The translations under genes and the position numbers were made by a program. This document shows, piece after piece, positions 1 through 64,000 of a DNA stretch of 64,000 bases (positions are counted from its first letter, which is position 1; every line of letters starts with the position of its first letter). The notes beneath the pieces are model-generated. The model saw only the letters and a list, made by a program, of their open reading frames with translations, made no database searches and was not told the origin of the DNA. Origin of the DNA: Gadus chalcogrammus (lineage: Eukaryota > Chordata > Actinopteri > Gadiformes > Gadidae); contig NC_079413.1 of NCBI RefSeq assembly GCF_026213295.1, forward strand, positions 18,184,030 to 18,248,029, in the 5' to 3' direction.

Positions 1-515
1 AAACTTGTACCATGTACGTTCTGCGACGTTACCAAGTAAAACACGACAATTTACCCAGTAATTAAGCTGAAACTGTACTGTAAAAGGAAGCCTCGTTTGT
101 TTCCATGGTATTACCAGGTTCTTACCATATAATTTGTAATACATTATTCCCTTTTCCATGCAGTCAACACAAACTTGTACAATGTACGTTCTGCGACGTT
201 ACCAAGTAAAACACGACAATTTACCCAGTAATTAAGCTGAAACTGTACTGTAAAAGGAAGCCTCGTTTATTTCCATGGTATTACCAGGTTCTTACCATAT
301 AATTTGTAATACATTATTCCCTTTTCCATGCAGTCAACACAAACTTGTACCATGTACGTTCTGCAACGTTACCAAGTAAAACACGACAATTTACCCAGTA
401 AGTAAGCTGAAACTGTACTGTAAAAGGAAGCCTATTTTGTTTCCATGGTATTACCAGGCTCTTACCATATAAGTTGTAACTGGTTATTCCTTTTTCCATG
501 CAATCAACACAAACC
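1..515. repeat. tandem 170-bp repeat array, left arm
   Basis: Three consecutive copies begin at 1, 171 and 341, each opening with AAACTTGTAC and ending near CAGTCAACAC, giving an exact 170-bp period. The third copy is the most diverged and decays near 515. The window starts inside the array, so its full length is unknown. The same unit occurs inverted at 3109-3346 and 10705-11395. The 67-codon open frame through each unit is probably incidental, because it simply follows the repeat. Confidence 0.93.
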
Positions 516-742
516 ATATATGTTCTGCAACATCGTTCACCAGTAGTTAAGCACTTTAATTGTTGTTATAAAACCCCAAACCACTGTTATTAAAATATTA
601 AAAGGCATATTAAAATTAAACAAAATCAAAGGCTTATCTTTCAAACAATGCATATCTCACAAACGGGCACTGAACACTGAAGAAATCTGACAAAAAAAGA
701 GCCGTCCACATCAACTAAATTTAAATGTTACTGATGGTGTTT

Positions 743-1051
743 TCATAAAACACATGACATTGTTATGGCAAGTGACCACAAGGAAGACTGCTTCAACCTC
801 TTCAATTTGAATAAGCGGTGAATGCCATGCAGCAATCTGCCTATGGGAGCATCTTTGTGGTTATTCGCAAACCAATGAGTCCACTCGATGAATGAGAGAT
901 GACTCTTTAGTGTCTTCTCTGTGAGGTATCCCTGCAGTCTCCACATCTGGGATTTGAAGGCTGACCAAGACCTGACCAGGTACCTGCAATCTCCCCTTCC
1001 ATACTGTAATAAAGAATCAGAAGACAAGAAAATAAACATTAGGACTGTCAA
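743..1051 (-). CDS. hypothetical 102-aa ORF in left palindrome arm
   Basis: An open frame encodes a short Trp- and Lys/Arg-rich protein with no family I recognise. Nearly the same protein is encoded in the opposite arm at 2630-2890, starting a little further in. In the right arm the shared part is preceded by a polypyrimidine run and an AG just before the conserved block, so it could be a 3' exon rather than a complete gene. No signal peptide or membrane segment is visible. Because the arms are duplicates, conservation between them alone does not prove coding. Confidence 0.3.
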   Translation of the reverse strand: MTVLMFIFLSSDSLLQYGRGDCRYLVRSWSAFKSQMWRLQGYLTEKTLKSHLSFIEWTHWFANNHKDAPIGRLLHGIHRLFKLKRLKQSSLWSLAITMSCVL

Positions 1052-1690
1052 TTAATGAACATTTCTAGAACATGTAGAACTCAAAGATTATTTTGTTTAT
1101 TAGTTAAAAAAGGATGCTGATCCTCTGGCCAGTGTTTGGTCATATTGAAAAGAGAAAAAGGCATAGCCATAAATACAGTTAATAGGACGGGAGGGGACAG
1201 GCTGTTAGCTCCGGTTAGCACTTTAGCATCGAGCTAGCGGAGCTTCTGTCATTCAAATAACTCGGACATGTTGTTTAAAACCTATAACACCCAATTTATT
1301 AAAATATCCGGATTTAATCGGGCTCTCTCCCATAAGTACAGTTAATAGGACGGGAAGAGACAGGCTCTGTTAGCCCCGGTTAGCGCGATGCTAAAGAGCA
1401 GCTCTACCGGAGCATGCCACCTCAACAGGTGCAAGTTAGCCTCCGGTTTGATATTCGCCGGATATTCGGTTTACCACCCAATCGGATTCATCAACATAAG
1501 TGCAATACATTACGGGCTTAGTATGTTGAGGACGGTTTAGGACACCGTATCACGAAAAATCACAAACACATGTTGGTGCCATCGATGTCTGTGCAACAAC
1601 GTCATTTACGTTCTGGCTGCTACCTGTTTTAGGGACCGTCAGCAAGTTACACTCACCGACTGGTGGCAGAGACGTTACCATGGAATTGTT

Positions 1691-1939
1691 TGAGGAAATG
1701 AATCACACAAATATATTGCAATATAGTTAATCATAATGCAGTTAATAGTTTAATATTCGACAAAAATCGACTAAACTATATTTGAAATTATTAATTGCAT
1801 CCCGTTTAACAATAATGCAATATATTAGCAAAGTTACCTGCAGTAAGTAGCAGCCCACCATTGGCAACTACTACTACAATCAGGTGACAAAATGTATTTT
1901 TTTAGTGATTTTTATGTTATTTTATATGATTTATTTCCA
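1691..1939. other. palindrome spacer, AT-rich
   Basis: These roughly 250 bases separate the two arms and have no counterpart in them. They are AT-rich and hold a small internal hairpin near 1745-1790, where TTAGTCGATTTTTGTCGAA pairs with itself imperfectly. No gene is visible. Fish MITE ends often look like this, so it may be a small element remnant. Confidence 0.4.
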
Positions 1940-2629
1940 GAAACAATTCCATGGTAACGTCTCTGCCACCAGTCGGTGAGTGTAACTTGTTGACGGCCCC
2001 TAAAACAGGTAGCAGCCAGAACGTAAATGACGTTGTTGCACAGACATCGATGGCGACAACATGTGTTTGTGATTTTCGCGATACGCCGTCCTAAACCGTC
2101 CTCAACATACTAAGCCCGTAATGTATTGCACTTATGTTGATGAATCCGATTGGGTGGTAAACCGAATATCCGGCGAATATCAAACCGGAGGCTAACTTGC
2201 ACCTGTTGAGGTGGCATGCTCCGGTAGAGCTGCTCTTTAGCATCGCGCTAACCGGGGCTAACAGAGCCTGTCTCTTCCCGTCCTATTAACTGTACTTATG
2301 GGAGAGAGCCCGATTAAATCCGGATATTTTAATAAATTGGGTGTTATAGGTTTTAAACAACATGTCCGAGTTATTTGAATGACAGAAGCTCCGCTAGCTC
2401 GATGCTAAAGTGCTAACCGGAGCTAACAGCCTGTCCCCTCCCGTCCTAAACTGTATTTATGGCTATGCCTTTTTCTCTTTTCAATATGACCAAACACAAT
2501 GGCCAGAGGACCAGCATCCTTTTTTAAACTAATAAACAAAATAATCTTTGAGTTCTACATGTTCTAGAAATGTTCATTAATTGACAGTCCTAATGTTTAT
2601 TTTCTTGTCCTCTGATTCTTTATTACAGT

Positions 2630-2890
2630 ATGGAAGGGGAGCTTTGGAGGTACCTGGTCAGGTCTTGGTCAGCCTTCAAATCCCAGATGTGGAGACTGCA
2701 GGGATACCTCACAGAGAAGACACTAAAGAGTCATCTCTCATTCATCGAGTGGACTCATTGGTTTGTGAATGACCACAAAGATGCTCCCATAGGCAGATTG
2801 CTGCATGGCATTCACCGCTTATTCAAATGGAAGAGGTTGAAGCAGTCTTCCTTGTGGTCACTTGCCATAACAATGTCATGTGTTTTATGA
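2630..2890 (+). CDS. hypothetical 86-aa ORF in right palindrome arm
   Basis: This is the mirror copy of the reverse-strand frame at 743-1051; the two proteins agree over about 80 residues with only a few substitutions. A splice-acceptor-like pyrimidine tract ending in CAG stands immediately before the ATG at 2630, and a second open frame (2581-2772) overlaps it, so the true frame is uncertain. I do not recognise the family. Expression and function cannot be inferred. Confidence 0.3.
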   Translation: MEGELWRYLVRSWSAFKSQMWRLQGYLTEKTLKSHLSFIEWTHWFVNDHKDAPIGRLLHGIHRLFKWKRLKQSSLWSLAITMSCVL

Positions 2891-3108
2891 AAACACCATC
2901 AGTAACATTTAAATTGAGTTGATGTGGACGGCTCTTTTTTTTGTCCTATTTCTTCAGTGTTCAGTGCCTGTTTGTGAGATATGCATTGTTTGAAAGATAA
3001 GCCTTTGATTTTGTTTAATTTTAATATGCCTTTCATCAACAGTGGTTTGGGGTTTTATAACAACAATTAAAGTGCTTAACTACTGGTGAACGATGTTGCA
3101 GAACATAT

Positions 3109-3346
3109 ATGGTTTGTGTTGATTGCATGGAAAAGGGAATAACCAGTTACAACTTATATGGTAAGAGCCTGGTAATACCATGGAAACAAACTAGGCTTCC
3201 TTTTACAGTACAGTTTCAGCTTACTTACTGGGTAAATTGTCGTGTTTTACTTGGTAACGTCGCAGAACGTACATGGTACAAGTTTGTGTTGACTGCATGG
3301 AAAAGGGAATAATGTATTACAAATGATATGGTAAGAACCTGGTAAT
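3109..3346. repeat. 170-bp repeat array, right arm, first part
   Basis: About 1.4 copies of the 170-bp unit lie here in inverted orientation to those at 1-515. The array is cut at 3346 by the chromovirus insertion and continues at 10705. Confidence 0.9.
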
Positions 3347-3810
3347 TGTCACGTCCGTGCAGAGTTGCCAGTCCTCTAGAGGGCGACGCTCACTCTAGAG
3401 AATCCACCATCAACCATTTCCTTTACACTGGTCTCCACTTCCACTCACTTCCTATTTAAGCACTGGGTGTTTGTTCCCTCTTCACTCTGTCATGGAGTTT
3501 CGTGAGTACAGTTCTCCCTTAGTTTCCTCCTCACCCATGAGGACTAGTTTGTGTGCCTTAACACATTCTATTGAATACTAGTAAATCGAGATTAGCATCA
3601 GCTAACTAGCTCAGCATTACTATTGACATTCACCAACATCATATCACTGCCTATGTGGACTTAACCTTCCTGTGGATAACCCCTTCTTTGGATTACCCTA
3701 GTGTGAATAACCTTTCTGTTGGACTAACCGTTCTATTGTGGACTTCAATAAACCTCACTGTTGCACCCGACCTGCCGTCTGCGTGTGTGCCTGAAAACCC
3801 CGGCCTGATA
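3347..3810 (+). repeat. 5' LTR of chromovirus (464 bp)
   Basis: It starts TGTCACGTCC and ends GGCCTGATA. The repeat matches 8220-8434 joined to 10451-10699, also 464 bp in total. The four differences are in the first 60 bp (2), near 3588 (1) and near 3763 (1). It contains a TATA-like box, a polyadenylation signal AATAAA at 3747-3752, and the presumed RNA start. The 3' boundary is ambiguous by one base because G follows the LTR on both sides. Confidence 0.95.
3453..3494 (+). promoter_or_regulatory. LTR core promoter and deduced transcription start
   Basis: TATTTAAG at 3453-3460 is a TATA-type box. The 11-mer ACTCTGTCATG at 3484-3494 lies about 31 bp downstream and is exactly complementary to the sequence just after the LTR at 3812-3822. 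In Tf1/sushi-type elements the first bases of the RNA prime reverse transcription, so the RNA most likely starts at or within a base or two of 3484. Confidence 0.75.
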
Positions 3811-3811
3811 G

Positions 3812-3822
3812 CATGACAGAGT
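3812..3822 (+). promoter_or_regulatory. self-priming primer-binding site
   Basis: CATGACAGAGT immediately follows the 5' LTR and is the perfect reverse complement of ACTCTGTCATG at 3484-3494. There is no TGG-type tRNA primer site. Known biology of Tf1 and sushi elements is priming by the folded 5' end of their own RNA. Here the site overlaps the gag start codon (ATG at 3813-3815). Confidence 0.8.
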
Positions 3823-4823
3823 CAAGCCAAGGCGCAGCAGAGCTGCAGGAGATCAGGGACGCCTTAATTCAGCTGGGCGCCATCATCAATGCCCACGCAC
3901 CACAATTGAGGCGTTTGGAGCTGGATATGCAGCAACTGAACATTACTGTTCGAGAGCTGTGTGCACGACCTCCACCTGTCCCATCAACCTCAGATCCTAG
4001 CAGTAGGGCGGAGTCCAGTGCCCACGCTGCCCCTGCTCTGCCTCCCGTCGATCCCACCATCACCATACCTCTATCTGCCCCCCAACCATTCTCTGGGGAG
4101 CCTAGAGCCTGTCGGGGCTTTATGCTTCAGTGCTCCCAGATATTCCTCCACCAAGCACGTCTCTTCCCTACCGAACCAGCGAGGGTGGGCTACATCATCT
4201 CTCGACTCTCGGGATCGGCCTTGGAGTGGGCAGCCGCTGTCATGGATAGCCAGCTGCCCGAGGCAAACGAATGCCAGCTGTTCCTGCATCGCCTAGGGTT
4301 GATGTTTGACACAGGGCGCACCGAGGACCAGGCCGCACAACGAGTCCTTACCATCAACCAGGGGACCCGGTCTGTAGCCCAGTACGCCGTGGAGTTCCGC
4401 ACCCTGGCGATCCGAAGTGGCTGGGGGGACCAAGCCCTGCGTTCAGCCTTTTACCGCGGGTTACAGGAGGCCGTGAAGGATGAAATGGTCAACCGCGACT
4501 GGGGACAGTCGCTTGACGAGCTAATCCACTTAGCCATCCACCTTGATGCTCGCATTCGGGAGCGTCGCCGTGACCGCCGGGAGACCCGGGCACCCATGAT
4601 GACCTTCCTGCCACGGCCAGCCACCCCCGCTCTCAATCCAGCCCCGGCACGGTTACCTGAAGAACCCAAGGAACTCGGCCGCCTCCGGCTGAGTCGCGAG
4701 GAATGCAGCCGCCGGCTCCAAAGAGGCCTGTGCATGTACTGTGGCTCTTCCGGGCATCAAGCACAACACTGCCCAGACCTACAGGGAAAAGACAGCGCTC
4801 GTCAAGGGACCCAGGGCCTCTGA
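3813..4823 (+). CDS. chromovirus Gag (capsid/nucleocapsid)
   Basis: The 336-aa protein begins one base into the priming site. The N-terminal part carries a short coiled-coil-like stretch (about residues 8-55) and a Pro-rich linker (60-95). It continues with a retrotransposon capsid domain (about 100-260) and an Arg-rich segment. One CCHC knuckle lies near the C-terminus (CMYCGSSGHQAQHC, about residues 308-321). It packages element RNA into cytoplasmic particles and is related to the Gag from which mammalian PEG10/RTL genes derive. The frame is intact, unlike pol. The slippery heptamer GGGAAAA sits at 4784-4790 in the right phase to move ribosomes to the protease frame. Confidence 0.9.
   Translation: MTESSQGAAELQEIRDALIQLGAIINAHAPQLRRLELDMQQLNITVRELCARPPPVPSTSDPSSRAESSAHAAPALPPVDPTITIPLSAPQPFSGEPRACRGFMLQCSQIFLHQARLFPTEPARVGYIISRLSGSALEWAAAVMDSQLPEANECQLFLHRLGLMFDTGRTEDQAAQRVLTINQGTRSVAQYAVEFRTLAIRSGWGDQALRSAFYRGLQEAVKDEMVNRDWGQSLDELIHLAIHLDARIRERRRDRRETRAPMMTFLPRPATPALNPAPARLPEEPKELGRLRLSREECSRRLQRGLCMYCGSSGHQAQHCPDLQGKDSARQGTQGL
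4784..4790 (+). promoter_or_regulatory. -1 ribosomal frameshift site GGGAAAA
   Basis: In the gag frame the heptamer reads G GGA AAA, the canonical X XXY YYZ pattern. Slipping back one base enters the frame that encodes the protease; gag terminates 33 bases further on at 4823. PEG10 and related sushi elements use a similar GGGAAA-type site. A downstream pseudoknot was not folded. Confidence 0.7.
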
Positions 4824-5371
4824 TGAGTGGTAGCGCCAAGACCCCTGGACCCGCCAACCGTCTCTCTATCGCCATACAACTCCGTCACGTAGGCAAGAAC
4901 CATCCCATTGCCTTCCTCAATGCCTTGGTGGACTCCGGCGCGGCAGTCAACCTGATGGATATTACCCTAGCAAAACAGCTGGGGATTCCAACCACCCCGG
5001 TGGCCATCCCTCAGGCGGTCCAGGCATTGGATGGTCGCCCCTTGGGCTCTGGACATCTGGAGCGGGTGACAGCTCCTCTCATTATGTCTTCTCATGATGA
5101 CCACCAGGAGACTATACACTTTTGGCTCACCACCACACCGCAGGACCCGGTGGTGCTGGGTTACCCCTGGCTGGCTGTCCATGAACCTCAGTTTGCGTGG
5201 GCGGTTGGCTCCCTACTCCACTGGGGCCCTGCCTGTGCCACGGCTGGTCACCTCCCAGCTCAACCACTAACACTACCCGGTGTTTCCCGCGTTACCATAG
5301 AGGAGGAATTCGCCAGAACTTTCCCACCACCATGTCTCCTGTTCCGTCGGCTGGCACCCCTCCAAGCGTGA
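4790..5371 (+). pseudogene. chromovirus Pol, protease segment
   Basis: The frame is -1 relative to gag and continues from the slippery site. The retroviral-type aspartic protease is recognisable by the motif ALVDSGAAVNLMD near 4925-4965 and a conserved C-terminal region near 5150-5180. The frame ends at 5371, while the reverse transcriptase continues in the next frame, so a frame change lies between about 5280 and 5400. It would cleave Gag-Pol inside particles. Functionally broken as a polyprotein unless the shift is an assembly error. Confidence 0.8.
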
Positions 5372-6621
5372 ACATTTTGGCCCCGCCGGAAAAAACAGAC
5401 CTGTCCACGGTCCCTACTTGTTACCATGATCTGGAGGAGGTCTTCAGCAAGAAGAAGGCCACCACTCTCCCTCCTCATCGGCCGTACGACTGCGCCATCG
5501 ACCTCCTGTCTGGAACCTCTCCCCCTAGGGGGCGTCTCTACTCCCTTTCCGTCTCGGAGAGCCAGGCGATGAAGGATTACATCATAGATGCGCTGCGCCT
5601 TGGGCTAATTCGCCCTTCTACGTCTCCGGCTGCAGCACCCTTCTTCTTCGTGGAGAAAAAGGACGGCGGACTGAGGCCGTGCATCGATTACCGGGGACTT
5701 AACAACATAACCCGGAAGAATAAGTACCCCTTGCCCCTCATGTCGACCGCATTCGAGCGTCTTCAGGGCGCCACAGTCTTCACTAAACTCGACCTCAGGA
5801 ATGCTTACCACCTGGTTCGCATGCGGGCCGGAGATGAGTGGAAGACCGCCTTCATCACACCCACAGGACACTACGAATACCTCGTAATGCCGTTTGGTCT
5901 GTCAAACAGCCCGGCGGTTTTCCAGAACCTCATCAACGACGTACTGCGCGAATTCCTGGAAGTGTCTGTGTTTGTATACGTGGATGACATACTCATCTTC
6001 TCCAAGTCCCTCCAGGAACATGTCAGCCACGTCCGAGCCGTCCTAAAGGCCCTCCTCCTGAACAAACTGTTTTGCAAGGTGGAGAAGTGGACGTTCCACT
6101 CTGCTTCAACTACCTTCCTAGGGTTTGTAGTGGGCCCCCAGGGGCTCTCGATGGACTCTGAAAAGGTCAAGGCCATCGTGGATTGGCCAATACCCACCTC
6201 CATCAAACAGGTTCAAGGGTTCCTGGGATTTGCCAATTTCTATCGGCGTTTTATACGCAATTATAGCGCCTTAGCGTCCCCTATCATAGCCCTGCTTCGG
6301 GGGGGTCCCCGTCGTTTGGTGTGGACAGAGGCAGCTCAGAAGACCTTCGAGGACCTCAAGCAAAGGTTCTGCACGGCGCCTATCCTCACCCTTCCAGATC
6401 CAGCCCTACCCTTTGTGGTGGAGGTAGATGCTTCGGACTCTGGGGTAGGGGGAGTGCTTTCGCAGCGGGCAGCGGAGGACAGCAAGCTCCACCCTTGTGC
6501 CTTCTTCTCTCGAGCTCTCTCCCCAGCGGAGCGAAACTATGATGTGGGTAACCGGGAATTGCTAGCCATCAAACTAGCACTAGAGGAATGGCGTCACCAA
6601 CCCGTTTCTTATATTCACTGA
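5372..6621 (+). pseudogene. chromovirus Pol, reverse transcriptase and RNase H start
   Basis: The open frame (available from 5197) contains all reverse transcriptase blocks: a [16 protein letters not shown] motif near 5657, the LDLRNAYH motif, the [11 protein letters not shown] motif and the catalytic YVDD at about 5977-5988, followed by the connection and the first RNase H aspartate (VDASDSG, about 6425). Near 6600 the frame is lost: the downstream RNase H segment with the TDHKNL motif continues in another frame from about 6608, and some bases appear missing there. Its role is to copy element RNA into DNA. Confidence 0.85.
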
Positions 6622-7545
6622 CCACAAAAACCTGGCTTACCTCGGGGAATCCAAACGCCTAAACCCCAGGCAGGCCCGCTGGGCCCTCTTCTTCAGTCGT
6701 TTCAACTTTGTGGTCACCTACCGCCCAGGGTCCAAGAACGGCAAGGCTGATGCCCTTTCACGCCTCCACACTACGGAGGCGGAGCCTGCAGTGTTGGAAA
6801 CCATCATCCCCTCCTCTAAAGTCGTGGCCGCTGTACGTTGTCATCTGGAGGAGGAAATTCGACAGGCACAAGGACCCACACCGGCACCCACGGAGACTCC
6901 TAAGGGCCTCTTGTTTGTGCCTCCACCCTGCCGCACTAAGGCCTTGGAGTGGGCTCACGCTTCCCGATTGGCCGGCCATCCTGGAGTTCGACGTACCCTG
7001 GAATTACTCCGGAGACGATTCTGGTGGCCGAAACTCCGTCAAGATGTGACTGAGTATGTTGCGGCGTGCACGGTCTGCATGGGGGCGAAACCCGACAACC
7101 GCAGACCAGCAGGACTCCTACAACCCCTTCCGGTCCCACATCGCCCCTGGACACACATCACCCTTGATTTCATTACGGGGCTGCCCCCGTCACAAGGGAA
7201 CACCGCCATCCTAGTGGTTGTGGATCGGTTCTCCAAGGCCGCTCGCTTCATTGCCTTGACCAAACTCCCCACGGCCAAACAAACAGCAGATATTTTGGTG
7301 AGAGAGGTGGTGCGCTACCACGGACCACCAGAAGATCTTGTCAGTGACCGAGGTCCCCAGTTCGTGGCACGTTTCTGGAAGGCCTTTTGGGGCAACTTGG
7401 GAGCATCAGTAAGCCTGACTTCGGGCTACCACCCTCAGTCCAACGGGCAGACTGAGCGAGTCAACCAAGCCCTCGAAATTTATCTCCGGTGCTACACTGC
7501 CAAAGACCCAACCAAGTGGAGTCAGAACCTCTTGGGGGAGAGGTG
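6622..7545 (+). pseudogene. chromovirus Pol, RNase H end and integrase core
   Basis: This frame carries the end of RNase H (ATG available at 6710), the HHCC zinc-binding region of integrase (about 6955-7080) and the catalytic core. Visible core motifs are LDFITGLPP near 7165 and VSDRGPQFVARFW near 7340, followed by the PQSNGQTERVNQ segment near 7433 with the catalytic Glu. Around 7540 another frame change occurs and the rest of integrase continues at 7541-8271. Integrase would insert the cDNA. The core residues themselves look intact. Confidence 0.85.
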
Positions 7546-8271
7546 GCCCACAACCAACAGTGGAGTGCTTCCACGGCTACCTCCCCCTTTGAGATCATGT
7601 GGGGATACCCCCCGCACTTGTTCCCCTCCTCCCCAGAGATAGGGGACGTGCCTGCGGCTCGCAGCTCGGTGGCTCGCCTCCGCGCCCGCTGGCAACAGGC
7701 TCGTCGGGCCCTGCTTCAGTCTCAGAGACAGATGAGGCAACAGGCCGACCGGCGGCGGCGACCGGGTTCGACCCTGAAGACTGGCCAGCGAGTATGGCTG
7801 TCCACTAAGAGCCTGGCCCTGAAAGGAGAAACCCGGAAATTGGCCCCAAGGTACGTTGGACCGTTCCGGATTCTCCGGAGGATATCCAAGACGGCCTTCC
7901 ATCTGGAGCTGCCACGAGCTATGCGAGTTCACCCCGTTTTCCATCGCTCCGTACTACGCCCTGCCACCCCTCTGTGTCCAGAGCTCCCAGCCCCACCACC
8001 CCCCAGGTTCATCGCCGGAGGTCTCACCTACACCGTGCACCGGATTATGGATGAACGCAAGATCGGGAGGTCCACGCAGTACTTGGTGGACTGGAAGGGT
8101 TATGGGCCGGAGGAGCGCAGCTGGATCCCCGCCAAGAACATCGTGGACAAATCCCTCATCCAACAGTTCCGGGCCTCTTCCCTTGGGTCGTCAGGAGTCG
8201 CCCCTCGGAGGGGGGGTCCTGTCACGTCCGTGCAGAGTCGCCAGTCCTCTAGAGGGCGACGCTCACTCTAG
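7541..8271 (+). pseudogene. chromovirus Pol, integrase C-terminus with chromodomain
   Basis: This third frame holds the rest of integrase (SPFEIMWGYPP near 7585; the GPFRILRRI module near 7860) and a C-terminal chromodomain near 8032-8160 (TYTVHRIMDER, YLVDWKGYG, SWIPAKNI). Chromodomains in chromoviruses bind methylated histone H3 and steer integration. The stop codon at 8269-8271 lies inside the 3' LTR start region, so the C-terminus overlaps the polypurine tract and LTR. Confidence 0.85.
8201..8219 (+). promoter_or_regulatory. polypurine tract of chromovirus
   Basis: A purine run CGGAGGGGGGG stands directly before the 3' LTR start at 8220. This is the usual plus-strand primer position. It lies within the coding frame of the chromodomain tail. 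Confidence 0.7.
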
Positions 8272-8434
8272 AGCATCCACCATCAACCATTTCCTTTACA
8301 CTGGTCTCCACTTCCACTCACTTCCTATTTAAGCACTGGGTGTTTGTTCCCTCTTCACTCTGTCATGGAGTTTCGTGAGTACAGTTCTCCCTTAGTTTCC
8401 TCCTCACCCATGAGGACTAGTTTGTGTGCCTTAA

Positions 8435-10446
8435 AGATCCCATGCCATTCTATTTTATGATGCTTTAATATAGGTATTAGTGGGCCACAAACACAGTATT
8501 CAAAGACGTCCCCGAAATTCAGCCGTGTTGCAGAGTTACAGTCACTCCGAAACAGTCCCACATTGAGCTTCCCCCAAACGCGCTGTTTCGGTGGGCGTGT
8601 CAAGGCAGGTCAAGGAGGGGGGTGGGGGTGTGGCCCTGAGCAGCTTGTAGCCACTACCATGCGCTCTGTATACGGTGGGCGTGTCAAGGCAGGTCAAGGA
8701 GGGGGGTGGGGGTGTGGCCCTGAGCAGCTCTAGCCACTGACTGACAGTACCATGCGCTCTGTTTACGGTGGATGTATCTCAATGGCTCATAGAAACCCAT
8801 ATTATACATAGATATCTATATCATATAATATATAATATTATCACCTGGCCCTGAGCAGCTTGTAGCCACGGTACCATGCGCTCTGTTTACAGTGGATGTA
8901 TCGCAATGGCTATTAGAAACCCATATTATACATAGATATCTATATCATATAATATATAATATATATTATCACGGCCAAAAGCTGTGTGAGCCTCCAGACG
9001 ATAGGTTATTATGAATCTCAAACGACCGCGTCTACTTCAGATTGATGTGGAAGTGGAAGAACCAGAGACGTCGGAGAACCCGACGAAGTCCTTTGTGATT
9101 CATTATATCGTCTGGACGCGCACACAGCTTTTGGCCGTGATGTATTATTTGATATAGATATCTATGTATTATATGATATTATTTAGATATAGAGCAGAGC
9201 TCCAGGTCTGTAACGCAAGTGTTGTACACTTCCTTGTTATTTGGATAACCGTTCTGCTGTTGTTGTTATGGCATAACACGTCTGACTCTCGTCTCTGGTA
9301 TTTCTACAACGAGACTCGTAGTGGGGGTTATCTCAGCCATGGTTGAGAATGAATTGGGGGAAAGGAACTTTGGCTTTGACTCCCTGAAGTAGGATACATG
9401 AACCACGACATGGAGGAGAAAGGGATTGTTGGCCGCGAATGTATCCCGCTTGAGCCCTGCTTCCCGCCGCCTCGGCAGCGGTCAGCGCTAATCACCGCAT
9501 CCTGAAGCCGAGGCGGTGGTCCATCGGCAGCGAGGCTCCGGCGGGAGACGACCGCGGTCAACAATCCCTTTCTCCTCCATGTCGTGGTTCATGACTTCAG
9601 GGAGTCAAAGCCAAAGTTCCTTTCCCCCAATTCATTCTCAACCATGGCTGAGATAACCCCCACTACGGGTCTAGTTGTAGAAATACCATAGACGAGAGTC
9701 CGACGTGTTATGCCATAACACCAACAGCAGAACGGTTATCCAAATAACAAGGAAGTGTACAACACTTGCGTTACAGTCCTGGAGCTCTATATCTAAATAA
9801 TATCATATAATACATAGATATCTATATCAAATAATACATATTATCACGGCCAAAAGCTGTGTGCACGTCCAGACGATATAATGAATCACAAAGGACTTCG
9901 TCGGGTTCTCCGACGTCTCTGGTTCTTCCACTTCCACATCAATCTGTAGTAGACAGAACCGCACGCTGCCTGCTGCCGGCGCAAGGCACCACCGCCCGGC
10001 TGCCCGCTGCCTGGCGGTGGTGCTTCGCGGCGGTGGTGCCTCGCGCCGCGGCAACCGGCGGCAGGCAGCATGTCGCAGTTCATGTACTTCGATGTCGTTC
10101 TGCCATTGCATTCAAAATTCTGTAACTAGCCTGTTGCTACGAACTAAGCAACTACCATACACGTATTAGCATTTAGCACTAGCTCAATCACGACTCCTTC
10201 AGAATTCTTGTGGGTGGTTACGAACCAACCAAGTGGGCAGGGCCATGAATAATAGTTTGACAACGCTACGTCACAGTGTCACCTTATCCAGATTGGCTCA
10301 TTTCTTCTGCCTTTTTCCTTTCATTGCCTATTGCATTCAGCAGACGAACTGCATAGATTTCAAACTTACCACAGCTCACAAACTTATTCAGACCTATGTT
10401 ATTTAACAAACAACAGGAAAAATGTGATTTTAATGGCATGGGCTCT
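8435..10446. mobile_element. 2.0-kb non-autonomous TTAA-flanked DNA transposon
   Basis: TTAA occurs on both sides (8431-8434, 10447-10450). The ends are inverted: AGATCCCATGCCATT on the left and the complement of AGAGCCCATGCCATT on the right. No transposase frame is present. The TTAA duplication is shared by piggyBac and Kolobok elements; the ends lack the CCC/GGG start usual for piggyBac, so Kolobok-type is more likely. Internally there is an 84-bp tandem duplication near 8591-8755, an AT-rich duplicated block near 8800-8970, and a long inverted repeat (about 8995-9425 against 9575-9960). Confidence 0.85.
8995..9960. repeat. internal inverted repeat of the TTAA element
   Basis: The block from about 8995 to 9425 is found as its complement at about 9575-9960, including CGTCTGGA, GCATAACACGTC and CCATGGTTGAGAATGAATT. 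The spacer (about 9426-9574) is GC-rich. Several short open frames here are consequences of the symmetry. Confidence 0.8.
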
Positions 10447-10704
10447 TTAACACATTCTATTGAATACTAGTAAATCGCGATTAGCATCAGCTAACTAGCT
10501 CAGCATTACTATTGACATTCACCAACATCATATCACTGCCTATGTGGACTTAACCTTCCTGTGGATAACCCCTTCTTTGGATTACCCTAGTGTGAATAAC
10601 CTTTCTGTTGGACTAACCGTTCTATTGTGGACTTCAATAAACCTCACTGTTTCACCCGACCTGCCGTCTGCGTGTGTGCCTGAAAACCCCGGCCTGATAG
10701 TAAT

Positions 10705-11395
10705 ACCATGAAATAAACGAGGCTTCCTTTTACAATACAGTTTCAGCTTAATTACTGGGTAAATTGTCGTGTTTTACTTGGTAACGTTGCAGAACGTACA
10801 TGGTACAAGTTTGTGTTGACTGCATGGAAAAGGGAATAATGTATTACAAATGATATGGTAAGAACCTGGTAATACCATGGAAACAAACGAGGCTTCCTTT
10901 TACAGTACAGTTTCAGCTTAATTACTGGGTAAATTGTCGTGTTTTACTTGGTAACGTCGCAGAACGTACATGGTACAAGTTTGTGTTGACTGCATGGAAA
11001 AGGGAATAATGTATTACAAATGATATGGTAAGAACCTGGTAGTACCATGGAAACAAACGAGGCTTCCTTTTACAGTACAGTTTCAGCTTAATTACTGGGT
11101 AAATTGACGTGTTTTACTTGGTAACGTCGCAGAACGTACATGGTACAAGTTTGTGTTGACTGCATGGAAAAGGGAATAATGTATTACAAATTATATGGTA
11201 AGAACCTGGTAATACCATGGAAATAAACGAGGCTTCCTTTTACAGTACAGTTTCAGCTTAATTACTGGTTAAATTGGTGTGTTTTACTTGGTAATGTCGC
11301 AGAACGTACATGGTACAAGTTTGTCTTGACTGCATGGATAATGGAATGTATCTATTATAAATTATATGGTAAGAACCTGGTAATACCATGGAAAC
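10705..11395. repeat. 170-bp repeat array, right part
   Basis: Four copies of the 170-bp unit follow the chromovirus, in the same orientation as 3109-3346, with starts about every 170 bp and increasing divergence to the right. Together with 3109-3346 they form one array that the retrotransposon split. Confidence 0.9.
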
Positions 11396-11884
11396 AAACG
11401 GCTTTGTACCCAGTATTTAAGAAGATGTACCATAACACTAGAGGAAAACTGTTCCTGCAGAGGTTGTTACCAGGTAAGTAATTCCATAGTGGTAAATCGA
11501 ATAAACCCTTTCTAAATGGGTGCAGCTACGAATAATAACTAAGAAAATGTATTTTATTGGAAAGCACTATGCTAATTTCTAGATAGTACATCATTAAACT
11601 TGGGCTGTTAACAACATAAACCATGGATAATAGGTGTTTATAAGAATTGGTTGCCTAATTTCCTAGGAAGTACACAATATCGGAGTTATTACCAACCTAA
11701 AACAGTTACAACTACACGCTACTTAGTTGAGTTGATGGGTAATAGTGGAGGTTTTACCTTCTTTTTACCAGTGGTAATTACACAGTAATACACTATAATT
11801 TACCGGATAATTCCTCTGTATTTACCTTCTTAGGAACTACCATCAGGGAGGCTACATACAGTAGGTATATCATACAGTATACAC
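11396..11884. other. no gene seen; GGTAA/TTACC-rich flank
   Basis: No coding frame or RNA gene is evident. The motif GGTAA or its complement TTACC recurs many times, as in the adjacent 170-bp array, so this may be the decayed outer end of the same repeat family. Confidence 0.4.
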
Positions 11885-12282
11885 AAGGGGTGTGCACGGG
11901 TACACGTGTAACCGGTTAGTAAATCATAACCGTTTAGGAAAAATAAAACGAAAACCGTAAAAAAAACAATAAAACAATAAACGCTGCGCCATTGTTTCAA
12001 TGGGAATCGCGACATCAATACTTCCTAATCATACGTTCAACATAGTTTACATATTTATAATTCGAAATTCGTCCCAGCCTTTATACCACGGATACTCTAG
12101 GGTCTATAGCATATAACCGCTTTTTCTGATTACAGTTTAATGTAACAGTAGCCTAAGCTGCTGTAGCCTATGCTTTTTTTTTTCTTTTTTTTTAATCTGC
12201 CGATTAAATCGTAATCGTAATTTTTCTCTGAAAAGAATCGGCATCGGCACTCAAAAATCAATATCGGTCGGGCCCTACTTAA
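11885..12282. repeat. possible hAT-type MITE remnant
   Basis: The segment begins AGGGGTGTGCACGGG and ends CGGTCGGGCCCT before a C run. Ends of this kind with ATCGG-rich interiors are common in fish hAT MITEs. No clear target duplication was found, so the boundaries and class are tentative. A run of about 17 C follows at 12283-12299. Confidence 0.35.
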
Positions 12283-12308
12283 CACCCCCCCCCCCCCCTC
12301 TTTTTCAA

Positions 12309-12596
12309 TCACAGAGTAGCAGGACTGATAGGAGAGAAACTTCCTCGAAAAAAACTAACTGGGCGATCGATGCCTTGCTCATCTTCCTGGAGCAATAAAG
12401 CACCAGCTCCTACCTGGCTAGCGTCCACATGCAGCTTCAACGGCCGGTCCAACTGCGGCGCGGCCAAAACAGGAGAAGATGTAAGGAGAGCTTTTACTCT
12501 CTCAAAAGCAGACTGGCATACCGGAGTCCAGTCAAACTTCAACGAGGACTTCAAGAGATCCGTCAACGGGCAAAAACAGATGAGAAACTAGGACAG
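12309..12596 (-). pseudogene. Gmr1-like RNase H fragment
   Basis: The frame encodes the link from reverse transcriptase to RNase H, with the first RNase H aspartate region (KLHVDASQVGAGALLLQ). It breaks off after about 85 residues near the C run at 12283-12299, so the remaining catalytic residues are absent. It is out of frame with the reverse transcriptase at 12563-13762; the shift lies near 12590. Confidence 0.8.
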
Positions 12597-13762
12597 AAAC
12601 CATGGTAAAACCCCACCATGCCCAAGAAACGCATCAAGTCCTTTTTACTCGTGGGTGATGGGTACCGGTCAATGGCCAAAGTCTTTGCCCGAACAGGACT
12701 CACCTGTCCTTGTCCTACCACCTTTCCTAAATAAGTGACTGTTGCCCTCGCAAACTCACACTTGGCAAGGTTGACAGTCAGACAAGCTTCAAAAAGGCGA
12801 CGAAAAAGAGCCCTGATGACCTCCAAGTGCGCCCCCCAGGTATTGCTATGGACCACTACATCGTCTAGATACACAGCACAGCCGTCCAGTCCAGCTACAA
12901 TGGTGTTCATAAGACGCTGGAAGGTGGCTGGTGCGTTCCTTAAACCAAAACTCATGACATTGTACGAGAACAATCCCTCTGACGTAATGAAAGAGGAGAC
13001 TTCCTTCGCACGGTCAGTCAAGGGCACCTGCCAATAACCTTTAAGTAGGTCAAACTTGCTGACAAACCTGGCGGCACCGACCTGGTCTACACAGTCCTCG
13101 ATCCTCGGGAGTGGAAAACTGTCTGGTTTTGTAACAGCGTTGAGTTTACGATAGTCTGTGCAGAACCTGAAAGTACCATCCGGCTTGCCCCCTAGAAGGC
13201 ACGGCGACGCCCAGGCTGATGAAGACGGGCCAGCAAGTCCATTCTCGAGGAGATAAGCCACCTCTTTGTCTATGTGTTTCTTTTTCTGGGGAAAAACGCG
13301 ATAAAAACGTTGTCTGATTGGCAAACTATCGCCAACATCAATATCGTGTTCCAACAAATGTGTCTGAGTTGGAGAATCGGAAAACAACATTGGAAACTCT
13401 TGAATAAGACAAATTAACTCTGCACGCTTGTCCCCAGACAGGTGCTGCAGCAACTGGGGAAGCTGCTTCAAGGTCTCAGAATTATCTAAGCGGGCACGCA
13501 AGACGCCATCGTGAGGAGCCCTGATCTCATTCTGTTCCTGCGCTTCCACCGAAGGATTTACAGGAGAAGTAGGCGCTAGAACACCCTTACTCAGAGCAAC
13601 AGCACTAACAGCGCCTCGTTCGGGCACGTTCGGACGTTCATGATACGGCTTAAGCAAGTTGGCATGACATAGCTGCAAGCTCTTTCTCCTGTCAGGAGTA
13701 GCCAGCAGATAATTAAGATCCGACACCTTTTTGGTCACTGCAAATTTTGCCCGGACCAGCAA
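12563..13762 (-). pseudogene. Gmr1-like reverse transcriptase
   Basis: A 399-aa open frame contains the blocks RFCTDYRKLNAVT, SKFDLLKGYWQVPL, FGLRNAPATFQRLMN and the catalytic YLDD (GCAVYLDDVVVHSN). The upstream part is a linker following integrase. The open frame is surprisingly long for an otherwise broken copy. The next domain, RNase H, is shifted out of frame. Product would be part of a Gag-Pol polyprotein acting in cytoplasmic particles. Confidence 0.88.
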
Positions 13763-13779
13763 ATTTTGCCTGAAATGGT

Positions 13780-13985
13780 GAAGACTTTATCCCCCACTTC
13801 AAACACACGACGCTTAGCTTTTTGATCGTAGCGCTGCTTCATCTTAGCCTGAGTGGAAGTCAGATTTTCACGAGCTAGACGAACTGCCTCTTACAGACGT
13901 CTTTTAAAACTATAATACACACAGTCTTTTAAAACATAATCACTTAAGGTAAGTGGTGGCTCCTGGAGGCCTGCACCATCCTTAA
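13780..13985 (-). pseudogene. Gmr1-like integrase C-terminal remnant
   Basis: Reverse-strand translation gives a basic segment (VRLARENLTSTQAKMKQRYD) typical of the region after the integrase catalytic core, followed by a valine/glycine-rich module. At least one stop interrupts it near 13895. It joins 15407-16090 once the TTAA element is removed. Confidence 0.65.
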
Positions 13986-15402
13986 AGGCCCACTATGCAA
14001 CTTTTTTAGCCAAAATTACATTTATTATGCAGGTTGAGAGTTATTCTGATGGTTCTGCAACCATTTCTGGGTCGTTTGGTGGGTGTGTCATTGCCCCATG
14101 TCGCCTCTCCAAGGAAAAAGCGCATATGCAACTTGCTCTGTTCGGACGGACACAATCCGGATGTGACGCAGCGGAAGTATCCAATCAAGCCTCGAAAATG
14201 TAGTCAGATTGTAGTTTCGAAAATGCTTTACGGCACAGACAACCCCCCCAAACATGGCATCGGCTAGATATAAACAGGCAGTTGCGAGGCAATTGTTGCA
14301 TTCATCATGGATCAATCTACTGATAAGGGACCAAGAGGCGACTGTCGGTGGAACAAAATGGAATAAAAAAGTTGGACCAGAAAAGAGACCAGACACGAGT
14401 GAAAGGGGAACTAACTCCCCCTTGCGCATCTTGGCGGAGAAAGGGAATAGGTTTCTGCCGGCGATCCGCCGCCCACTCTCGTGGGAGTCTCGGGTCTCGC
14501 GAAGTAACGAATTGCTTTACGGCACAGACCCCCAAACACGGAACCGGCTCGATATAAACACAAGTAACTAAGGGATTGTTACATTCATCATAGATCAGCA
14601 GACTAAGAAGAGACAGAGAAACCCAATGTCGGAGGAACAGAAGAAGAGAAAAGGGAGACTGACCGACAGAGAGGCCAGACACGAGTAAACTTTGGGCAAA
14701 CTTTTCAGGAATAGCGTGAACTGAAAGAAAAAGACTGCAAATCAGACGCCGACTTGGCCGTGTTGCTTTTTGAAATTGAAAGTACCCTTTTGTGAACTTT
14801 GTCTTCGTGGTATTCTTGATGTTGATAGTCTCTGCACAAATGTGTTTGCTCAACGATTTTGTTGTGAGCCCTGTAAAAATGTGTTTTCTCGACTGTTTTG
14901 TTGTGAGCCCTGTATGTTTCCTTTCCTTTGTTTCCACGGGTGTTTTGCTGTTCGTCTGTCTCGTCCCCCAGATACAGGCTGAATCCCCGAATCCAGGTTC
15001 TTGTTTATTTAGATTATTATGTTGGCCAACACTCTTACTGATTGTTCTGTTCAACCTAAAATAAAACGATTATAATCTAGGTAGGATATAATTTCTCCCA
15101 GTCAACTATAAAAAAGGATGGATTTATGTTTATTGCAATACAAATACACCGTTTTAAAAATGTATAACCTTGTCTACACTTCATGATCATCTACTTCGGA
15201 CATGGCTCCACGCATTCGCCGGCTTCTTTGAAAACAAATGCAAATGGCTATCGTAGAAGTGCATGGGGAAGGGTCGTGAACGAGTTGTTACGACAGTGTT
15301 GTAAAATATCTACTACGAAGCTGTAGGGGGCGCTGTGTAGAGAAAAGTGCGTGCCAAACCAAGAAAACAGCGAAGAAATGCCCGATCTTGCATAGTGGGC
15401 CT
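13986..15402. mobile_element. 1.4-kb TTAA-flanked non-autonomous DNA transposon
   Basis: It is bounded by TTAA at 13982-13985 and 15403-15406 and by inverted ends AGGCCCACTATGCAA and TTGCATAGTGGGCCT. It interrupts the Gmr1-like integrase. The interior has a partial tandem duplication: a block with GCTTTACGGCACAGAC, a TATAAACA box and a following coding-like segment occurs near 14222 and again near 14512. No transposase is encoded. Class: Kolobok- or piggyBac-type by target site. Confidence 0.88.
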
Positions 15403-15406
15403 TTAA

Positions 15407-16090
15407 GCACAGCCAAAGGACCATGCACTGAATGGCCAAAGACAAGCTCATGAGGGCTAAACCCTGTGCTCTCCTGTACTACCTCCCTAGAGGCAAGCAG
15501 CAACCAAGGAAGGCCTTCTTCCCAGCCCCGTCCCAACTCCATACAGTAAGCACGAAGCAGAGACTTCAACGTCTGGTGGAAACGCTCAAGGTAATCTGTG
15601 ATCATCTGAGGAAGTGTGATGCTTGACAAGAAGCTGACGCATGACCTGAGAAAAAACACGAGACATAAAATTAGAACCTTGGTCAGTCTGAACGACTTCG
15701 AAATACCAAAAATTTAGAAAAACTGGGAAAGAGCCTTCACAATGGATCTGGTGGTAATCGCACGCAATGGGTAGGCAGCAGGGTAACGAGTAACCTGACA
15801 CATGATGGTCAACAAATATCTACATCCTCTTTTTGACATAGGCAAAGGCCCAACACAGTCCAACTGCAAGTACTCAAACGGAGCAGCCTCCCCCGGTATT
15901 GGCTGCAACGGTCTTCCTTCAATTTCGGCCAAAAAAGATTACGCATAATGCGGTCATACGTCTTTCTCACACCAGAATGCCCCAACATGTCGTGGGCAGT
16001 CTTCATGACTGCGCGTCTAGCGGTTTCAGGCACCACAACCACAGCTCACCCATCGAAGTGTCAGTGGAGGGCGTCCATTTGCTCACATGC
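15407..16090 (-). pseudogene. Gmr1-like integrase core, frameshifted
   Basis: Three overlapping frames together carry the integrase: the HxxxGH zinc region (HDMLGHSGVRKTYDRI, near 15985), the first catalytic Asp (LQLDCVGPLP, near 15860), the second (QTDQGSNF, near 15685) and the Glu (YLERFHQTLK, near 15595). The second half of the zinc site seems deleted, and frame changes lie near 15920, 15720 and 15600. It stands upstream of the reverse transcriptase, the key feature of this element. Confidence 0.8.
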
Positions 16091-16557
16091 AGACCATTTT
16101 TTGCACAGTAGCCATGAGCCATGCTCTCAAAAGTGTCAGGTGGGACAGCACGTTCAAACAATGAACCGAGAGACTGATCCGCAAGCTGTTCTTTAACTAG
16201 GTCTCCATATGAGAGATTCAATGGAAAATCTGGTAAGGCAAACCTTGTCTTCTCTGCAGGTACCTTGAGCTGCTCGGCGTCCGCCGCAGCACGAGTAGCT
16301 GAGCGTGTCACAGCACAAGCTGCAAACACGTCAGGGAACTGCTCCGAACAAGCAGTCTCCTCTCTCAGCTGAGGAGAAGAAGATACTACAGACACAGGAT
16401 TACTCCGCCGAACAGCTCCTCCTGCGTAATTATTCCCAAGAATCACGTGGACATCATCAACAGGCAGGGCAGGGCGAATTCCCAACTCAAGCTCCCCCTC
16501 AACCAACTCAGAATACAACATGACTATGTAAAGGAACTTCAAAAGCAGTGAGGTCAA
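16003..16557 (-). pseudogene. Gmr1-like Pol: protease end and linker to integrase
   Basis: The frame opens with the end of the aspartic protease (VILGNNYAGG motif) and continues through a linker of about 110 residues into the region preceding the integrase zinc site. It overlaps the protease frame above by 50 bases in another phase, marking a frameshift near 16530. Confidence 0.7.
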
Positions 16558-16999
16558 TTCCCCGAACTAAAAGAGATCTTCCAGAACTTGAAGTGGAAGA
16601 AAATGGCAAAACAGACTCCAGTATGAACGACTCTGATGCCCCCGTGTCACGGAGAATTTTTACTGGAATTAAATCATCACCGTCTTTTAAAGAAACAAAA
16701 CCACTGGAAATGGGCGGAACGTAATTAGAATTCACTCCAGTATGCAACGAATCAACATTGAAGTCCGAAGGAGATACCGGCAACATGTCCGGCTTCACCC
16801 CAGAAAACCGCTCTTTCGATTTAGCTTTCAGCACTGGACATGTCCACTTTGAATGACCAGTTGCACGACAGTACCGGCAACCCTGATCTGCGTCAGATCT
16901 ACTCGAGCGATCTACTCCAGAAGCCTGATGTGATTGTGCACCAACGTTCACACTTCTATTGCTAGAAAAATCAACCTTGTGGACGTTAGATGAGCGCAT
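16508..16999 (-). pseudogene. Gmr1-like Gag end (CCHC) and protease
   Basis: The 163-aa frame contains one zinc knuckle (CRYCRATGHSKWTC, about residues 41-54) and the aspartic-protease active site (ILRDTGASESFI, about residues 113-124). Upstream it reads without a break across the hAT target duplication into the gag at 46238 when the 29-kb insertion is mentally removed, which proves that insertion site. Confidence 0.85.
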
Positions 17000-17017
17000 A
17001 TGAGCTTTGTGAGTTAA

Positions 17018-17025
17018 CTCGTACT
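17018..17025. other. 8-bp target duplication CTCGTACT (left copy)
   Basis: CTCGTACT stands directly before the hAT end CAGTGCCGCTGCTA and again directly after the other end at 46230-46237. An 8-bp duplication is diagnostic of hAT transposition. Confidence 0.95.
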
Positions 17026-17039
17026 CAGTGCCGCTGCTA

Positions 17040-17622
17040 GCTATTTTGGGGCCCTAAGCATAACTCCTTTATGGGCCCCCCCCACCCCCCGGAAAATAAG
17101 AATTGGTTTCTGCCAGTTTAACATTTTATTAAAACGCAAAAGTTAAATCTACTTTGTAAACACAGTTCACAGAACAGCCAAAACATACATAGAGTACACA
17201 CAAGTATTGGAATGTCCAAAATCTTTTAAATTAAATAGTTATCCATAAATACGAACTTAAAACCAGAAGTATACAAGTAAGAAAAATTCTTCTATGAAGC
17301 AAAGATTTACAAGCAGAAACTATTTACACAAATATTTACACACTTTACTTTGTAAACACACTATATAGCAGCCAGAACACACACAATAAGTACAAACAAG
17401 AACAGTCAATCTTCTAAAAAAAAACTAAGATTTAGAGGATTGAAAGTCAAAACTTTACTTACTTTGTAAACACAGTAGGCTATGTAGAACAGCTAAAACA
17501 CACATTCAAGTAAAGTGCAAAATCTTCTTTGACCAAATGTTATCAAAATAAACCAAAGACATCATTTTTGAGAGAGCCATAATACTGTATGGATCAAACA
17601 TTTCCACCCGTTTTGGGAGGCT
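17040..17622 (-). other. hAT 3' region with subterminal repeats
   Basis: No gene is seen. The motif CTTTGTAAACACA recurs near 17153, 17347 and 17463 with similar surroundings, giving a degenerate tandem array between the transposase stop and the terminal inverted repeat. Subterminal repeats in hAT elements are transposase binding sites; that role here is inferred. Confidence 0.6.
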
Positions 17623-19982
17623 CTATAGAGGCACACGTCTGCATTTCTTGGCTGCAAAATCACAGATTAGGTCATCATATGACAGCTTCTGAGCCACTTC
17701 ACCATTGATGCCGATGACAGCAAGACCACTTAGACGTTCCTGCCCCATTGTAGAACGTAAGTATGTTTTAATGAGCTTCAGTTTTGAAAAACTTCGCTCA
17801 GCAGACGCAACTGTAACAGGGAGAGTTAATGCGATTCGAAGAGCAACCAAGAGATTTGGAAACACCTCTTGAAGGCTTTTCTCATGGAGAAATGTGAGCA
17901 ACTCCAAGGCAGTTGTCTGTGGTGGCAGTTGTGGAAGGTTGATAATTTCCTGAAACATCACAAGTCCATCAATATCAGAACTTCCTTTCTCAGTCAGTGT
18001 CTTCTGCATTTCACTGCAGTTTCTTTGTAAGTCCTCCTTTGACATTCCGTCAACTCTGCTGAAATCAAGCAGCACTCCAAATTTGTCTCTGACCTGGGAC
18101 ATGGTCTCAAAACGCTCCTGCAGTGACATCAAAGCTGAGTCCACAACACTATTAAAAAATGTTACCTCAAGCCTTTTGAGGGCATCACTGAAGGCCTCGT
18201 CAGCAGCCTCATATGCAAACTGCCTTTTTGTGTTCCTGAGCCTTTTCTCCTTAAGCTCTGGCTCTATGTTCATGGCCTCGCAAAGGTCCTTGGCAGTGGA
18301 CACTGCCTCAGCAAACCCAGAGTGCCTGTATCTGGAGAGGGAGGTTTTGGCATTGTCAATGAGCCTGACAGCAATGTCAAGCTGCATTGAACTACTCTGC
18401 AGAAGTTTGTTCACTTGGTTAGTGGACGTAAGAATTTCACACCAGACAACAGAACAGATCAGAAATCTAAAAGAGGCCACCTCTTCTGCTAGGGCTTGAG
18501 CCTCTATTTTTGCGACTGGGTCATTGACTGTTTCCCTAGCCTCGATGAGCGCATTTCTAATTTCTTTAATTTGGCTTCTGGCAGCTGTGACACTCTTAAG
18601 CCTGCTCTCCCACCTCACATCACTCCATGATTTGACAGTCAGGTTGACGTGTTTTGTCAAGATGCTCCATCGCTGTGTAGCTCCTGAGAAGAAACAAAAT
18701 AGCTTCTGCAAATATCCAAAAAAGCCAGTGGCATCCCTGGACGACTTGGCAGCATCAGCTATGACCAGATTCATGGAATGAGCTGCGCAAGGAACAAACA
18801 ACGCCCTCGAATTAAATTGTAGCAGTCGGGCTTGAACTCCTTGCTTCTTCCCCTTCATGTTTGCTCCATTGTCATAGGACTGACCACGGCAATCATCAAA
18901 TGGAATGTTGAGTTCCTTCAACTTGTTTAGAAGGACAGTAGACAGGTTCAGGCCAGTTGTTTCAACAACCTCCATATACCCAAGGAAATACTCCTTGATA
19001 TTTGGCTTTGCCACCAAATCCACAATGCGCACGGTGAGAGACATTTGTTCCTTGTGGCTAACATCAGGTGTACAGTCAAGAATAATTTAAAAATATTTTG
19101 CTTCCTGAATCTGTGTCTGGATGGTTTGTAATACTTTGGAAGAGATGATCTGGATAAATTCATTTTGTGTCTGTTGTCCAAGATAATGTGTTCGGGAGCT
19201 TTCATCAGTTATCCTGGTCAGGTGGTTCTCCATCACAGGATCAAAGCTGGCTAAAAGCTCCACTTCCTTCAAGAAGTTTTCATTGTCTGGCTCATACAGA
19301 CACTGTGAAGAGCCTCTGAATGACAAATTCCTTGAGGCAAGAGATAGGGTTATTGCAAGTAGGCGTTTGAGAACATCTCGCCACTTTCTTTTTTCTGCCT
19401 CCAGCAATGTCAGTTCCTGGTGGTCTATTGTTAATTTTCTTTGTAAACGCATGTCCAGTTCTTTCCATTTAAACATGCACTGGGCATGGTCTGAGCTGCA
19501 TTCATGACTCTTTAGTCTACTGTTAATGTTGGACCAGTCACTGTAGCCCTCATCTGCAGTCAGCTTAATGGGTTTCAAGCTGAAAAGCTTACACGCAAAA
19601 CAGAACACGGCATTTGCTTGTTGCGAGTAAACAAGCCAACTTCTTTTGACTTTCTCTCCATTTGTGAGTGTTTTGAATTGAAGGCTACTATGAAATGCCC
19701 TGCCATCTAGTCCCCTTGGAAATTAAAATCTGATGGGATTTTAAATGGACCTCTTCGTACCATTTCAACGCGATCCGCATCTAAAACATGTGGCGGCCAA
19801 AGAGCAGGATCAGTTTGAGGGGGCACACAGGTCTCTACATTGTCACAGACTGATGGACTCTCAATGACACTTGTGCTTTCAGAGGTGGTGGTTCTCTGCG
19901 GATCTGTTCCTAAACTGCTGGTTGAGGGTTGTTGATCATCCTGGCTCAACCCGGTATCACGCGATTGCGTGCTCATGCGCAC
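17623..19982 (-). pseudogene. hAT transposase, ZMYM1-like, two lesions
   Basis: Three segments form one protein of about 780 aa: an N-terminal acidic/Ser-rich part (19982-19707), a TTF-type zinc-finger region (19713-19087) with an AVFCFACKLFS motif, and the catalytic/dimerisation part (19086-17623). RNase H-like fold landmarks are GQSYDNGANMKG and FVPCAAHSMNLV; the C-terminal hAT dimerisation domain is recognised by PVTVASAERSFSKLKLIK. A single in-frame TAA at 19087-19089 separates the last two segments, and a frameshift lies near 19710. In fish such genes are often annotated as zinc finger MYM-type 1-like. It would cut and paste the element. Confidence 0.85.
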
Positions 19983-20243
19983 GAACGTTAATCTATTGAA
20001 GCGTGTTCCAGAGTACGATAGTCCGACTTTTTGCGAGCTACACAGAACGAAATGTAAACCAATGCTTTCTGAATGGGAGTGTTGTCAGACAATGAACGTG
20101 CTCCACAAAACGGTACGAGAGAGAGAGAAAGAGAGAGAGGGAGGGACAGAGGGAGAGAGAGAGAGCGAGAGAGAGGCTTCAGAAAGGGTGTGCGCAGATA
20201 GTACAGTGCACCCTAGTTATGTTTTTGCCAAAACTACAAATGC

Positions 20244-20277
<34 letters not shown>

Positions 20278-22980
20278 GCCTAATTAAATATATTGCCTAT
20301 ATATATGTATAGGCTATATATATAATTAGGCTATAATTATATTATTTAGCGTGTAATGAGACAATCTATAGCCAAATTGTCGAAGATGCCCGAGAATCTC
20401 CGGGGATATCAGCATGGGAAATCGGCGAATCAGACCCATGAACCTATAAAGAAAGACGTCATCTCAAGCGGGAGAGAACGTTTGCGGTGCTGGTTTGTGT
20501 CACGTAAGTACAGTGCCGTGTTCCAATACCCGTACTGTCCGTACTTACTAGCCAAAATTTGAGTATGCAGTACGTTCCAATTCAGATCCGGCGAAAATAA
20601 GTATACTTCAAGGACCCGGATGCCGTACTCAAAACGGGCTAATCGTGAAGTGTGGATCGAAGGACACTCCCCGTACTCAACGGCAGCCATCTTAGCAACG
20701 TAGCGAAAGAGGCGGAGCCAGGCTGAGCCAAAGTCGGCGCATTTCCCACATAGTCTGAGTAATTTTGTAGTTTTTATAGTTTTTATAGCTTTTTATAGCT
20801 GCTAGGCGTAAAGAGTTCACCGTTCAAAGCGGGATGTTTATTGCGGGGGAGGAGCCACGGCGGCAAACGTGATCGTAATTTCCGGTTAGTGCACCACGGA
20901 GTACTCGATTTGGAACAGCACTCACATCTGAAAAATTAACGTAGTAGACAGTGCGGATAGTATAGGCTACTTCCTTTAAGTATACTCATGGAAGTATGGT
21001 TATGGTCTCACGAAAATACGTGACACTGTCACGTTATTTAATCTATTGAAACGTGATCAGGGACACGTAGGCCTATTTTCTAAATGTTGTATTTCAATTG
21101 GAAGTAGGCTATTTGTAGTGTCACTAAGCATGACTTCCAAACTAAGGTTCTGTCCGGGAGCGTTCTCCCTAATGTCCCTTATGGAGCTCCGTACAGATCA
21201 TTCATTGTTGAAAATTGTCTGTGATAACTAACAAATGACAGCTTTTGGCCACCCAATTGTATGTCTCGATGTTTATTTTATCTAGCCATCTACTCTCTTG
21301 TTTTTGGCTATGTGAATGAACGTCCGCGTCAATGCCTCGATCGCAAGTCCAGTGTCGCGAGCGGACGTTGCCATGACATCTAGAAATCATACCGTATTTA
21401 ATGGGTTGTAGTGAGTGTAACATAATTCACCTACAGTATTTTGTTATGTGTTTTGTTCTTTCAATTGTGTTGGGCATGTCGTTTACTATCTTGGTGGTTC
21501 AGGGATCGCTGTCCCTTTTAAGAATTACGAGCGTCTCATGACGTCAGAGCCCATACGGGATTTGTTTACCTTCAGCACGTTTTGATTTCCTGTTTTTCTC
21601 TTACTAAATAAACGAGTCACACAACTGTGTGCTCAACGTGCGAAATTGTATCTCTCACTTATGGCAATTTCCACAGGGTTATCATTAATATTGATGTGTA
21701 GGGGTTGTTTATACCTCGTGAATAATATTGTTTAGACCCCGGTCTGGGGGGATACTCTGATTCTGATTGGCTGCTGTGCGTGCATTAACTTCTGATATAG
21801 CCCTACAGACACCTGCTAAGTAGTTCCAGTCAGTGATTAGATTCTCTGCCCGAGTCCGACGCGGGCCGGGGCGGGCCGATATTTCCCACCACTATATTCG
21901 GGCCGGGCCTTTGATCGAGCGTTTTTATTTTTATTTTACCATTGGTTTATTGGCCTAATCTGAGGAGAAATCTATGCCATAAACAGAAATATTATAGGCC
22001 TTTATTACACGGGTTTTCTCAATGCCGTGGAACGCTCCGTTCATGGGTAGTAGTCCGGTGACTTGTCTATCCCAGCGTCTTCCGTTGCTAAGCGACGTCA
22101 CCGTCTTTGCGGACAAATTATTTCTCTGCTGATCAACACTACGAATGGCCAAAAGACTTGTATCCCCCCCCCCCTTAAATAAATACTATGGCAGAATTAT
22201 TATTATTATTATTATTACTATCATTCAACTTGAACATGTGTTTTTACAGTAGAGTGGTGGAGGTATGACGTATGTTGGCCAACCCGGAAGTGAGCGTCGC
22301 CCTGGATTCCCTCGACAAAAAGGCAACGGGTTTTGCCATTGGATTTTGGATTATTGCTGAAACATTTGCATCTTTGAAGCACCTCCTCAAAAACTGAAAA
22401 TAAATAAATAGATAAAAATAACCGTGCTCCAAAAAACGAAATGTAAACCAATGCATTCTGAATGGGAGTGTTTCTCTGATTTTTCCATGCTACACAGAAC
22501 GAAATGTAAACCCATGCAAATAAAGACTTCATGGTCATAATAATTTAAATATCATTAATATCTTGAGTGTGTAGGGTGGTATTCAATTTCTTTCAACGGG
22601 GCTGCATCCAGTCACTTACTTAGACCGTTATGGTTGCTATGGTGGTTGCTATCGACCGCCCCCTCTAATCCTTACATGGCTCTAAAAACCACGCGGCAAA
22701 GGAGCTGCCGTCCATTGTGTTGTTTTCGTCGTAAACTAGGGTCCGATGGTTAGAGAAAAGGCAGATATTCCAAGGTATCCTTAAAAGGCAGCTTGGATGT
22801 TTTTATTTTCTGCAGTTTAGACTTCTACTATAACCTATTTTGGAAAGCAAAACACCAAGCTCATTGATTTAACGAGGCAGGGTTATTTGAAACAATTGAT
22901 TAAGTAAATATTTGTGAGATGTCATTACTTCTCCTGAGTTTGCTTCCTATTTATGTCGAGTATACACCCCTACTGTCCAC
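19954..22980. repeat. 20-kb inverted duplication, outer left arm (L1)
   Basis: This block returns inverted at about 37160-40254. Its outer edge falls inside the first codons of the hAT transposase: the start codon and the next dozen codons are present in both arms, then the sequences part. It includes a GA microsatellite (20112-20177), an AT microsatellite (20249-20277) and a 0.4-kb inner element near 20512-20925 with inverted ends resembling GTGCTGTTCCAA. No protein gene is convincing in it. Confidence 0.88.
20112..20277. repeat. GA-rich and AT microsatellites
   Basis: A GAGA-rich tract spans 20112-20177 and a TATATA tract 20249-20277. The mirror copies are CT-rich at 40019-40082 and TA-rich near 39920-39945, with different lengths. 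Confidence 0.85.
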
Positions 22981-23125
22981 ACAACCCAGTCACACTGGAT
23001 ACGTAGCATTTCAACGTAAAAAATAGCGTGTTATACCTACAGTATCCACGCGTGCCGCTGTGGAGGCGGGTTTCGGGGTTTGGGTTTCACGGCTTTCGCG
23101 GCAAATTGTGGACACGATTGTTTAG

Positions 23126-23242
23126 GGGGGGGGGGGGGGGTAGGCTGTTGTTGACCGGGGGGGGGGGGGGGGGGGGGGGGAAGACACGTTTGTTGAGGGG
23201 GGGGGGAGACACGTTTGTAGGGGGGGGGGGGGGGGGGGCACG
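23126..23242 (+). repeat. G-run array (potential G-quadruplex)
   Basis: Five runs of about 10-20 G alternate with short units such as GACACGTTTGTTGA. The mirror copy at 34632-34760 has the same units with C runs of different lengths. Such runs can form G-quadruplexes and are unstable in replication and sequencing. Confidence 0.85.
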
Positions 23243-24171
23243 CTCGACAACGAGAGTTGGTTTTTATTGAACGCTCGACAACGAGAGTTGGTTTTTATTG
23301 AACGAGACTTCAACACGGAACAGCTGCACGAAACGATGGTCACGTCACTCTCGGTGACGGTGTCGACAAACTTGAACACACGAACAATGTTAATAGAACA
23401 ACACACAACCACATAACATCCCGAACCCATCAACCCCACTTAATCCTAACAACAAAACAAGTTCACAAAAGCCCCTTTTGTCAACTGACAACCCCAATTC
23501 CCAGAATCCCCCGCGGCTCCGGAACACGGCGTAGCCTATATTAATCTTTATTATCTGAATGGGAAATGCAATATTTTAGGAGAGATACACCATTAAACGC
23601 GTTTCTAATGACATTTCTAGCGAGAAATGTACATTTTCCTTACATAATCTTCAGTCAGTGAATGTGTATGATCTTTATTAATCTTTATTATCTGAATGGG
23701 AAATGCAATATTTTAGGACCGATTCACCATTAAACGTGTTTCTAATAACATTTCTAGAGAGAAATATACTTTTTACTTGCATAATCTTCAGTCAGTATAA
23801 CACGCTATTTTATGTTGAAATGCGACGTAATCCAGTGTTCACAAAACATACACTGTCAACGTATGCTTAGTTTTATAGTTTTATAGTCTGATCTTTAGTT
23901 TTATAGTTATTAGGATTTGATCGGCTTGCTCGCATGTTTCAACGACGTCAGGTTGTTAGGAATAGGGACGCTGCTTTCGCTAAACTAGCAGCTCACGTGC
24001 TTCCTGCGTTTGTGTTATTAAACTGTTACTTTATGTACCTTTTAATGATATCATCTTGTTAGAAACACGTATATCTGAGAGCCAACCCAGTCGCCAAAAG
24101 CATACGTTGACAGTGTACGTTTCGTGAACACTGGATTACGTCGCATTTCAACATAAAATAGCGTGTTATAC

Positions 24172-24260
24172 ACACACACGCACGCACACACACACAAGCA
24201 CACACACGCACACGCACGCACAGACACACACAGACACAGACACACACACACGCACACGGT
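24172..24260. repeat. CA-rich microsatellite
   Basis: Alternating CA with interspersed CG dinucleotides. The inverted counterpart is GT-rich at 33695-33785. Confidence 0.9.
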
Positions 24261-24489
24261 GCATTTCGCTGCTAAAACAACAACTACAAAATATTCCCTC
24301 GAATATTATTACTAAAGAACCGTTTTCCAAAGAACGAAATGTAAACCAATGCATTCTGAATGGGAGTGTTTCTCCGATTTTTCCATTCTACACAGAACGA
24401 AATGTAAACCCATGCAAATAAAGACTTCATGGTCATAATAATTTAAATATCATTAATCTCCTGAGTGTGTTGGGTGGTATTCTATTTTT

Positions 24490-25757
24490 TTCAACGGGGC
24501 TGGTGCCGTCTCCTTTTGACCTTTTGACCCCAGACTTCTGGGGGAATAGCTGAATCAATTCATTTGTCAATCAGAAGCATGTAAATATCTTCCCGGTGGG
24601 GTAGGAGGACGAACAAGGTGTCCTTCAACATCTACGCTTCCAGGCGATTGCAACGGTGCCACACATGAGCATATTCGAACATGTTTAATGGTAGTAATTC
24701 GCTGTCGAAATTGGAGGCCTTAATCAATAATGAGCAGCTATTGATTTGCTTCCCGATAATTTTTTTTGACAAATGACATGTTATTTAGCATCTACACGTT
24801 GAGCTGAGTCCAATGACACCAAGCATGACACTCTAGCTAATGGTAACATGTATTTTACATGGTACACCTAGGTCTAGGACATGATCTCGGTGTAGCAAGA
24901 GGGCGAGCTTGATCTCATTGGACTCAGCTTAACGTGTAGATGCTAATTAACATGTAATTTGTCAAAAATCTCCATCGGGAAGCAAATCTATAGCTGGTCA
25001 TTATTGATAAAGGCCTCCAAAATCGACAGCTAATTACTACCCCGAAACATATACATGTGTGGCACTGTTGCAATCGTCTCGAAACGTAGATGTCAAAGGA
25101 CACCTTGTTTGCCCTGTTGCGCGACCGGGAAGATATTTTCATACTTCTAATGGATTGATTCATATTTTAAGGTTCTCGGAGTGAGACTTTAAGCGGCTGC
25201 AGCAGAAGTGTTGAGACGAAAGATGATATCAAGACATTAATAGAATATTCCCATTCACATTATGATTCTTCGTCATAACATCCGACCAAACATCCTTTAC
25301 ATTCACCGAGCGAAGATTATGAAAGTCCAGGCCCCCCCTTCCTGCACTCGGGGTCCGACCGGGCCAAGTTTTGGTGCGGGGGTCCCAGTTAGGCCCTAGA
25401 ATATGGTATTCAAATTTCAGGGCGGTAGGACCTTCCTATCTCAAAAACTGTTTTTCCACCACATTCTGAACCATTAGGTCTCGCAGGCAACACTTCTGAA
25501 GGGGCTTTGTCCAAATGACAGTCCATTTGGGAAAACTTTTTTTCTCTATGGGCTAGAACTACAAATCTTGGATATGTCGTTCTCGGGGCCCCGGGAAATG
25601 TGTGTAAACATTTTAGCATCCCTAGCTATCTCTAAAAGGCCGGAAAAGGGGCGTGACCTCCAACAGTACAGTCACTGTAAATAAGACAGAGGTTAGTTTC
25701 TAGGCCCCATTTTTTGCGGGATGGAGGTGTACATTTGTGGCTTAATGTGTGTAGACA
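24490..25757. repeat. foldback repeat, left copy, first part (L3)
   Basis: The block matches the complement of about 35410-36720 and contains its own palindrome (about 24500-24880 against 24900-25160, sharing TAGCATCTACACGTTGAGCT-like arms). It is cut at 25757 by the CACTA-type element and continues at 32959-33470. Confidence 0.8.
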
Positions 25758-26679
25758 CACTGTAAACCCGAATAAGTTCAGAATACTCAAAACTTTTGTG
25801 GAAACCGATTACCTCAAAGTTTTTGAGTAAGTAAATTAGAATATTTAAGTAAGTCTGTACTTAAATATTTTTACATCATTTACTCAAATATTACTTATTA
25901 TTAAAAAAAAATTGTGAGTGTACTGTACTTAAAACATTTGTTTTAATTTGTATAAACGTTTTAATTTTTTTGCAATGACTTGTTATGATGATATTGTACT
26001 TAATTATTCAACATCTTTAAACTCAAAAAATATACTGGTTAGTAACCAAAAAGATAATTTTACAAAGCTCATAAACTACTATTTTTTTTAAGTTCAGAAT
26101 ACTCAAATAAACTTAGAATATTTCAATGTTTTTATTCAGATTTTATTCTTTTTCTCCAAACCACTTTGGTCACAGCAACAGAGCTGTAAGTATACAAACA
26201 CCACATACACACATCTGTATGTTAACCATGGACATCCAACTTGTAAAACCAGGCCAGTAAAACAAGGCCAACAAATGCACAATCTGAAAATGTAAACACA
26301 CCCCGTTTGGTTGAAGGATACCTTGCATATCATGAACCGTCAACATATACATCCACACATACATTATATAAAAACAGATTTATATGGCTATGTATAAATC
26401 ACTGCAAATGTTTAAATGTTTGTATAAAAGCATTGGGAACTTGTGCTCAGTGTAAAGGTATGGCCTTTCAAAACAGCATCTTCAAGTTTTTTTTACATCT
26501 ATGGCCATTCAAGGAAATAATTTGAAATGAATAAAAAATAAATTAAATAAATAACCAAAAAGTAAATATCAGGATATCAGATATCAAGTCATTGAACATG
26601 AATAAAAAATAAATCAAATAAATAACCAAAAAGGAACATAAATCAATGTAACAACAAACATGCATCATACAGGTAACGT

Positions 26680-29107
26680 CTACACTGTAAGCAGGTCATT
26701 TTTCAAAGAGAGCAGAGTAGGTTTCAGGGGTGCACCGTCATCCAACCCCATTAGAACCTTTTGTATGAAAGTGAAGGTGCCAACAAGCTTCTTTGGGTAG
26801 TCGAGATGTAACACATACACCAGCCCAAACAGTAACACATATGCATCGGCAAACGTGGCAATGTCCCTCATGATGAATTCATCTTCCACCACAATGGCTG
26901 TGGATACGGGACTGAAGTGAACGGGAGATGCACTTCTTTCTCTGATCATCGTGACAATACCAATGGGTGTGTCCTCGATGTCTGGCTCCTCTGATTCCTC
27001 AGTCTGGAAAATGCAAAAGTACACTGGTAACTATTTCTGAATACTTATACAGCTGCCCATTCAAAAATTAAGTATACAACTAAGTATTACACAATAACAA
27101 CAAAGATAAGTTAACCCCTTCCACTACTCCTCTCCCCCCCCCCCCCAATTAAGGTTAAGTGGCTCAACTAGAAATTTCCCCTCAGATATTTTGAGAAATC
27201 CCTTGGACCTCTGCTGGGGGTGCCTTCTTCAGTCAGTCAGTCAGTCAGTCAGTCAGTCAGTCAGTCAGTCAGTCAGTGAGTGAGTGAGTGAGTGAGTGAG
27301 TGAGTGGAGTGAGTATGTGATGGTGAGAAAAAGAAGCCTTAGGGCCCTACTTACAACACCAAGGCACTTCAAAAGAGCTCCAATGGTAAAAGGTGATTAG
27401 TGATGAGATCTTTTATATAAATATATTAAGACTTACGTTCCAAGTCTTGAAAAACTGTGTGTCCTCTTCCCGCAGGTATACTGAGAGAGCACGAAGGGCC
27501 ACAGTGCGTTTCATGTTGATATCCTGCACATCCTGGGTGGATAAACAAAGACACATGAGAAAAAAAACAGGGGCCCTTTGCTGCCGACAAAGTATGACTT
27601 ACTTTACTAAATATGTACATGTTACAGGATAACTAATTGATTTAAAGTTAAAAGTGAAGGACTGCCCCTTGTATAGTAGTAGTATATAGTAATGAAGTGG
27701 TAGTAAATGCTGACAATCCTGGCAGCCAGCTGTCCCATGTGGATAAAATTTAGACAAAGTCCATTTTAGCTTTTTTTCAACTCACCTCAGTTTCATAATA
27801 CTGTAGGATGTCTCGCAGTGCTCCTGCCACCCTTCCAGTACGAGCTGCCTTCTGTCTGTAAAGTTCTATGAGCTGTTGAATGTGCCGATCTAGTTCACAA
27901 TAAAACTGGTTCCGTAAATTTATATTGGTGATCCTGTGGAACTCAGCACAGACCTACAAAATAACATGGACACACAAAGTATGTGAAAGACAGTAAAATA
28001 CCAAAGGGAAACACATCATAGTCACATTTGATGGGTGCACTATCTTTTTAAAATGAATAGCCAGTACAATAAAAATAGTTGAAGATGAGCAGAAAACACT
28101 TTGAGTCTGTGTATTATTGTTTTTGTTATTATTATTTTTACCTGTGATTGGACCTGAAGGGCAGGCCATCTCTCCAGAAAGTCCTTCACCAATGGGTCTC
28201 CCTGAACAATTTCCTGACGACGAAGTGCAAAGGTTGTCTGCATGAGTTTCTCTATTGATTGTAGGTTTCTGTCGGCTCTATCAACTTCAGCTTTCATCTC
28301 TATTCTCATTTCCTCCAAACTGTCCTCGTTTTGTCCTCTTGGGAAGTTTGGGAGAAAGTTTACTTCAGCCCTTCTGGCTTTTTTAATGTTCGAGTGGGGA
28401 TGTGCTTTCTCTGGATTATTCCTGCTTCTTTTCCCTGTATTTACGGACACCTCCTTGCATCCAGCTCTTGCCAGCCTAGTACGGTAATTTCCCATTTTAA
28501 ATTTCAGGCTAATTTTCCATCCGTACCACCCACTCGCAGACCCCAGCTCTTTCAGACATGGGTGAGCGTTAATCAGGGCGTCAGCTGCCATGCCTACATC
28601 CCTGTCGCTTGGGTACGGTTTAAAAGAGTACATTAAGGAGGCCATGTTCTCTATAATGTTGTGTTTTTGTGCTCTGCTTAATTTTAGAGTCTTTCCAGAG
28701 CTCTCAAAAACACTGTTCCCCTCTTGCAAGACATGTTCAACTTTATACGAAAAAGTTGGGACAGGGAAAACATCAGGCCATGTTTTTTGCCGTTGGCTTA
28801 CAGGCACGTGAGGCAGGATATCTGTGTCTGAACTACCACATGAACTTAGGTCACTTTCTGATCTAACAACTCTAAGCGTGCCCTTCTCTGGCAGGTCTTC
28901 TACATCAACCAAACAGCAGAGCTCTCCTCCGAAGTCCGGATCCTCATACTGTAACGTGAATTCAAAGTCCAGCCTTGGCTTAGCTTTGTCTTTCAAGATG
29001 CCGATGAGCTCATCAACTGATGTTGGCCTCTCATTCAAAGTCACTTTCACAGCCACATCAGTAGCTATGTAGACACGAAGAAGGTACTTTGGGGACATGG
29101 CCATCAG
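26680..29107 (-). CDS. SAMD3-like accessory protein of the CACTA element, four exons
   Basis: Exons by GT/AG sites on the minus strand are 29107-28142, 27953-27786, 27532-27437 and 27003-26680. All junctions keep the frame and give about 516 aa from ATG at 29104. An acceptor CAG just before 29107 implies an upstream non-coding exon. The N-terminus resembles a PB1 domain (QYEDPDFGGELCCLVDVEDL). A conserved basic DNA-binding-like block follows (GWYGWKISLKFKMGNYRTRL, about residues 195-214), then a helical tail. Similar proteins are annotated in fish as SAM-domain-containing 3-like, although no SAM domain is seen here. By analogy with TnpA of plant CACTA elements it may help excision; that is inference. 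Confidence 0.75.
27227..27312. repeat. compound CAGT/GAGT microsatellite in intron
   Basis: About 13 CAGT units change directly to about 8 GAGT units. It lies in the last intron of the SAMD3-like gene. Confidence 0.9.
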
Positions 29108-29275
29108 CTGAAAATCAAGAGAGAGAACAGTTATCAAATTTTGTAGGGAATGAAACAACAAAACTTAGTCTAAAAAAATCATCTTTACACATTCATTTAC
29201 ACAGTCAAAAACTTCAAATGAAAGAATTTAGACATTTCCTTTCATCTCAAAATCAACTCACTGTTTTGGTATGAA

Positions 29276-31951
29276 TTACTTTCTGTTCAGCTGTATGTAG
29301 CGCTTGGGTGTCAACAGAAGTTGTCCTTCAACATGGTACGCTGAGAGCGGTAAGCTGTCATTAAGCTCTAATATGTTGTTGACTGTTAAATTTCCAGGGT
29401 ACAGTTTGTACGATCTCAAGTGTTCAATGTAACATGACTTGTGTTCCCTGCATAGAAACATTACATCACTGTTAACAAGTAGGATCTGCTCAATCCTGCT
29501 AAACTGAGGCAGTCCTCCCTCTTGTCCCACAGATACAAACCTCCCAACATCATACATGGTGCCATCCAAAATGATGTTTGATGTGCTGTATATGACACTG
29601 CTGTCTGTTTTTTGTCTAATGTACTGTTGAGCAACATCTGGAAGGACTGAGACCAAGACTGAAGAGACATTTGATGCCTGCTGGTGTGGTTTAAAGAATG
29701 AGGGTGCACTGAGGTAGTATGATACCATGTGCTGATGCCGTGTTGCTAGGGTTTTCACCACATTCTTAAAGTTTTGTGTATCGTGTATTACACGCTTGAA
29801 AAACCTATGCTTTCCTTCAAATCTCATAGTCCACAAATGGACAAGGGGTCCAAAACAACGTCTGAGATCTGGGTAGTGCTCTAAATAGTGATGCTTAGGA
29901 AGCAGTCTGAACTCAGGGAAAACCTCCTGAAGCAGTCGTCTGTGATCCTGAATCTTGGTCTTCAAATAGTCAATAGATTCATCATCAAATGTTGGGGACA
30001 GGACTAGTTCGACAATATCTTTTAAATCCATCAATATAGTCCAAGCCCCATCTCCATCAGGAACTGTATGGCCTATCATCAATGGCAGTAGTCGCAACAA
30101 TGTGCTGTTCTCATGACCATTACCACCAATTGACCGCTTTCTGGCAAAGGTCTTTGAAATTGGCCGTGATCTGTTAACTTTATCCGAGTTTTCGTATTGG
30201 AATGACATGATTTTTCTGTTTAGTCCCTCGAGAGTTAAGTATTTAAGCCTTATCATCTCCTGAATGCAGAGGGCCAATTCTACCGGCACAATGCCCTCAA
30301 AAAGGTCATGTAAAATATCTGGTGGGAAGCCAGTGGTTGTGTGAAAATGCCGTAAACTCTCATTCAAGACACAATCCCCTTTGACACCAACTACACTGTG
30401 ACTCTGATCCCCTTGCATAACAGTCAGCAAATTACGGTCATGACTAGCTTTGGTCCTCAGACAAAATTCACCGTCTCCAACTTCATGAGACAGAATCTGG
30501 TCTCGTGTGGCATTGCAAAAACGACAAATGTGTCCTGCACGGAAGGATTGCATGAAGCCTGCTAATGCGTGTGCTGCCAGGTTGTCAGACACAACACAAA
30601 GAACAGTACCTTGAACTGACTGGCCAAGAGACTCGATGAACACACCGTCTTGTTCAAGAGTGCAAAGGTCTTGTAACAAAGGACGGAGAACTGTTTTGTA
30701 TCCATACTTCTGGACATCAGGGACCTTACAAATGGCTGCTAGCTGAATAACATGCAGCGCTGATCTGTATTTAAGTGGAAGATCTGCAAGCACCCAGTAA
30801 ACTGAGCACAGTTTGTGAATTTTTCTTGAAGTGCCTAAAGGATTAGCAATTTCAATATCATCAATGTACAATACAATTGGCAGTGAGAGTTCTAAGGAAG
30901 ACAACAAATTATTCTTTTGAAAATATAAACCATCTTGGTGGCTCGTGTAATGGCCTTTTTGTGACACCTTTGTTTCCTTTATTCTTTCCAGGATGTCTGT
31001 GTGTTTAAACATTTCCTGGATCACCTGGAGAATAGGGACATAGGCTACTCTGCATCCAGGCTCCAACTCATACTGCACTGGCTTCACAACAGGGAAATTT
31101 TTTTCAACAAATTTTTTTCTTCGTTTTTTGGTTGACATCTCCTCCCCTTTAGTTGTGGCACTGACAAAAATATTTGTGTTCATAACCTCATTTACTAAAT
31201 CATTCAGGGTAGCTTCAGTAATAGAGATATCATGCCTCTGTAGTGTCTCCTTTACAGTATCCCTGATGAGAGGCTGAGACAAGGAAAATATCTGACTGAG
31301 ATGATCAACTATTTCCTGAGTTGCCATGTCAGAAACGTGGAGAACAGTTTGCATCTTAAGGAATAATGAGGAGAGATTATGGCGCAACTGGGCTCTCAAC
31401 TGACTGGAGTCACATACACTGTCATCCTCAGGATTATCAAATGAGTCTGCATGCTGGGATAGGAAATTATCTTCATAATCAAGGTCAGCAGCATTTACAG
31501 TAGCATTTTCTGTTGAAACTATCTCATCACTAAAGTCTGAACTATTTGCATGTATCCTACTTTTGTGTGTATTAAAAGAAGAATACACATTAGTGCTGTA
31601 GTTACAGTTTTTAAATGGGCATGTTATTGTCTCACGTTTTTTTAAATGGCCCCTTAAATGAGTGAACAATGTTTCTTGTGAGAAGGGCTGTTTCAAGTTA
31701 CACACAGAACAGGTAAAAGCTGCCCTTTCTGCTTGTGCTGTGTGACTTGCACTGGGTCTACACACATCTCTGTGAAACCGTGACAAATGAATTTTCAAGG
31801 CATTAAAGGACAGAAATGTACAAATACAAGAGTCATGGAGACATGGTAGAGGGCTAACTCTAGAGTAATGGCTGTGTTTCAAGCGATAGTGCCGGAATAA
31901 CTGTGCCCGGGTGTCTGCAGACACAATACACAATTTGCACTTCCACTCCAT
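29276..31951 (-). CDS. CACTA-type transposase with N-terminal C2H2 fingers
   Basis: A single 891-aa open frame. Four C2H2 fingers occupy about residues 4-140 (for example CSVCNLKQPFSQETLFTHLRGH). The central and C-terminal part carries motifs seen in Tnp2-type transposases: YIDDIEIANPLG, VVSDNLAAHALAGF, HICRFCNATRDQI, FPPDILHDLFEGIVP and RFEGKHRFFKRV. The Asp, Asp and Glu in these are candidate catalytic residues, an inference. It lies upstream of the SAMD3-like gene on the same strand, 170 bp away. Absence of stops over 2.7 kb suggests recent activity. Substitution-rate testing would be needed to call it domesticated. Confidence 0.85.
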   Translation of the reverse strand: MEWKCKLCIVSADTRAQLFRHYRLKHSHYSRVSPLPCLHDSCICTFLSFNALKIHLSRFHRDVCRPSASHTAQAERAAFTCSVCNLKQPFSQETLFTHLRGHLKKRETITCPFKNCNYSTNVYSSFNTHKSRIHANSSDFSDEIVSTENATVNAADLDYEDNFLSQHADSFDNPEDDSVCDSSQLRAQLRHNLSSLFLKMQTVLHVSDMATQEIVDHLSQIFSLSQPLIRDTVKETLQRHDISITEATLNDLVNEVMNTNIFVSATTKGEEMSTKKRRKKFVEKNFPVVKPVQYELEPGCRVAYVPILQVIQEMFKHTDILERIKETKVSQKGHYTSHQDGLYFQKNNLLSSLELSLPIVLYIDDIEIANPLGTSRKIHKLCSVYWVLADLPLKYRSALHVIQLAAICKVPDVQKYGYKTVLRPLLQDLCTLEQDGVFIESLGQSVQGTVLCVVSDNLAAHALAGFMQSFRAGHICRFCNATRDQILSHEVGDGEFCLRTKASHDRNLLTVMQGDQSHSVVGVKGDCVLNESLRHFHTTTGFPPDILHDLFEGIVPVELALCIQEMIRLKYLTLEGLNRKIMSFQYENSDKVNRSRPISKTFARKRSIGGNGHENSTLLRLLPLMIGHTVPDGDGAWTILMDLKDIVELVLSPTFDDESIDYLKTKIQDHRRLLQEVFPEFRLLPKHHYLEHYPDLRRCFGPLVHLWTMRFEGKHRFFKRVIHDTQNFKNVVKTLATRHQHMVSYYLSAPSFFKPHQQASNVSSVLVSVLPDVAQQYIRQKTDSSVIYSTSNIILDGTMYDVGRFVSVGQEGGLPQFSRIEQILLVNSDVMFLCREHKSCYIEHLRSYKLYPGNLTVNNILELNDSLPLSAYHVEGQLLLTPKRYIQLNRK

Positions 31952-32644
31952 TACTCAAACAAAAGTCATCTTCAGTGTCTTTCAAGATAGATGTTTACCA
32001 GAGGTTCTGTGCCATTCACTGCTCAGTGCTCTTCTCTGGTCTCAGGTGTTTGATCCTGTGGGATGACATAAAAAATAGCACTCTGAAACCACTCAAACAA
32101 TGCAGTCCAAATTTCTAATTAGAATATTTTAGCTAGAAATAAATAAAGTAATTTATACATTTTAAAACACAGATTGTGAACCCTTTCCAGTCAGTTCATG
32201 CAACACATCCTCACCAAAGACCGGTGGTAAGGTAATGTTAACTGTGACCGCGTGTTACGTTTAATTTGTAAACAAGTGCAAAAACTGCTCACTGAGGCCC
32301 AGTCCACACGAAGCCGAAACGGGCAACACACACACACCGTCTTCTTACTTCGAGGGGGAGGCGGCTTTACCGGACCATACCGGCTTATTTTCAACCAAAT
32401 GTTAACTTAACCAGCAGAAACACAATTATAAAGAATAAAAATAGCGTTGACTGAAAATATTTATCGTCATTATTGCACTCAGTTCGCAACACGTCCTCGC
32501 CAAAGAGCGGTAACTGACTGCGTGTTACGCTGAATGTGTAAAATAAAGCGCAGACAAACAAAAACAACAAAAACTATTTCGTTGTGGCATTTATTTAATT
32601 AAACAACATGCAAGTGAGTTTTGGAAGACTTTACCCTTATACTT

Positions 32645-32765
32645 ACAAGTTTTCTTAACTTCAGCAGCCGATGCACTCCTCTCGCTTCACGACCGCCATG
32701 TTGGTTTGATTTTTGCCTCGTTCGGTCGGTGCCGCCAACGTAATGGCGCAATGACGTCATTACGT
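32645..32765 (-). promoter_or_regulatory. candidate promoter and first exon of the CACTA genes
   Basis: On the minus strand a palindrome centred on TGACGTCA (a CRE/ATF-type site) stands near 32750. It is followed by a short GC-rich leader and a splice donor CTT/GTAAGT near 32645. This would supply the non-coding first exon needed by the downstream genes. No TATA box is evident. Confidence 0.45.
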
Positions 32766-32958
32766 TGCACGCCTCCGTGCATTCAAAGGTTTTGAGTAAG
32801 GTTGTGATGATCGCTCAGACAATTTAAGTAGCACGAAATTATAACTGCATTCCTCGTTCGGAACACTTAGTAACTTAAAGTTGGGTTGACCTGATAGCGG
32901 ATTTTGTTTGTTGTTTCACAATACTTTTGAGTTAGTAGTACTGTTCGGGTTTACAGTG

Positions 32959-33470
32959 CACAGCTGGCCTGTGGCCACGTCTTTGAAGTCTGGGGTCAAA
33001 AGGTCAAAAGGAGCCGGCACCACGCCGCTTATGAGATAACAAAAAGTGAATCTGTATTTCTCTCATAACATTTTGTCATTATTGAAGAGAGGCCTGATTC
33101 TCAGATATGCATGTTGGACTGTTAGGGTATAGGTCTGGGAAGAACTTCAGGCCAAAATCTTGCAAGCGAGCCGCTGGGTGCAGGTGCAACGAGATGGAGC
33201 ACTTGCTGAGTCATTTCCTGTAGGGCTGGAGCCACAGGTTGAAGCGTATATGCGTCCTTTGAAACCCCCTTTGATATATAAGAGACCCCAAGGTACAGTT
33301 TACTTAAATGTTCTCGCCTCAGTCACCTATTGCATCACTTCCTTTAGGGCTTCGGCCTCCTAATTGATCATTGTAGTATAATTGAATGCCCTCTTTCATA
33401 TTATATGATACTTCCACCACTGGGACGTGGCAACAACTCTCCAAATCCATATGGGGGGGGGGATGCTTTT
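32959..33470. repeat. foldback repeat, left copy, second part
   Basis: Continues 24490-25757 after the CACTA-type insertion; complementary to about 34970-35410 and also similar in direct orientation to 36700-37140. It includes GTCTGGGGTCAAAAGGTC and ends at a G run beside the block GACAGTAGGGGTGTACAC. Confidence 0.8.
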
Positions 33471-33544
33471 GGACAGTAGGGGTGTACACTAGACATAAAT
33501 AGGAAGCAAACTCAGGAGAAGGAATGACCTCTCACAAATATTTA

Positions 33545-34930
33545 TTGAATACATTTCGTTCTGTGTAGCATGGAAAAATCTGAGAAACACTCCCATTCAG
33601 AATGCATTGGTTTACATTTCGTTCTTTGGAAAACGGTTCTTTAGTAATAATATTTGAGGGAATTTTGTTGTTGTTTTAGCAGCGAAATGCACCGTGTGCG
33701 TGTGTGTGTCTGTGTCTGTGTGTGTCTGTGCGTGCGTGTGCGTGTGTGTGTGTGTGTGCTTGTGTGTGTGTGCGTGCGTGTGTGTATAACACGCTATTTT
33801 ATGTTGAAATGCGACGTAATCCAGTGTTCACGAAACGTACACTGTCAACGTATGCTTTTGGCGACTGGGTTGGCTCTCAGATATACGTGTTTCTAACAAG
33901 ATGATATCATTAAAAGTTACATAAAGTAACAGTTTAATAACACAAACGCAGGAAGCACGTGAGCTGCTAGTTTAGCGAAAGCAGCGTCCCTATTCCTAAC
34001 AACCTGACATCGTTGAAACATGCAAGCGAGCCGATCAAATCCTAATAACTATAAAACTAAAGATCAGACACAATCACTGACTGAAGATTATGCAAGTAAA
34101 AAGTATATTTCTCTCTAGAAATGTTATTAGAAACACGTTTAACGGTGAATCGGTCCTAAAATATTGCATTTCCCATTCAGATAAAAAAGATTAAAAAAGA
34201 TCATACACATTCACTGACTGAAGATTATGTAAGGAAAATGTAAATTTCTCGCTAGAAATGTCATTAGAAACGCGTTTAATCGTGTATCTGTCCTAAAATA
34301 TTGCATTTCCCATTCAGATAATAAAGATTAATATAAGCTACGCTGTGCTCCGGAGCCGCGGGGGATTCTGGGAATTGGGGTTGTCAGTTGACAAATGGGG
34401 CTTTTGTTAACTTGTTTTGTTGTTAGGATTAAGTGGGGTTAATGGGTTCGGGATGTTATGTGGTTGTGTGTTGTTCTATTAACATTGTTCGTGTGTTCAT
34501 TGTTGTCGACACCGTCACCGAGAGTGACGTGACCATCGTTTCGGGAAGCTGTTCCGTGTTGAAGTCTCGTTCAATAAAAACCAACTCTCGTTGTCGAGCG
34601 TTCAATAAAAAACAACTCTCGTTGTCGAGCGTGCCCCCCCCCCCCCCCCTACAAACGTGTCTCCCCCCCCCCCCCTCAACAAACGTGTCGTCTTCCCCCC
34701 CCTCAACAAACGTGTCTCCCCCCCCCCCCCCCGGTCAACAACAGTCTACCTCCCCCCCCCCCCTAAACAATCGTGTCCACAATTTGCCGTGAAACCCAAA
34801 CCCCGAAACCCGCCTCCACAGCGGCACGCGTGGATACTGTAGGTATAACACGCTATTTTTTACGTTGAAATGCTACGTATCCAGTGTTCATGGAAACGTA
34901 CACCGTCAACGTTTTTTCTTGGCGACTGGG
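33545..34930. repeat. 20-kb inverted duplication, middle right arm (R2)
   Basis: Inverted counterpart of 22985-24410, including GT microsatellite 33695-33785, the two roughly 120-bp units near 34070-34330 and C-run tandem motifs 34632-34760. Run lengths and some substitutions differ between arms. Confidence 0.85.
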
Positions 34931-34944
34931 TTGGTCCACAAGCA

Positions 34945-37145
34945 TCCCCCCCCCCCCCCCCCCCCCCTCCCCATATGGATTTGGAGAATTGTTGCCACGT
35001 CCCAGTGGTGGAGGTATCATATATATGAAAGAGGGCATTCAATTATACTATAATGATCAATTAGGAGGCCGAAGCCCTAAAGGAAGTGATGCAATAGGTG
35101 ACTGAGGGTCAACATTAGCAAATGATGCATACGCTTCAACTTGTGGCTCCAGCCCTACAGGAAATGACTCAGCAAGTGCTCCATCTCGTTGCACCTGCAC
35201 CCAGCGGCTCGCTTGCAAGATTTTGGCCTGAAGTTCTTCCCAGACCTAAACCCTAGCCATCCAACATGCATATCTGAGAATCAGGCCTCTCTTTAATAAG
35301 GACAAAAAGTTATGAGAGAAATACACATGAACTTTTTGTTATCTCATAAGCGGCGTGGTGCCGGCTCCTTTTGACCTTTTGACCCCAGACTTCAAAAATG
35401 TGGCCACAGGCCAGCTGTGTCTACACACCTTAAGCCACAAATGTACACCTCCATCCCACAAAAAATGGGGACTAGAAACTAACCTCTGTCTTATCTACAT
35501 TTACTGTACTGTTGGAGGTCACGCCCCTTTTCCGGCCTTTTCGAGATAGCCAGGGATACTTAAATGTTTACACACATTTCCCGGGGCCCCGAGAACGACA
35601 TATCCGAGATTTGGAGTTCTAGCCCTTAGAGAAAAAAAGTTTTCCCAAATGGACTGTCATTTGGACAAAGCCCCTCAGAAGTGTTGCCTGCAAGACCTAA
35701 TGGTTCAGAATGTGGTGGAAAAACAGTTTTTGAGATAGGAAGGTCCTACCACCCTGAAATTTGAATACCTTATTCTAGGGCCTAACTGGGACCCCCGCAC
35801 CGAAACTTGGCCCGGTCGGACCCCGAGGGCAGGAAGGGGAGGCCCTTCCTGCCTGAAACTTGGCCCAGTCGGACCCCGAGTGCAGGAAGGTGGGGCCTGG
35901 ACTTTCATAATCTTCGCTTGGTGAATGTGAAGGATGTTTGGTCGGATGCTATGACGAAGAATCGTAATGTGAATGGGAATATTCTATAAATGTCTTGATA
36001 TCATCTTTCGTCTCAACACTTCTGCTGCAGCCGCTTAAAGTCTCACTCCGAGAACCTTAAAATTTGAATCAATCCATTAGAAGTATGAAAATATCTTCCC
36101 GGTGGCGTAACGGAGCAAACAAGGTGTGCTTTGACATCTACGTTTCGAGGCGATTGCAACAGTGCCACACATGATCATATTTGAATATGTTTCGGGGTAG
36201 TAATTAGCTGTCGATTTTGGAGGCCTTTATCAATAATGACCAGCTATAGATTTGCTTCCCGATGGAGATTTCTGACAAATTACATGTTATTTAGCATCTA
36301 CACGTTAAGCTGAGTCCAATGAGATCAAGCTCGCCCTCTTGCTACACCGAGATCATGTCCTAGACCTATGTGTACCATGTAAAATACATGTTACCACCCG
36401 CATGCTTGGTGTCATTGGACTCAGCTCAACGTGTAGATGCTAAATAACATGTCATTTGTCACAAATTTCTATCGGGAAGCAAATCAATAGCTGCTCATTA
36501 TTGATTAAGGCCTCCAATTTCGACAGCTAATTACTACCATTAAACATGTTCGAATATGCTCATGTGTGGCACCGTTGCAATCGCCTGGAAGCGTAGATGT
36601 TGAAGGACACCTTGTTCTCCCTCTTACGCCACCGGGAAGATATTTAAATACTTCTGATTGACTGATGAATTGATTCAGCTATTCCCCCAGAAGTCTGGGG
36701 TCAAAAGGTCAAAAGGAGCCGGCACCACGCCGCTTATGAGATAACAAAAGTTCATGTGTATTTCTCTCATAACTTTTTGTCATTATTAAAGAGAGGCCTG
36801 ATTCTCAGATATGCATGTTGGATGGCTAGGGTGTAGGTCTGGGAAGAACTTCAGGCCGAAATCTTGTAAGCGAGCCGCTGGGTGCAGGTGCAACGAGATG
36901 GAGCACTTGCTGAGTCATTTCCTGTAGGGCTGGAGCCACAGGTTGAAGCGTATGAGTCCTTTGAGACCCCCTTTGATAAAAGGGGTTCTCAAATGTTGAC
37001 CCTCAGTCACCTATTGCATCATTTCCTTTAGGGCTTCGGCCTCCTAATTGATCATTATAGTATAATTGAATGCCCTCTTTCATATATATGATACCTCCAC
37101 CACTGGGACGTGGCAACAGTTCTCCAAATCCATATGGGGAGGGGG
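34945..37145. repeat. 2.2-kb foldback repeat, right copy (R3)
   Basis: Arms about 34970-35395 and 36690-37140 are inverted copies (CCATATGGATTTGGAG; AGGAGGCCGAAGCCCTAAAG). The centre holds a second palindrome near 36060-36680 and, at about 35790-35890, a partial tandem duplication of a unit around CTTGGCCCGGTCGGACCCCGA that is single in the left copy. C and G runs with GCATCC/GGATGC mark the outer ends. It preserves the empty target of the CACTA-type element. No gene seen. Confidence 0.8.
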
Positions 37146-37159
37146 GAGGGATGCTTGTG

Positions 37160-40016
37160 GACAGTAGGGGTGTATACTCGACATAAATAGGAAGCAAACT
37201 CAGGAGAAGTAATGACATCTCACAAATATTTATTTAATAAATTGTTTCAAATGACCCTGCCTCGTTAAATCAATGAGCTTGGTGTTTTGCTTTCCAAAAT
37301 AGGTTATAGTAGAAGTCTAAACAGCAGAAAATAAAAACACCCAAGCTGCCTTTTAAGGATACCTTGGAATATCTGCCTATTTTCTAACCATCGGACCCTA
37401 GTTTACGACAAAAACAACACAATGGACGGCAGCTCCTTTGCCGCATGGTTTTTAGAGCCATGTAAGGATTAGAGGGGGCAACCACCATAGCAACCATAAC
37501 GGTCAAGTGACTGGATGCAGCCCCGTTGAAAGAAATTGAATACCGTCCTACACACTCAAGATATTAATGATATTTAAATTATTATGACCATGAAGTTTAT
37601 TTGCATGGGTTTACATTTCGTTCTGTGTAGCATGGAAAAATCGGAGAAACACTCCCATTCAGAATGCATTGGTTTACATTTCGTTCTTTGGAGCACGGTT
37701 ATTTTTATCTATTTATTTATTTTCAGTTTTTGAGGAGGTGCTTCAAAGATGCAAATGTTTCAGCAATAATCCAAAATCCAATGGCAAAACCCGTTGGCTT
37801 TTTGTCGAGGGAATCCAGGGCGACGCTCACTTCCGGGTTGGCCAACATACGTCATCCCTCCACCACTCTACTGTAAAAACACATGTTCAAGTTGAATGAG
37901 AATAATAATAATAATAATAATAATTCTGCCATAGTATTTATTTAAGGGGGGGGGGATACAAGTATTTTGGCCATTCGTAGTGTTGATCAGCAGAGAAATA
38001 ATTTGTCCGCAAAGACGGTGACGTCGCTTAACAACGGAAGACGCTGGGATAGACAAGTCACCGGACTACTACCCATGAACAGAGCGTTCCACGGCATTGA
38101 GAAGACCCGTGTAATAAAGGCCTATAATATTTCTGTTTATGGCATAGATTTCTCCTCAGATTAGGCCAATAAACCAATGGTAAAATAAAAATAAAAACGC
38201 TGGTGGTGGGAAATATCGGCCCGACCCGGCCCGCGTCGGGCTCGGGCAGAGAATCTAAACACTGACTGGAACTACTTAGCAGGTGTCTGTAGGGCTATAT
38301 CAGGAGTTAATGCATGCACTGCAGCCAATCAGAATCAGAGTATTCCCCCAGACCGTGGTCTGAACAATATTATTCACGAGTTATAAACAACCCCTACACA
38401 TCAATATTAATGATAACCCTATGGAAATTGCCATAAAAGAGATACAATTTCGCACGTTGAGCACACAGTTGTGTGACTCGTTTATTTAGTAAGAGAGAAA
38501 CAGGAAATCCAAACGTGCAGAAGGTAAACAAATCCCGCATGGGCTCTGACGTCATGAGACGCTCGTAATCCTTAAAAGGGACAGCGATCCCTGAACCACC
38601 AAGATAGTAAACGACATGCCTAACACAATTGAAAGAACAACACATAACAAAATACTGTAGGTGAATTATGTTACACTCACTACAACCCATTAAATACGGT
38701 ATTATTTCTAGATGTCATGGCAACGTCCGCTCGCGACACTGGACTTGCGATCGAGGCATCGACGCGGACGTTCATTCACATTGCCAAAAACAAGAGAATA
38801 GATGGCTAGATAAAATAAACATCAAGACATGCAATTCTAAAAAGAACAGATGAAGCAGCTACCCTTTTTTCCTTCGCGGTTTGCCTACAGACTAGCGCAC
38901 CTGCATTTAATATATCCGTGTATTGTCACAATTTCTCAGTATCAAAGGTGAAAGTAGAAACGGGTGGCCAAAAGCTGTCATTTGTTAGTTATCACAGACA
39001 ATTTTCAACAATGAATGATCTGTACGGAGCTCCATAAGGGACATTAGGGAGAACGCTCCCGGACAGAACCTTAGTTTGGAAGTCATGCTTAGTGACACGA
39101 CAAATAGCCTACTTCCAATTGAAATACAACATTTAGAAAATAGGCCTACGTGTCCCTGATCACGTTTCAATAGATTAAATAACGTGACAGTGTCACATAT
39201 TTTCGTGAGACCATACCCTTACTTCCATGAGTATACTTAAAGGAAGTATACTATCCGCACTGTCTACTACGTTAATTTTTCAGATGTGAGTGCTGTTCCA
39301 AATCGAGTACTCCGTGGTGCACTAACCGGAAATTACGATCACGTTTGCCGCCGTGGCTCCTCCCCCGCAATAAACATCCCGCTTTGAACGGTGAACTCTT
39401 TACGCCTAGCAGCTATAAAAGCTATAAAACTATAAACTACAAAATGACTCTATTATTGCAGACTATGTGGGAAATGCGCCGACTTTGGCTCAGCCTGGCT
39501 CCGCCTCTTTCGCTACGTTGCTAAGATGGCTGCCGTTGAGTACGTGGAGTGTCCTTCGATCCACACTTCACGATTAGCCCGTTTTGAGTACGGCATCCGG
39601 GTCCTTGAAGTATACTTCTTTTCGCCGGATCTGGAACGTACTGCGTACTCAAATTTTGGCTAGTAAGTACGGACAGTACGGGTATTGGAACATGGCACTG
39701 TACTTACGTGACACAAACCAGCACAGCAAACGTTCTCTCCCGCTTGAGATGACGTCTTTCTTTATAGGTTCATGGGTCTGATTTCCCATGCTGATATCCC
39801 CGGAGATTCTCGGGCATCTTCGACAATTTGGCTATAGATGGTCTCATTACACGCTAAATAATATAATTATAGCCTAATTATATATATAGCCTATACATAT
39901 ATATAGGCAATATATATAATTAGGCAATATATATATATATATACATATAGCATTTGTGGTTTTGGCATAAACATAACTAGGGTGCACTGTACTATCTGCG
40001 CACACCCTTTCTGAAG

Positions 40017-40055
<39 letters not shown>

Positions 40056-40254
40056 CTCCCTCTCTCTCTTTCTCTCTCTCTCGTAGTGTTTTGTGGAGCA
40101 CGTTCATTGTCCGACAACACTCCCATTCAGAAAGCATTGGTTTACATTTCGTTCTGTGTAGCACGCAAAAAGTCGGACTATCGTACTCTGGAACACGCTT
40201 CAATAGATTAACGTTCGTGCGCATGAGCACGCAATCGCGTGATACCGGGTTGCC
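37160..40254. repeat. 20-kb inverted duplication, outer right arm (R1)
   Basis: Inverted counterpart of 19954-22980. The far end repeats the first codons of the hAT transposase (ATG near 40222 on the plus strand), then diverges. It lacks the rest of the gene, so this is a promoter plus start codon without a body. Confidence 0.88.
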
Positions 40255-40841
40255 TGGCTTGGTGCGGTGGTGATGTCTACAGACCTGCAAGACGGTTGCT
40301 CCTCCTCTGCATCTTCGTCTTGGTCACGTGCTCCCACTTGAACAAATTTCAGCATAGACCCTGCAATAATTTAGAAATACAACGAAAAAGGATCAGTATA
40401 GAAAGAGACAAAAATATTCAAACAAAGAATCTTAAGAATTATAAGAATTAAGAATTATAAACATTTAAAACTAAGGTGCTCTCCCCCTTTATTGATCAAC
40501 TATTTGATAAATGTAATCTAAATAAATAGCATAATAGAACGTAAAGTAAAGTAACATTTAGCTGGCGTCAGTTCAAGTCAATTCAAGTCTTTTATTGTCA
40601 GATGCACAGAACAACGGAGTCAGACTGGGCACTGAAATTCTTAGGACAGGACACCGTACCACACTACCATAACATTACAAGACATAAGATAACATACAAG
40701 TACTCCACGTGATATAACAACATAACTTAACAAACGATATACCTATGAAAGACAAATAATAGTAGACCTACGAGATAAACATATTGCACAATATGCAATA
40801 TCGATACTAAACATAAATACACGCACTAAGCAGATACACAT
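40255..40841. other. no gene seen; dispersed repeat-like segment
   Basis: The segment near 40570-40690 (GTCAATTCAAGTCTTTTATTG followed by CACAGAACAACGGAGTCAG) looks like a common fish dispersed repeat, possibly a SINE or LINE tail. No coding frame is convincing. Confidence 0.35.
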
Positions 40842-41178
40842 TGTGGCAACCCCGATCGTCGGCGGCTGAGATTCCCGAAGGAGACGGACCAAATAGGGTG
40901 TGGGTCAACGGTTTTTATTGCGTATAACCACTTAAAAAAGGTCAAACAAAAGACAACGAAAGTTCTTCCACTTATGGGGTAAAAAGGGTGAGGGGGGGTC
41001 GGTGAGGTCAGCATGGCTCCCGCTCCCGGCTTCTCCCGCGCCCGTCGCTCCCTCTCAGCACGAGTCACATGGCTGAGAGAGCCCCGAATGAGTGGAGAAG
41101 CAGGCTATTTAAGCTGCTTCTCCACCGGTTCCTCAGGTGCTCCTCATCTTCTTAATTGGCAACGGCCGGGTTGCCACA
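40842..41178 (-). repeat. solo LTR (337 bp)
   Basis: It starts TGTGGCAACC and ends GGTTGCCACA with the 4-bp duplication ACAT on both sides (40838-40841 and 41179-41182). The minus strand has an AATAAA near 40915, so the LTR is read right to left. No internal domain adjoins it, indicating recombination between former LTRs. Probably Ty3/gypsy type by its ends. Confidence 0.75.
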
Positions 41179-41294
41179 ACATATGTACCTACATGTCTTT
41201 CACTATCTGCTAGAGCTATACTGAACATAGTCTAGTTAGGCCTACTTGTAAAATGCATAATGTTTAACAGTAAAATCTAAATTTAGCTTGCACC

Positions 41295-42148
41295 TAGGGT
41301 TGCCAACTTCCTAAACCCCAAATGAGGGACACTTTTCTTCCAGGTGCGCACACGCGCCAACAGCTGACCAACAATAATGGAAATTGCAAGGTTTCATTAG
41401 CCATACCATGAACCTATTAAATTCAGTGTTATTTTGGCAAAACAACTACTGTACTTGCTTGGATGTATTGTTCATAATAATAGTCAAGACAATCATTACA
41501 AGTTTCTCTCAAATTTCATGTTGTTTTCGTTAGCATTAGCATTAGACCTGTTTAGCATAGACTCCTGGTTGCTATGGTTATCTAGGTGCTATGCTAGCTA
41601 GCTAGCTAGCTAAGGGAACTTTTAATACCCTTTAACGATCTAAATGTAAGATTTCCGTTTGCATGAAATTATAGCTAGTTATCTAGCTAATGTTATAGTC
41701 TCCTCGATTTAATTTCTACAATTATAATGGGTGCTTGAGAAACGTCGTATGAACGAGTTCATGTTCATGAGTTAAATGTATTATTATTATTATTATTATA
41801 TTCACACATATAAACACCAGTTCATCATGTCTAAAGAATTCTGATGTGAAATATGAAAACAACAATGTGCAAGCTTCCAATTTAATCGTGATTTAAGATA
41901 CTTAGATCGCTAAAAGTTTCACCTTTTCGTGCTGGCGTTACAAATGCTTGTTGTGGAGAGGAGTGCAGCTGAGAGCCGCTTGTCTCCAGGGCACAGACAC
42001 TAAACTGTTACATTTTTCTCTTTTCACGGATACAAATAAAAAAGGCTGTGATTGTTATACGGGACTGCAGCTGTCCCTGACGCTGACGGGACAATTCAAA
42101 ATCATAATTCGGGATGTCCCGGACAATTCGGGACAGTTGGCAACCCTT
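41295..42148. mobile_element. 854-bp hAT MITE
   Basis: The ends TAGGGTTGCCAACT and AGTTGGCAACCCTT are inverted, flanked by the perfect 8-bp duplication CTTGCACC (41287-41294 and 42149-42156). No transposase. A GCTAGCTA repeat lies near 41590-41612. Confidence 0.88.
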
Positions 42149-42313
42149 CTTGCACCTAAGTTATAACATATTTGAGTGTGCTAACATTAGCAATAACGTT
42201 AGCTAGTTCGAGGTGTATGCATAGGCTAACCCAGTGGTTCCCAAACTTTTTTTCAGGGGACCCCCTTTTGGACTTAACCCCCCCCCCCCCCCCCCCCCCC
42301 AACTTGTTGCTAT

Positions 42314-43098
42314 TAGGGGTGTAAATCTCTGGTTTCATCACGATACGATATTATATCGATTCATTGGACAACGATACGATATTTGCCGATATCAAAAGTC
42401 TGCCGCGATACGAATTTGATTCAGGGGCATGCGATCGATATGCGATGATATCATATGCCCATTTAACACAACCTCTTACAATCACATCAACTCACATCAA
42501 CTTAATTATAATTTCATCATTTTATTTCTTTGCTCTTCCGGATATTTAAAACAAAAAAAACAATTTTAATACAAATAATAAAGTGCCACATAATTGCATT
42601 TAAGTGCCAAAGGTTTTTTATGGCTTAAATTAAAGAGCCTGTAATGATCTTTCATTTTGAACGTAGACCATTCCCAACCTATCTGTGTGGATAGTTTTCT
42701 TCTAAAAACAAAACATCCCTCGGAATCATCTTGGCTGTTAAGATAAGCCGTCCGTGTTGCCAGATTGGGCAAATTTTTCAGCCCGATTTGGCTACTTTTA
42801 ATCACGTTAGGCTGGAAAAACGGGACATATGCCCAATCTGGCAACACAAACCGAAACTAGACATCCTCGCACTCACACATGTGCTCGCTGTTGCCTCGTT
42901 TAAACCGGTGAATGGATACGAGCGGCTTGGCGCTTTGCGCAGAAATAGTTTCACAAACACCCGCGAAAGGAGATATATAATAATAAAAGGGTGTAATACT
43001 GCGATATGCATCGATGTTTGGCCGTTGCATCGATGCAGTTGGATCGTTCGCTAATCAATCGATGTATCGATCTACATCGATGTATTGTTACACCCCTA
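42314..43098. mobile_element. 785-bp hAT MITE nested in the BED-type hAT
   Basis: The ends TAGGGGTGTAA and TTACACCCCTA are flanked by the perfect duplication GTTGCTAT (42306-42313 and 43099-43106). The interior is rich in ATCGAT, CGATACGATA and CATCGATG motifs near both ends. No gene. Confidence 0.88.
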
Positions 43099-43538
43099 GT
43101 TGCTATGCATAATAATAATGTTCAAAATCATTATTATTGTTATTATTATTATTATCATTATTATTATGCAGTAGTAATCAATAGTAACCATTATTATTAT
43201 TGTTATTTTTAATAATGTTATTATTACTATGTAATATAAATCTTCAGAGACAGCCATGTAAATATGCAAATATAGCCTTTTGGCTTAAGTTTTATTATAA
43301 AACAATAAAATAATTATTCATGACAGTCAATGATAAACTGTACCCCCACAACCCATCCCAGAACATATAATATTTTTCACCTTGTAGCAATATATGTATA
43401 TACCGGTATATTAAAAAAGAAAAAAAAAAAAAATCAATACCTCCTCCCTGGCCCACCCCAAAACCATTAATAGTAAAGCATCAACAATTGGTCAGTAACA
43501 ATATAACAATACTAACCCAATCCCCACCCCCGTTTCTT

Positions 43539-45391
43539 TCAGTGACTTGGGTGTGCTTGCCTTTCTGCACAAAGTTTTTGAAATCTTGGTGACAGCTTTG
43601 AGATTGCCACTCTCAGTTCACTTTCAATGTCCAACCTTGACCTGTATTTGTTCTTGATGGAGGCCACTGCAGAAAAGCCTACAAAGGTAAGAAGTGACAA
43701 AAGGGAGAAGTATGGACACAGCCTTTCCACCCAGCAACGGATAGTCTTTCTCCACTCCAACCCAAAAGGCAGGCAGTGACTTGGCCCTAAACTGCTGTTT
43801 TAATCCTATGTCTGAAGTGACGTCAATGAACTGCTCCTGTTCAGCGACACTGAGGTGAGCAGGTGTCCTTCCACTGAAGGGGTCTGTTAGCCATTCGTAG
43901 TGTGCCACTGCATCGGTTGTTGGGAAGTATTTTTGAAAATGCAGTTGGAGGGCAGAGATGTGGGACTGAACGCATGTCAAAATGGAGTTCTGACATCCTG
44001 TAGTTTCCAGAAAGGCATGTAAGTTCTGAAACGCATCTGTGTGTCCCTCCTCCAGTCTCTGCCCCCACAGTTCCAGTTTCTTCGAAAAGGACTGCATTTT
44101 AGCAGCAAGTTGAGGGATGTGGGTGCTGGGTCCTTGCATCTGGAGATTCAACTCGTTCAATTTCTGAAAAACATCGCTAAGATATGCAAGTGCCAACAGA
44201 AAGTGTTTGTCATTGTATCTAGTCGCAAGGGCATGGCCCTCCTCCTCGAAAAAAACGCGAATCTCCTCTCTCAACTCAAACACCCGGCTTAACACTTTCC
44301 CACGCGAAAGCCATCGCGCATCACTGTGGAACAGGATGGCCGTGTGCTTGGAGCCCATCTCTCCGCACAGCGCTGCGAAAAGCCTGGCTTTCACTGGGCG
44401 CGTCTTGATGTAATTGACCGTCGCAATTACGTCGGTCATGACAGCATTCAGGTCTGGACTCAGCTGTTTTGATGCAAGCGCTTCGCGGTGAATCATACAG
44501 TGAGTCCATTGTACGTTGGGGGACGCACCTTTGATGAGCGCTTGCAGTCCACTGCGCTTCCCAGCCATAGCATGAGCCCCATCTGTGCACACTCCAACAC
44601 AACACTCCCATTTCAAATTTGCCCCTCGTATGTAAGTGTCAATCATTCGGAAAAGTTCGTTAGCAGTGGCTCTTGTTTTCAGCTCTTTGCAGAAGATCCT
44701 CTCTCATGTCCCCCGAATCGATGAAACGTATGTACGTGATCAATAAACAGTCCTTGTTGCTGTCAGTAGCTTCGTCTACCTGCAGCGCAAACCAAGTGCT
44801 AGCACGAACTCGGTCAGTCAGCTGTTCTTCAATGTCCTCAGCCATGTCGTGTATACGCCTGCCGACGGTGTTGTTTGACAGAGGAATTGATTTCAGGCCT
44901 AATTTGTTCACTGTTGCCTCGTCTCCCATGGTTCTAACTATTTCAATCACGGCGGGCAGGAACACCTCCTCGCCATCTGTGTGAGGCTTCTTTGCCTGTG
45001 CTAACAGGTAGCTCATTTTATACGAGGCGAGCTGTGCATTGGCAGTTGTAGATGCTAATTTCGTGAAAGACCTACGCTGTGCCCGAACTTTTAAAAGCTC
45101 TTCTCTAAAAAAATCAATCGGCTTGTTTTTATGTTCGGGGTGTGTTGTCTCCAAGTGGCGCTTTAGTTTGTTCGGTTTTAAACTTTCGACCGCTAGCACC
45201 TTCAGGCAGAGAAGGCACTGCGGCCGCTCCTCAGCTCCCACCATCACACTGGTAAACCCCAGTCCCACGAAAGCATCGTCAAACCTCCTTGTCTTGGCTA
45301 GGGTCGGTGTCCTCGATGATATGCCGGGTGGTGGCGTCGTCGCAGCAGCAGCAGCCTTTCTTTTTTGACCGAGTGCGAGAAATTTCTCCAT
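43539..45391 (-). pseudogene. BED-finger hAT transposase (ZBED/SCAND3-like), frameshifted
   Basis: The N-terminal frame (45391-44660) has a BED-type finger (CLLCLKVL ... HLETTHPEH) and the start of the catalytic fold (FALQVDEATDSNKD). The second frame (44700-43624) continues with CVGVCTDGAHAMAGK and THCMIHREALA. The third (43760-43539) has the C-terminal dimerisation region (GFSAVASIKNKYRSRLDIE). Frame changes lie near 44700 and 43680, so no intact product can be made. Human ZBED5 and SCAND3 derive from such transposases. Confidence 0.85.
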
Positions 45392-45630
45392 CGTGAAATC
45401 AACGAGATAGAATTATGGTCATCGCTGAGGAAAACTGAATCACTGAATTAATCACTGCGGGCCGATTATCAGACTGACGTTCGATGGCGGGACAAACCGA
45501 CAAATATAGAATCAAAGGGTGGGGTTACAGGGGGTTCTTTTCAAAGGTGGATTTCTCTCTGCAAAGTGGCTGTGCATTAAAAGCCTATTCTGACGCCAGT
45601 ATTTTAATATAATGTTTCATATAATTATTC

Positions 45631-45631
<1 letters not shown>

Positions 45632-45670
<39 letters not shown>
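45632..45670. repeat. AT microsatellite
   Basis: About 20 TA units followed by a T run, near the right end of the BED-type hAT. Confidence 0.9.
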
Positions 45671-45682
<12 letters not shown>

Positions 45683-45745
45683 TATGCAAACTGGCCCATC
45701 TCTCCGCGACCCCCCTGACGGTGCTCCGCGACCCCCAGTTTAACC

Positions 45746-46229
45746 ATTCAATTAGCAGCACATTTCCTGTATTTTACAATGATTAAACATGGACTTAACT
45801 GATAGTGATGCAAAGGATTCATCTCGCTGTTTCCTCTTCTTTCTTTTTTCTGCCCCTGACTCATGCGATCTTTTCGAGGTCATTCCGAAAAGTTGACATA
45901 GCCTCCTGTCAAGTTCGCTGTCAAGTTCGCCTGGCCACTTTAGACAGGGCAACCACGCGAGCTTGGGATGTTGCATGTGTATTTGTGGGGGGGGGGGGGG
46001 ACCATCGTAACTTTTTTTTGAGCAATTAAATATATCTCTTGTTCTGCCTGTTTTGTGATATGCATGGCTAAAAGGTGCCTTATATTTCTATACTGAAATA
46101 ATATCGGCATTATTATTATTATTATAACTATGATGATTTTTTTTGAAAGTTGCCTATTTTTGGGGCCCCCCTCAGGACTTGAGGCCCTACGCGCAGCGCG
46201 TAGTGCGCGTTATGGTAGCGGCGGCACTG
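45746..46229. other. right flank of the 29-kb hAT, no gene
   Basis: Contains a G run near 45986-45999 and an ATT repeat near 46110, then the hAT end with the GC-rich palindrome CTACGCGCAGCGCGTAG (46189-46205) just inside the terminal repeat. Confidence 0.6.
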
Positions 46230-46237
46230 CTCGTACT

Positions 46238-46966
46238 CATCAACCAACACCGCAGCGACAGACTCATTAGTTGCCTGCTTCTCCGCAACGTACGTTGCAA
46301 CACGCTCTGGCAATGTGCTCTTGAATTGTTTGAGGACAATTAAGTCTATCAAATCCTCATAAGTCTTAACCTTACAAGCACCACACCATCGCTGACATTG
46401 CAGACGCAACTCCCTTGCAAACTCAACGTTCGTCTGGTCCGAACGTCTCCGCATATTTCTAAAGCGTTGACGATAAGCCTCTGGAATTAATTCATATGCC
46501 CGCAACACCGAAGCTTTCACCATGTCATAATCACGGGCCTCTTCAACAGTTAACGCAGAGAAAGCCCGCTGTGCCTTTCCTGTGAGACGGCTCTGAAGCA
46601 GAATCGCACGGTGTGAACCAGGCCAGTCCTGTGTATCAGCCACACGTTCAAACAGAAGAAAAAATGCATCGACGTCTTTCTCATTAAAGTGAGGAAGCAA
46701 GTGTAGACTAGTTGCTATATCGAGCTTAGGACCTGCTGCACCAGGTGATATTATTTTCCCCTGCCGAATGCGATCCAAACGCTGAGCTTCAAGCTCCAGC
46801 TTGAAGCTCAGAACTGCAACTGCAACTGATGCAGAACTTTACTGTTATCCAGCTGCATCTGAAGCAACTCTTTCTGCTGCTCAAAAGACAGCATTGCCGC
46901 AGGTTTAAGAGACGGAGGACCTTCCTCTTCGTCTGCAACCGAAGGGTTTCCAAGGTCCTCAACCAT
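46238..46966 (-). pseudogene. Gmr1-like Gag, SCAN-like capsid
   Basis: ATG at 46966 begins an acidic N-terminus, then a coiled-coil segment. A frameshift near 46815 moves to the frame encoding the capsid domain (HFNEKDVDAFFLLFERVA; LQSRLTGKAQRAFSAL), which resembles the Gag from which the vertebrate SCAN domain evolved. The frame runs up to the hAT target duplication and, across the insertion, continues in phase into the CCHC region at 16999. It would assemble particles. Confidence 0.82.
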
Positions 46967-47007
46967 GGTTCCTACAGCTTAATGAAAGTTAAATTTAAGA
47001 CTTTTTA

Positions 47008-47480
47008 AAGGGGTAGTTCGGAATTTTGGACATAGGGCCTGATTCCCAAGTGAGCTTTGGTATTCTGTATCACTGAAGACAGTTTAACACATTTCATTCA
47101 GTCCTTCTAGTTGCAGAGTTCGCTCGTGCTAGGCTAGCGCACGGCAACGGGCAATGCTAGCCTGCTATTAAAAACAGTCTTACCCACTCCACAGTACACC
47201 CGAGGTAAATCAATTATAACGCCAGACTATAGATTTAAATGTCTGTGTTGATAGAATAATGTTAGAAATAAAACCAACCTTGCATCATACCAGTCTAAAA
47301 ATCCCTTTATCACTAAAACACTTTAGTGATAAAGCACTAAAACACTTTTAGTGATAAAAAGTCACCACAGTGCCTTAAAACCATCAACGTCATTCATGTT
47401 AAGTCAAAGGAATAACCTCGGACACGAGAAGTTAACGGAGCCGTGCGGAGCCGTGCACTAGGCCATCTCGAAAGCTGGGC
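47008..47480. repeat. TTAA-type MITE fragment
   Basis: Begins after TTAA with AGGGGTAGTTCGGAATTTTG, an end common to fish Kolobok-type MITEs. I found no matching right end, so it is probably truncated. A local inverted motif CTAAAACACTTTTAGTGATAA occurs near 47315-47360. No gene seen through 47820. Confidence 0.5.
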
Positions 47481-47830
47481 CGAAACAATATTTGTTTTAC
47501 TACGACTCCTTTCAGCTGCCCACCCCTCCTTCTCCAGTCAAAAATAATAACATAAAACGGCTAATAAAACGTGGCGTTTTGAAAAGAGAAAAATTACTTT
47601 ATTTTAGTACATGGCATAAAGATAATTATGAGCCTTTGATTGATATCCAGTCGTTTTTTGCAGAGACACATTCCTGTTCCCTTAAATAAATTCCTTGTAT
47701 TGGAGTGAACGGAGATATCTACTTCTGGGCTCTGTGAATCAAGGGACCAGTCCACAGCCCGCTTAAACAGCTGCAATACCAGGCTTGGCCGCTGAGCACT
47801 GGTGGATTGCAGAAGTGTGCACTGTTCCTG

Positions 47831-47921
47831 TAGCCTGGTTCTACCAGACTCTCGTACTTCACTTCATTCTGAAGGGAAATTCAAATTGAGCGGAAGTACT
47901 TAGGCGGGCGGAGCCAGGCTA
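47831..47921. mobile_element. 91-bp MITE with 9-bp duplication
   Basis: The ends TAGCCTGG and CCAGGCTA are inverted and flanked by CTGTTCCTG on both sides (47822-47830 and 47922-47930). A 9-bp duplication suggests a Mutator-like origin, though the family is not certain. Confidence 0.7.
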
Positions 47922-48113
47922 CTGTTCCTGGGGGCTTGCTTGAAACAAACGGGCACCCACGAGGTAAGCTGGAGGTTGTATTGATGTAAAATGTTTAATT
48001 TCCTTGATCAAGTTTTTTTTAAATTAATTTTGAATGTTACATTTTCTTTGTTAAATCCCAAATAAATTGTGGACATTTCTAAACAAAAGCCGGAGACTAA
48101 ATGTAAATGTATT

Positions 48114-48619
48114 TGTAATTCCCTCTAATAGCATTCGGTAGACACCAATGGTTTCCTTTGACGGGTTTTATTGTAGCCTTTTACTCCAACTCCACCGTGA
48201 AAACTATAGATGAATACATACACAGTACAACAGAAATCACGGCATAAGCTTTACATAAAATCATAAATTACACGGCACACAAAGAGCCAAACAAGCAAAA
48301 CAAAATACAGGGAAATAACAAAAAACATACCTCGTTGGCTGCATGCTATTTACAGGGACTTTGAAACTAGATTCTTTTCGGCGATGCGTATCACAAGCTG
48401 TTCACCTTCTCTCATGCCGCATCTCTAACTGACAGAGAATCTTCTAAAACATCAGCCTTACAAGTGACGTCATTCAACAAACTATTTAAATACAATTTTA
48501 AACCCGAATAACGAACACAATTATTGAATTACTAATATAAACAAAGATGAATTTACTTATGTCTTATAATATGAAAATAATAATTAAATTACAGAAACCT
48601 TTTAATGATGACAGTTACA
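48114..48619 (-). repeat. 3' LTR of the BEL/Pao element (506 bp)
   Basis: On the minus strand it starts TGTAACTGTC and ends GAATTACA. A purine-rich TTTGGTGGGAG tract immediately upstream (48620-48630) is the polypurine tract. An AATAAA near 48172 on the minus strand provides the polyadenylation signal. Without the 5' LTR the boundaries are inferred from the tract and the TG/CA ends. Confidence 0.7.
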
Positions 48620-48768
48620 CTCCCACCAAATCACACAAACCAGTAATGTGGGATTTCTCTAAACTAAATATTTTTGTCAAACTTTAATATACAAATGAAA
48701 TAGTTCTGGTTTTAAAATTAACAGCATGTCAACCCTTCCTCATGAAATGTCAAGCAAACATTAACACT

Positions 48769-50945
48769 CTAGTCTGCCTCAAGCAGAGTAACAACCTTAT
48801 GTATTGGTCTCTCAAGAAACACAGTTTTAACTGTGGGTTTCCCCTTTTTGTCAAATGTGGTGTTGCTAACCAACAATCTTAGCTTTCTGACTTTACTGTC
48901 TAACCCTGGATAGACTTCTGTGACACGGGCTAACTTCCACTCATTGCGTGGTGCCAGATCATCTTGTAGAAGGACAATGTCGTTGACCTTTGAGTCTCTT
49001 CTCTTCTTTTGCCATTTTTGTCTTGGTTGCAAGCTCAATAGGTATTCTTTCTTCCAACGAACCCAAAACTCATTTGCCAAATACTGGACTCGACGCCAGC
49101 TCTTCTGAAGATAAAGATCTTCTTTGATAAATTGACCGGGTGGGGGTAGAATAACAGTTGGCTTCATGGTAAGGATATGGTTTGGGGTTAAAGGTTCGGT
49201 TCCGGATGGGTCATTCAAATGTTCAGTAGTAAGAGGTCTGCTGTTAATGATGGCCATAATCTCATACAGGAAGGTCCTTAGGGAGGCGCTATCAAGCCTT
49301 TTTGACGACTGGTCGAGAATAACTGTCAGAACACTTCTTACACTTCTTATTTGCCTCTCCCAGGCGCCACCCATATGACTTGCTGCTGGGGGATTCATAA
49401 GAAATTCACACCCTAGATCCTTGACCTTTTCTGTGGCCATTCCTTTCACGAATCCTGCGAACTCTCTTCTTGCACCGACAAAATTGGTTCCTTGGTCACA
49501 TCTTGGCTGGCGAACATTCCCTCTGATGGCAATGAATGCTCTTAGTGCAGTAATGAATGCGTCAGTCGTCATGTCATCAATGACCTCTATGTGTATAGCT
49601 CTTGAACATAGACAGGTGAGTAAAAGACCATACCTTTTGAGCTCTTTAAGTCCTTCCTTAACATAGATCGGTCCAAAACAGTCTATGCCGGAGTAAGTGA
49701 AAGGTGGTGCTGCCTCCATCCTATCCTGTGGTAAGTCACCCATTTTCTGTTCTTCAGTACACCTTCTGTACTTTCTGCACTTAACACATCTGAATAGGTG
49801 TGATGAGACTGCACTGGAACATCCAATAATCCACCATCCATTAGCTCGCAGTTCGTTTATCGTCATTCCACGTCCTTGATGATAAACCTTCTCATGAAAG
49901 TGCTTGATGAGTAAAGCTGATATGTGACCTTTACTAGGGAGTATAGCCGGATGCTTCACGTGTGGATGTAACGTGGCTTGACTGAGACGTCCTCTCAGCC
50001 TTAGAATACCTTCTGCATCCAAGAATGGACTCAACTTGTACAGATTACTGTCTTTGGACATGCGATCTTCTCCCTTTGCTTCCAAGCGCTTTATCTCATC
50101 TGAGAATGCTTGTTCTTGAACTAGTTTGACGATTGTTTGTTTTGCTTCTTCCCTTTCTTCTAGGCTTGTGCTTTCGTTCGTTCTTTGCTTCAGACCTTTG
50201 TGTTCCTTGACTTTCCGCTTCAATCTGGCAACTGCTCTTACTGCTCTTTTCCAATCAGAGAACTTCTGTAGGCGATCCAATAATGATCTGTCTTCTTTTG
50301 TCTGAGTGTTACACACTAGAGCCTTGCGAAGTTCAGGATCGTCTTCCTTTATCTCTTCTACCTTGCATTCTCTGTTAGGAAGTTTGAGTTGCCAAAGAAA
50401 CTTTGGTCCGGTGAACCAGTTTGAAGTCTTCAGCTGCTCAGCTGTCAAACCTCGAGAGGCGTGATCGGCCGGGTTGTCATCAGAAGCTACATAAGCCCAT
50501 TGTTCAGGTTTTGTGCTTGCCTTAATCCTCTGTACGCGATTCGCTACAAACACTTGGAACCTTTTTGCATCATTACTGATGTAGCCCAGGACAACTGTGG
50601 AATCGGTCCAAAAGAACTCTTGCAGATCTTGGATTTCAAGTTCATTTCGAAGCATGTCGCTGGTTCGAACTGAAACAACTGCTGCTGTGAGTTCTAGTCG
50701 TGGTATAGTTGTGACGCTGGTAGGCGTAACTCTCGCCTTTCCCATTACCAGACAGCAATGGACGTCGTCGGATTCGCTAATGGCTCTCAGGTAGGTGCAT
50801 ACACCGTATCCGGAGAAACTTGCATCGGCAAAATGGTGAAGCTCATACCTTTTGACATTGCCGAAACTTGAAGGTAAGAAGCATCTTTTGATTTGCATTT
50901 CAGCTAGATGAGGTAAGTTTCTGATCCACGATTCCCACTGAGGTC
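48769..50945 (-). CDS. BEL/Pao Pol: RNase H and integrase
   Basis: A 709-aa open frame from ATG at 50898, open further up to 50945. RNase H is recognised by HHFADASFSGYGVC and FWTDSTVVLGYI; the integrase zinc region by HEKVYHQGRG and RCVKCRKYR. The catalytic triad lies in YSGIDCFGPI, RCDQGTNFVGA and the Glu of HMGGAWERQIR. A conserved C-terminal BEL/Pao module (about residues 600-709) ends the protein. All visible catalytic residues are present. It joins 61184 in phase when the TTAA insertion is removed. Confidence 0.9.
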
Positions 50946-50949
50946 TTAA
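50946..50949. other. TTAA target duplication, left copy
   Basis: The matching copy is at 61180-61183. Together they bracket the foldback element. Confidence 0.9.
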
Positions 50950-50982
50950 AGGACAATTCCGGTATTTTGAACATTGAGCCCC

Positions 50983-51477
50983 TGTAGGAGATTAACCGAG
51001 ATATAAAACACTTAGACTAATTCAAGAGAGAGAGAGTAGAATGAAAACGAGGGGTCCGGAGCAAGAATTGACAAAAGACTTTATCGTGCAGAAAAACAAC
51101 AACGACAACAGCCTGAGTGGGTTTGCAAAGTCACTCCTCGTCAACAGATTCCAGCCTCTTCTTAAACACACAATAGCACAGTACTCAGCAGTTTCTTGTT
51201 TTTTAGGTGTCCACATATAATCAAACACAAATTCTTCTAAACAGATGGTCACCGAGATAGTCTAGGACCCAGGAAGTGGAGTCAGCATACATCGTGTCAG
51301 TAGCTTCCTGCTCCTGGGGGGTTGCGCCCCAACCCCTGCTCTGACCCAAGACTCCCAGGCCTCGTGACCAGCCCTGGATCAAAATCCAAGGCGCTTTACA
51401 TGTTTTCTACCATTAGATATATAGGCCTAATAATAATCATAGCTTACCATAGAATATAATCATTAATTTCTACCACA
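50983..51477 (-). repeat. 3' LTR of the endogenous retrovirus
   Basis: Read on the minus strand it starts TGTGGTAGAAATT and ends ATCTCCTACA. A polypurine tract (ACAAGGGGGGATG) lies at about 51478-51490, directly upstream on the coding strand. CCCC at 50979-50982 is the target duplication. Confidence 0.88.
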
Positions 51478-52220
51478 CATCCCCCCTTGTTGGGGCCAAT
51501 AAGGTTCCAACAAATTACTTGAATTATTGCTAAGCCTATATGCTACTAAGCCCTTGCCAAATTGACACCACATCTGGTCATCGGTAAAAACCTCAGAGCT
51601 TTGACAGGGATTTCAACCTGTTTTTAGGCCAAAAAGATTTACCAAATGCAGTGTATTATTAACACTCTAATCCCTACAAGTTGTTTCATATGTAATCATA
51701 AAACCTTTCTAATCATAATAACACAATATTCTATATTCATCATGCAACTATATCAAATGTGTATCTAGAATACCTACATAATAATCATAAACAGCATAAT
51801 AATCAATAATCATTCAGCATGCATTGAAAATTGGCATTTCAAAAATATGTGACACCATATTATACATAAAAAATGGACATAACATACATTCAATAATGTG
51901 AAACATAATAAAAATTAAAAACTAAGATTGTCAACAAGCTTGCATGGATTTGAATAGCTCTGATTATCGTCATATACCGGTATACTATATAACGTGGGGG
52001 GTTTGGGCATCGTGGTTGTTGCTTCTGGTTGCAGCCACCAGCCCTGAAACCCATTAGTCCAATGTCCATTTGTTCACACTGTCTGAAATGGTTGTGGTTC
52101 ACATGAGGGGTCTGATTCTCACATTCCGGTCTCCTCTCTAGTTTCACTCCAATCTATCTCCCCATAGAGCATCCTCTCCCAGTCACCCGACTCCTCTATG
52201 CCAGACACCATTTCATTGAA
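51478..52220 (-). other. retroviral 3' region, no intact gene
   Basis: This stretch between the env start and the 3' LTR should hold most of env but has only a short reverse-strand frame (52147-51890) with weak Cys-containing sequence. No transmembrane subunit, fusion peptide or immunosuppressive-type region is seen. AT-rich and probably deleted and decayed. Confidence 0.6.
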
Positions 52221-52592
52221 TTAAATATGTAATTCACACTGATCTTTCCTATGCACATGTTCATGATTCTGGCGGAAGGTTAATGCACATAACGGTTGGT
52301 TATCCGACATAACAGTAAACACAAATTCATTAACTTGGTCTCGCGGTGGTATCTGAGTATATAAGACAGTTTTCCCTTTGTTGTCAATTAGTCCTGAATG
52401 ATTTTGGGCCGGATTATCCTGTGTTCCTCTCTGGCTTTCTTCAGTAGGCCTACCACCCCCTAATTCCTGGCCCTTCCAGGTTTGTGTTGTCCCCGTGGTT
52501 TCATCCTTCCTCGGGGTCTGTGCTTGTGCCAGCGAAATCTGGCACAACCCGTAAAGGATCAGAAACAGGCTCCCCGTTTTCAGCATCATCAT
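52221..52592 (-). pseudogene. truncated retroviral envelope, N-terminal fragment
   Basis: Three consecutive ATG codons (52592, 52589, 52586) precede a hydrophobic signal peptide (LFLILYGLCQISLAQA) and about 95 residues of polar sequence, then a stop at 52221. The frame overlaps the end of integrase in another phase, the usual pol/env overlap of gamma-like retroviruses. No receptor-binding or membrane-anchoring part remains. Confidence 0.6.
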
Positions 52593-53052
52593 GCTGCTGT
52601 ATCTCTTGGCTCGACTGGATCTGGTCCTGGGGCAGCTGGTCAGCCCCACGTGTGTCTGCGTCTGGCTCCTCCTCCTCACGGTCGTCTCTGGCTTTGGGTT
52701 GAGCAGCTTTTGTGCAGTGGTTGAGATGATACCACGTGGCACTTCCTTCCACTTGGTTGGCTGTTGGTGTTGCGTTGGTGACTTTGTATGGTCCTTCTCT
52801 CACATGGTCACCTGGCTCCACCCCCCTTGGTGGCTCCTTCTCCAACTCTGGAACTCTGTCTTTCTCTTGTTGAAAAATAAGCCTGTGTATGCCAGTTAGT
52901 TGTCCCAAATAGCGTCTTAATTCAGTTTCCAATTGTTCTAATGGAGGTCCTTTATGAGGCCCTCGAATGACAGGTGAAGGCATGGGTCGACCCGTAAACA
53001 TTTCATGCGGGGTTAGATGCGTCGTTCTGTTAGTTTTCATGCGATAACTCAT
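52501..53052 (-). pseudogene. retroviral integrase C-terminal part
   Basis: The 184-aa frame resembles the end of a gamma-like integrase: HLTPHEMFTGRPMP near the start, and a C-terminal SH3-like region (VREGPYKVTNATPTANQVEG, WYHLNHCTK), then an acidic tail. The upstream catalytic part continues out of frame at 53202-53420. Confidence 0.8.
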
Positions 53053-53201
53053 TAGTGTCAGTCGTAGTGCATTAGTCTTTTAATTTAGTACTCTAATTTA
53101 ATTTTGTTAATCTTTGTCTTAAGTGTCCGATTCCTCTCTGCACCATACCTTGTGGTTTGAGGAATGTAGACACAGCCTAATCTTTGTTTGACATGCAGAT
53201 G

Positions 53202-53420
53202 TTAAATCACTTGTTTGAGTGTTTTCTGAATAAACGCAGCTCTATTGCCTGAGCTAATTTGTGACGGAATTCCAAACCTTGGCATGACTTCTCTAGTCAG
53301 AACCTTAATTACCGTAGCCGCACTTTGGTCTTCTGATGGGACTGCTTCTACCCATCTGTTGAACACTGTTTTTTCAAATATTTCACACTCATTTAGCTGG
53401 ATGTTAATCATTATTTGCAA
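53202..53420 (-). pseudogene. retroviral integrase core fragment, catalytic Asp altered
   Basis: A 72-aa frame with RWVEAVPSEDQSAATVIKVL and FGIPSQISSGNRAAFIQ. In integrases the position after SS is normally the second catalytic Asp; here it reads Gly. The first catalytic Asp and the zinc domain are not present upstream. Confidence 0.7.
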
Positions 53421-55139
53421 GTATGGTGAAGAAAAACCTTGTTTTCAATTTTTTTCCTAATTCTCCTCAATACCTCCCCCCTTGCGCAATGGTCAAAACC
53501 ATACGCATTAAATGATAAGCAAATCTAATAACGCCGTTGGTGCACCCAACGTCGAAAGTCTAACCTTAAGCATCAGTAAACTGAAACCAATCTTTTGGGA
53601 AGGGAAATCAAAACCAGTATGTCCAAATCCTAAGCCCAATATGGGTGGGTTTACCATCAGCCGCCCGAAACCACGCTGTTCCGAAGTCATGCACTAAACC
53701 GAAAAAACATACATGCATTAGTGGCCTTCTATGCCACAAAGGCAAAATAAAATGAAATAAAACGCGACATGCCCCGTTTCAAGACGACCTCTGCTGCCAG
53801 AGCTGACATATCTGACTCCTGTTCCCCCTCCACCTTTCATCAGCCGGCTTTTCCTATGATGGTTGCAGTCCGTCACTCCATGATCAGGTGAGCCAGTGCT
53901 CACAGTGACTCTGCCAAGTAATCGTGACTGTGCCTGAATTAGGTTGTCCCGGGCTTCAAGGTGGGATCTTACCCGTCGTTGGCTAACCAGCCTTCCATAC
54001 TGGCTTATTGCAGGATGCCGTACCTGGGATACGATCAATCCCCACCTATATGGTGGTATAGATCGCAAAGTGGAGGGATGGAGACAGAGTCTTCAGCCGC
54101 ATCTGCCTTATGCAGCCATATGTGTGCGTCATGAATGCACATCAGGGCGACTATAAAACAAAATATAATTTATCAGTTAAAATTATTAAAGTGTTGCAGC
54201 AGTATTAGTGGCATTTGAAGGTAAACCCACTACTTCCGAATCCAATTTGACAACATAGCATGTATGTCTCCTTCCCAGCAGATGTAGCGTCAATCCACCT
54301 ATTGTCCTTAACTAGGGAGATGTGAAAGAAAACAAAAATCACAAGATTAAAACTTGCATCTTCAATATTGGGCGACTCACTTTTGTTTTAACCGTTACTC
54401 AAAATCACAATTCTCTTCATAATCCTACCCGATTGCCCTTCACTATCTATTCAAATTGGACGACCTATTAAACCTTTTATTCTACCTATTGCTTGCATTT
54501 AGTGTTTTCCATATTTTGATTCACTACTATACCAAACCCAAATCCTCTATGTTGATCTTAACTAGTTTATTCAACACTGAATTGATACATTGTTTCTATT
54601 TAGTAATTAACCATATTGTTTTATCTAAAGTATGCTTGTGTATCCCCTTGTGTATTCAGTCACTTGGAGTAGGAGAGGATTCTCCCCTACCTCGGCAGCC
54701 CTGACACACACATGAGAACAGGCTCACACACACCCTGTCTCATTTTATTTTACTTATTTATTTTAAATTACATTTGTCATTGTGGATAACCTAAATTTAG
54801 AAATTTGGATAACGTTTTATCATACTTATTTGGTCTAAATTTTAAGTATTGCCGATTGTTTTTTCTAAATTATAAGATCACTTTTAATAAATTGTCTATT
54901 ACTTATTAATCTTGAAGGAAATATTTTATTTGTGTTGTTATCTTAGCACCTAGACCTCGTCAGGTCCAAGCACCAAAATAACATCCACCTATCCACGCAG
55001 AGTCCATGGGTTGGGTCCGCTCCTCGTTTGATGAGTCACTTTACCCTGGCGCCATTGAACCCATTGACTCCTGTGGAGTGTGGTGTGCAGACAATTTTTA
55101 ACGCTAATTGCTCATGTTTGAGTCTAAATAATTATTCCT

Positions 55140-55268
55140 AAATCCTGTAATCACCATTTAACTTGCTCAGGGACACATCAACACTCAGCTAGGAGAGATG
55201 GGGGTCGAACCAGCAACCCTTCGGTTACTAGACAACTGCTCTACCTCCTGAGCTAAACGACCCCAGCC
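55140..55268 (-). repeat. tRNA-derived SINE-like sequence
   Basis: On the minus strand the sequence has an A-box-like TTTAGCTCAGGAGGTAGAGC and a B-box-like GGTTCGACCCCC at tRNA spacing. An unrelated tail (GTTGATGTGTCCCTGAGCAAG) of the kind found in fish SINEs follows. The tRNA-like part would not make a functional tRNA. The tail end and target duplication were not located. Confidence 0.65.
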
Positions 55269-55965
55269 ACCTCTCCGCTGATTTATTACCTCCGGGTCGG
55301 TCCGTGTCCGCCCTTTTTGCTGTCATTAAATTCCTCTCCCTCCTCCATACACCTTCTCTCTCCGATCCAACCCGTTGTCTCACCAGTGCTCTGTGTACCA
55401 AGATGTAATGATATATACCATATGGTGTTCCGACGCGTTGGAGAGTCTCCAAGAACCACAGAATCACCAATCCCAGTGGTGGTTCTACGTTTTTTCTAAA
55501 ACAGTGGACAAGGGTTACATTCAGGAACCAATTACAGAGTACATCCAAACGCACAAATAATCTATTAAGCACAATGCAAATTCAATCTCTTTCTCTCTGT
55601 TGTTTCTCTGTCCAGCCCCCACCGGCGGGTTTTCCTTACTTACGTTCCTTCTCTCTAACTTTCTTTACCTCTCTTTACCTACTTCCTTTGTTTTCACAAA
55701 TCTCCATAACCATTTTCACTTTCAGTAATCCTTTCCTTTCCTGTCTGGTTTATTCGTTTTTTGGACACTCTCCAAAACTAGATTATTAATCTTAAAAGGC
55801 CATCGAAAGATATCATTCTCCCCAAAGAAAATTCTAACCGGAAAGCCTTCTCCAATCTCATCGCCACTTCTCGTTGCCAATCCACACACTCTTCCTCTTC
55901 TCTGTCTCACTCTTCACAAATCACTTCTTCTGACCCCTCTAACTCAACTCAATGTAACTCTTTCT

Positions 55966-56040
55966 CACTCACTCACTCACTCACTCACTCGCTCGCTCAC
56001 TCACTCACTCGCTCGCTCACTCGCTCACTCATTCGCTCAT
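55966..56040. repeat. CACT/GCTC microsatellite
   Basis: Repeats of CTCACTCA with interspersed CTCG units lie at the edge of the retroviral protease frame. Confidence 0.9.
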
Positions 56041-56049
56041 ATATACAAC

Positions 56050-56316
56050 TTAAAATAAGAATTCACAGACTATCATCCTTGGAGCTGTCATAGGTATTAA
56101 CTGCGTGTGCTCCGAGAATCCCAAAGTTTTGGTGAATTTTCCTGCCAGGGGGAGGTGAGAGGCATAATTTGGACCTACGCAAGTGTAAGTGGCCCCAGTG
56201 TGGGCCATCATTGGCGTGCCTCTATAATTTATCAGAACCTGCAGTATTGGTTTCTCACCAGCTTGTTTTGTGATCGCTACAAGCTGACTCTCCCCCTGTG
56301 GATTCTCTGAGCACCC
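56050..56316 (-). pseudogene. retroviral protease, in frame after gag UAG, active site altered
   Basis: Following the gag stop (TAG at 56317-56319) the same frame stays open for about 88 codons and encodes a protease-like segment. The active-site triplet appears as HTGAT instead of the usual DTGA(T), so the catalytic Asp is replaced by His. The frame ends at the microsatellite. In gammaretroviruses protease and pol are reached by reading through exactly such a UAG. Confidence 0.75.
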
Positions 56317-58056
56317 CTAGTATCCCTGTCCCATAAAGGGACCTGCCTGGTAGCTACCTCCTTGTTCCTGCCTTCCCTGATAGCTGTTACCCTGTCCTTG
56401 CTGTGGTGGATAAGGGTTAGCCAAACAATTCCTCCTAATATGTCCTTCCATGTTGCACCCATAGCATATTAAAGGACCTTTGCGTTGTCCTTGGGATCCT
56501 TGTTGTTGATTGTTTCTAAACTGTCCTTGGTGTCCTTGTTGTAAATTGTTTATATACTGACCTTTGGGCCCCTTATTCTGATTCTGCCTATTCCCATTTG
56601 TTGGGTTTCCAGTATTATGTAGGTGTATCTGAATGGTGCATATGAATGGTGGAGTGGGTGACCATTGGCTCTGAGGCTGTTGTACTGGGGTAGAGAATGC
56701 CTGTTGAGGAGGTTGGGTTTGTGGTGCGCCCTGCTGGACGGCTTGCAATATTGTATCAACAGACTCGGAAACAACCACCTGTTTTTTCTTCTCCTTTTCT
56801 CTTTTTGTGAGTTCTTCCAACTGAAGCTGAGATAGCTTCCTCTGCACCTCTTTGCTTTGTTCCTGTATTTTGTGTTCATTTTGCCGATATTTGTCCACTG
56901 CATGAACCACATGATCGCAGAAGTCTCTGTGAGTTTTATTTGTAACCAGTCCAACCACATCATCCAGCTTAACTTTGATTGAGCTAGGTAGAATCTCTAT
57001 CACAGAGTTTCTGAACATGACCGAAAACACAGGATGGATCTCAGGATCCTCATTCGTCTCCAAGCGCCATCTGTCCACTTGGGCCTGGAGGTAGGATGCA
57101 GGATTCTCTGTGTCGTTGATAGGGAGACCTCTCATGTTTTTATGATCGATATGGGTAGGGAACTCCCTTCTGAGTGTGGCCCACATCGCCACTCTGTAGC
57201 GATCAAGTGAAAGCCCATCGAGCATTACGTCCATTATATCCAACCCTCCATTCCTCAGTACAGACTCCATTTTAGATAACCCCAATACTCTTGCCAACAG
57301 AGCTTTCAGGTCCCCCACTGCCATTAGCTTTCCCACTGTGAGTTCCTCAAATGTTCTAATCCATTTAGACGCCCCGTTATGAATGTTAGGGAGTTTAGAA
57401 ATAACTCCCTCCAAGTCCTGTGAACCCCACGGTTGATATTGGACCTGTTGTCCTTTGACTAGAATGGGATAATTACCTGGGAGGGTGTCGGGTGCCTTTC
57501 TTCCCCTTCGTGCTCTCCTTAGTTTCCCCCGTGACTGGAGTACTAGGGGGCTTTGTATTGATGTACTGCAGCCAGACACCTCTGTGCCTGGGTCCCTACT
57601 GACCCTCCCTTGTGTGTTACATTTATTATCTCCTTCATCTAGTGTGACTTCCCCTTTAAATTCCACGTTGTCTGTTATCAGTGGATGCATGTTAGTTGGT
57701 TTGTACGGCGGTGGCTCAAGCTTCAGAGGCAAAGGTTGAGCCTCTTCTTCCTTTGTGATTATTTTTCTGGCCACTCGTTGTATTGCGCGCCACCTCTCTC
57801 CCTCTATTTCAAACAAAGCTAGCACTAACCTTTCCCTGTCTCTCATCTCTAAGGCATTTTTTCCACTTCTGTTAGGTTTGTAGTTCCTTATTACTACCTC
57901 CATGTCCCTACACATTGTCTGATCAAAAGTCCCTCCCGCGGGCCAAATTGTGCCTGATTTAACAGTCCGCTTCTCCCACTTCTCAGAAATTCGTTTGATC
58001 TCATTTCTGAGGAGTGGATTGTCTCTGCTCAAAACTTCTACCGCTGTTGGTGCCAT
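56317..58056 (-). CDS. endogenous retrovirus Gag
   Basis: An intact 579-aa frame. No N-terminal Gly-myristoylation signal follows the ATG. A PPPY late-domain motif lies near residue 118 (LEPPPYKP). The capsid region runs about 200-420 with YQPWGSQDLEGVISKLPN. A charged helical segment spans about 420-460, a Gln/Pro-rich linker 460-500, and one CCHC knuckle (CYGCNMEGHIRRNC) lies near residue 545. It ends in TAG with a G-rich context. Gag would form particles. Its intactness contrasts with the damaged pol and env. Confidence 0.88.
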   Translation of the reverse strand: MAPTAVEVLSRDNPLLRNEIKRISEKWEKRTVKSGTIWPAGGTFDQTMCRDMEVVIRNYKPNRSGKNALEMRDRERLVLALFEIEGERWRAIQRVARKIITKEEEAQPLPLKLEPPPYKPTNMHPLITDNVEFKGEVTLDEGDNKCNTQGRVSRDPGTEVSGCSTSIQSPLVLQSRGKLRRARRGRKAPDTLPGNYPILVKGQQVQYQPWGSQDLEGVISKLPNIHNGASKWIRTFEELTVGKLMAVGDLKALLARVLGLSKMESVLRNGGLDIMDVMLDGLSLDRYRVAMWATLRREFPTHIDHKNMRGLPINDTENPASYLQAQVDRWRLETNEDPEIHPVFSVMFRNSVIEILPSSIKVKLDDVVGLVTNKTHRDFCDHVVHAVDKYRQNEHKIQEQSKEVQRKLSQLQLEELTKREKEKKKQVVVSESVDTILQAVQQGAPQTQPPQQAFSTPVQQPQSQWSPTPPFICTIQIHLHNTGNPTNGNRQNQNKGPKGQYINNLQQGHQGQFRNNQQQGSQGQRKGPLICYGCNMEGHIRRNCLANPYPPQQGQGNSYQGRQEQGGSYQAGPFMGQGY

Positions 58057-59647
58057 TTTTAATTATTACTTTATTACCTTATTTATTTTTTCTGAAATAC
58101 ACTATTTATTAATACAATTTATTTGAGTTTATTCTACTAGTTAGTTTAAATACTTTACTATCTCTAAGCTACAAACGTGAACTCTTCCCAAGCGTTCGTC
58201 TCCCTCCCGAAGGTTGGAATGTGGCTCCCACCCTTCACTGTTATCTTTAAGCCTGGCCTGCAGGCTCCTGCTCGTAGCCTGTGAGATTGCTCGTGCACGT
58301 GCAGTTAGAGTCAGCGCGGGGATGTTTAAGTCAAAGAAGATTTACACATTTATTCAATACTTCAACAAATTAACTATTCTCTATCCGTCTAATTTATTTT
58401 TGATTATCAATTACTTCAAACAAATTAACTATTCTCTGTCCGCCTAATTTATTTATGACAGAATCAACAAAAAACACAACAAAAATGAACCGGGTCGTAA
58501 AAACCTCCGAGGTAACTTAATCCTAACACGACTTAAATACAGACAATAAGCCGGTTCATACAATTTCTTTATCTTATATTGAAAAATGTCCGAATTGTTT
58601 GTAATTAATTACAAATAAAAAGTTGACCGAGCATAGAAGCTGGCCTTTTGGTTAATCACATGTACGGTCGGATGTATAATGAATCAATCAGAACTTCAAA
58701 CAAGAATGATTGCCACAAAGCACCAAGATCAGACAAACGATGCTTCGCACAACTAGTCTATTCCTTCAAAATAATGGCTAATCACATACACACTCGACCA
58801 GATCACGAACAAACAAGAGACTCCTCAAAATACCAACTCAAACGGTACTCCAACCAAGAACCTTATCTATTCAAAAGTGCGAGAATCTGCTTTCTCAAAA
58901 ATGCCAACTTCGGAAATTCACCGGTCGACATCCCAAGCAAACCTCTAAAATAAAATTGAATTCATCAACGGCAATGAATTCCAATACAACTCCAAATGAG
59001 ATCTCAGAAACCCAACAGTTACGCAATCGTTCGAACTGTGGACCCAACTTGAGCAGAGATCTCAGAAATCCAACAGTTACGCAATCGTTCGAACTGTGGA
59101 CCCAATTTGAGCAGAGATCTCAGAAATCCAACAGTTACGCAATCGTTCGAACTGTGGACCCAATTTTAGCAGAGATCTCAGAAATCCAACAGTTACGCAA
59201 TCGTTCGAACTGTGGACCCACTTTTCTATTGGAACTTTCTCACTAATTCGTTCCTCTAGAATACAGCCACAGGACTTTATAGTAGGACTATTGAACCAAA
59301 ACACCAAAACACCAATAACAATAACTTGTGTCAAAATAGGGAGCCACGCGTCTTGGTCATTTAGAACCACAGCGCCTAGGGCTTATGTGCGCGCGCACGT
59401 CAATCTCTTCCGGAGCTCCCGTCTCTCGCTCTCTCTCTCTTTAGGTTCGTTTGACTGAAGAGACACTTTAACCCGTTCACCAAGCGTTCAGACGGGGCAA
59501 AAACAGATCAACCAACCATTAAATTAGTGGTAAGCCAACTTACCGGGAATAGTTTTGTGCGCTTGGTTGTGTGATTCGTCCGCGCCCCGCCTTGCAGCCC
59601 GGCAGTTGGGCTGTCTCTTTCCAGTCCTGGTCGCGACGCCAATATAT
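58057..59647 (-). other. retroviral leader, non-coding
   Basis: About 1.6 kb between the 5' LTR and gag, without a convincing gene. It holds the 58-bp tandem repeats (58999-59228) and, at its far end, a PBS-like TGGCGTCGCGACCAGG at about 59626-59641, six bases from the LTR end. The tRNA that would match could not be assigned. Packaging signals normally lie here. Confidence 0.65.
58999..59228. repeat. 58-bp tandem repeats in retroviral leader (4 copies)
   Basis: Copies begin with ATCTCAGAAA at 59001, 59059, 59117 and 59175, an exact 58-bp period. Each has the imperfect hairpin CAGTT(ACGCAATCGTTCG)AACTG. They lie between the PBS and gag, where packaging structures usually are; that role is inferred. 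Confidence 0.9.
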
Positions 59648-60137
59648 TGAAGATTAACCGAGATATAAAACACTTAGACTAATTCAAGAGAGAGAGTAGA
59701 ATGAAAACGAGGGGTCCGGAGCAAGAATTGACAAAAGACTTTATCGTGCAGAAAAACAACAACGACAACAGCCTGAGTGGGTTTGCAAAGTCACTCCTCG
59801 TCAACAGATTCCAGCCTCTTCTTAAACACACAATAGCACAGTACTCAGCAGTTTCTTGTTTTTTAGGTGTCCACATATAATCAAACACAAATTCTTCTAA
59901 ACAGATGGTCACCGAGATAGTCTAGGACCCAGGAAGTGGAGTCAGCATACATCGTGTCAGTAGCTTCCTGCTCCTGGGGGGTTGCGCCCCAACCCCTGCT
60001 CTGACCCAAGACTCCCAGGCCTCGTGACCAGCCCTGGATCAAAATCCAAGGCGCTTTACATGTTTTCTACCATTAGATATATAGGCCTAATAATAATCAT
60101 AGCTTACCATAGAATATAATCATTAATTTCTACCACA
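59648..60137 (-). repeat. 5' LTR of the endogenous retrovirus
   Basis: Same sequence as 50983-51477 apart from a GA dinucleotide and the inner terminus (TCTTCA instead of TCTCCTACA on the coding strand). The outer end TGTGGTAG abuts CCCCC, the target duplication inside the foldback arm. Confidence 0.88.
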
Positions 60138-61165
60138 CCCCCTTTCTGGTTTGTTTAGGATGAAATAGAGTGGGTGACACCGAAATTTGAACTATTAGTC
60201 CTTTCTCGGGTATTTGGCTCATTTTGAATCGCTCCTGCCTGCTTCACAATGGTTGTCTGTGTGCATACACCAACCTGTCAACCCAGCAACCCTAAACGTT
60301 CGTTTTCAAAAATGTGCAAGTAACCGAGTGGTTAGTGGCATTCGTGAAGTTTTAAAAAAAAATATCGGCGCAATATATGGTTTCCATCCGTGTTAGTTGC
60401 TAATTGGAACTATTTTTTCAGATACCTCACAACCGCATATAAACTTCCGCTCGCTGCGTTACGATGGTTACATTGAGGTTGGCCATACCAGCTGTGACGA
60501 CAAGGTCCCACTCCGTGCAGCACCTACTTTCGTGCTCAGTCGGCATCTGCCTGCACTTCCCACAGGCACACCACCAATTTCCCGTGATCCTGGGGACCGC
60601 TTCAGCCGGAGCTTCAGGCGCCTCCGTAGCCCTAGCCTCCATCTCCCGTAGCTCCTCTTGGGTGTATTCAGGTTCAAACCGATATCCTCTGCCGTCAAAA
60701 TCAAAATCGAGTGCGTCCTCCAGAAGCCACCTTTGATATTCCATTTTCAGTAATTTTCCCTAATCCGAGGTGCTCAAGTCACGGTACAAGACCAAACCAA
60801 CGTAAACAGCACACCTTTCCGGTTCGGCGGAGTAATATCAGCGAGCAGTAATGAGTCTTCCAACTGAAATCAACTGGCGATAAATGTGCAATAAAACACG
60901 ACAGAAACCATATATTGCGCCGATATTTTTTTTTAAAACTTCACGAATGCCACTAACCACTCGGTTACTTGCACATTTTTGAAAACGAACGTTTAGGTTT
61001 GCTGGGTTGACAGGTTGGTGTATGCACACAGACAACCATTGTGAAGCAGGTAGGAGCGATTCAAAATGAGCCAAATACCCGAGAAAGGACTAATAGTTCA
61101 AATTTCGGTGTCACCCACTCTATTTCATCCTACACAAACCAGAAAGGGGGCTCAATGTTCAAAAT
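60138..61165. repeat. long inverted repeat of the TTAA foldback element
   Basis: The block 60138-60395 pairs with about 60880-61155, for example CCCTTTCTGGTTTGTTTAGG against its complement near 61131. The arms differ by a few bases. The left outermost 33 bp were separated by the retrovirus and lie at 50950-50982. Confidence 0.85.
60427..60744 (-). CDS. P2X7-ballast-like zinc-binding protein in a TTAA element
   Basis: The reverse-strand 105-aa frame has an acidic N-terminus, EYTQEELREMEAR, and a Cys cluster (WWCACGKCRQMPTEHESRCC). This matches the C-terminal cytoplasmic ballast (P2RX7_C) domain of P2X7 receptors, which binds zinc. No receptor channel or membrane segment is present. The conserved part may continue past a splice donor near 60430, because the end of the frame looks random. 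Similar domains occur in transposon-associated fish proteins. The domain's role in the element is unknown. Confidence 0.65.
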   Translation of the reverse strand: MEYQRWLLEDALDFDFDGRGYRFEPEYTQEELREMEARATEAPEAPAEAVPRITGNWWCACGKCRQMPTEHESRCCTEWDLVVTAGMANLNVTIVTQRAEVYMRL

Positions 61166-61183
61166 ACCGGAATTGTCCTTTAA

Positions 61184-61515
61184 GTTTTCAGGAATTTCAT
61201 CATCCCAGCTTATCTTCTCTCTGCACATCTGCTGGAGAACTTGTTTCCCCAAGAGGACAAAAGGTGCGATGAATCCCAAGGGATCGTAAACAGAAGCTAC
61301 CATAGAAAGCACACCCCTTCTTGTGAGTGGCTTAGGTTTTTTTTGTCCACTCTGAATTTAAAAGAATCGGAGGTGATACACCACTCCACGCCAAGAGCTC
61401 TTTCCATATGAGGTAGACTCAAGGCCATGTCTTGATCTTTGACTGTGGTGCATTCCTCTTCTGGGATGGTTGACAACACATTCTCACTGTTGGAAACAAA
61501 TTTGTGGAGTCTCAA
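61184..61515 (-). pseudogene. BEL/Pao reverse transcriptase end, frameshifted
   Basis: Two short frames (61515-61297 and 61312-61130) continue the reverse transcriptase: [16 protein letters not shown] and [20 protein letters not shown], both characteristic of Pao-type pol. Frame changes near 61510 and 61320 separate them from each other and from the upstream frame. The TTAA insertion follows at 61183. Confidence 0.85.
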
Positions 61516-63382
61516 CTTTCCCTATGTGGCAAAGTTCTCTTGATTCTTTCACAAGTTGAATGGCTTCCTTTTCAGTTTGAATGCTCATCAGACCATCGTC
61601 GACATAGAAATTTCTTTGAATGAAGCGTACGGCCTCTTCACTGAATTGCCCTTTCCCTTGTGCTGCCAGATGTTTCAAGCCAAAGTTGGCGCAACCAGGA
61701 GACGATGCCGCTCCAAACAAGTGTACTTTCATCCTGTAAACTGATGGTATATTTTCAAGGTTGCCATTCTCCCACCATAGGAATCTTAAATAATCTTGGT
61801 CTTCCTTCTTCACATGAAACTGGTGGAACATCCTTTCGATGTCGCACATGACGGCAATCGAACCCTTCCGAAAGCGGCACAGGACACCTACCAGGGTGTT
61901 GGTCAAGTCAGGCCCGGTAAGAAGGTGGTTGTTCAGAGAGGTGTCTTGAAACTTAGCAGAGCAGTCAAATACTACACGTATTTTTCCAGGTTTATGCGGA
62001 TGATAGACCCCATGATGTGGGATATACCAGGCCTGATCACTGTCTATTTCTTCCAAAGGTACCTTCTCTGCATCACCACGTGAAATGACATCATCCATGA
62101 AGTTAACATAGTCTTTGCAGTACTTAGGATCTTTCTTCAGTCTCCTCTCAAGACAATTAAGTCTGTGGACTGCACATGACTTGTTGTTTAGCAACTTTGG
62201 ACGTTCTACCTTGAACGGAAATGGCATCTCATAATGACCAGTGTCATTCTGTGTGATGGTTTTGCTCAACTTCGACAGAAATTTGAGATCTTCTTGGGAG
62301 ACAGGATCATCTTCTTGTGTTCTCTCTAAGAAATCTGTTTCTAAGACTCTGATGATGTCTGAAGGAGAAATTTCCTTGACTTTGGTACGGCTCACATAAT
62401 GCACTTCAGTTCGGAGGTTGACCGAGGGCTCCAAAGTTGGTGTTACTTCTCTCACTATTATGTGATGGCTCACTCCAATGTTGTCACCGTAGTCCACATA
62501 GAGATTCCCGTGGCCAATAATGCTCCATCCAAGGTCTGTACGCTGTGCGTAAGGATGGTTATCCTTGCCAGGAACAACTTCCCTTGGAAGTAAGGCTTGT
62601 GAGCAGTTGTACCGAATGAGCAAACCTACTTCACAGTCTTGCAGAGGTGCAATCTCTCCTTGAAGGTGCTCTAAATGGGACCAGGACTTGGCGGTTTCAT
62701 CAGTTGGTATGTGAGTTCTGTTGGCTGAAATAAATTCCCGGGTGTAGACTGGTGGTAGGGCAATCTTCTTACCAGAGAAAAACCCTCGAACTTGGAGGTT
62801 GTTCACTTTTTGAGAGCTTACTGTTGTTTTTGAGCTCATTGTAGAAAGCTTCAGATTGACTTGTTCTTTGGTTACTTCCAAGGCTTCCACTACTTCACTC
62901 AAGGCGAAGGTTGTGTCCCTTTGCGAATCCAACAGAGCATATACAAGGATTTCTCGTGCTGGTTGAGTTGTTGCTGAAAGCCAAACAGGAATTATTGCCG
63001 CTGTTTGCATGTTCGGTTCATGAAATAGCACTCTGTTGGCAGTAGCAGCTGTGAATACCCCTTGGTGTTGTGTTGATTGAGTACATTCATTGTTCCTCTC
63101 TTGACTTGGTCTGGGCTTTTCTTTACTTGGATTTCTTTCAGTGCGTGGTTGTGTTTGTTGCTCTTTAGATCGCTCCTCATGCAGACAGGTTGGATGTCGC
63201 TTGGAGCACACGTCGCAAACACTCCTACTGTTGCAGCTCTTTGAGTGGTGACCTAACTTCAGACAACCAAAGCACAGTTTTTCAGCTTGAATAAATGTGA
63301 TTCGATCTGAAATTGGTTTATCCCTGAAGTTCCTGCATTTGTGCAAAGTATGTCCGTTCTTCTTACAGAAAAGACACATCAT
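61484..63382 (-). CDS. BEL/Pao zinc knuckles, protease and reverse transcriptase
   Basis: A 632-aa open frame, part of a longer polyprotein. Residues 1-55 carry Cys/His knuckles (CLFCKKNGHTLHKC; CFGCLKLGHHSKSC; CDVCSKRHPTC). The protease is recognised near residue 150 by ALLDSQRDTTF, where the family usually has DSGA or DSG(S): the Gly is replaced by Gln here. Reverse transcriptase follows with VVFDCSAKF, VMCDIERMFHQF, FGAASSPGCANFGLK and the catalytic YVDD (NFYVDDGLMS). The frame shifts at about 61510. Confidence 0.9.
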   Translation of the reverse strand: MMCLFCKKNGHTLHKCRNFRDKPISDRITFIQAEKLCFGCLKLGHHSKSCNSRSVCDVCSKRHPTCLHEERSKEQQTQPRTERNPSKEKPRPSQERNNECTQSTQHQGVFTAATANRVLFHEPNMQTAAIIPVWLSATTQPAREILVYALLDSQRDTTFALSEVVEALEVTKEQVNLKLSTMSSKTTVSSQKVNNLQVRGFFSGKKIALPPVYTREFISANRTHIPTDETAKSWSHLEHLQGEIAPLQDCEVGLLIRYNCSQALLPREVVPGKDNHPYAQRTDLGWSIIGHGNLYVDYGDNIGVSHHIIVREVTPTLEPSVNLRTEVHYVSRTKVKEISPSDIIRVLETDFLERTQEDDPVSQEDLKFLSKLSKTITQNDTGHYEMPFPFKVERPKLLNNKSCAVHRLNCLERRLKKDPKYCKDYVNFMDDVISRGDAEKVPLEEIDSDQAWYIPHHGVYHPHKPGKIRVVFDCSAKFQDTSLNNHLLTGPDLTNTLVGVLCRFRKGSIAVMCDIERMFHQFHVKKEDQDYLRFLWWENGNLENIPSVYRMKVHLFGAASSPGCANFGLKHLAAQGKGQFSEEAVRFIQRNFYVDDGLMSIQTEKEAIQLVKESRELCHIGKVETPQICFQQ

Positions 63383-63481
63383 GATGACAAACCCTTCATT
63401 GGAACTTGTGGTCAGTGTCTTTACTCCGACACTGTGTTGTCTTTGGGATTTTTCAGGCTCAGCTTGTTTCAGTGACTGCAG

Positions 63482-64000
63482 TGAAGTAACAGGGTTACAT
63501 TCAGCCAGTTACTATTTTACGAACTGGCTGAATGAAGGGAACTGGTTTCTATCCTCTTCTTCATCAACAACCTTCCGGTTCCATCCTGCTATTAACCAAT
63601 CCGGTAACTTTGACAGAATTCTCCTGTTTTCATTACAGTCATTCAATATTTCCAGTGCTTTTATATGGACCATGGCAGCCTCGCAACTGCGTAGAAAATC
63701 TACAAACTCTCTGAGTTCAAATTGTCTTTAGATCCTATCTTGGGCCATGCTTGTAGCTTGTCTCTGTAAGCCTTTGCAACTGTGAATGGGTTTCCATATC
63801 GCTCTTCCAGAATCTTCCATGCACTAGCGTAGGCCGACTCAGTTCCAAGTAGGAAATAGCCATTGATTGCTTTCTTAGCTAGTCCACTTACATACTGACG
63901 GAGGTAGTATATTTTCTCCTTATCTTCAATGTTCTTGTGGCCAATAAGTGTTTGAAATGAAAGTTTCCAGTCTTTGTACTTCAGTGGATCTCCGCTGAAT
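63482..64000 (-). pseudogene. BEL/Pao Gag (DUF1759-type), partial and broken
   Basis: The minus strand from 64000 encodes an uninterrupted Gag segment (DKEKIYYLRQYVSGLAKKAI; ILEERYGNPFTVAKAYRDKL) typical of DUF1759. A stop and frame change occur near 63725, after which another frame continues (ELREFVDFLRSCEAAMVHIK) and ends at tandem stops near 63510. The gene starts beyond the window. Confidence 0.82.

What the first reader, a model, noticed from the sequence alone, without database searches (positions are those of the whole stretch)
17018..46237. 29.2-kb block bounded by hAT ends with a perfect 8-bp duplication
CTCGTACT flanks both ends of the block, the ends are inverted CAGTGCCGC(C/T)GCTA, and the Gmr1-like gag reads in phase across the junction. 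It thus behaves as one hAT insertion of exceptional size, holding a CACTA element, two hAT MITEs, a second hAT, a solo LTR and a giant inverted duplication. Either it grew in place or very large hAT cargo can move.
Basis: partly seen in the sequence, partly recalled or inferred. Interest (0 to 1): 0.75.

Follow-up and report, generated by a model that had tools for sequence, protein, structure and literature searches.

The report
Five-kilobase transposon swollen by nested insertions
What looked like one giant 29-kb jumping gene in a fish genome (probably pollock) is an ordinary 5-kb one that other transposons later jumped into, several layers deep; two of those layers have very long mirror-image arms and belong to families with hundreds of ends in the same genome.

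Summary
In detail: an 8-bp duplication (CTCGTACT) and 14-bp inverted ends bound 17026-46229, and the gag frame is open across the joined flanks. The "giant hAT" reading does not hold. Two complete relatives elsewhere in the genome are 5,025 and 5,030 bp with their own 8-bp duplications; a third long copy also lacks every insert. Aligned to them, the block is a 5-kb hAT with three separate insertions: element A (19947-40252, duplication CCTGGCT), a solo LTR (40842-41178, ACAT) and a second hAT-like element (about 42232-45740, right end unclear). Inside A sits element B (22982-34933, GTCCACA), and inside B a CACTA-like element (25758-32958). Each of four internal junctions searched occurs only in the window among the hits scored. 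The "giant inverted duplication" is the long inverted repeats of A and B, which share a core. Growth in place is by far the best reading. The most unusual by-product is the A/B family: CAACCC...GGGTTG ends, 7-bp (once 8-bp) duplications, 294 and 360 exact ends, and a common B length near 6.1 kb; the centre of the one such copy read is a near-perfect palindrome without long frames. I found no transposase for it. The genome is probably Gadus chalcogrammus.

The parts
17018..17025 (.). left 8-bp target-site duplication CTCGTACT of the hAT
46230..46237 (.). right 8-bp target-site duplication CTCGTACT
16508..17017 (-). retroelement gag frame, downstream half, interrupted by the hAT
   Evidence: frame open when the flanks are joined
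46238..46838 (-). retroelement gag frame, upstream half, with a SCAN-type match
   Evidence: (PF02023, E 4e-17)
17026..19946 (-). host hAT, first segment, with transposase frames 17623-19086 (Dimer_Tnp_hAT, DUF4371) and 19087-19722
19947..40252 (.). insert A: CAACCC...GGGTTG element, 7-bp duplication CCTGGCT (19940-19946 / 40253-40259); 8.35 kb once B is subtracted
22982..34933 (.). insert B inside A: CAACCCAGTC...GACTGGGTTG, 7-bp duplication GTCCACA on both sides; 4.75 kb once the CACTA is subtracted
25758..32958 (-). CACTA-like element inside B: ends CACTGTAAACCC / GGGTTTACAGTG, 2-bp duplication CA, frames of 892 and 374 aa
40253..40841 (-). host hAT, second segment (its first 7 bp are A's target duplication)
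40842..41178 (.). solo LTR (TG...CA), 4-bp duplication ACAT
41183..42231 (-). host hAT, third segment
42232..45740 (-). second hAT-like element: left end CAGTGGTTCCCAAAC, frames 43624-44703 and 44660-45412; right end not clean
   Evidence: only weak Pfam matches
45741..46229 (-). host hAT, last segment with the right end

Best explanation
An ordinary hAT of about 5.0 kb inserted into a retroelement gag frame and made the 8-bp duplication. Later it was hit by three independent insertions: element A into its transposase gene, an LTR element since reduced to a solo LTR, and a second hAT-like element. Element A then took element B, and B took a CACTA-like element. The hAT's ends stayed intact, so the nest still looks like one 29.2-kb hAT. 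Shown: relatives at 5.0 kb without the inserts, the uninterrupted sequence at the sites of A and B, separate duplications for A, B, the LTR and the CACTA, and four unmatched junctions. Inferred: the order among inserts on the same level, and that every insertion followed the hAT's arrival at this site.
For: Relatives L025 and L028 (5,025 and 5,030 bp, perfect 8-bp duplications) align as 17026-19946, 40253-40839/40841, 41179/41181-42231 (L028 to 42218), 45741-46229; the third long copy, L035, aligns to the same segments (first segment only 17137-19859) and also lacks every insert. One search scored 40 of 70 candidates for the 3' end: besides the window, only these 3 match nearly all of the 258-bp query. 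Of 20 copies fetched, 14 gave both ends with a duplication (12 exact, 2 with one mismatch): twelve of 343-1,042 bp and two of 5.0 kb. L025 and L028 read CATCCTGGCTTGGTG at the site of A; the window has CCTGGCT on both sides of A. B has GTCCACA on both sides, and the unbroken arm of A reads CTGTCCACAAGCATCC. Junction hAT|A: of 40 scored hits, 1 spans it (the window), 2 hold only the hAT side and 37 only A. Junctions B|CACTA, A|B left and A|B right: only the window spans each, of 41, 40 and 41 rows.
Against: Cut-and-paste moves leave no donor, so missing sister copies do not prove that the hAT never moved with cargo. The genome searches score only about 40 candidates each (of 933 to 1,698 in the junction searches). 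The right junctions of A and of the CACTA, and those of the solo LTR and the second hAT-like element, were not searched. That second element has an unclear right end and, read by eye, 2 mismatches in a putative 8-bp duplication (GGCTAACC / GTTTAACC). No orthologous locus of another species could be examined.
Confidence: 0.94

Rival explanations
1. The hAT already carried some of the cargo (at least element A) when it landed here, so a hAT of 13-29 kb moved as one unit.
For: The outer duplication is perfect and the terminal repeats are intact. Cut-and-paste would leave no sister copy.
Against: No other locus spans any of the four junctions searched, among scored hits. The three other long copies found are free of inserts. 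A interrupts the transposase gene, so a move would need help in trans.
Confidence: 0.05
2. The two CAGTGCCGC ends belong to two different hAT elements acting as a composite.
For: A second hAT-like element lies near the right end (42232-45740).
Against: Intact 5.0-kb relatives contain both ends, and the sequence next to each end, in one continuous element.
Confidence: 0.01

Closest known systems
hAT superfamily DNA transposons
   Same: 8-bp duplications, CAG...CTG ends, hAT C-terminal dimerisation and DUF4371 domains
   Different: this copy is interrupted at three places; otherwise ordinary
Nested transposon clusters of plants such as wheat and maize (recalled; only search listings seen)
   Same: younger elements inside older ones, each with its own duplication
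   Different: here the layers inside the hAT are DNA transposons apart from one solo LTR, and the host is a fish
Galileo (P superfamily, Drosophila; passages of PMC4168063 and PMC3573991 seen)
   Same: long inverted repeats, 7-bp and sometimes 8-bp duplications, non-autonomous copies made of two repeats, exchange of sequence among copies
   Different: A/B ends are CAACCC, A's arms are longer (about 3 kb against about 0.3-1.2 kb), and no P transposase was found between listed A ends on C1-C5
Kyakuja/Zisupton (KDZ; passages of PMC12730594 seen)
   Same: Kyakuja makes 7-bp duplications with CA...TG termini; Zisupton makes 8-bp ones
   Different: fungal Kyakuja is reported there without TIRs; one KDZ hit lies inside a wide 19.3-kb pair of B ends, so there is no firm link
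Dada (passages of PMC3706591 and PMC8869645 seen)
   Same: 6-7-bp duplications, present in fish
   Different: the Dada-U6 and Dada-U1 families in those passages lack TIRs and target small RNA genes; A and B have kilobase inverted repeats, and in the window they sit in a hAT and in A

Membership tests
hAT | 8-bp target-site duplication | tested here: met
   CTCGTACT in the window; 12 exact and 2 one-mismatch among the 14 of 20 copies with both ends found; one of the 12 lies in a CA repeat and is weak
hAT | hAT transposase domains | tested here: met
   PF05699 E 1.7e-12 and PF14291 E 6.5e-9 in 17623-19086
hAT | short terminal inverted repeats shared by family members | tested here: met
   20 of 20 fetched copies show CAGTGCCGC at the left end; the mate ...GCACTG was found in 14 of the 17 tested
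P/Galileo superfamily (for A and B) | 7-8-bp duplication | tested here: met
   A and B in the window 7 bp; C3 copy of A 7 bp; of 10 further A pairs, 5 with exact 7 bp, 1 with 8 bp (by eye), 1 with 6 of 7, 3 with none
P/Galileo superfamily (for A and B) | P-type transposase in an autonomous relative | tested here: inconclusive
   55 PF21787 matches; the 12 places on C1-C5 (14 of 55 rows) were compared with the listed A ends: nearest 30.1 kb, none between paired ends; the other rows were not compared
KDZ (for A and B) | KDZ transposase in an autonomous relative | tested here: inconclusive
   22 PF18758 matches; by eye, one (C1:578491, 2 stops) lies inside a 19.3-kb pair of B ends that also holds an A end
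Dada (for A and B) | Dada transposase / insertion in small RNA genes | not tested
   no model looked for; A and B in the window sit in a hAT and in A
CACTA/EnSpm (25758-32958) | CACT(A/G) ends and 2-3-bp duplication (recalled) | tested here: met
   CACTG...CAGTG and CA/CA; a 2-bp match is weak by itself
CACTA/EnSpm (25758-32958) | recognisable transposase | tested here: inconclusive
   892-aa frame has 181 homologues at E<=0.001, those with organism names among the 120 listed being fish, but no Pfam transposase match

The most novel reading that the evidence does not exclude
A and B are two subfamilies of an undescribed lineage of long-palindrome DNA transposons. They show no coding capacity. 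The common B form is about 6.1 kb, with arms that meet at its centre without a spacer. They make 7-8-bp duplications, exchange outer arms around a shared core, spread to hundreds of copies recently, and are moved in trans by a transposase still to be found. If that transposase is neither P, KDZ nor Dada, this would be a new superfamily.
Probability: 0.4. Interest if true: 0.55.

Novelty: new member of a known kind. Interest (0 to 1): 0.33.

Why it matters
The block is a clear example of how perfect outer ends and duplication can make nested insertions look like one giant mobile unit; annotation by ends alone would misjudge the mobile length by a factor of about six. The A/B family may matter more. 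Palindromes of several kilobases whose arms meet at the centre are expected (recalled) to be unstable, yet this genome holds 360 exact B ends, the commonest spacing is near 6.1 kb, and the one such copy read at its centre is a palindrome. How such elements move, replicate and escape repair could be tested directly.

Tried and rejected
Rejected: the block as a single giant hAT (5.0-kb relatives); the block as a composite of two hATs (same calls); the 20-kb insert as one giant element with about 5.8-kb arms (my own reading until searches showed B inside A); the 28.3-kb and 48.6-kb A pairs as proof of giant mobile units (duplications 7/7 and 6/7, but the A and B copies that I looked into are themselves interrupted, so the size may again be growth in place).

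Led nowhere: transposase hunt through P, KDZ and MULE models; sampling three A-end pairs at 20 points of 60 bp (13 of 20 samples have no match to the sequence held, 2 match in part, 5 over their whole length to A/B parts); two reverse-transcriptase frames in the C3 locus are retroelements; the exact A end is not in viral contigs. Paper searches (titles and starts of abstracts seen) listed nothing that I recognised as this family; that is no proof that it is unpublished.

Full report
Setting. The window is C2:18184030-18248029 of a 630-Mb assembly. C1 of that assembly is 28,941,121 bases long, the same as the contig given for a Gadus chalcogrammus protein, P0081, so the genome is most likely Alaska pollock. 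This is inference from one matching length.

The observation. CTCGTACT stands at 17018-17025 and 46230-46237, around inverted ends CAGTGCCGCTGCTA and CAGTGCCGCCGCTA. The element is therefore 17026-46229. With 160 bp of flank from each side joined over one duplication copy, one frame of the gag reads through the junction without a stop.

What the hAT is. A search with the first 283 bases scored 40 of 74 candidates and gave 41 matches. I fetched 10 kb around 20 of them. Of the 20, 14 gave both ends with a duplication: 12 exact and 2 with one mismatch. Twelve are short (343-1,042 bp) and two, L025 and L028, are 5,025 and 5,030 bp. For L010, L011 and L014 the mate search failed; L015, L018 and L020 had no mate and were not put into. 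A search with the last 258 bases scored 40 of 70 candidates; apart from the window only three places match nearly all of it: L025, L028 and the place fetched as L035. All three lack every insert found in the window. L035 does not align over the first 110 bases or so, and its first segment ends at 19859. The first segment of the window hAT differs from L025 and from L028 by 38 mismatches each over 2,922 columns; L025 and L028 differ by 74 over 5,055. The window copy is thus about as diverged as its relatives are from each other. L028 has an open frame of 811 aa on the transposase strand; that of L025 is broken by one stop and that of L035 is in at least two pieces.

The inserts in the hAT. Compared with L025 and L028, the window has three insertions. 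(1) 19947-40252, between two copies of CCTGGCT; both relatives read CATCCTGGCTTGGTG at this point. (2) 40842-41178, TG...CA, between two copies of ACAT. The same sequence occurs as a pair of copies, 98% alike and about 0.5 kb apart, in the C3 locus, as expected of an LTR. (3) About 42232-45740. Its left end is CAGTGGTTCCCAAAC; the right end is not clean and the putative duplication has two mismatches. Its two frames have only weak Pfam matches, so "second hAT" rests on the left end and on recall of the family.

Element A. Insert 1 begins CAACCCGGTATCACGCG and ends with the inverse. The first 204 bases gave 40 scored places, the window included, of 948 candidates, all at 99-100%. The exact 23-base end occurs 152 times forward and 142 times reverse; the reversed control 0 times. 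Only the first 100 places are listed. They give 26 inward pairs up to 60 kb apart (the window's own included), 0.43-41 kb, median 7.0 kb. A copy at C3:4377273-4390424 has duplication AGCTGTA. Ten further pairs were read at their ends: five have an exact 7-bp duplication (10.68, 9.14, 10.46, 11.64 and 28.3 kb), one has 8 bp (6.63 kb; CCTAATGC, read by eye; the script, set to 7 bp, scored it 2 of 7), one has 6 of 7 (48.6 kb) and three have none (10.64, 43.4 and 4.68 kb).

Element B. The block at 19947-25759 and 35416-40252 looked like one inverted duplication with rearranged order. Junction searches explain it. With 22837-23136 (40 rows), the window alone spans the junction; 36 places start at 22992 or up to 6 bases before it and 3 end at 22981. 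With 34772-35071 (41 rows), 39 places stop at 34933 or up to 14 bases beyond and 1 starts at 34934. The sequence shows CAACCCAGTC...GACTGGGTTG between two copies of GTCCACA, and the unbroken right arm of A, and C3, read CTGTCCACAAGCATCC at that point. So B is a separate insertion, 22982-34933, with the same CAACCC end and 7-bp duplication as A. The start at 22992 rather than 22982 in other copies reflects a deletion of about 43 bp next to B's left end in the window (by eye). Without B, A has the order arm-d-c-d-arm, as in C3, and is 8.35 kb. A's two arms are 97.6% alike over 2,957 columns; those of C3 are 97.4% over 2,196; arms of the different copies are 94.3-95.2%. One place on C10 seemed to hold the same B-A order. 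Its sequence shows B inserted at another point of an A-type arm, about 200 bp away, so it is an independent event.

B as a family. The exact 24-base end of B occurs 181 times forward and 179 reverse, control 0. The first 100 places give 27 inward pairs, median 5,968 bp; 18 of 27 are 5.7-6.3 kb. The central 2,650 bases of the 6,139-bp copy at C2:20425336-20431474 match their own reverse complement over 2,611 columns at 96.4%; the longest frame is 81 aa. That copy is a palindrome at its centre, with the arms meeting there. I did not read its outer parts, nor the centre of any other 6.1-kb copy; that the others are the same is inferred from their length.

The CACTA-like element. 25758-32958 has ends CACTGTAAACCC...GGGTTTACAGTG and CA on both sides. 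The junction at its left end is spanned by the window alone of 41 rows; 37 rows hold only the B/A side and 3 only the element. Its 892-aa frame has 181 homologues at E<=0.001; among the 120 listed, those with an organism name are fish. It has no Pfam transposase match, so the name rests on its ends and on recall.

Which reading. Nesting explains the boundaries with separate duplications and needs no unusual step. Movement of a filled hAT would need a transposase in trans and has no positive evidence. It cannot be strictly excluded because cut-and-paste leaves no donor. I could not examine the locus in other species.

The transposase for A and B. Seven-base duplications with long inverted repeats recall Galileo (passages of PMC4168063 and PMC3573991), which also has copies made of repeats only and exchange among copies. 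Kyakuja makes 7-bp duplications with CA...TG ends (passages of PMC12730594); Dada makes 6-7-bp ones (passages of PMC3706591 and PMC8869645). P-type (55 matches), KDZ (22) and MULE (7) domains were located. By script, the 12 P places on C1-C5 were compared with the listed A ends; the nearest is 30.1 kb away and none lies between paired ends. The KDZ and MULE matches, and the B ends, were compared by eye and only for the listed stretches (C1 to part of C6): one KDZ match lies inside a 19.3-kb pair of B ends that also contains an A end. This is open. A likely history, by analogy with Galileo, is that gene conversion or recombination extended the inverted repeats until they met and the coding part was lost. 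That is inference.

Noticed in passing
C2:24678635-24906880 (genome): Eight B ends in a row, all on the + strand, within 260 kb of the end of the chromosome (24,937,401): possibly a subtelomeric array.
   Followed up: no
C1:573325-592593 (genome): A 19.3-kb pair of B ends holds a KDZ transposase match with 2 stops (C1:578491-578952) and an A end at 591149.
   Followed up: no
C9:19030816-19060196 (genome): Four P-transposase-like matches in frames of 870-890 aa within 30 kb, same strand.
   Followed up: no
48769-63508: BEL/Pao-type frames (Peptidase_A17, DUF5641, a reverse transcriptase match below the curated cut-off) lie on either side of direct repeats 50989-51478 and 59651-60138 that are 99.6% alike: probably another nest, an LTR element inside a BEL/Pao element.
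   Followed up: partly
9030-9954: A 0.93-kb self-inverted repeat, 89% alike, beside 3795-8271 with long retroelement-like frames.
   Followed up: no
1-531, 3095-3346, 10700-11400: A tandem repeat with a unit of about 170 bp in three places and both orientations.
   Followed up: no
C14:27206254-27212884 and 27237907-27244538 (genome): Two A pairs of 6,631 and 6,632 bp, 31.7 kb apart, their four ends all listed at 100%; perhaps a segmental duplication.
   Followed up: no
L077 (C10:11210430-11210670): B inserted into an A-type arm at another point than in the window, an independent B-in-A event.
   Followed up: yes
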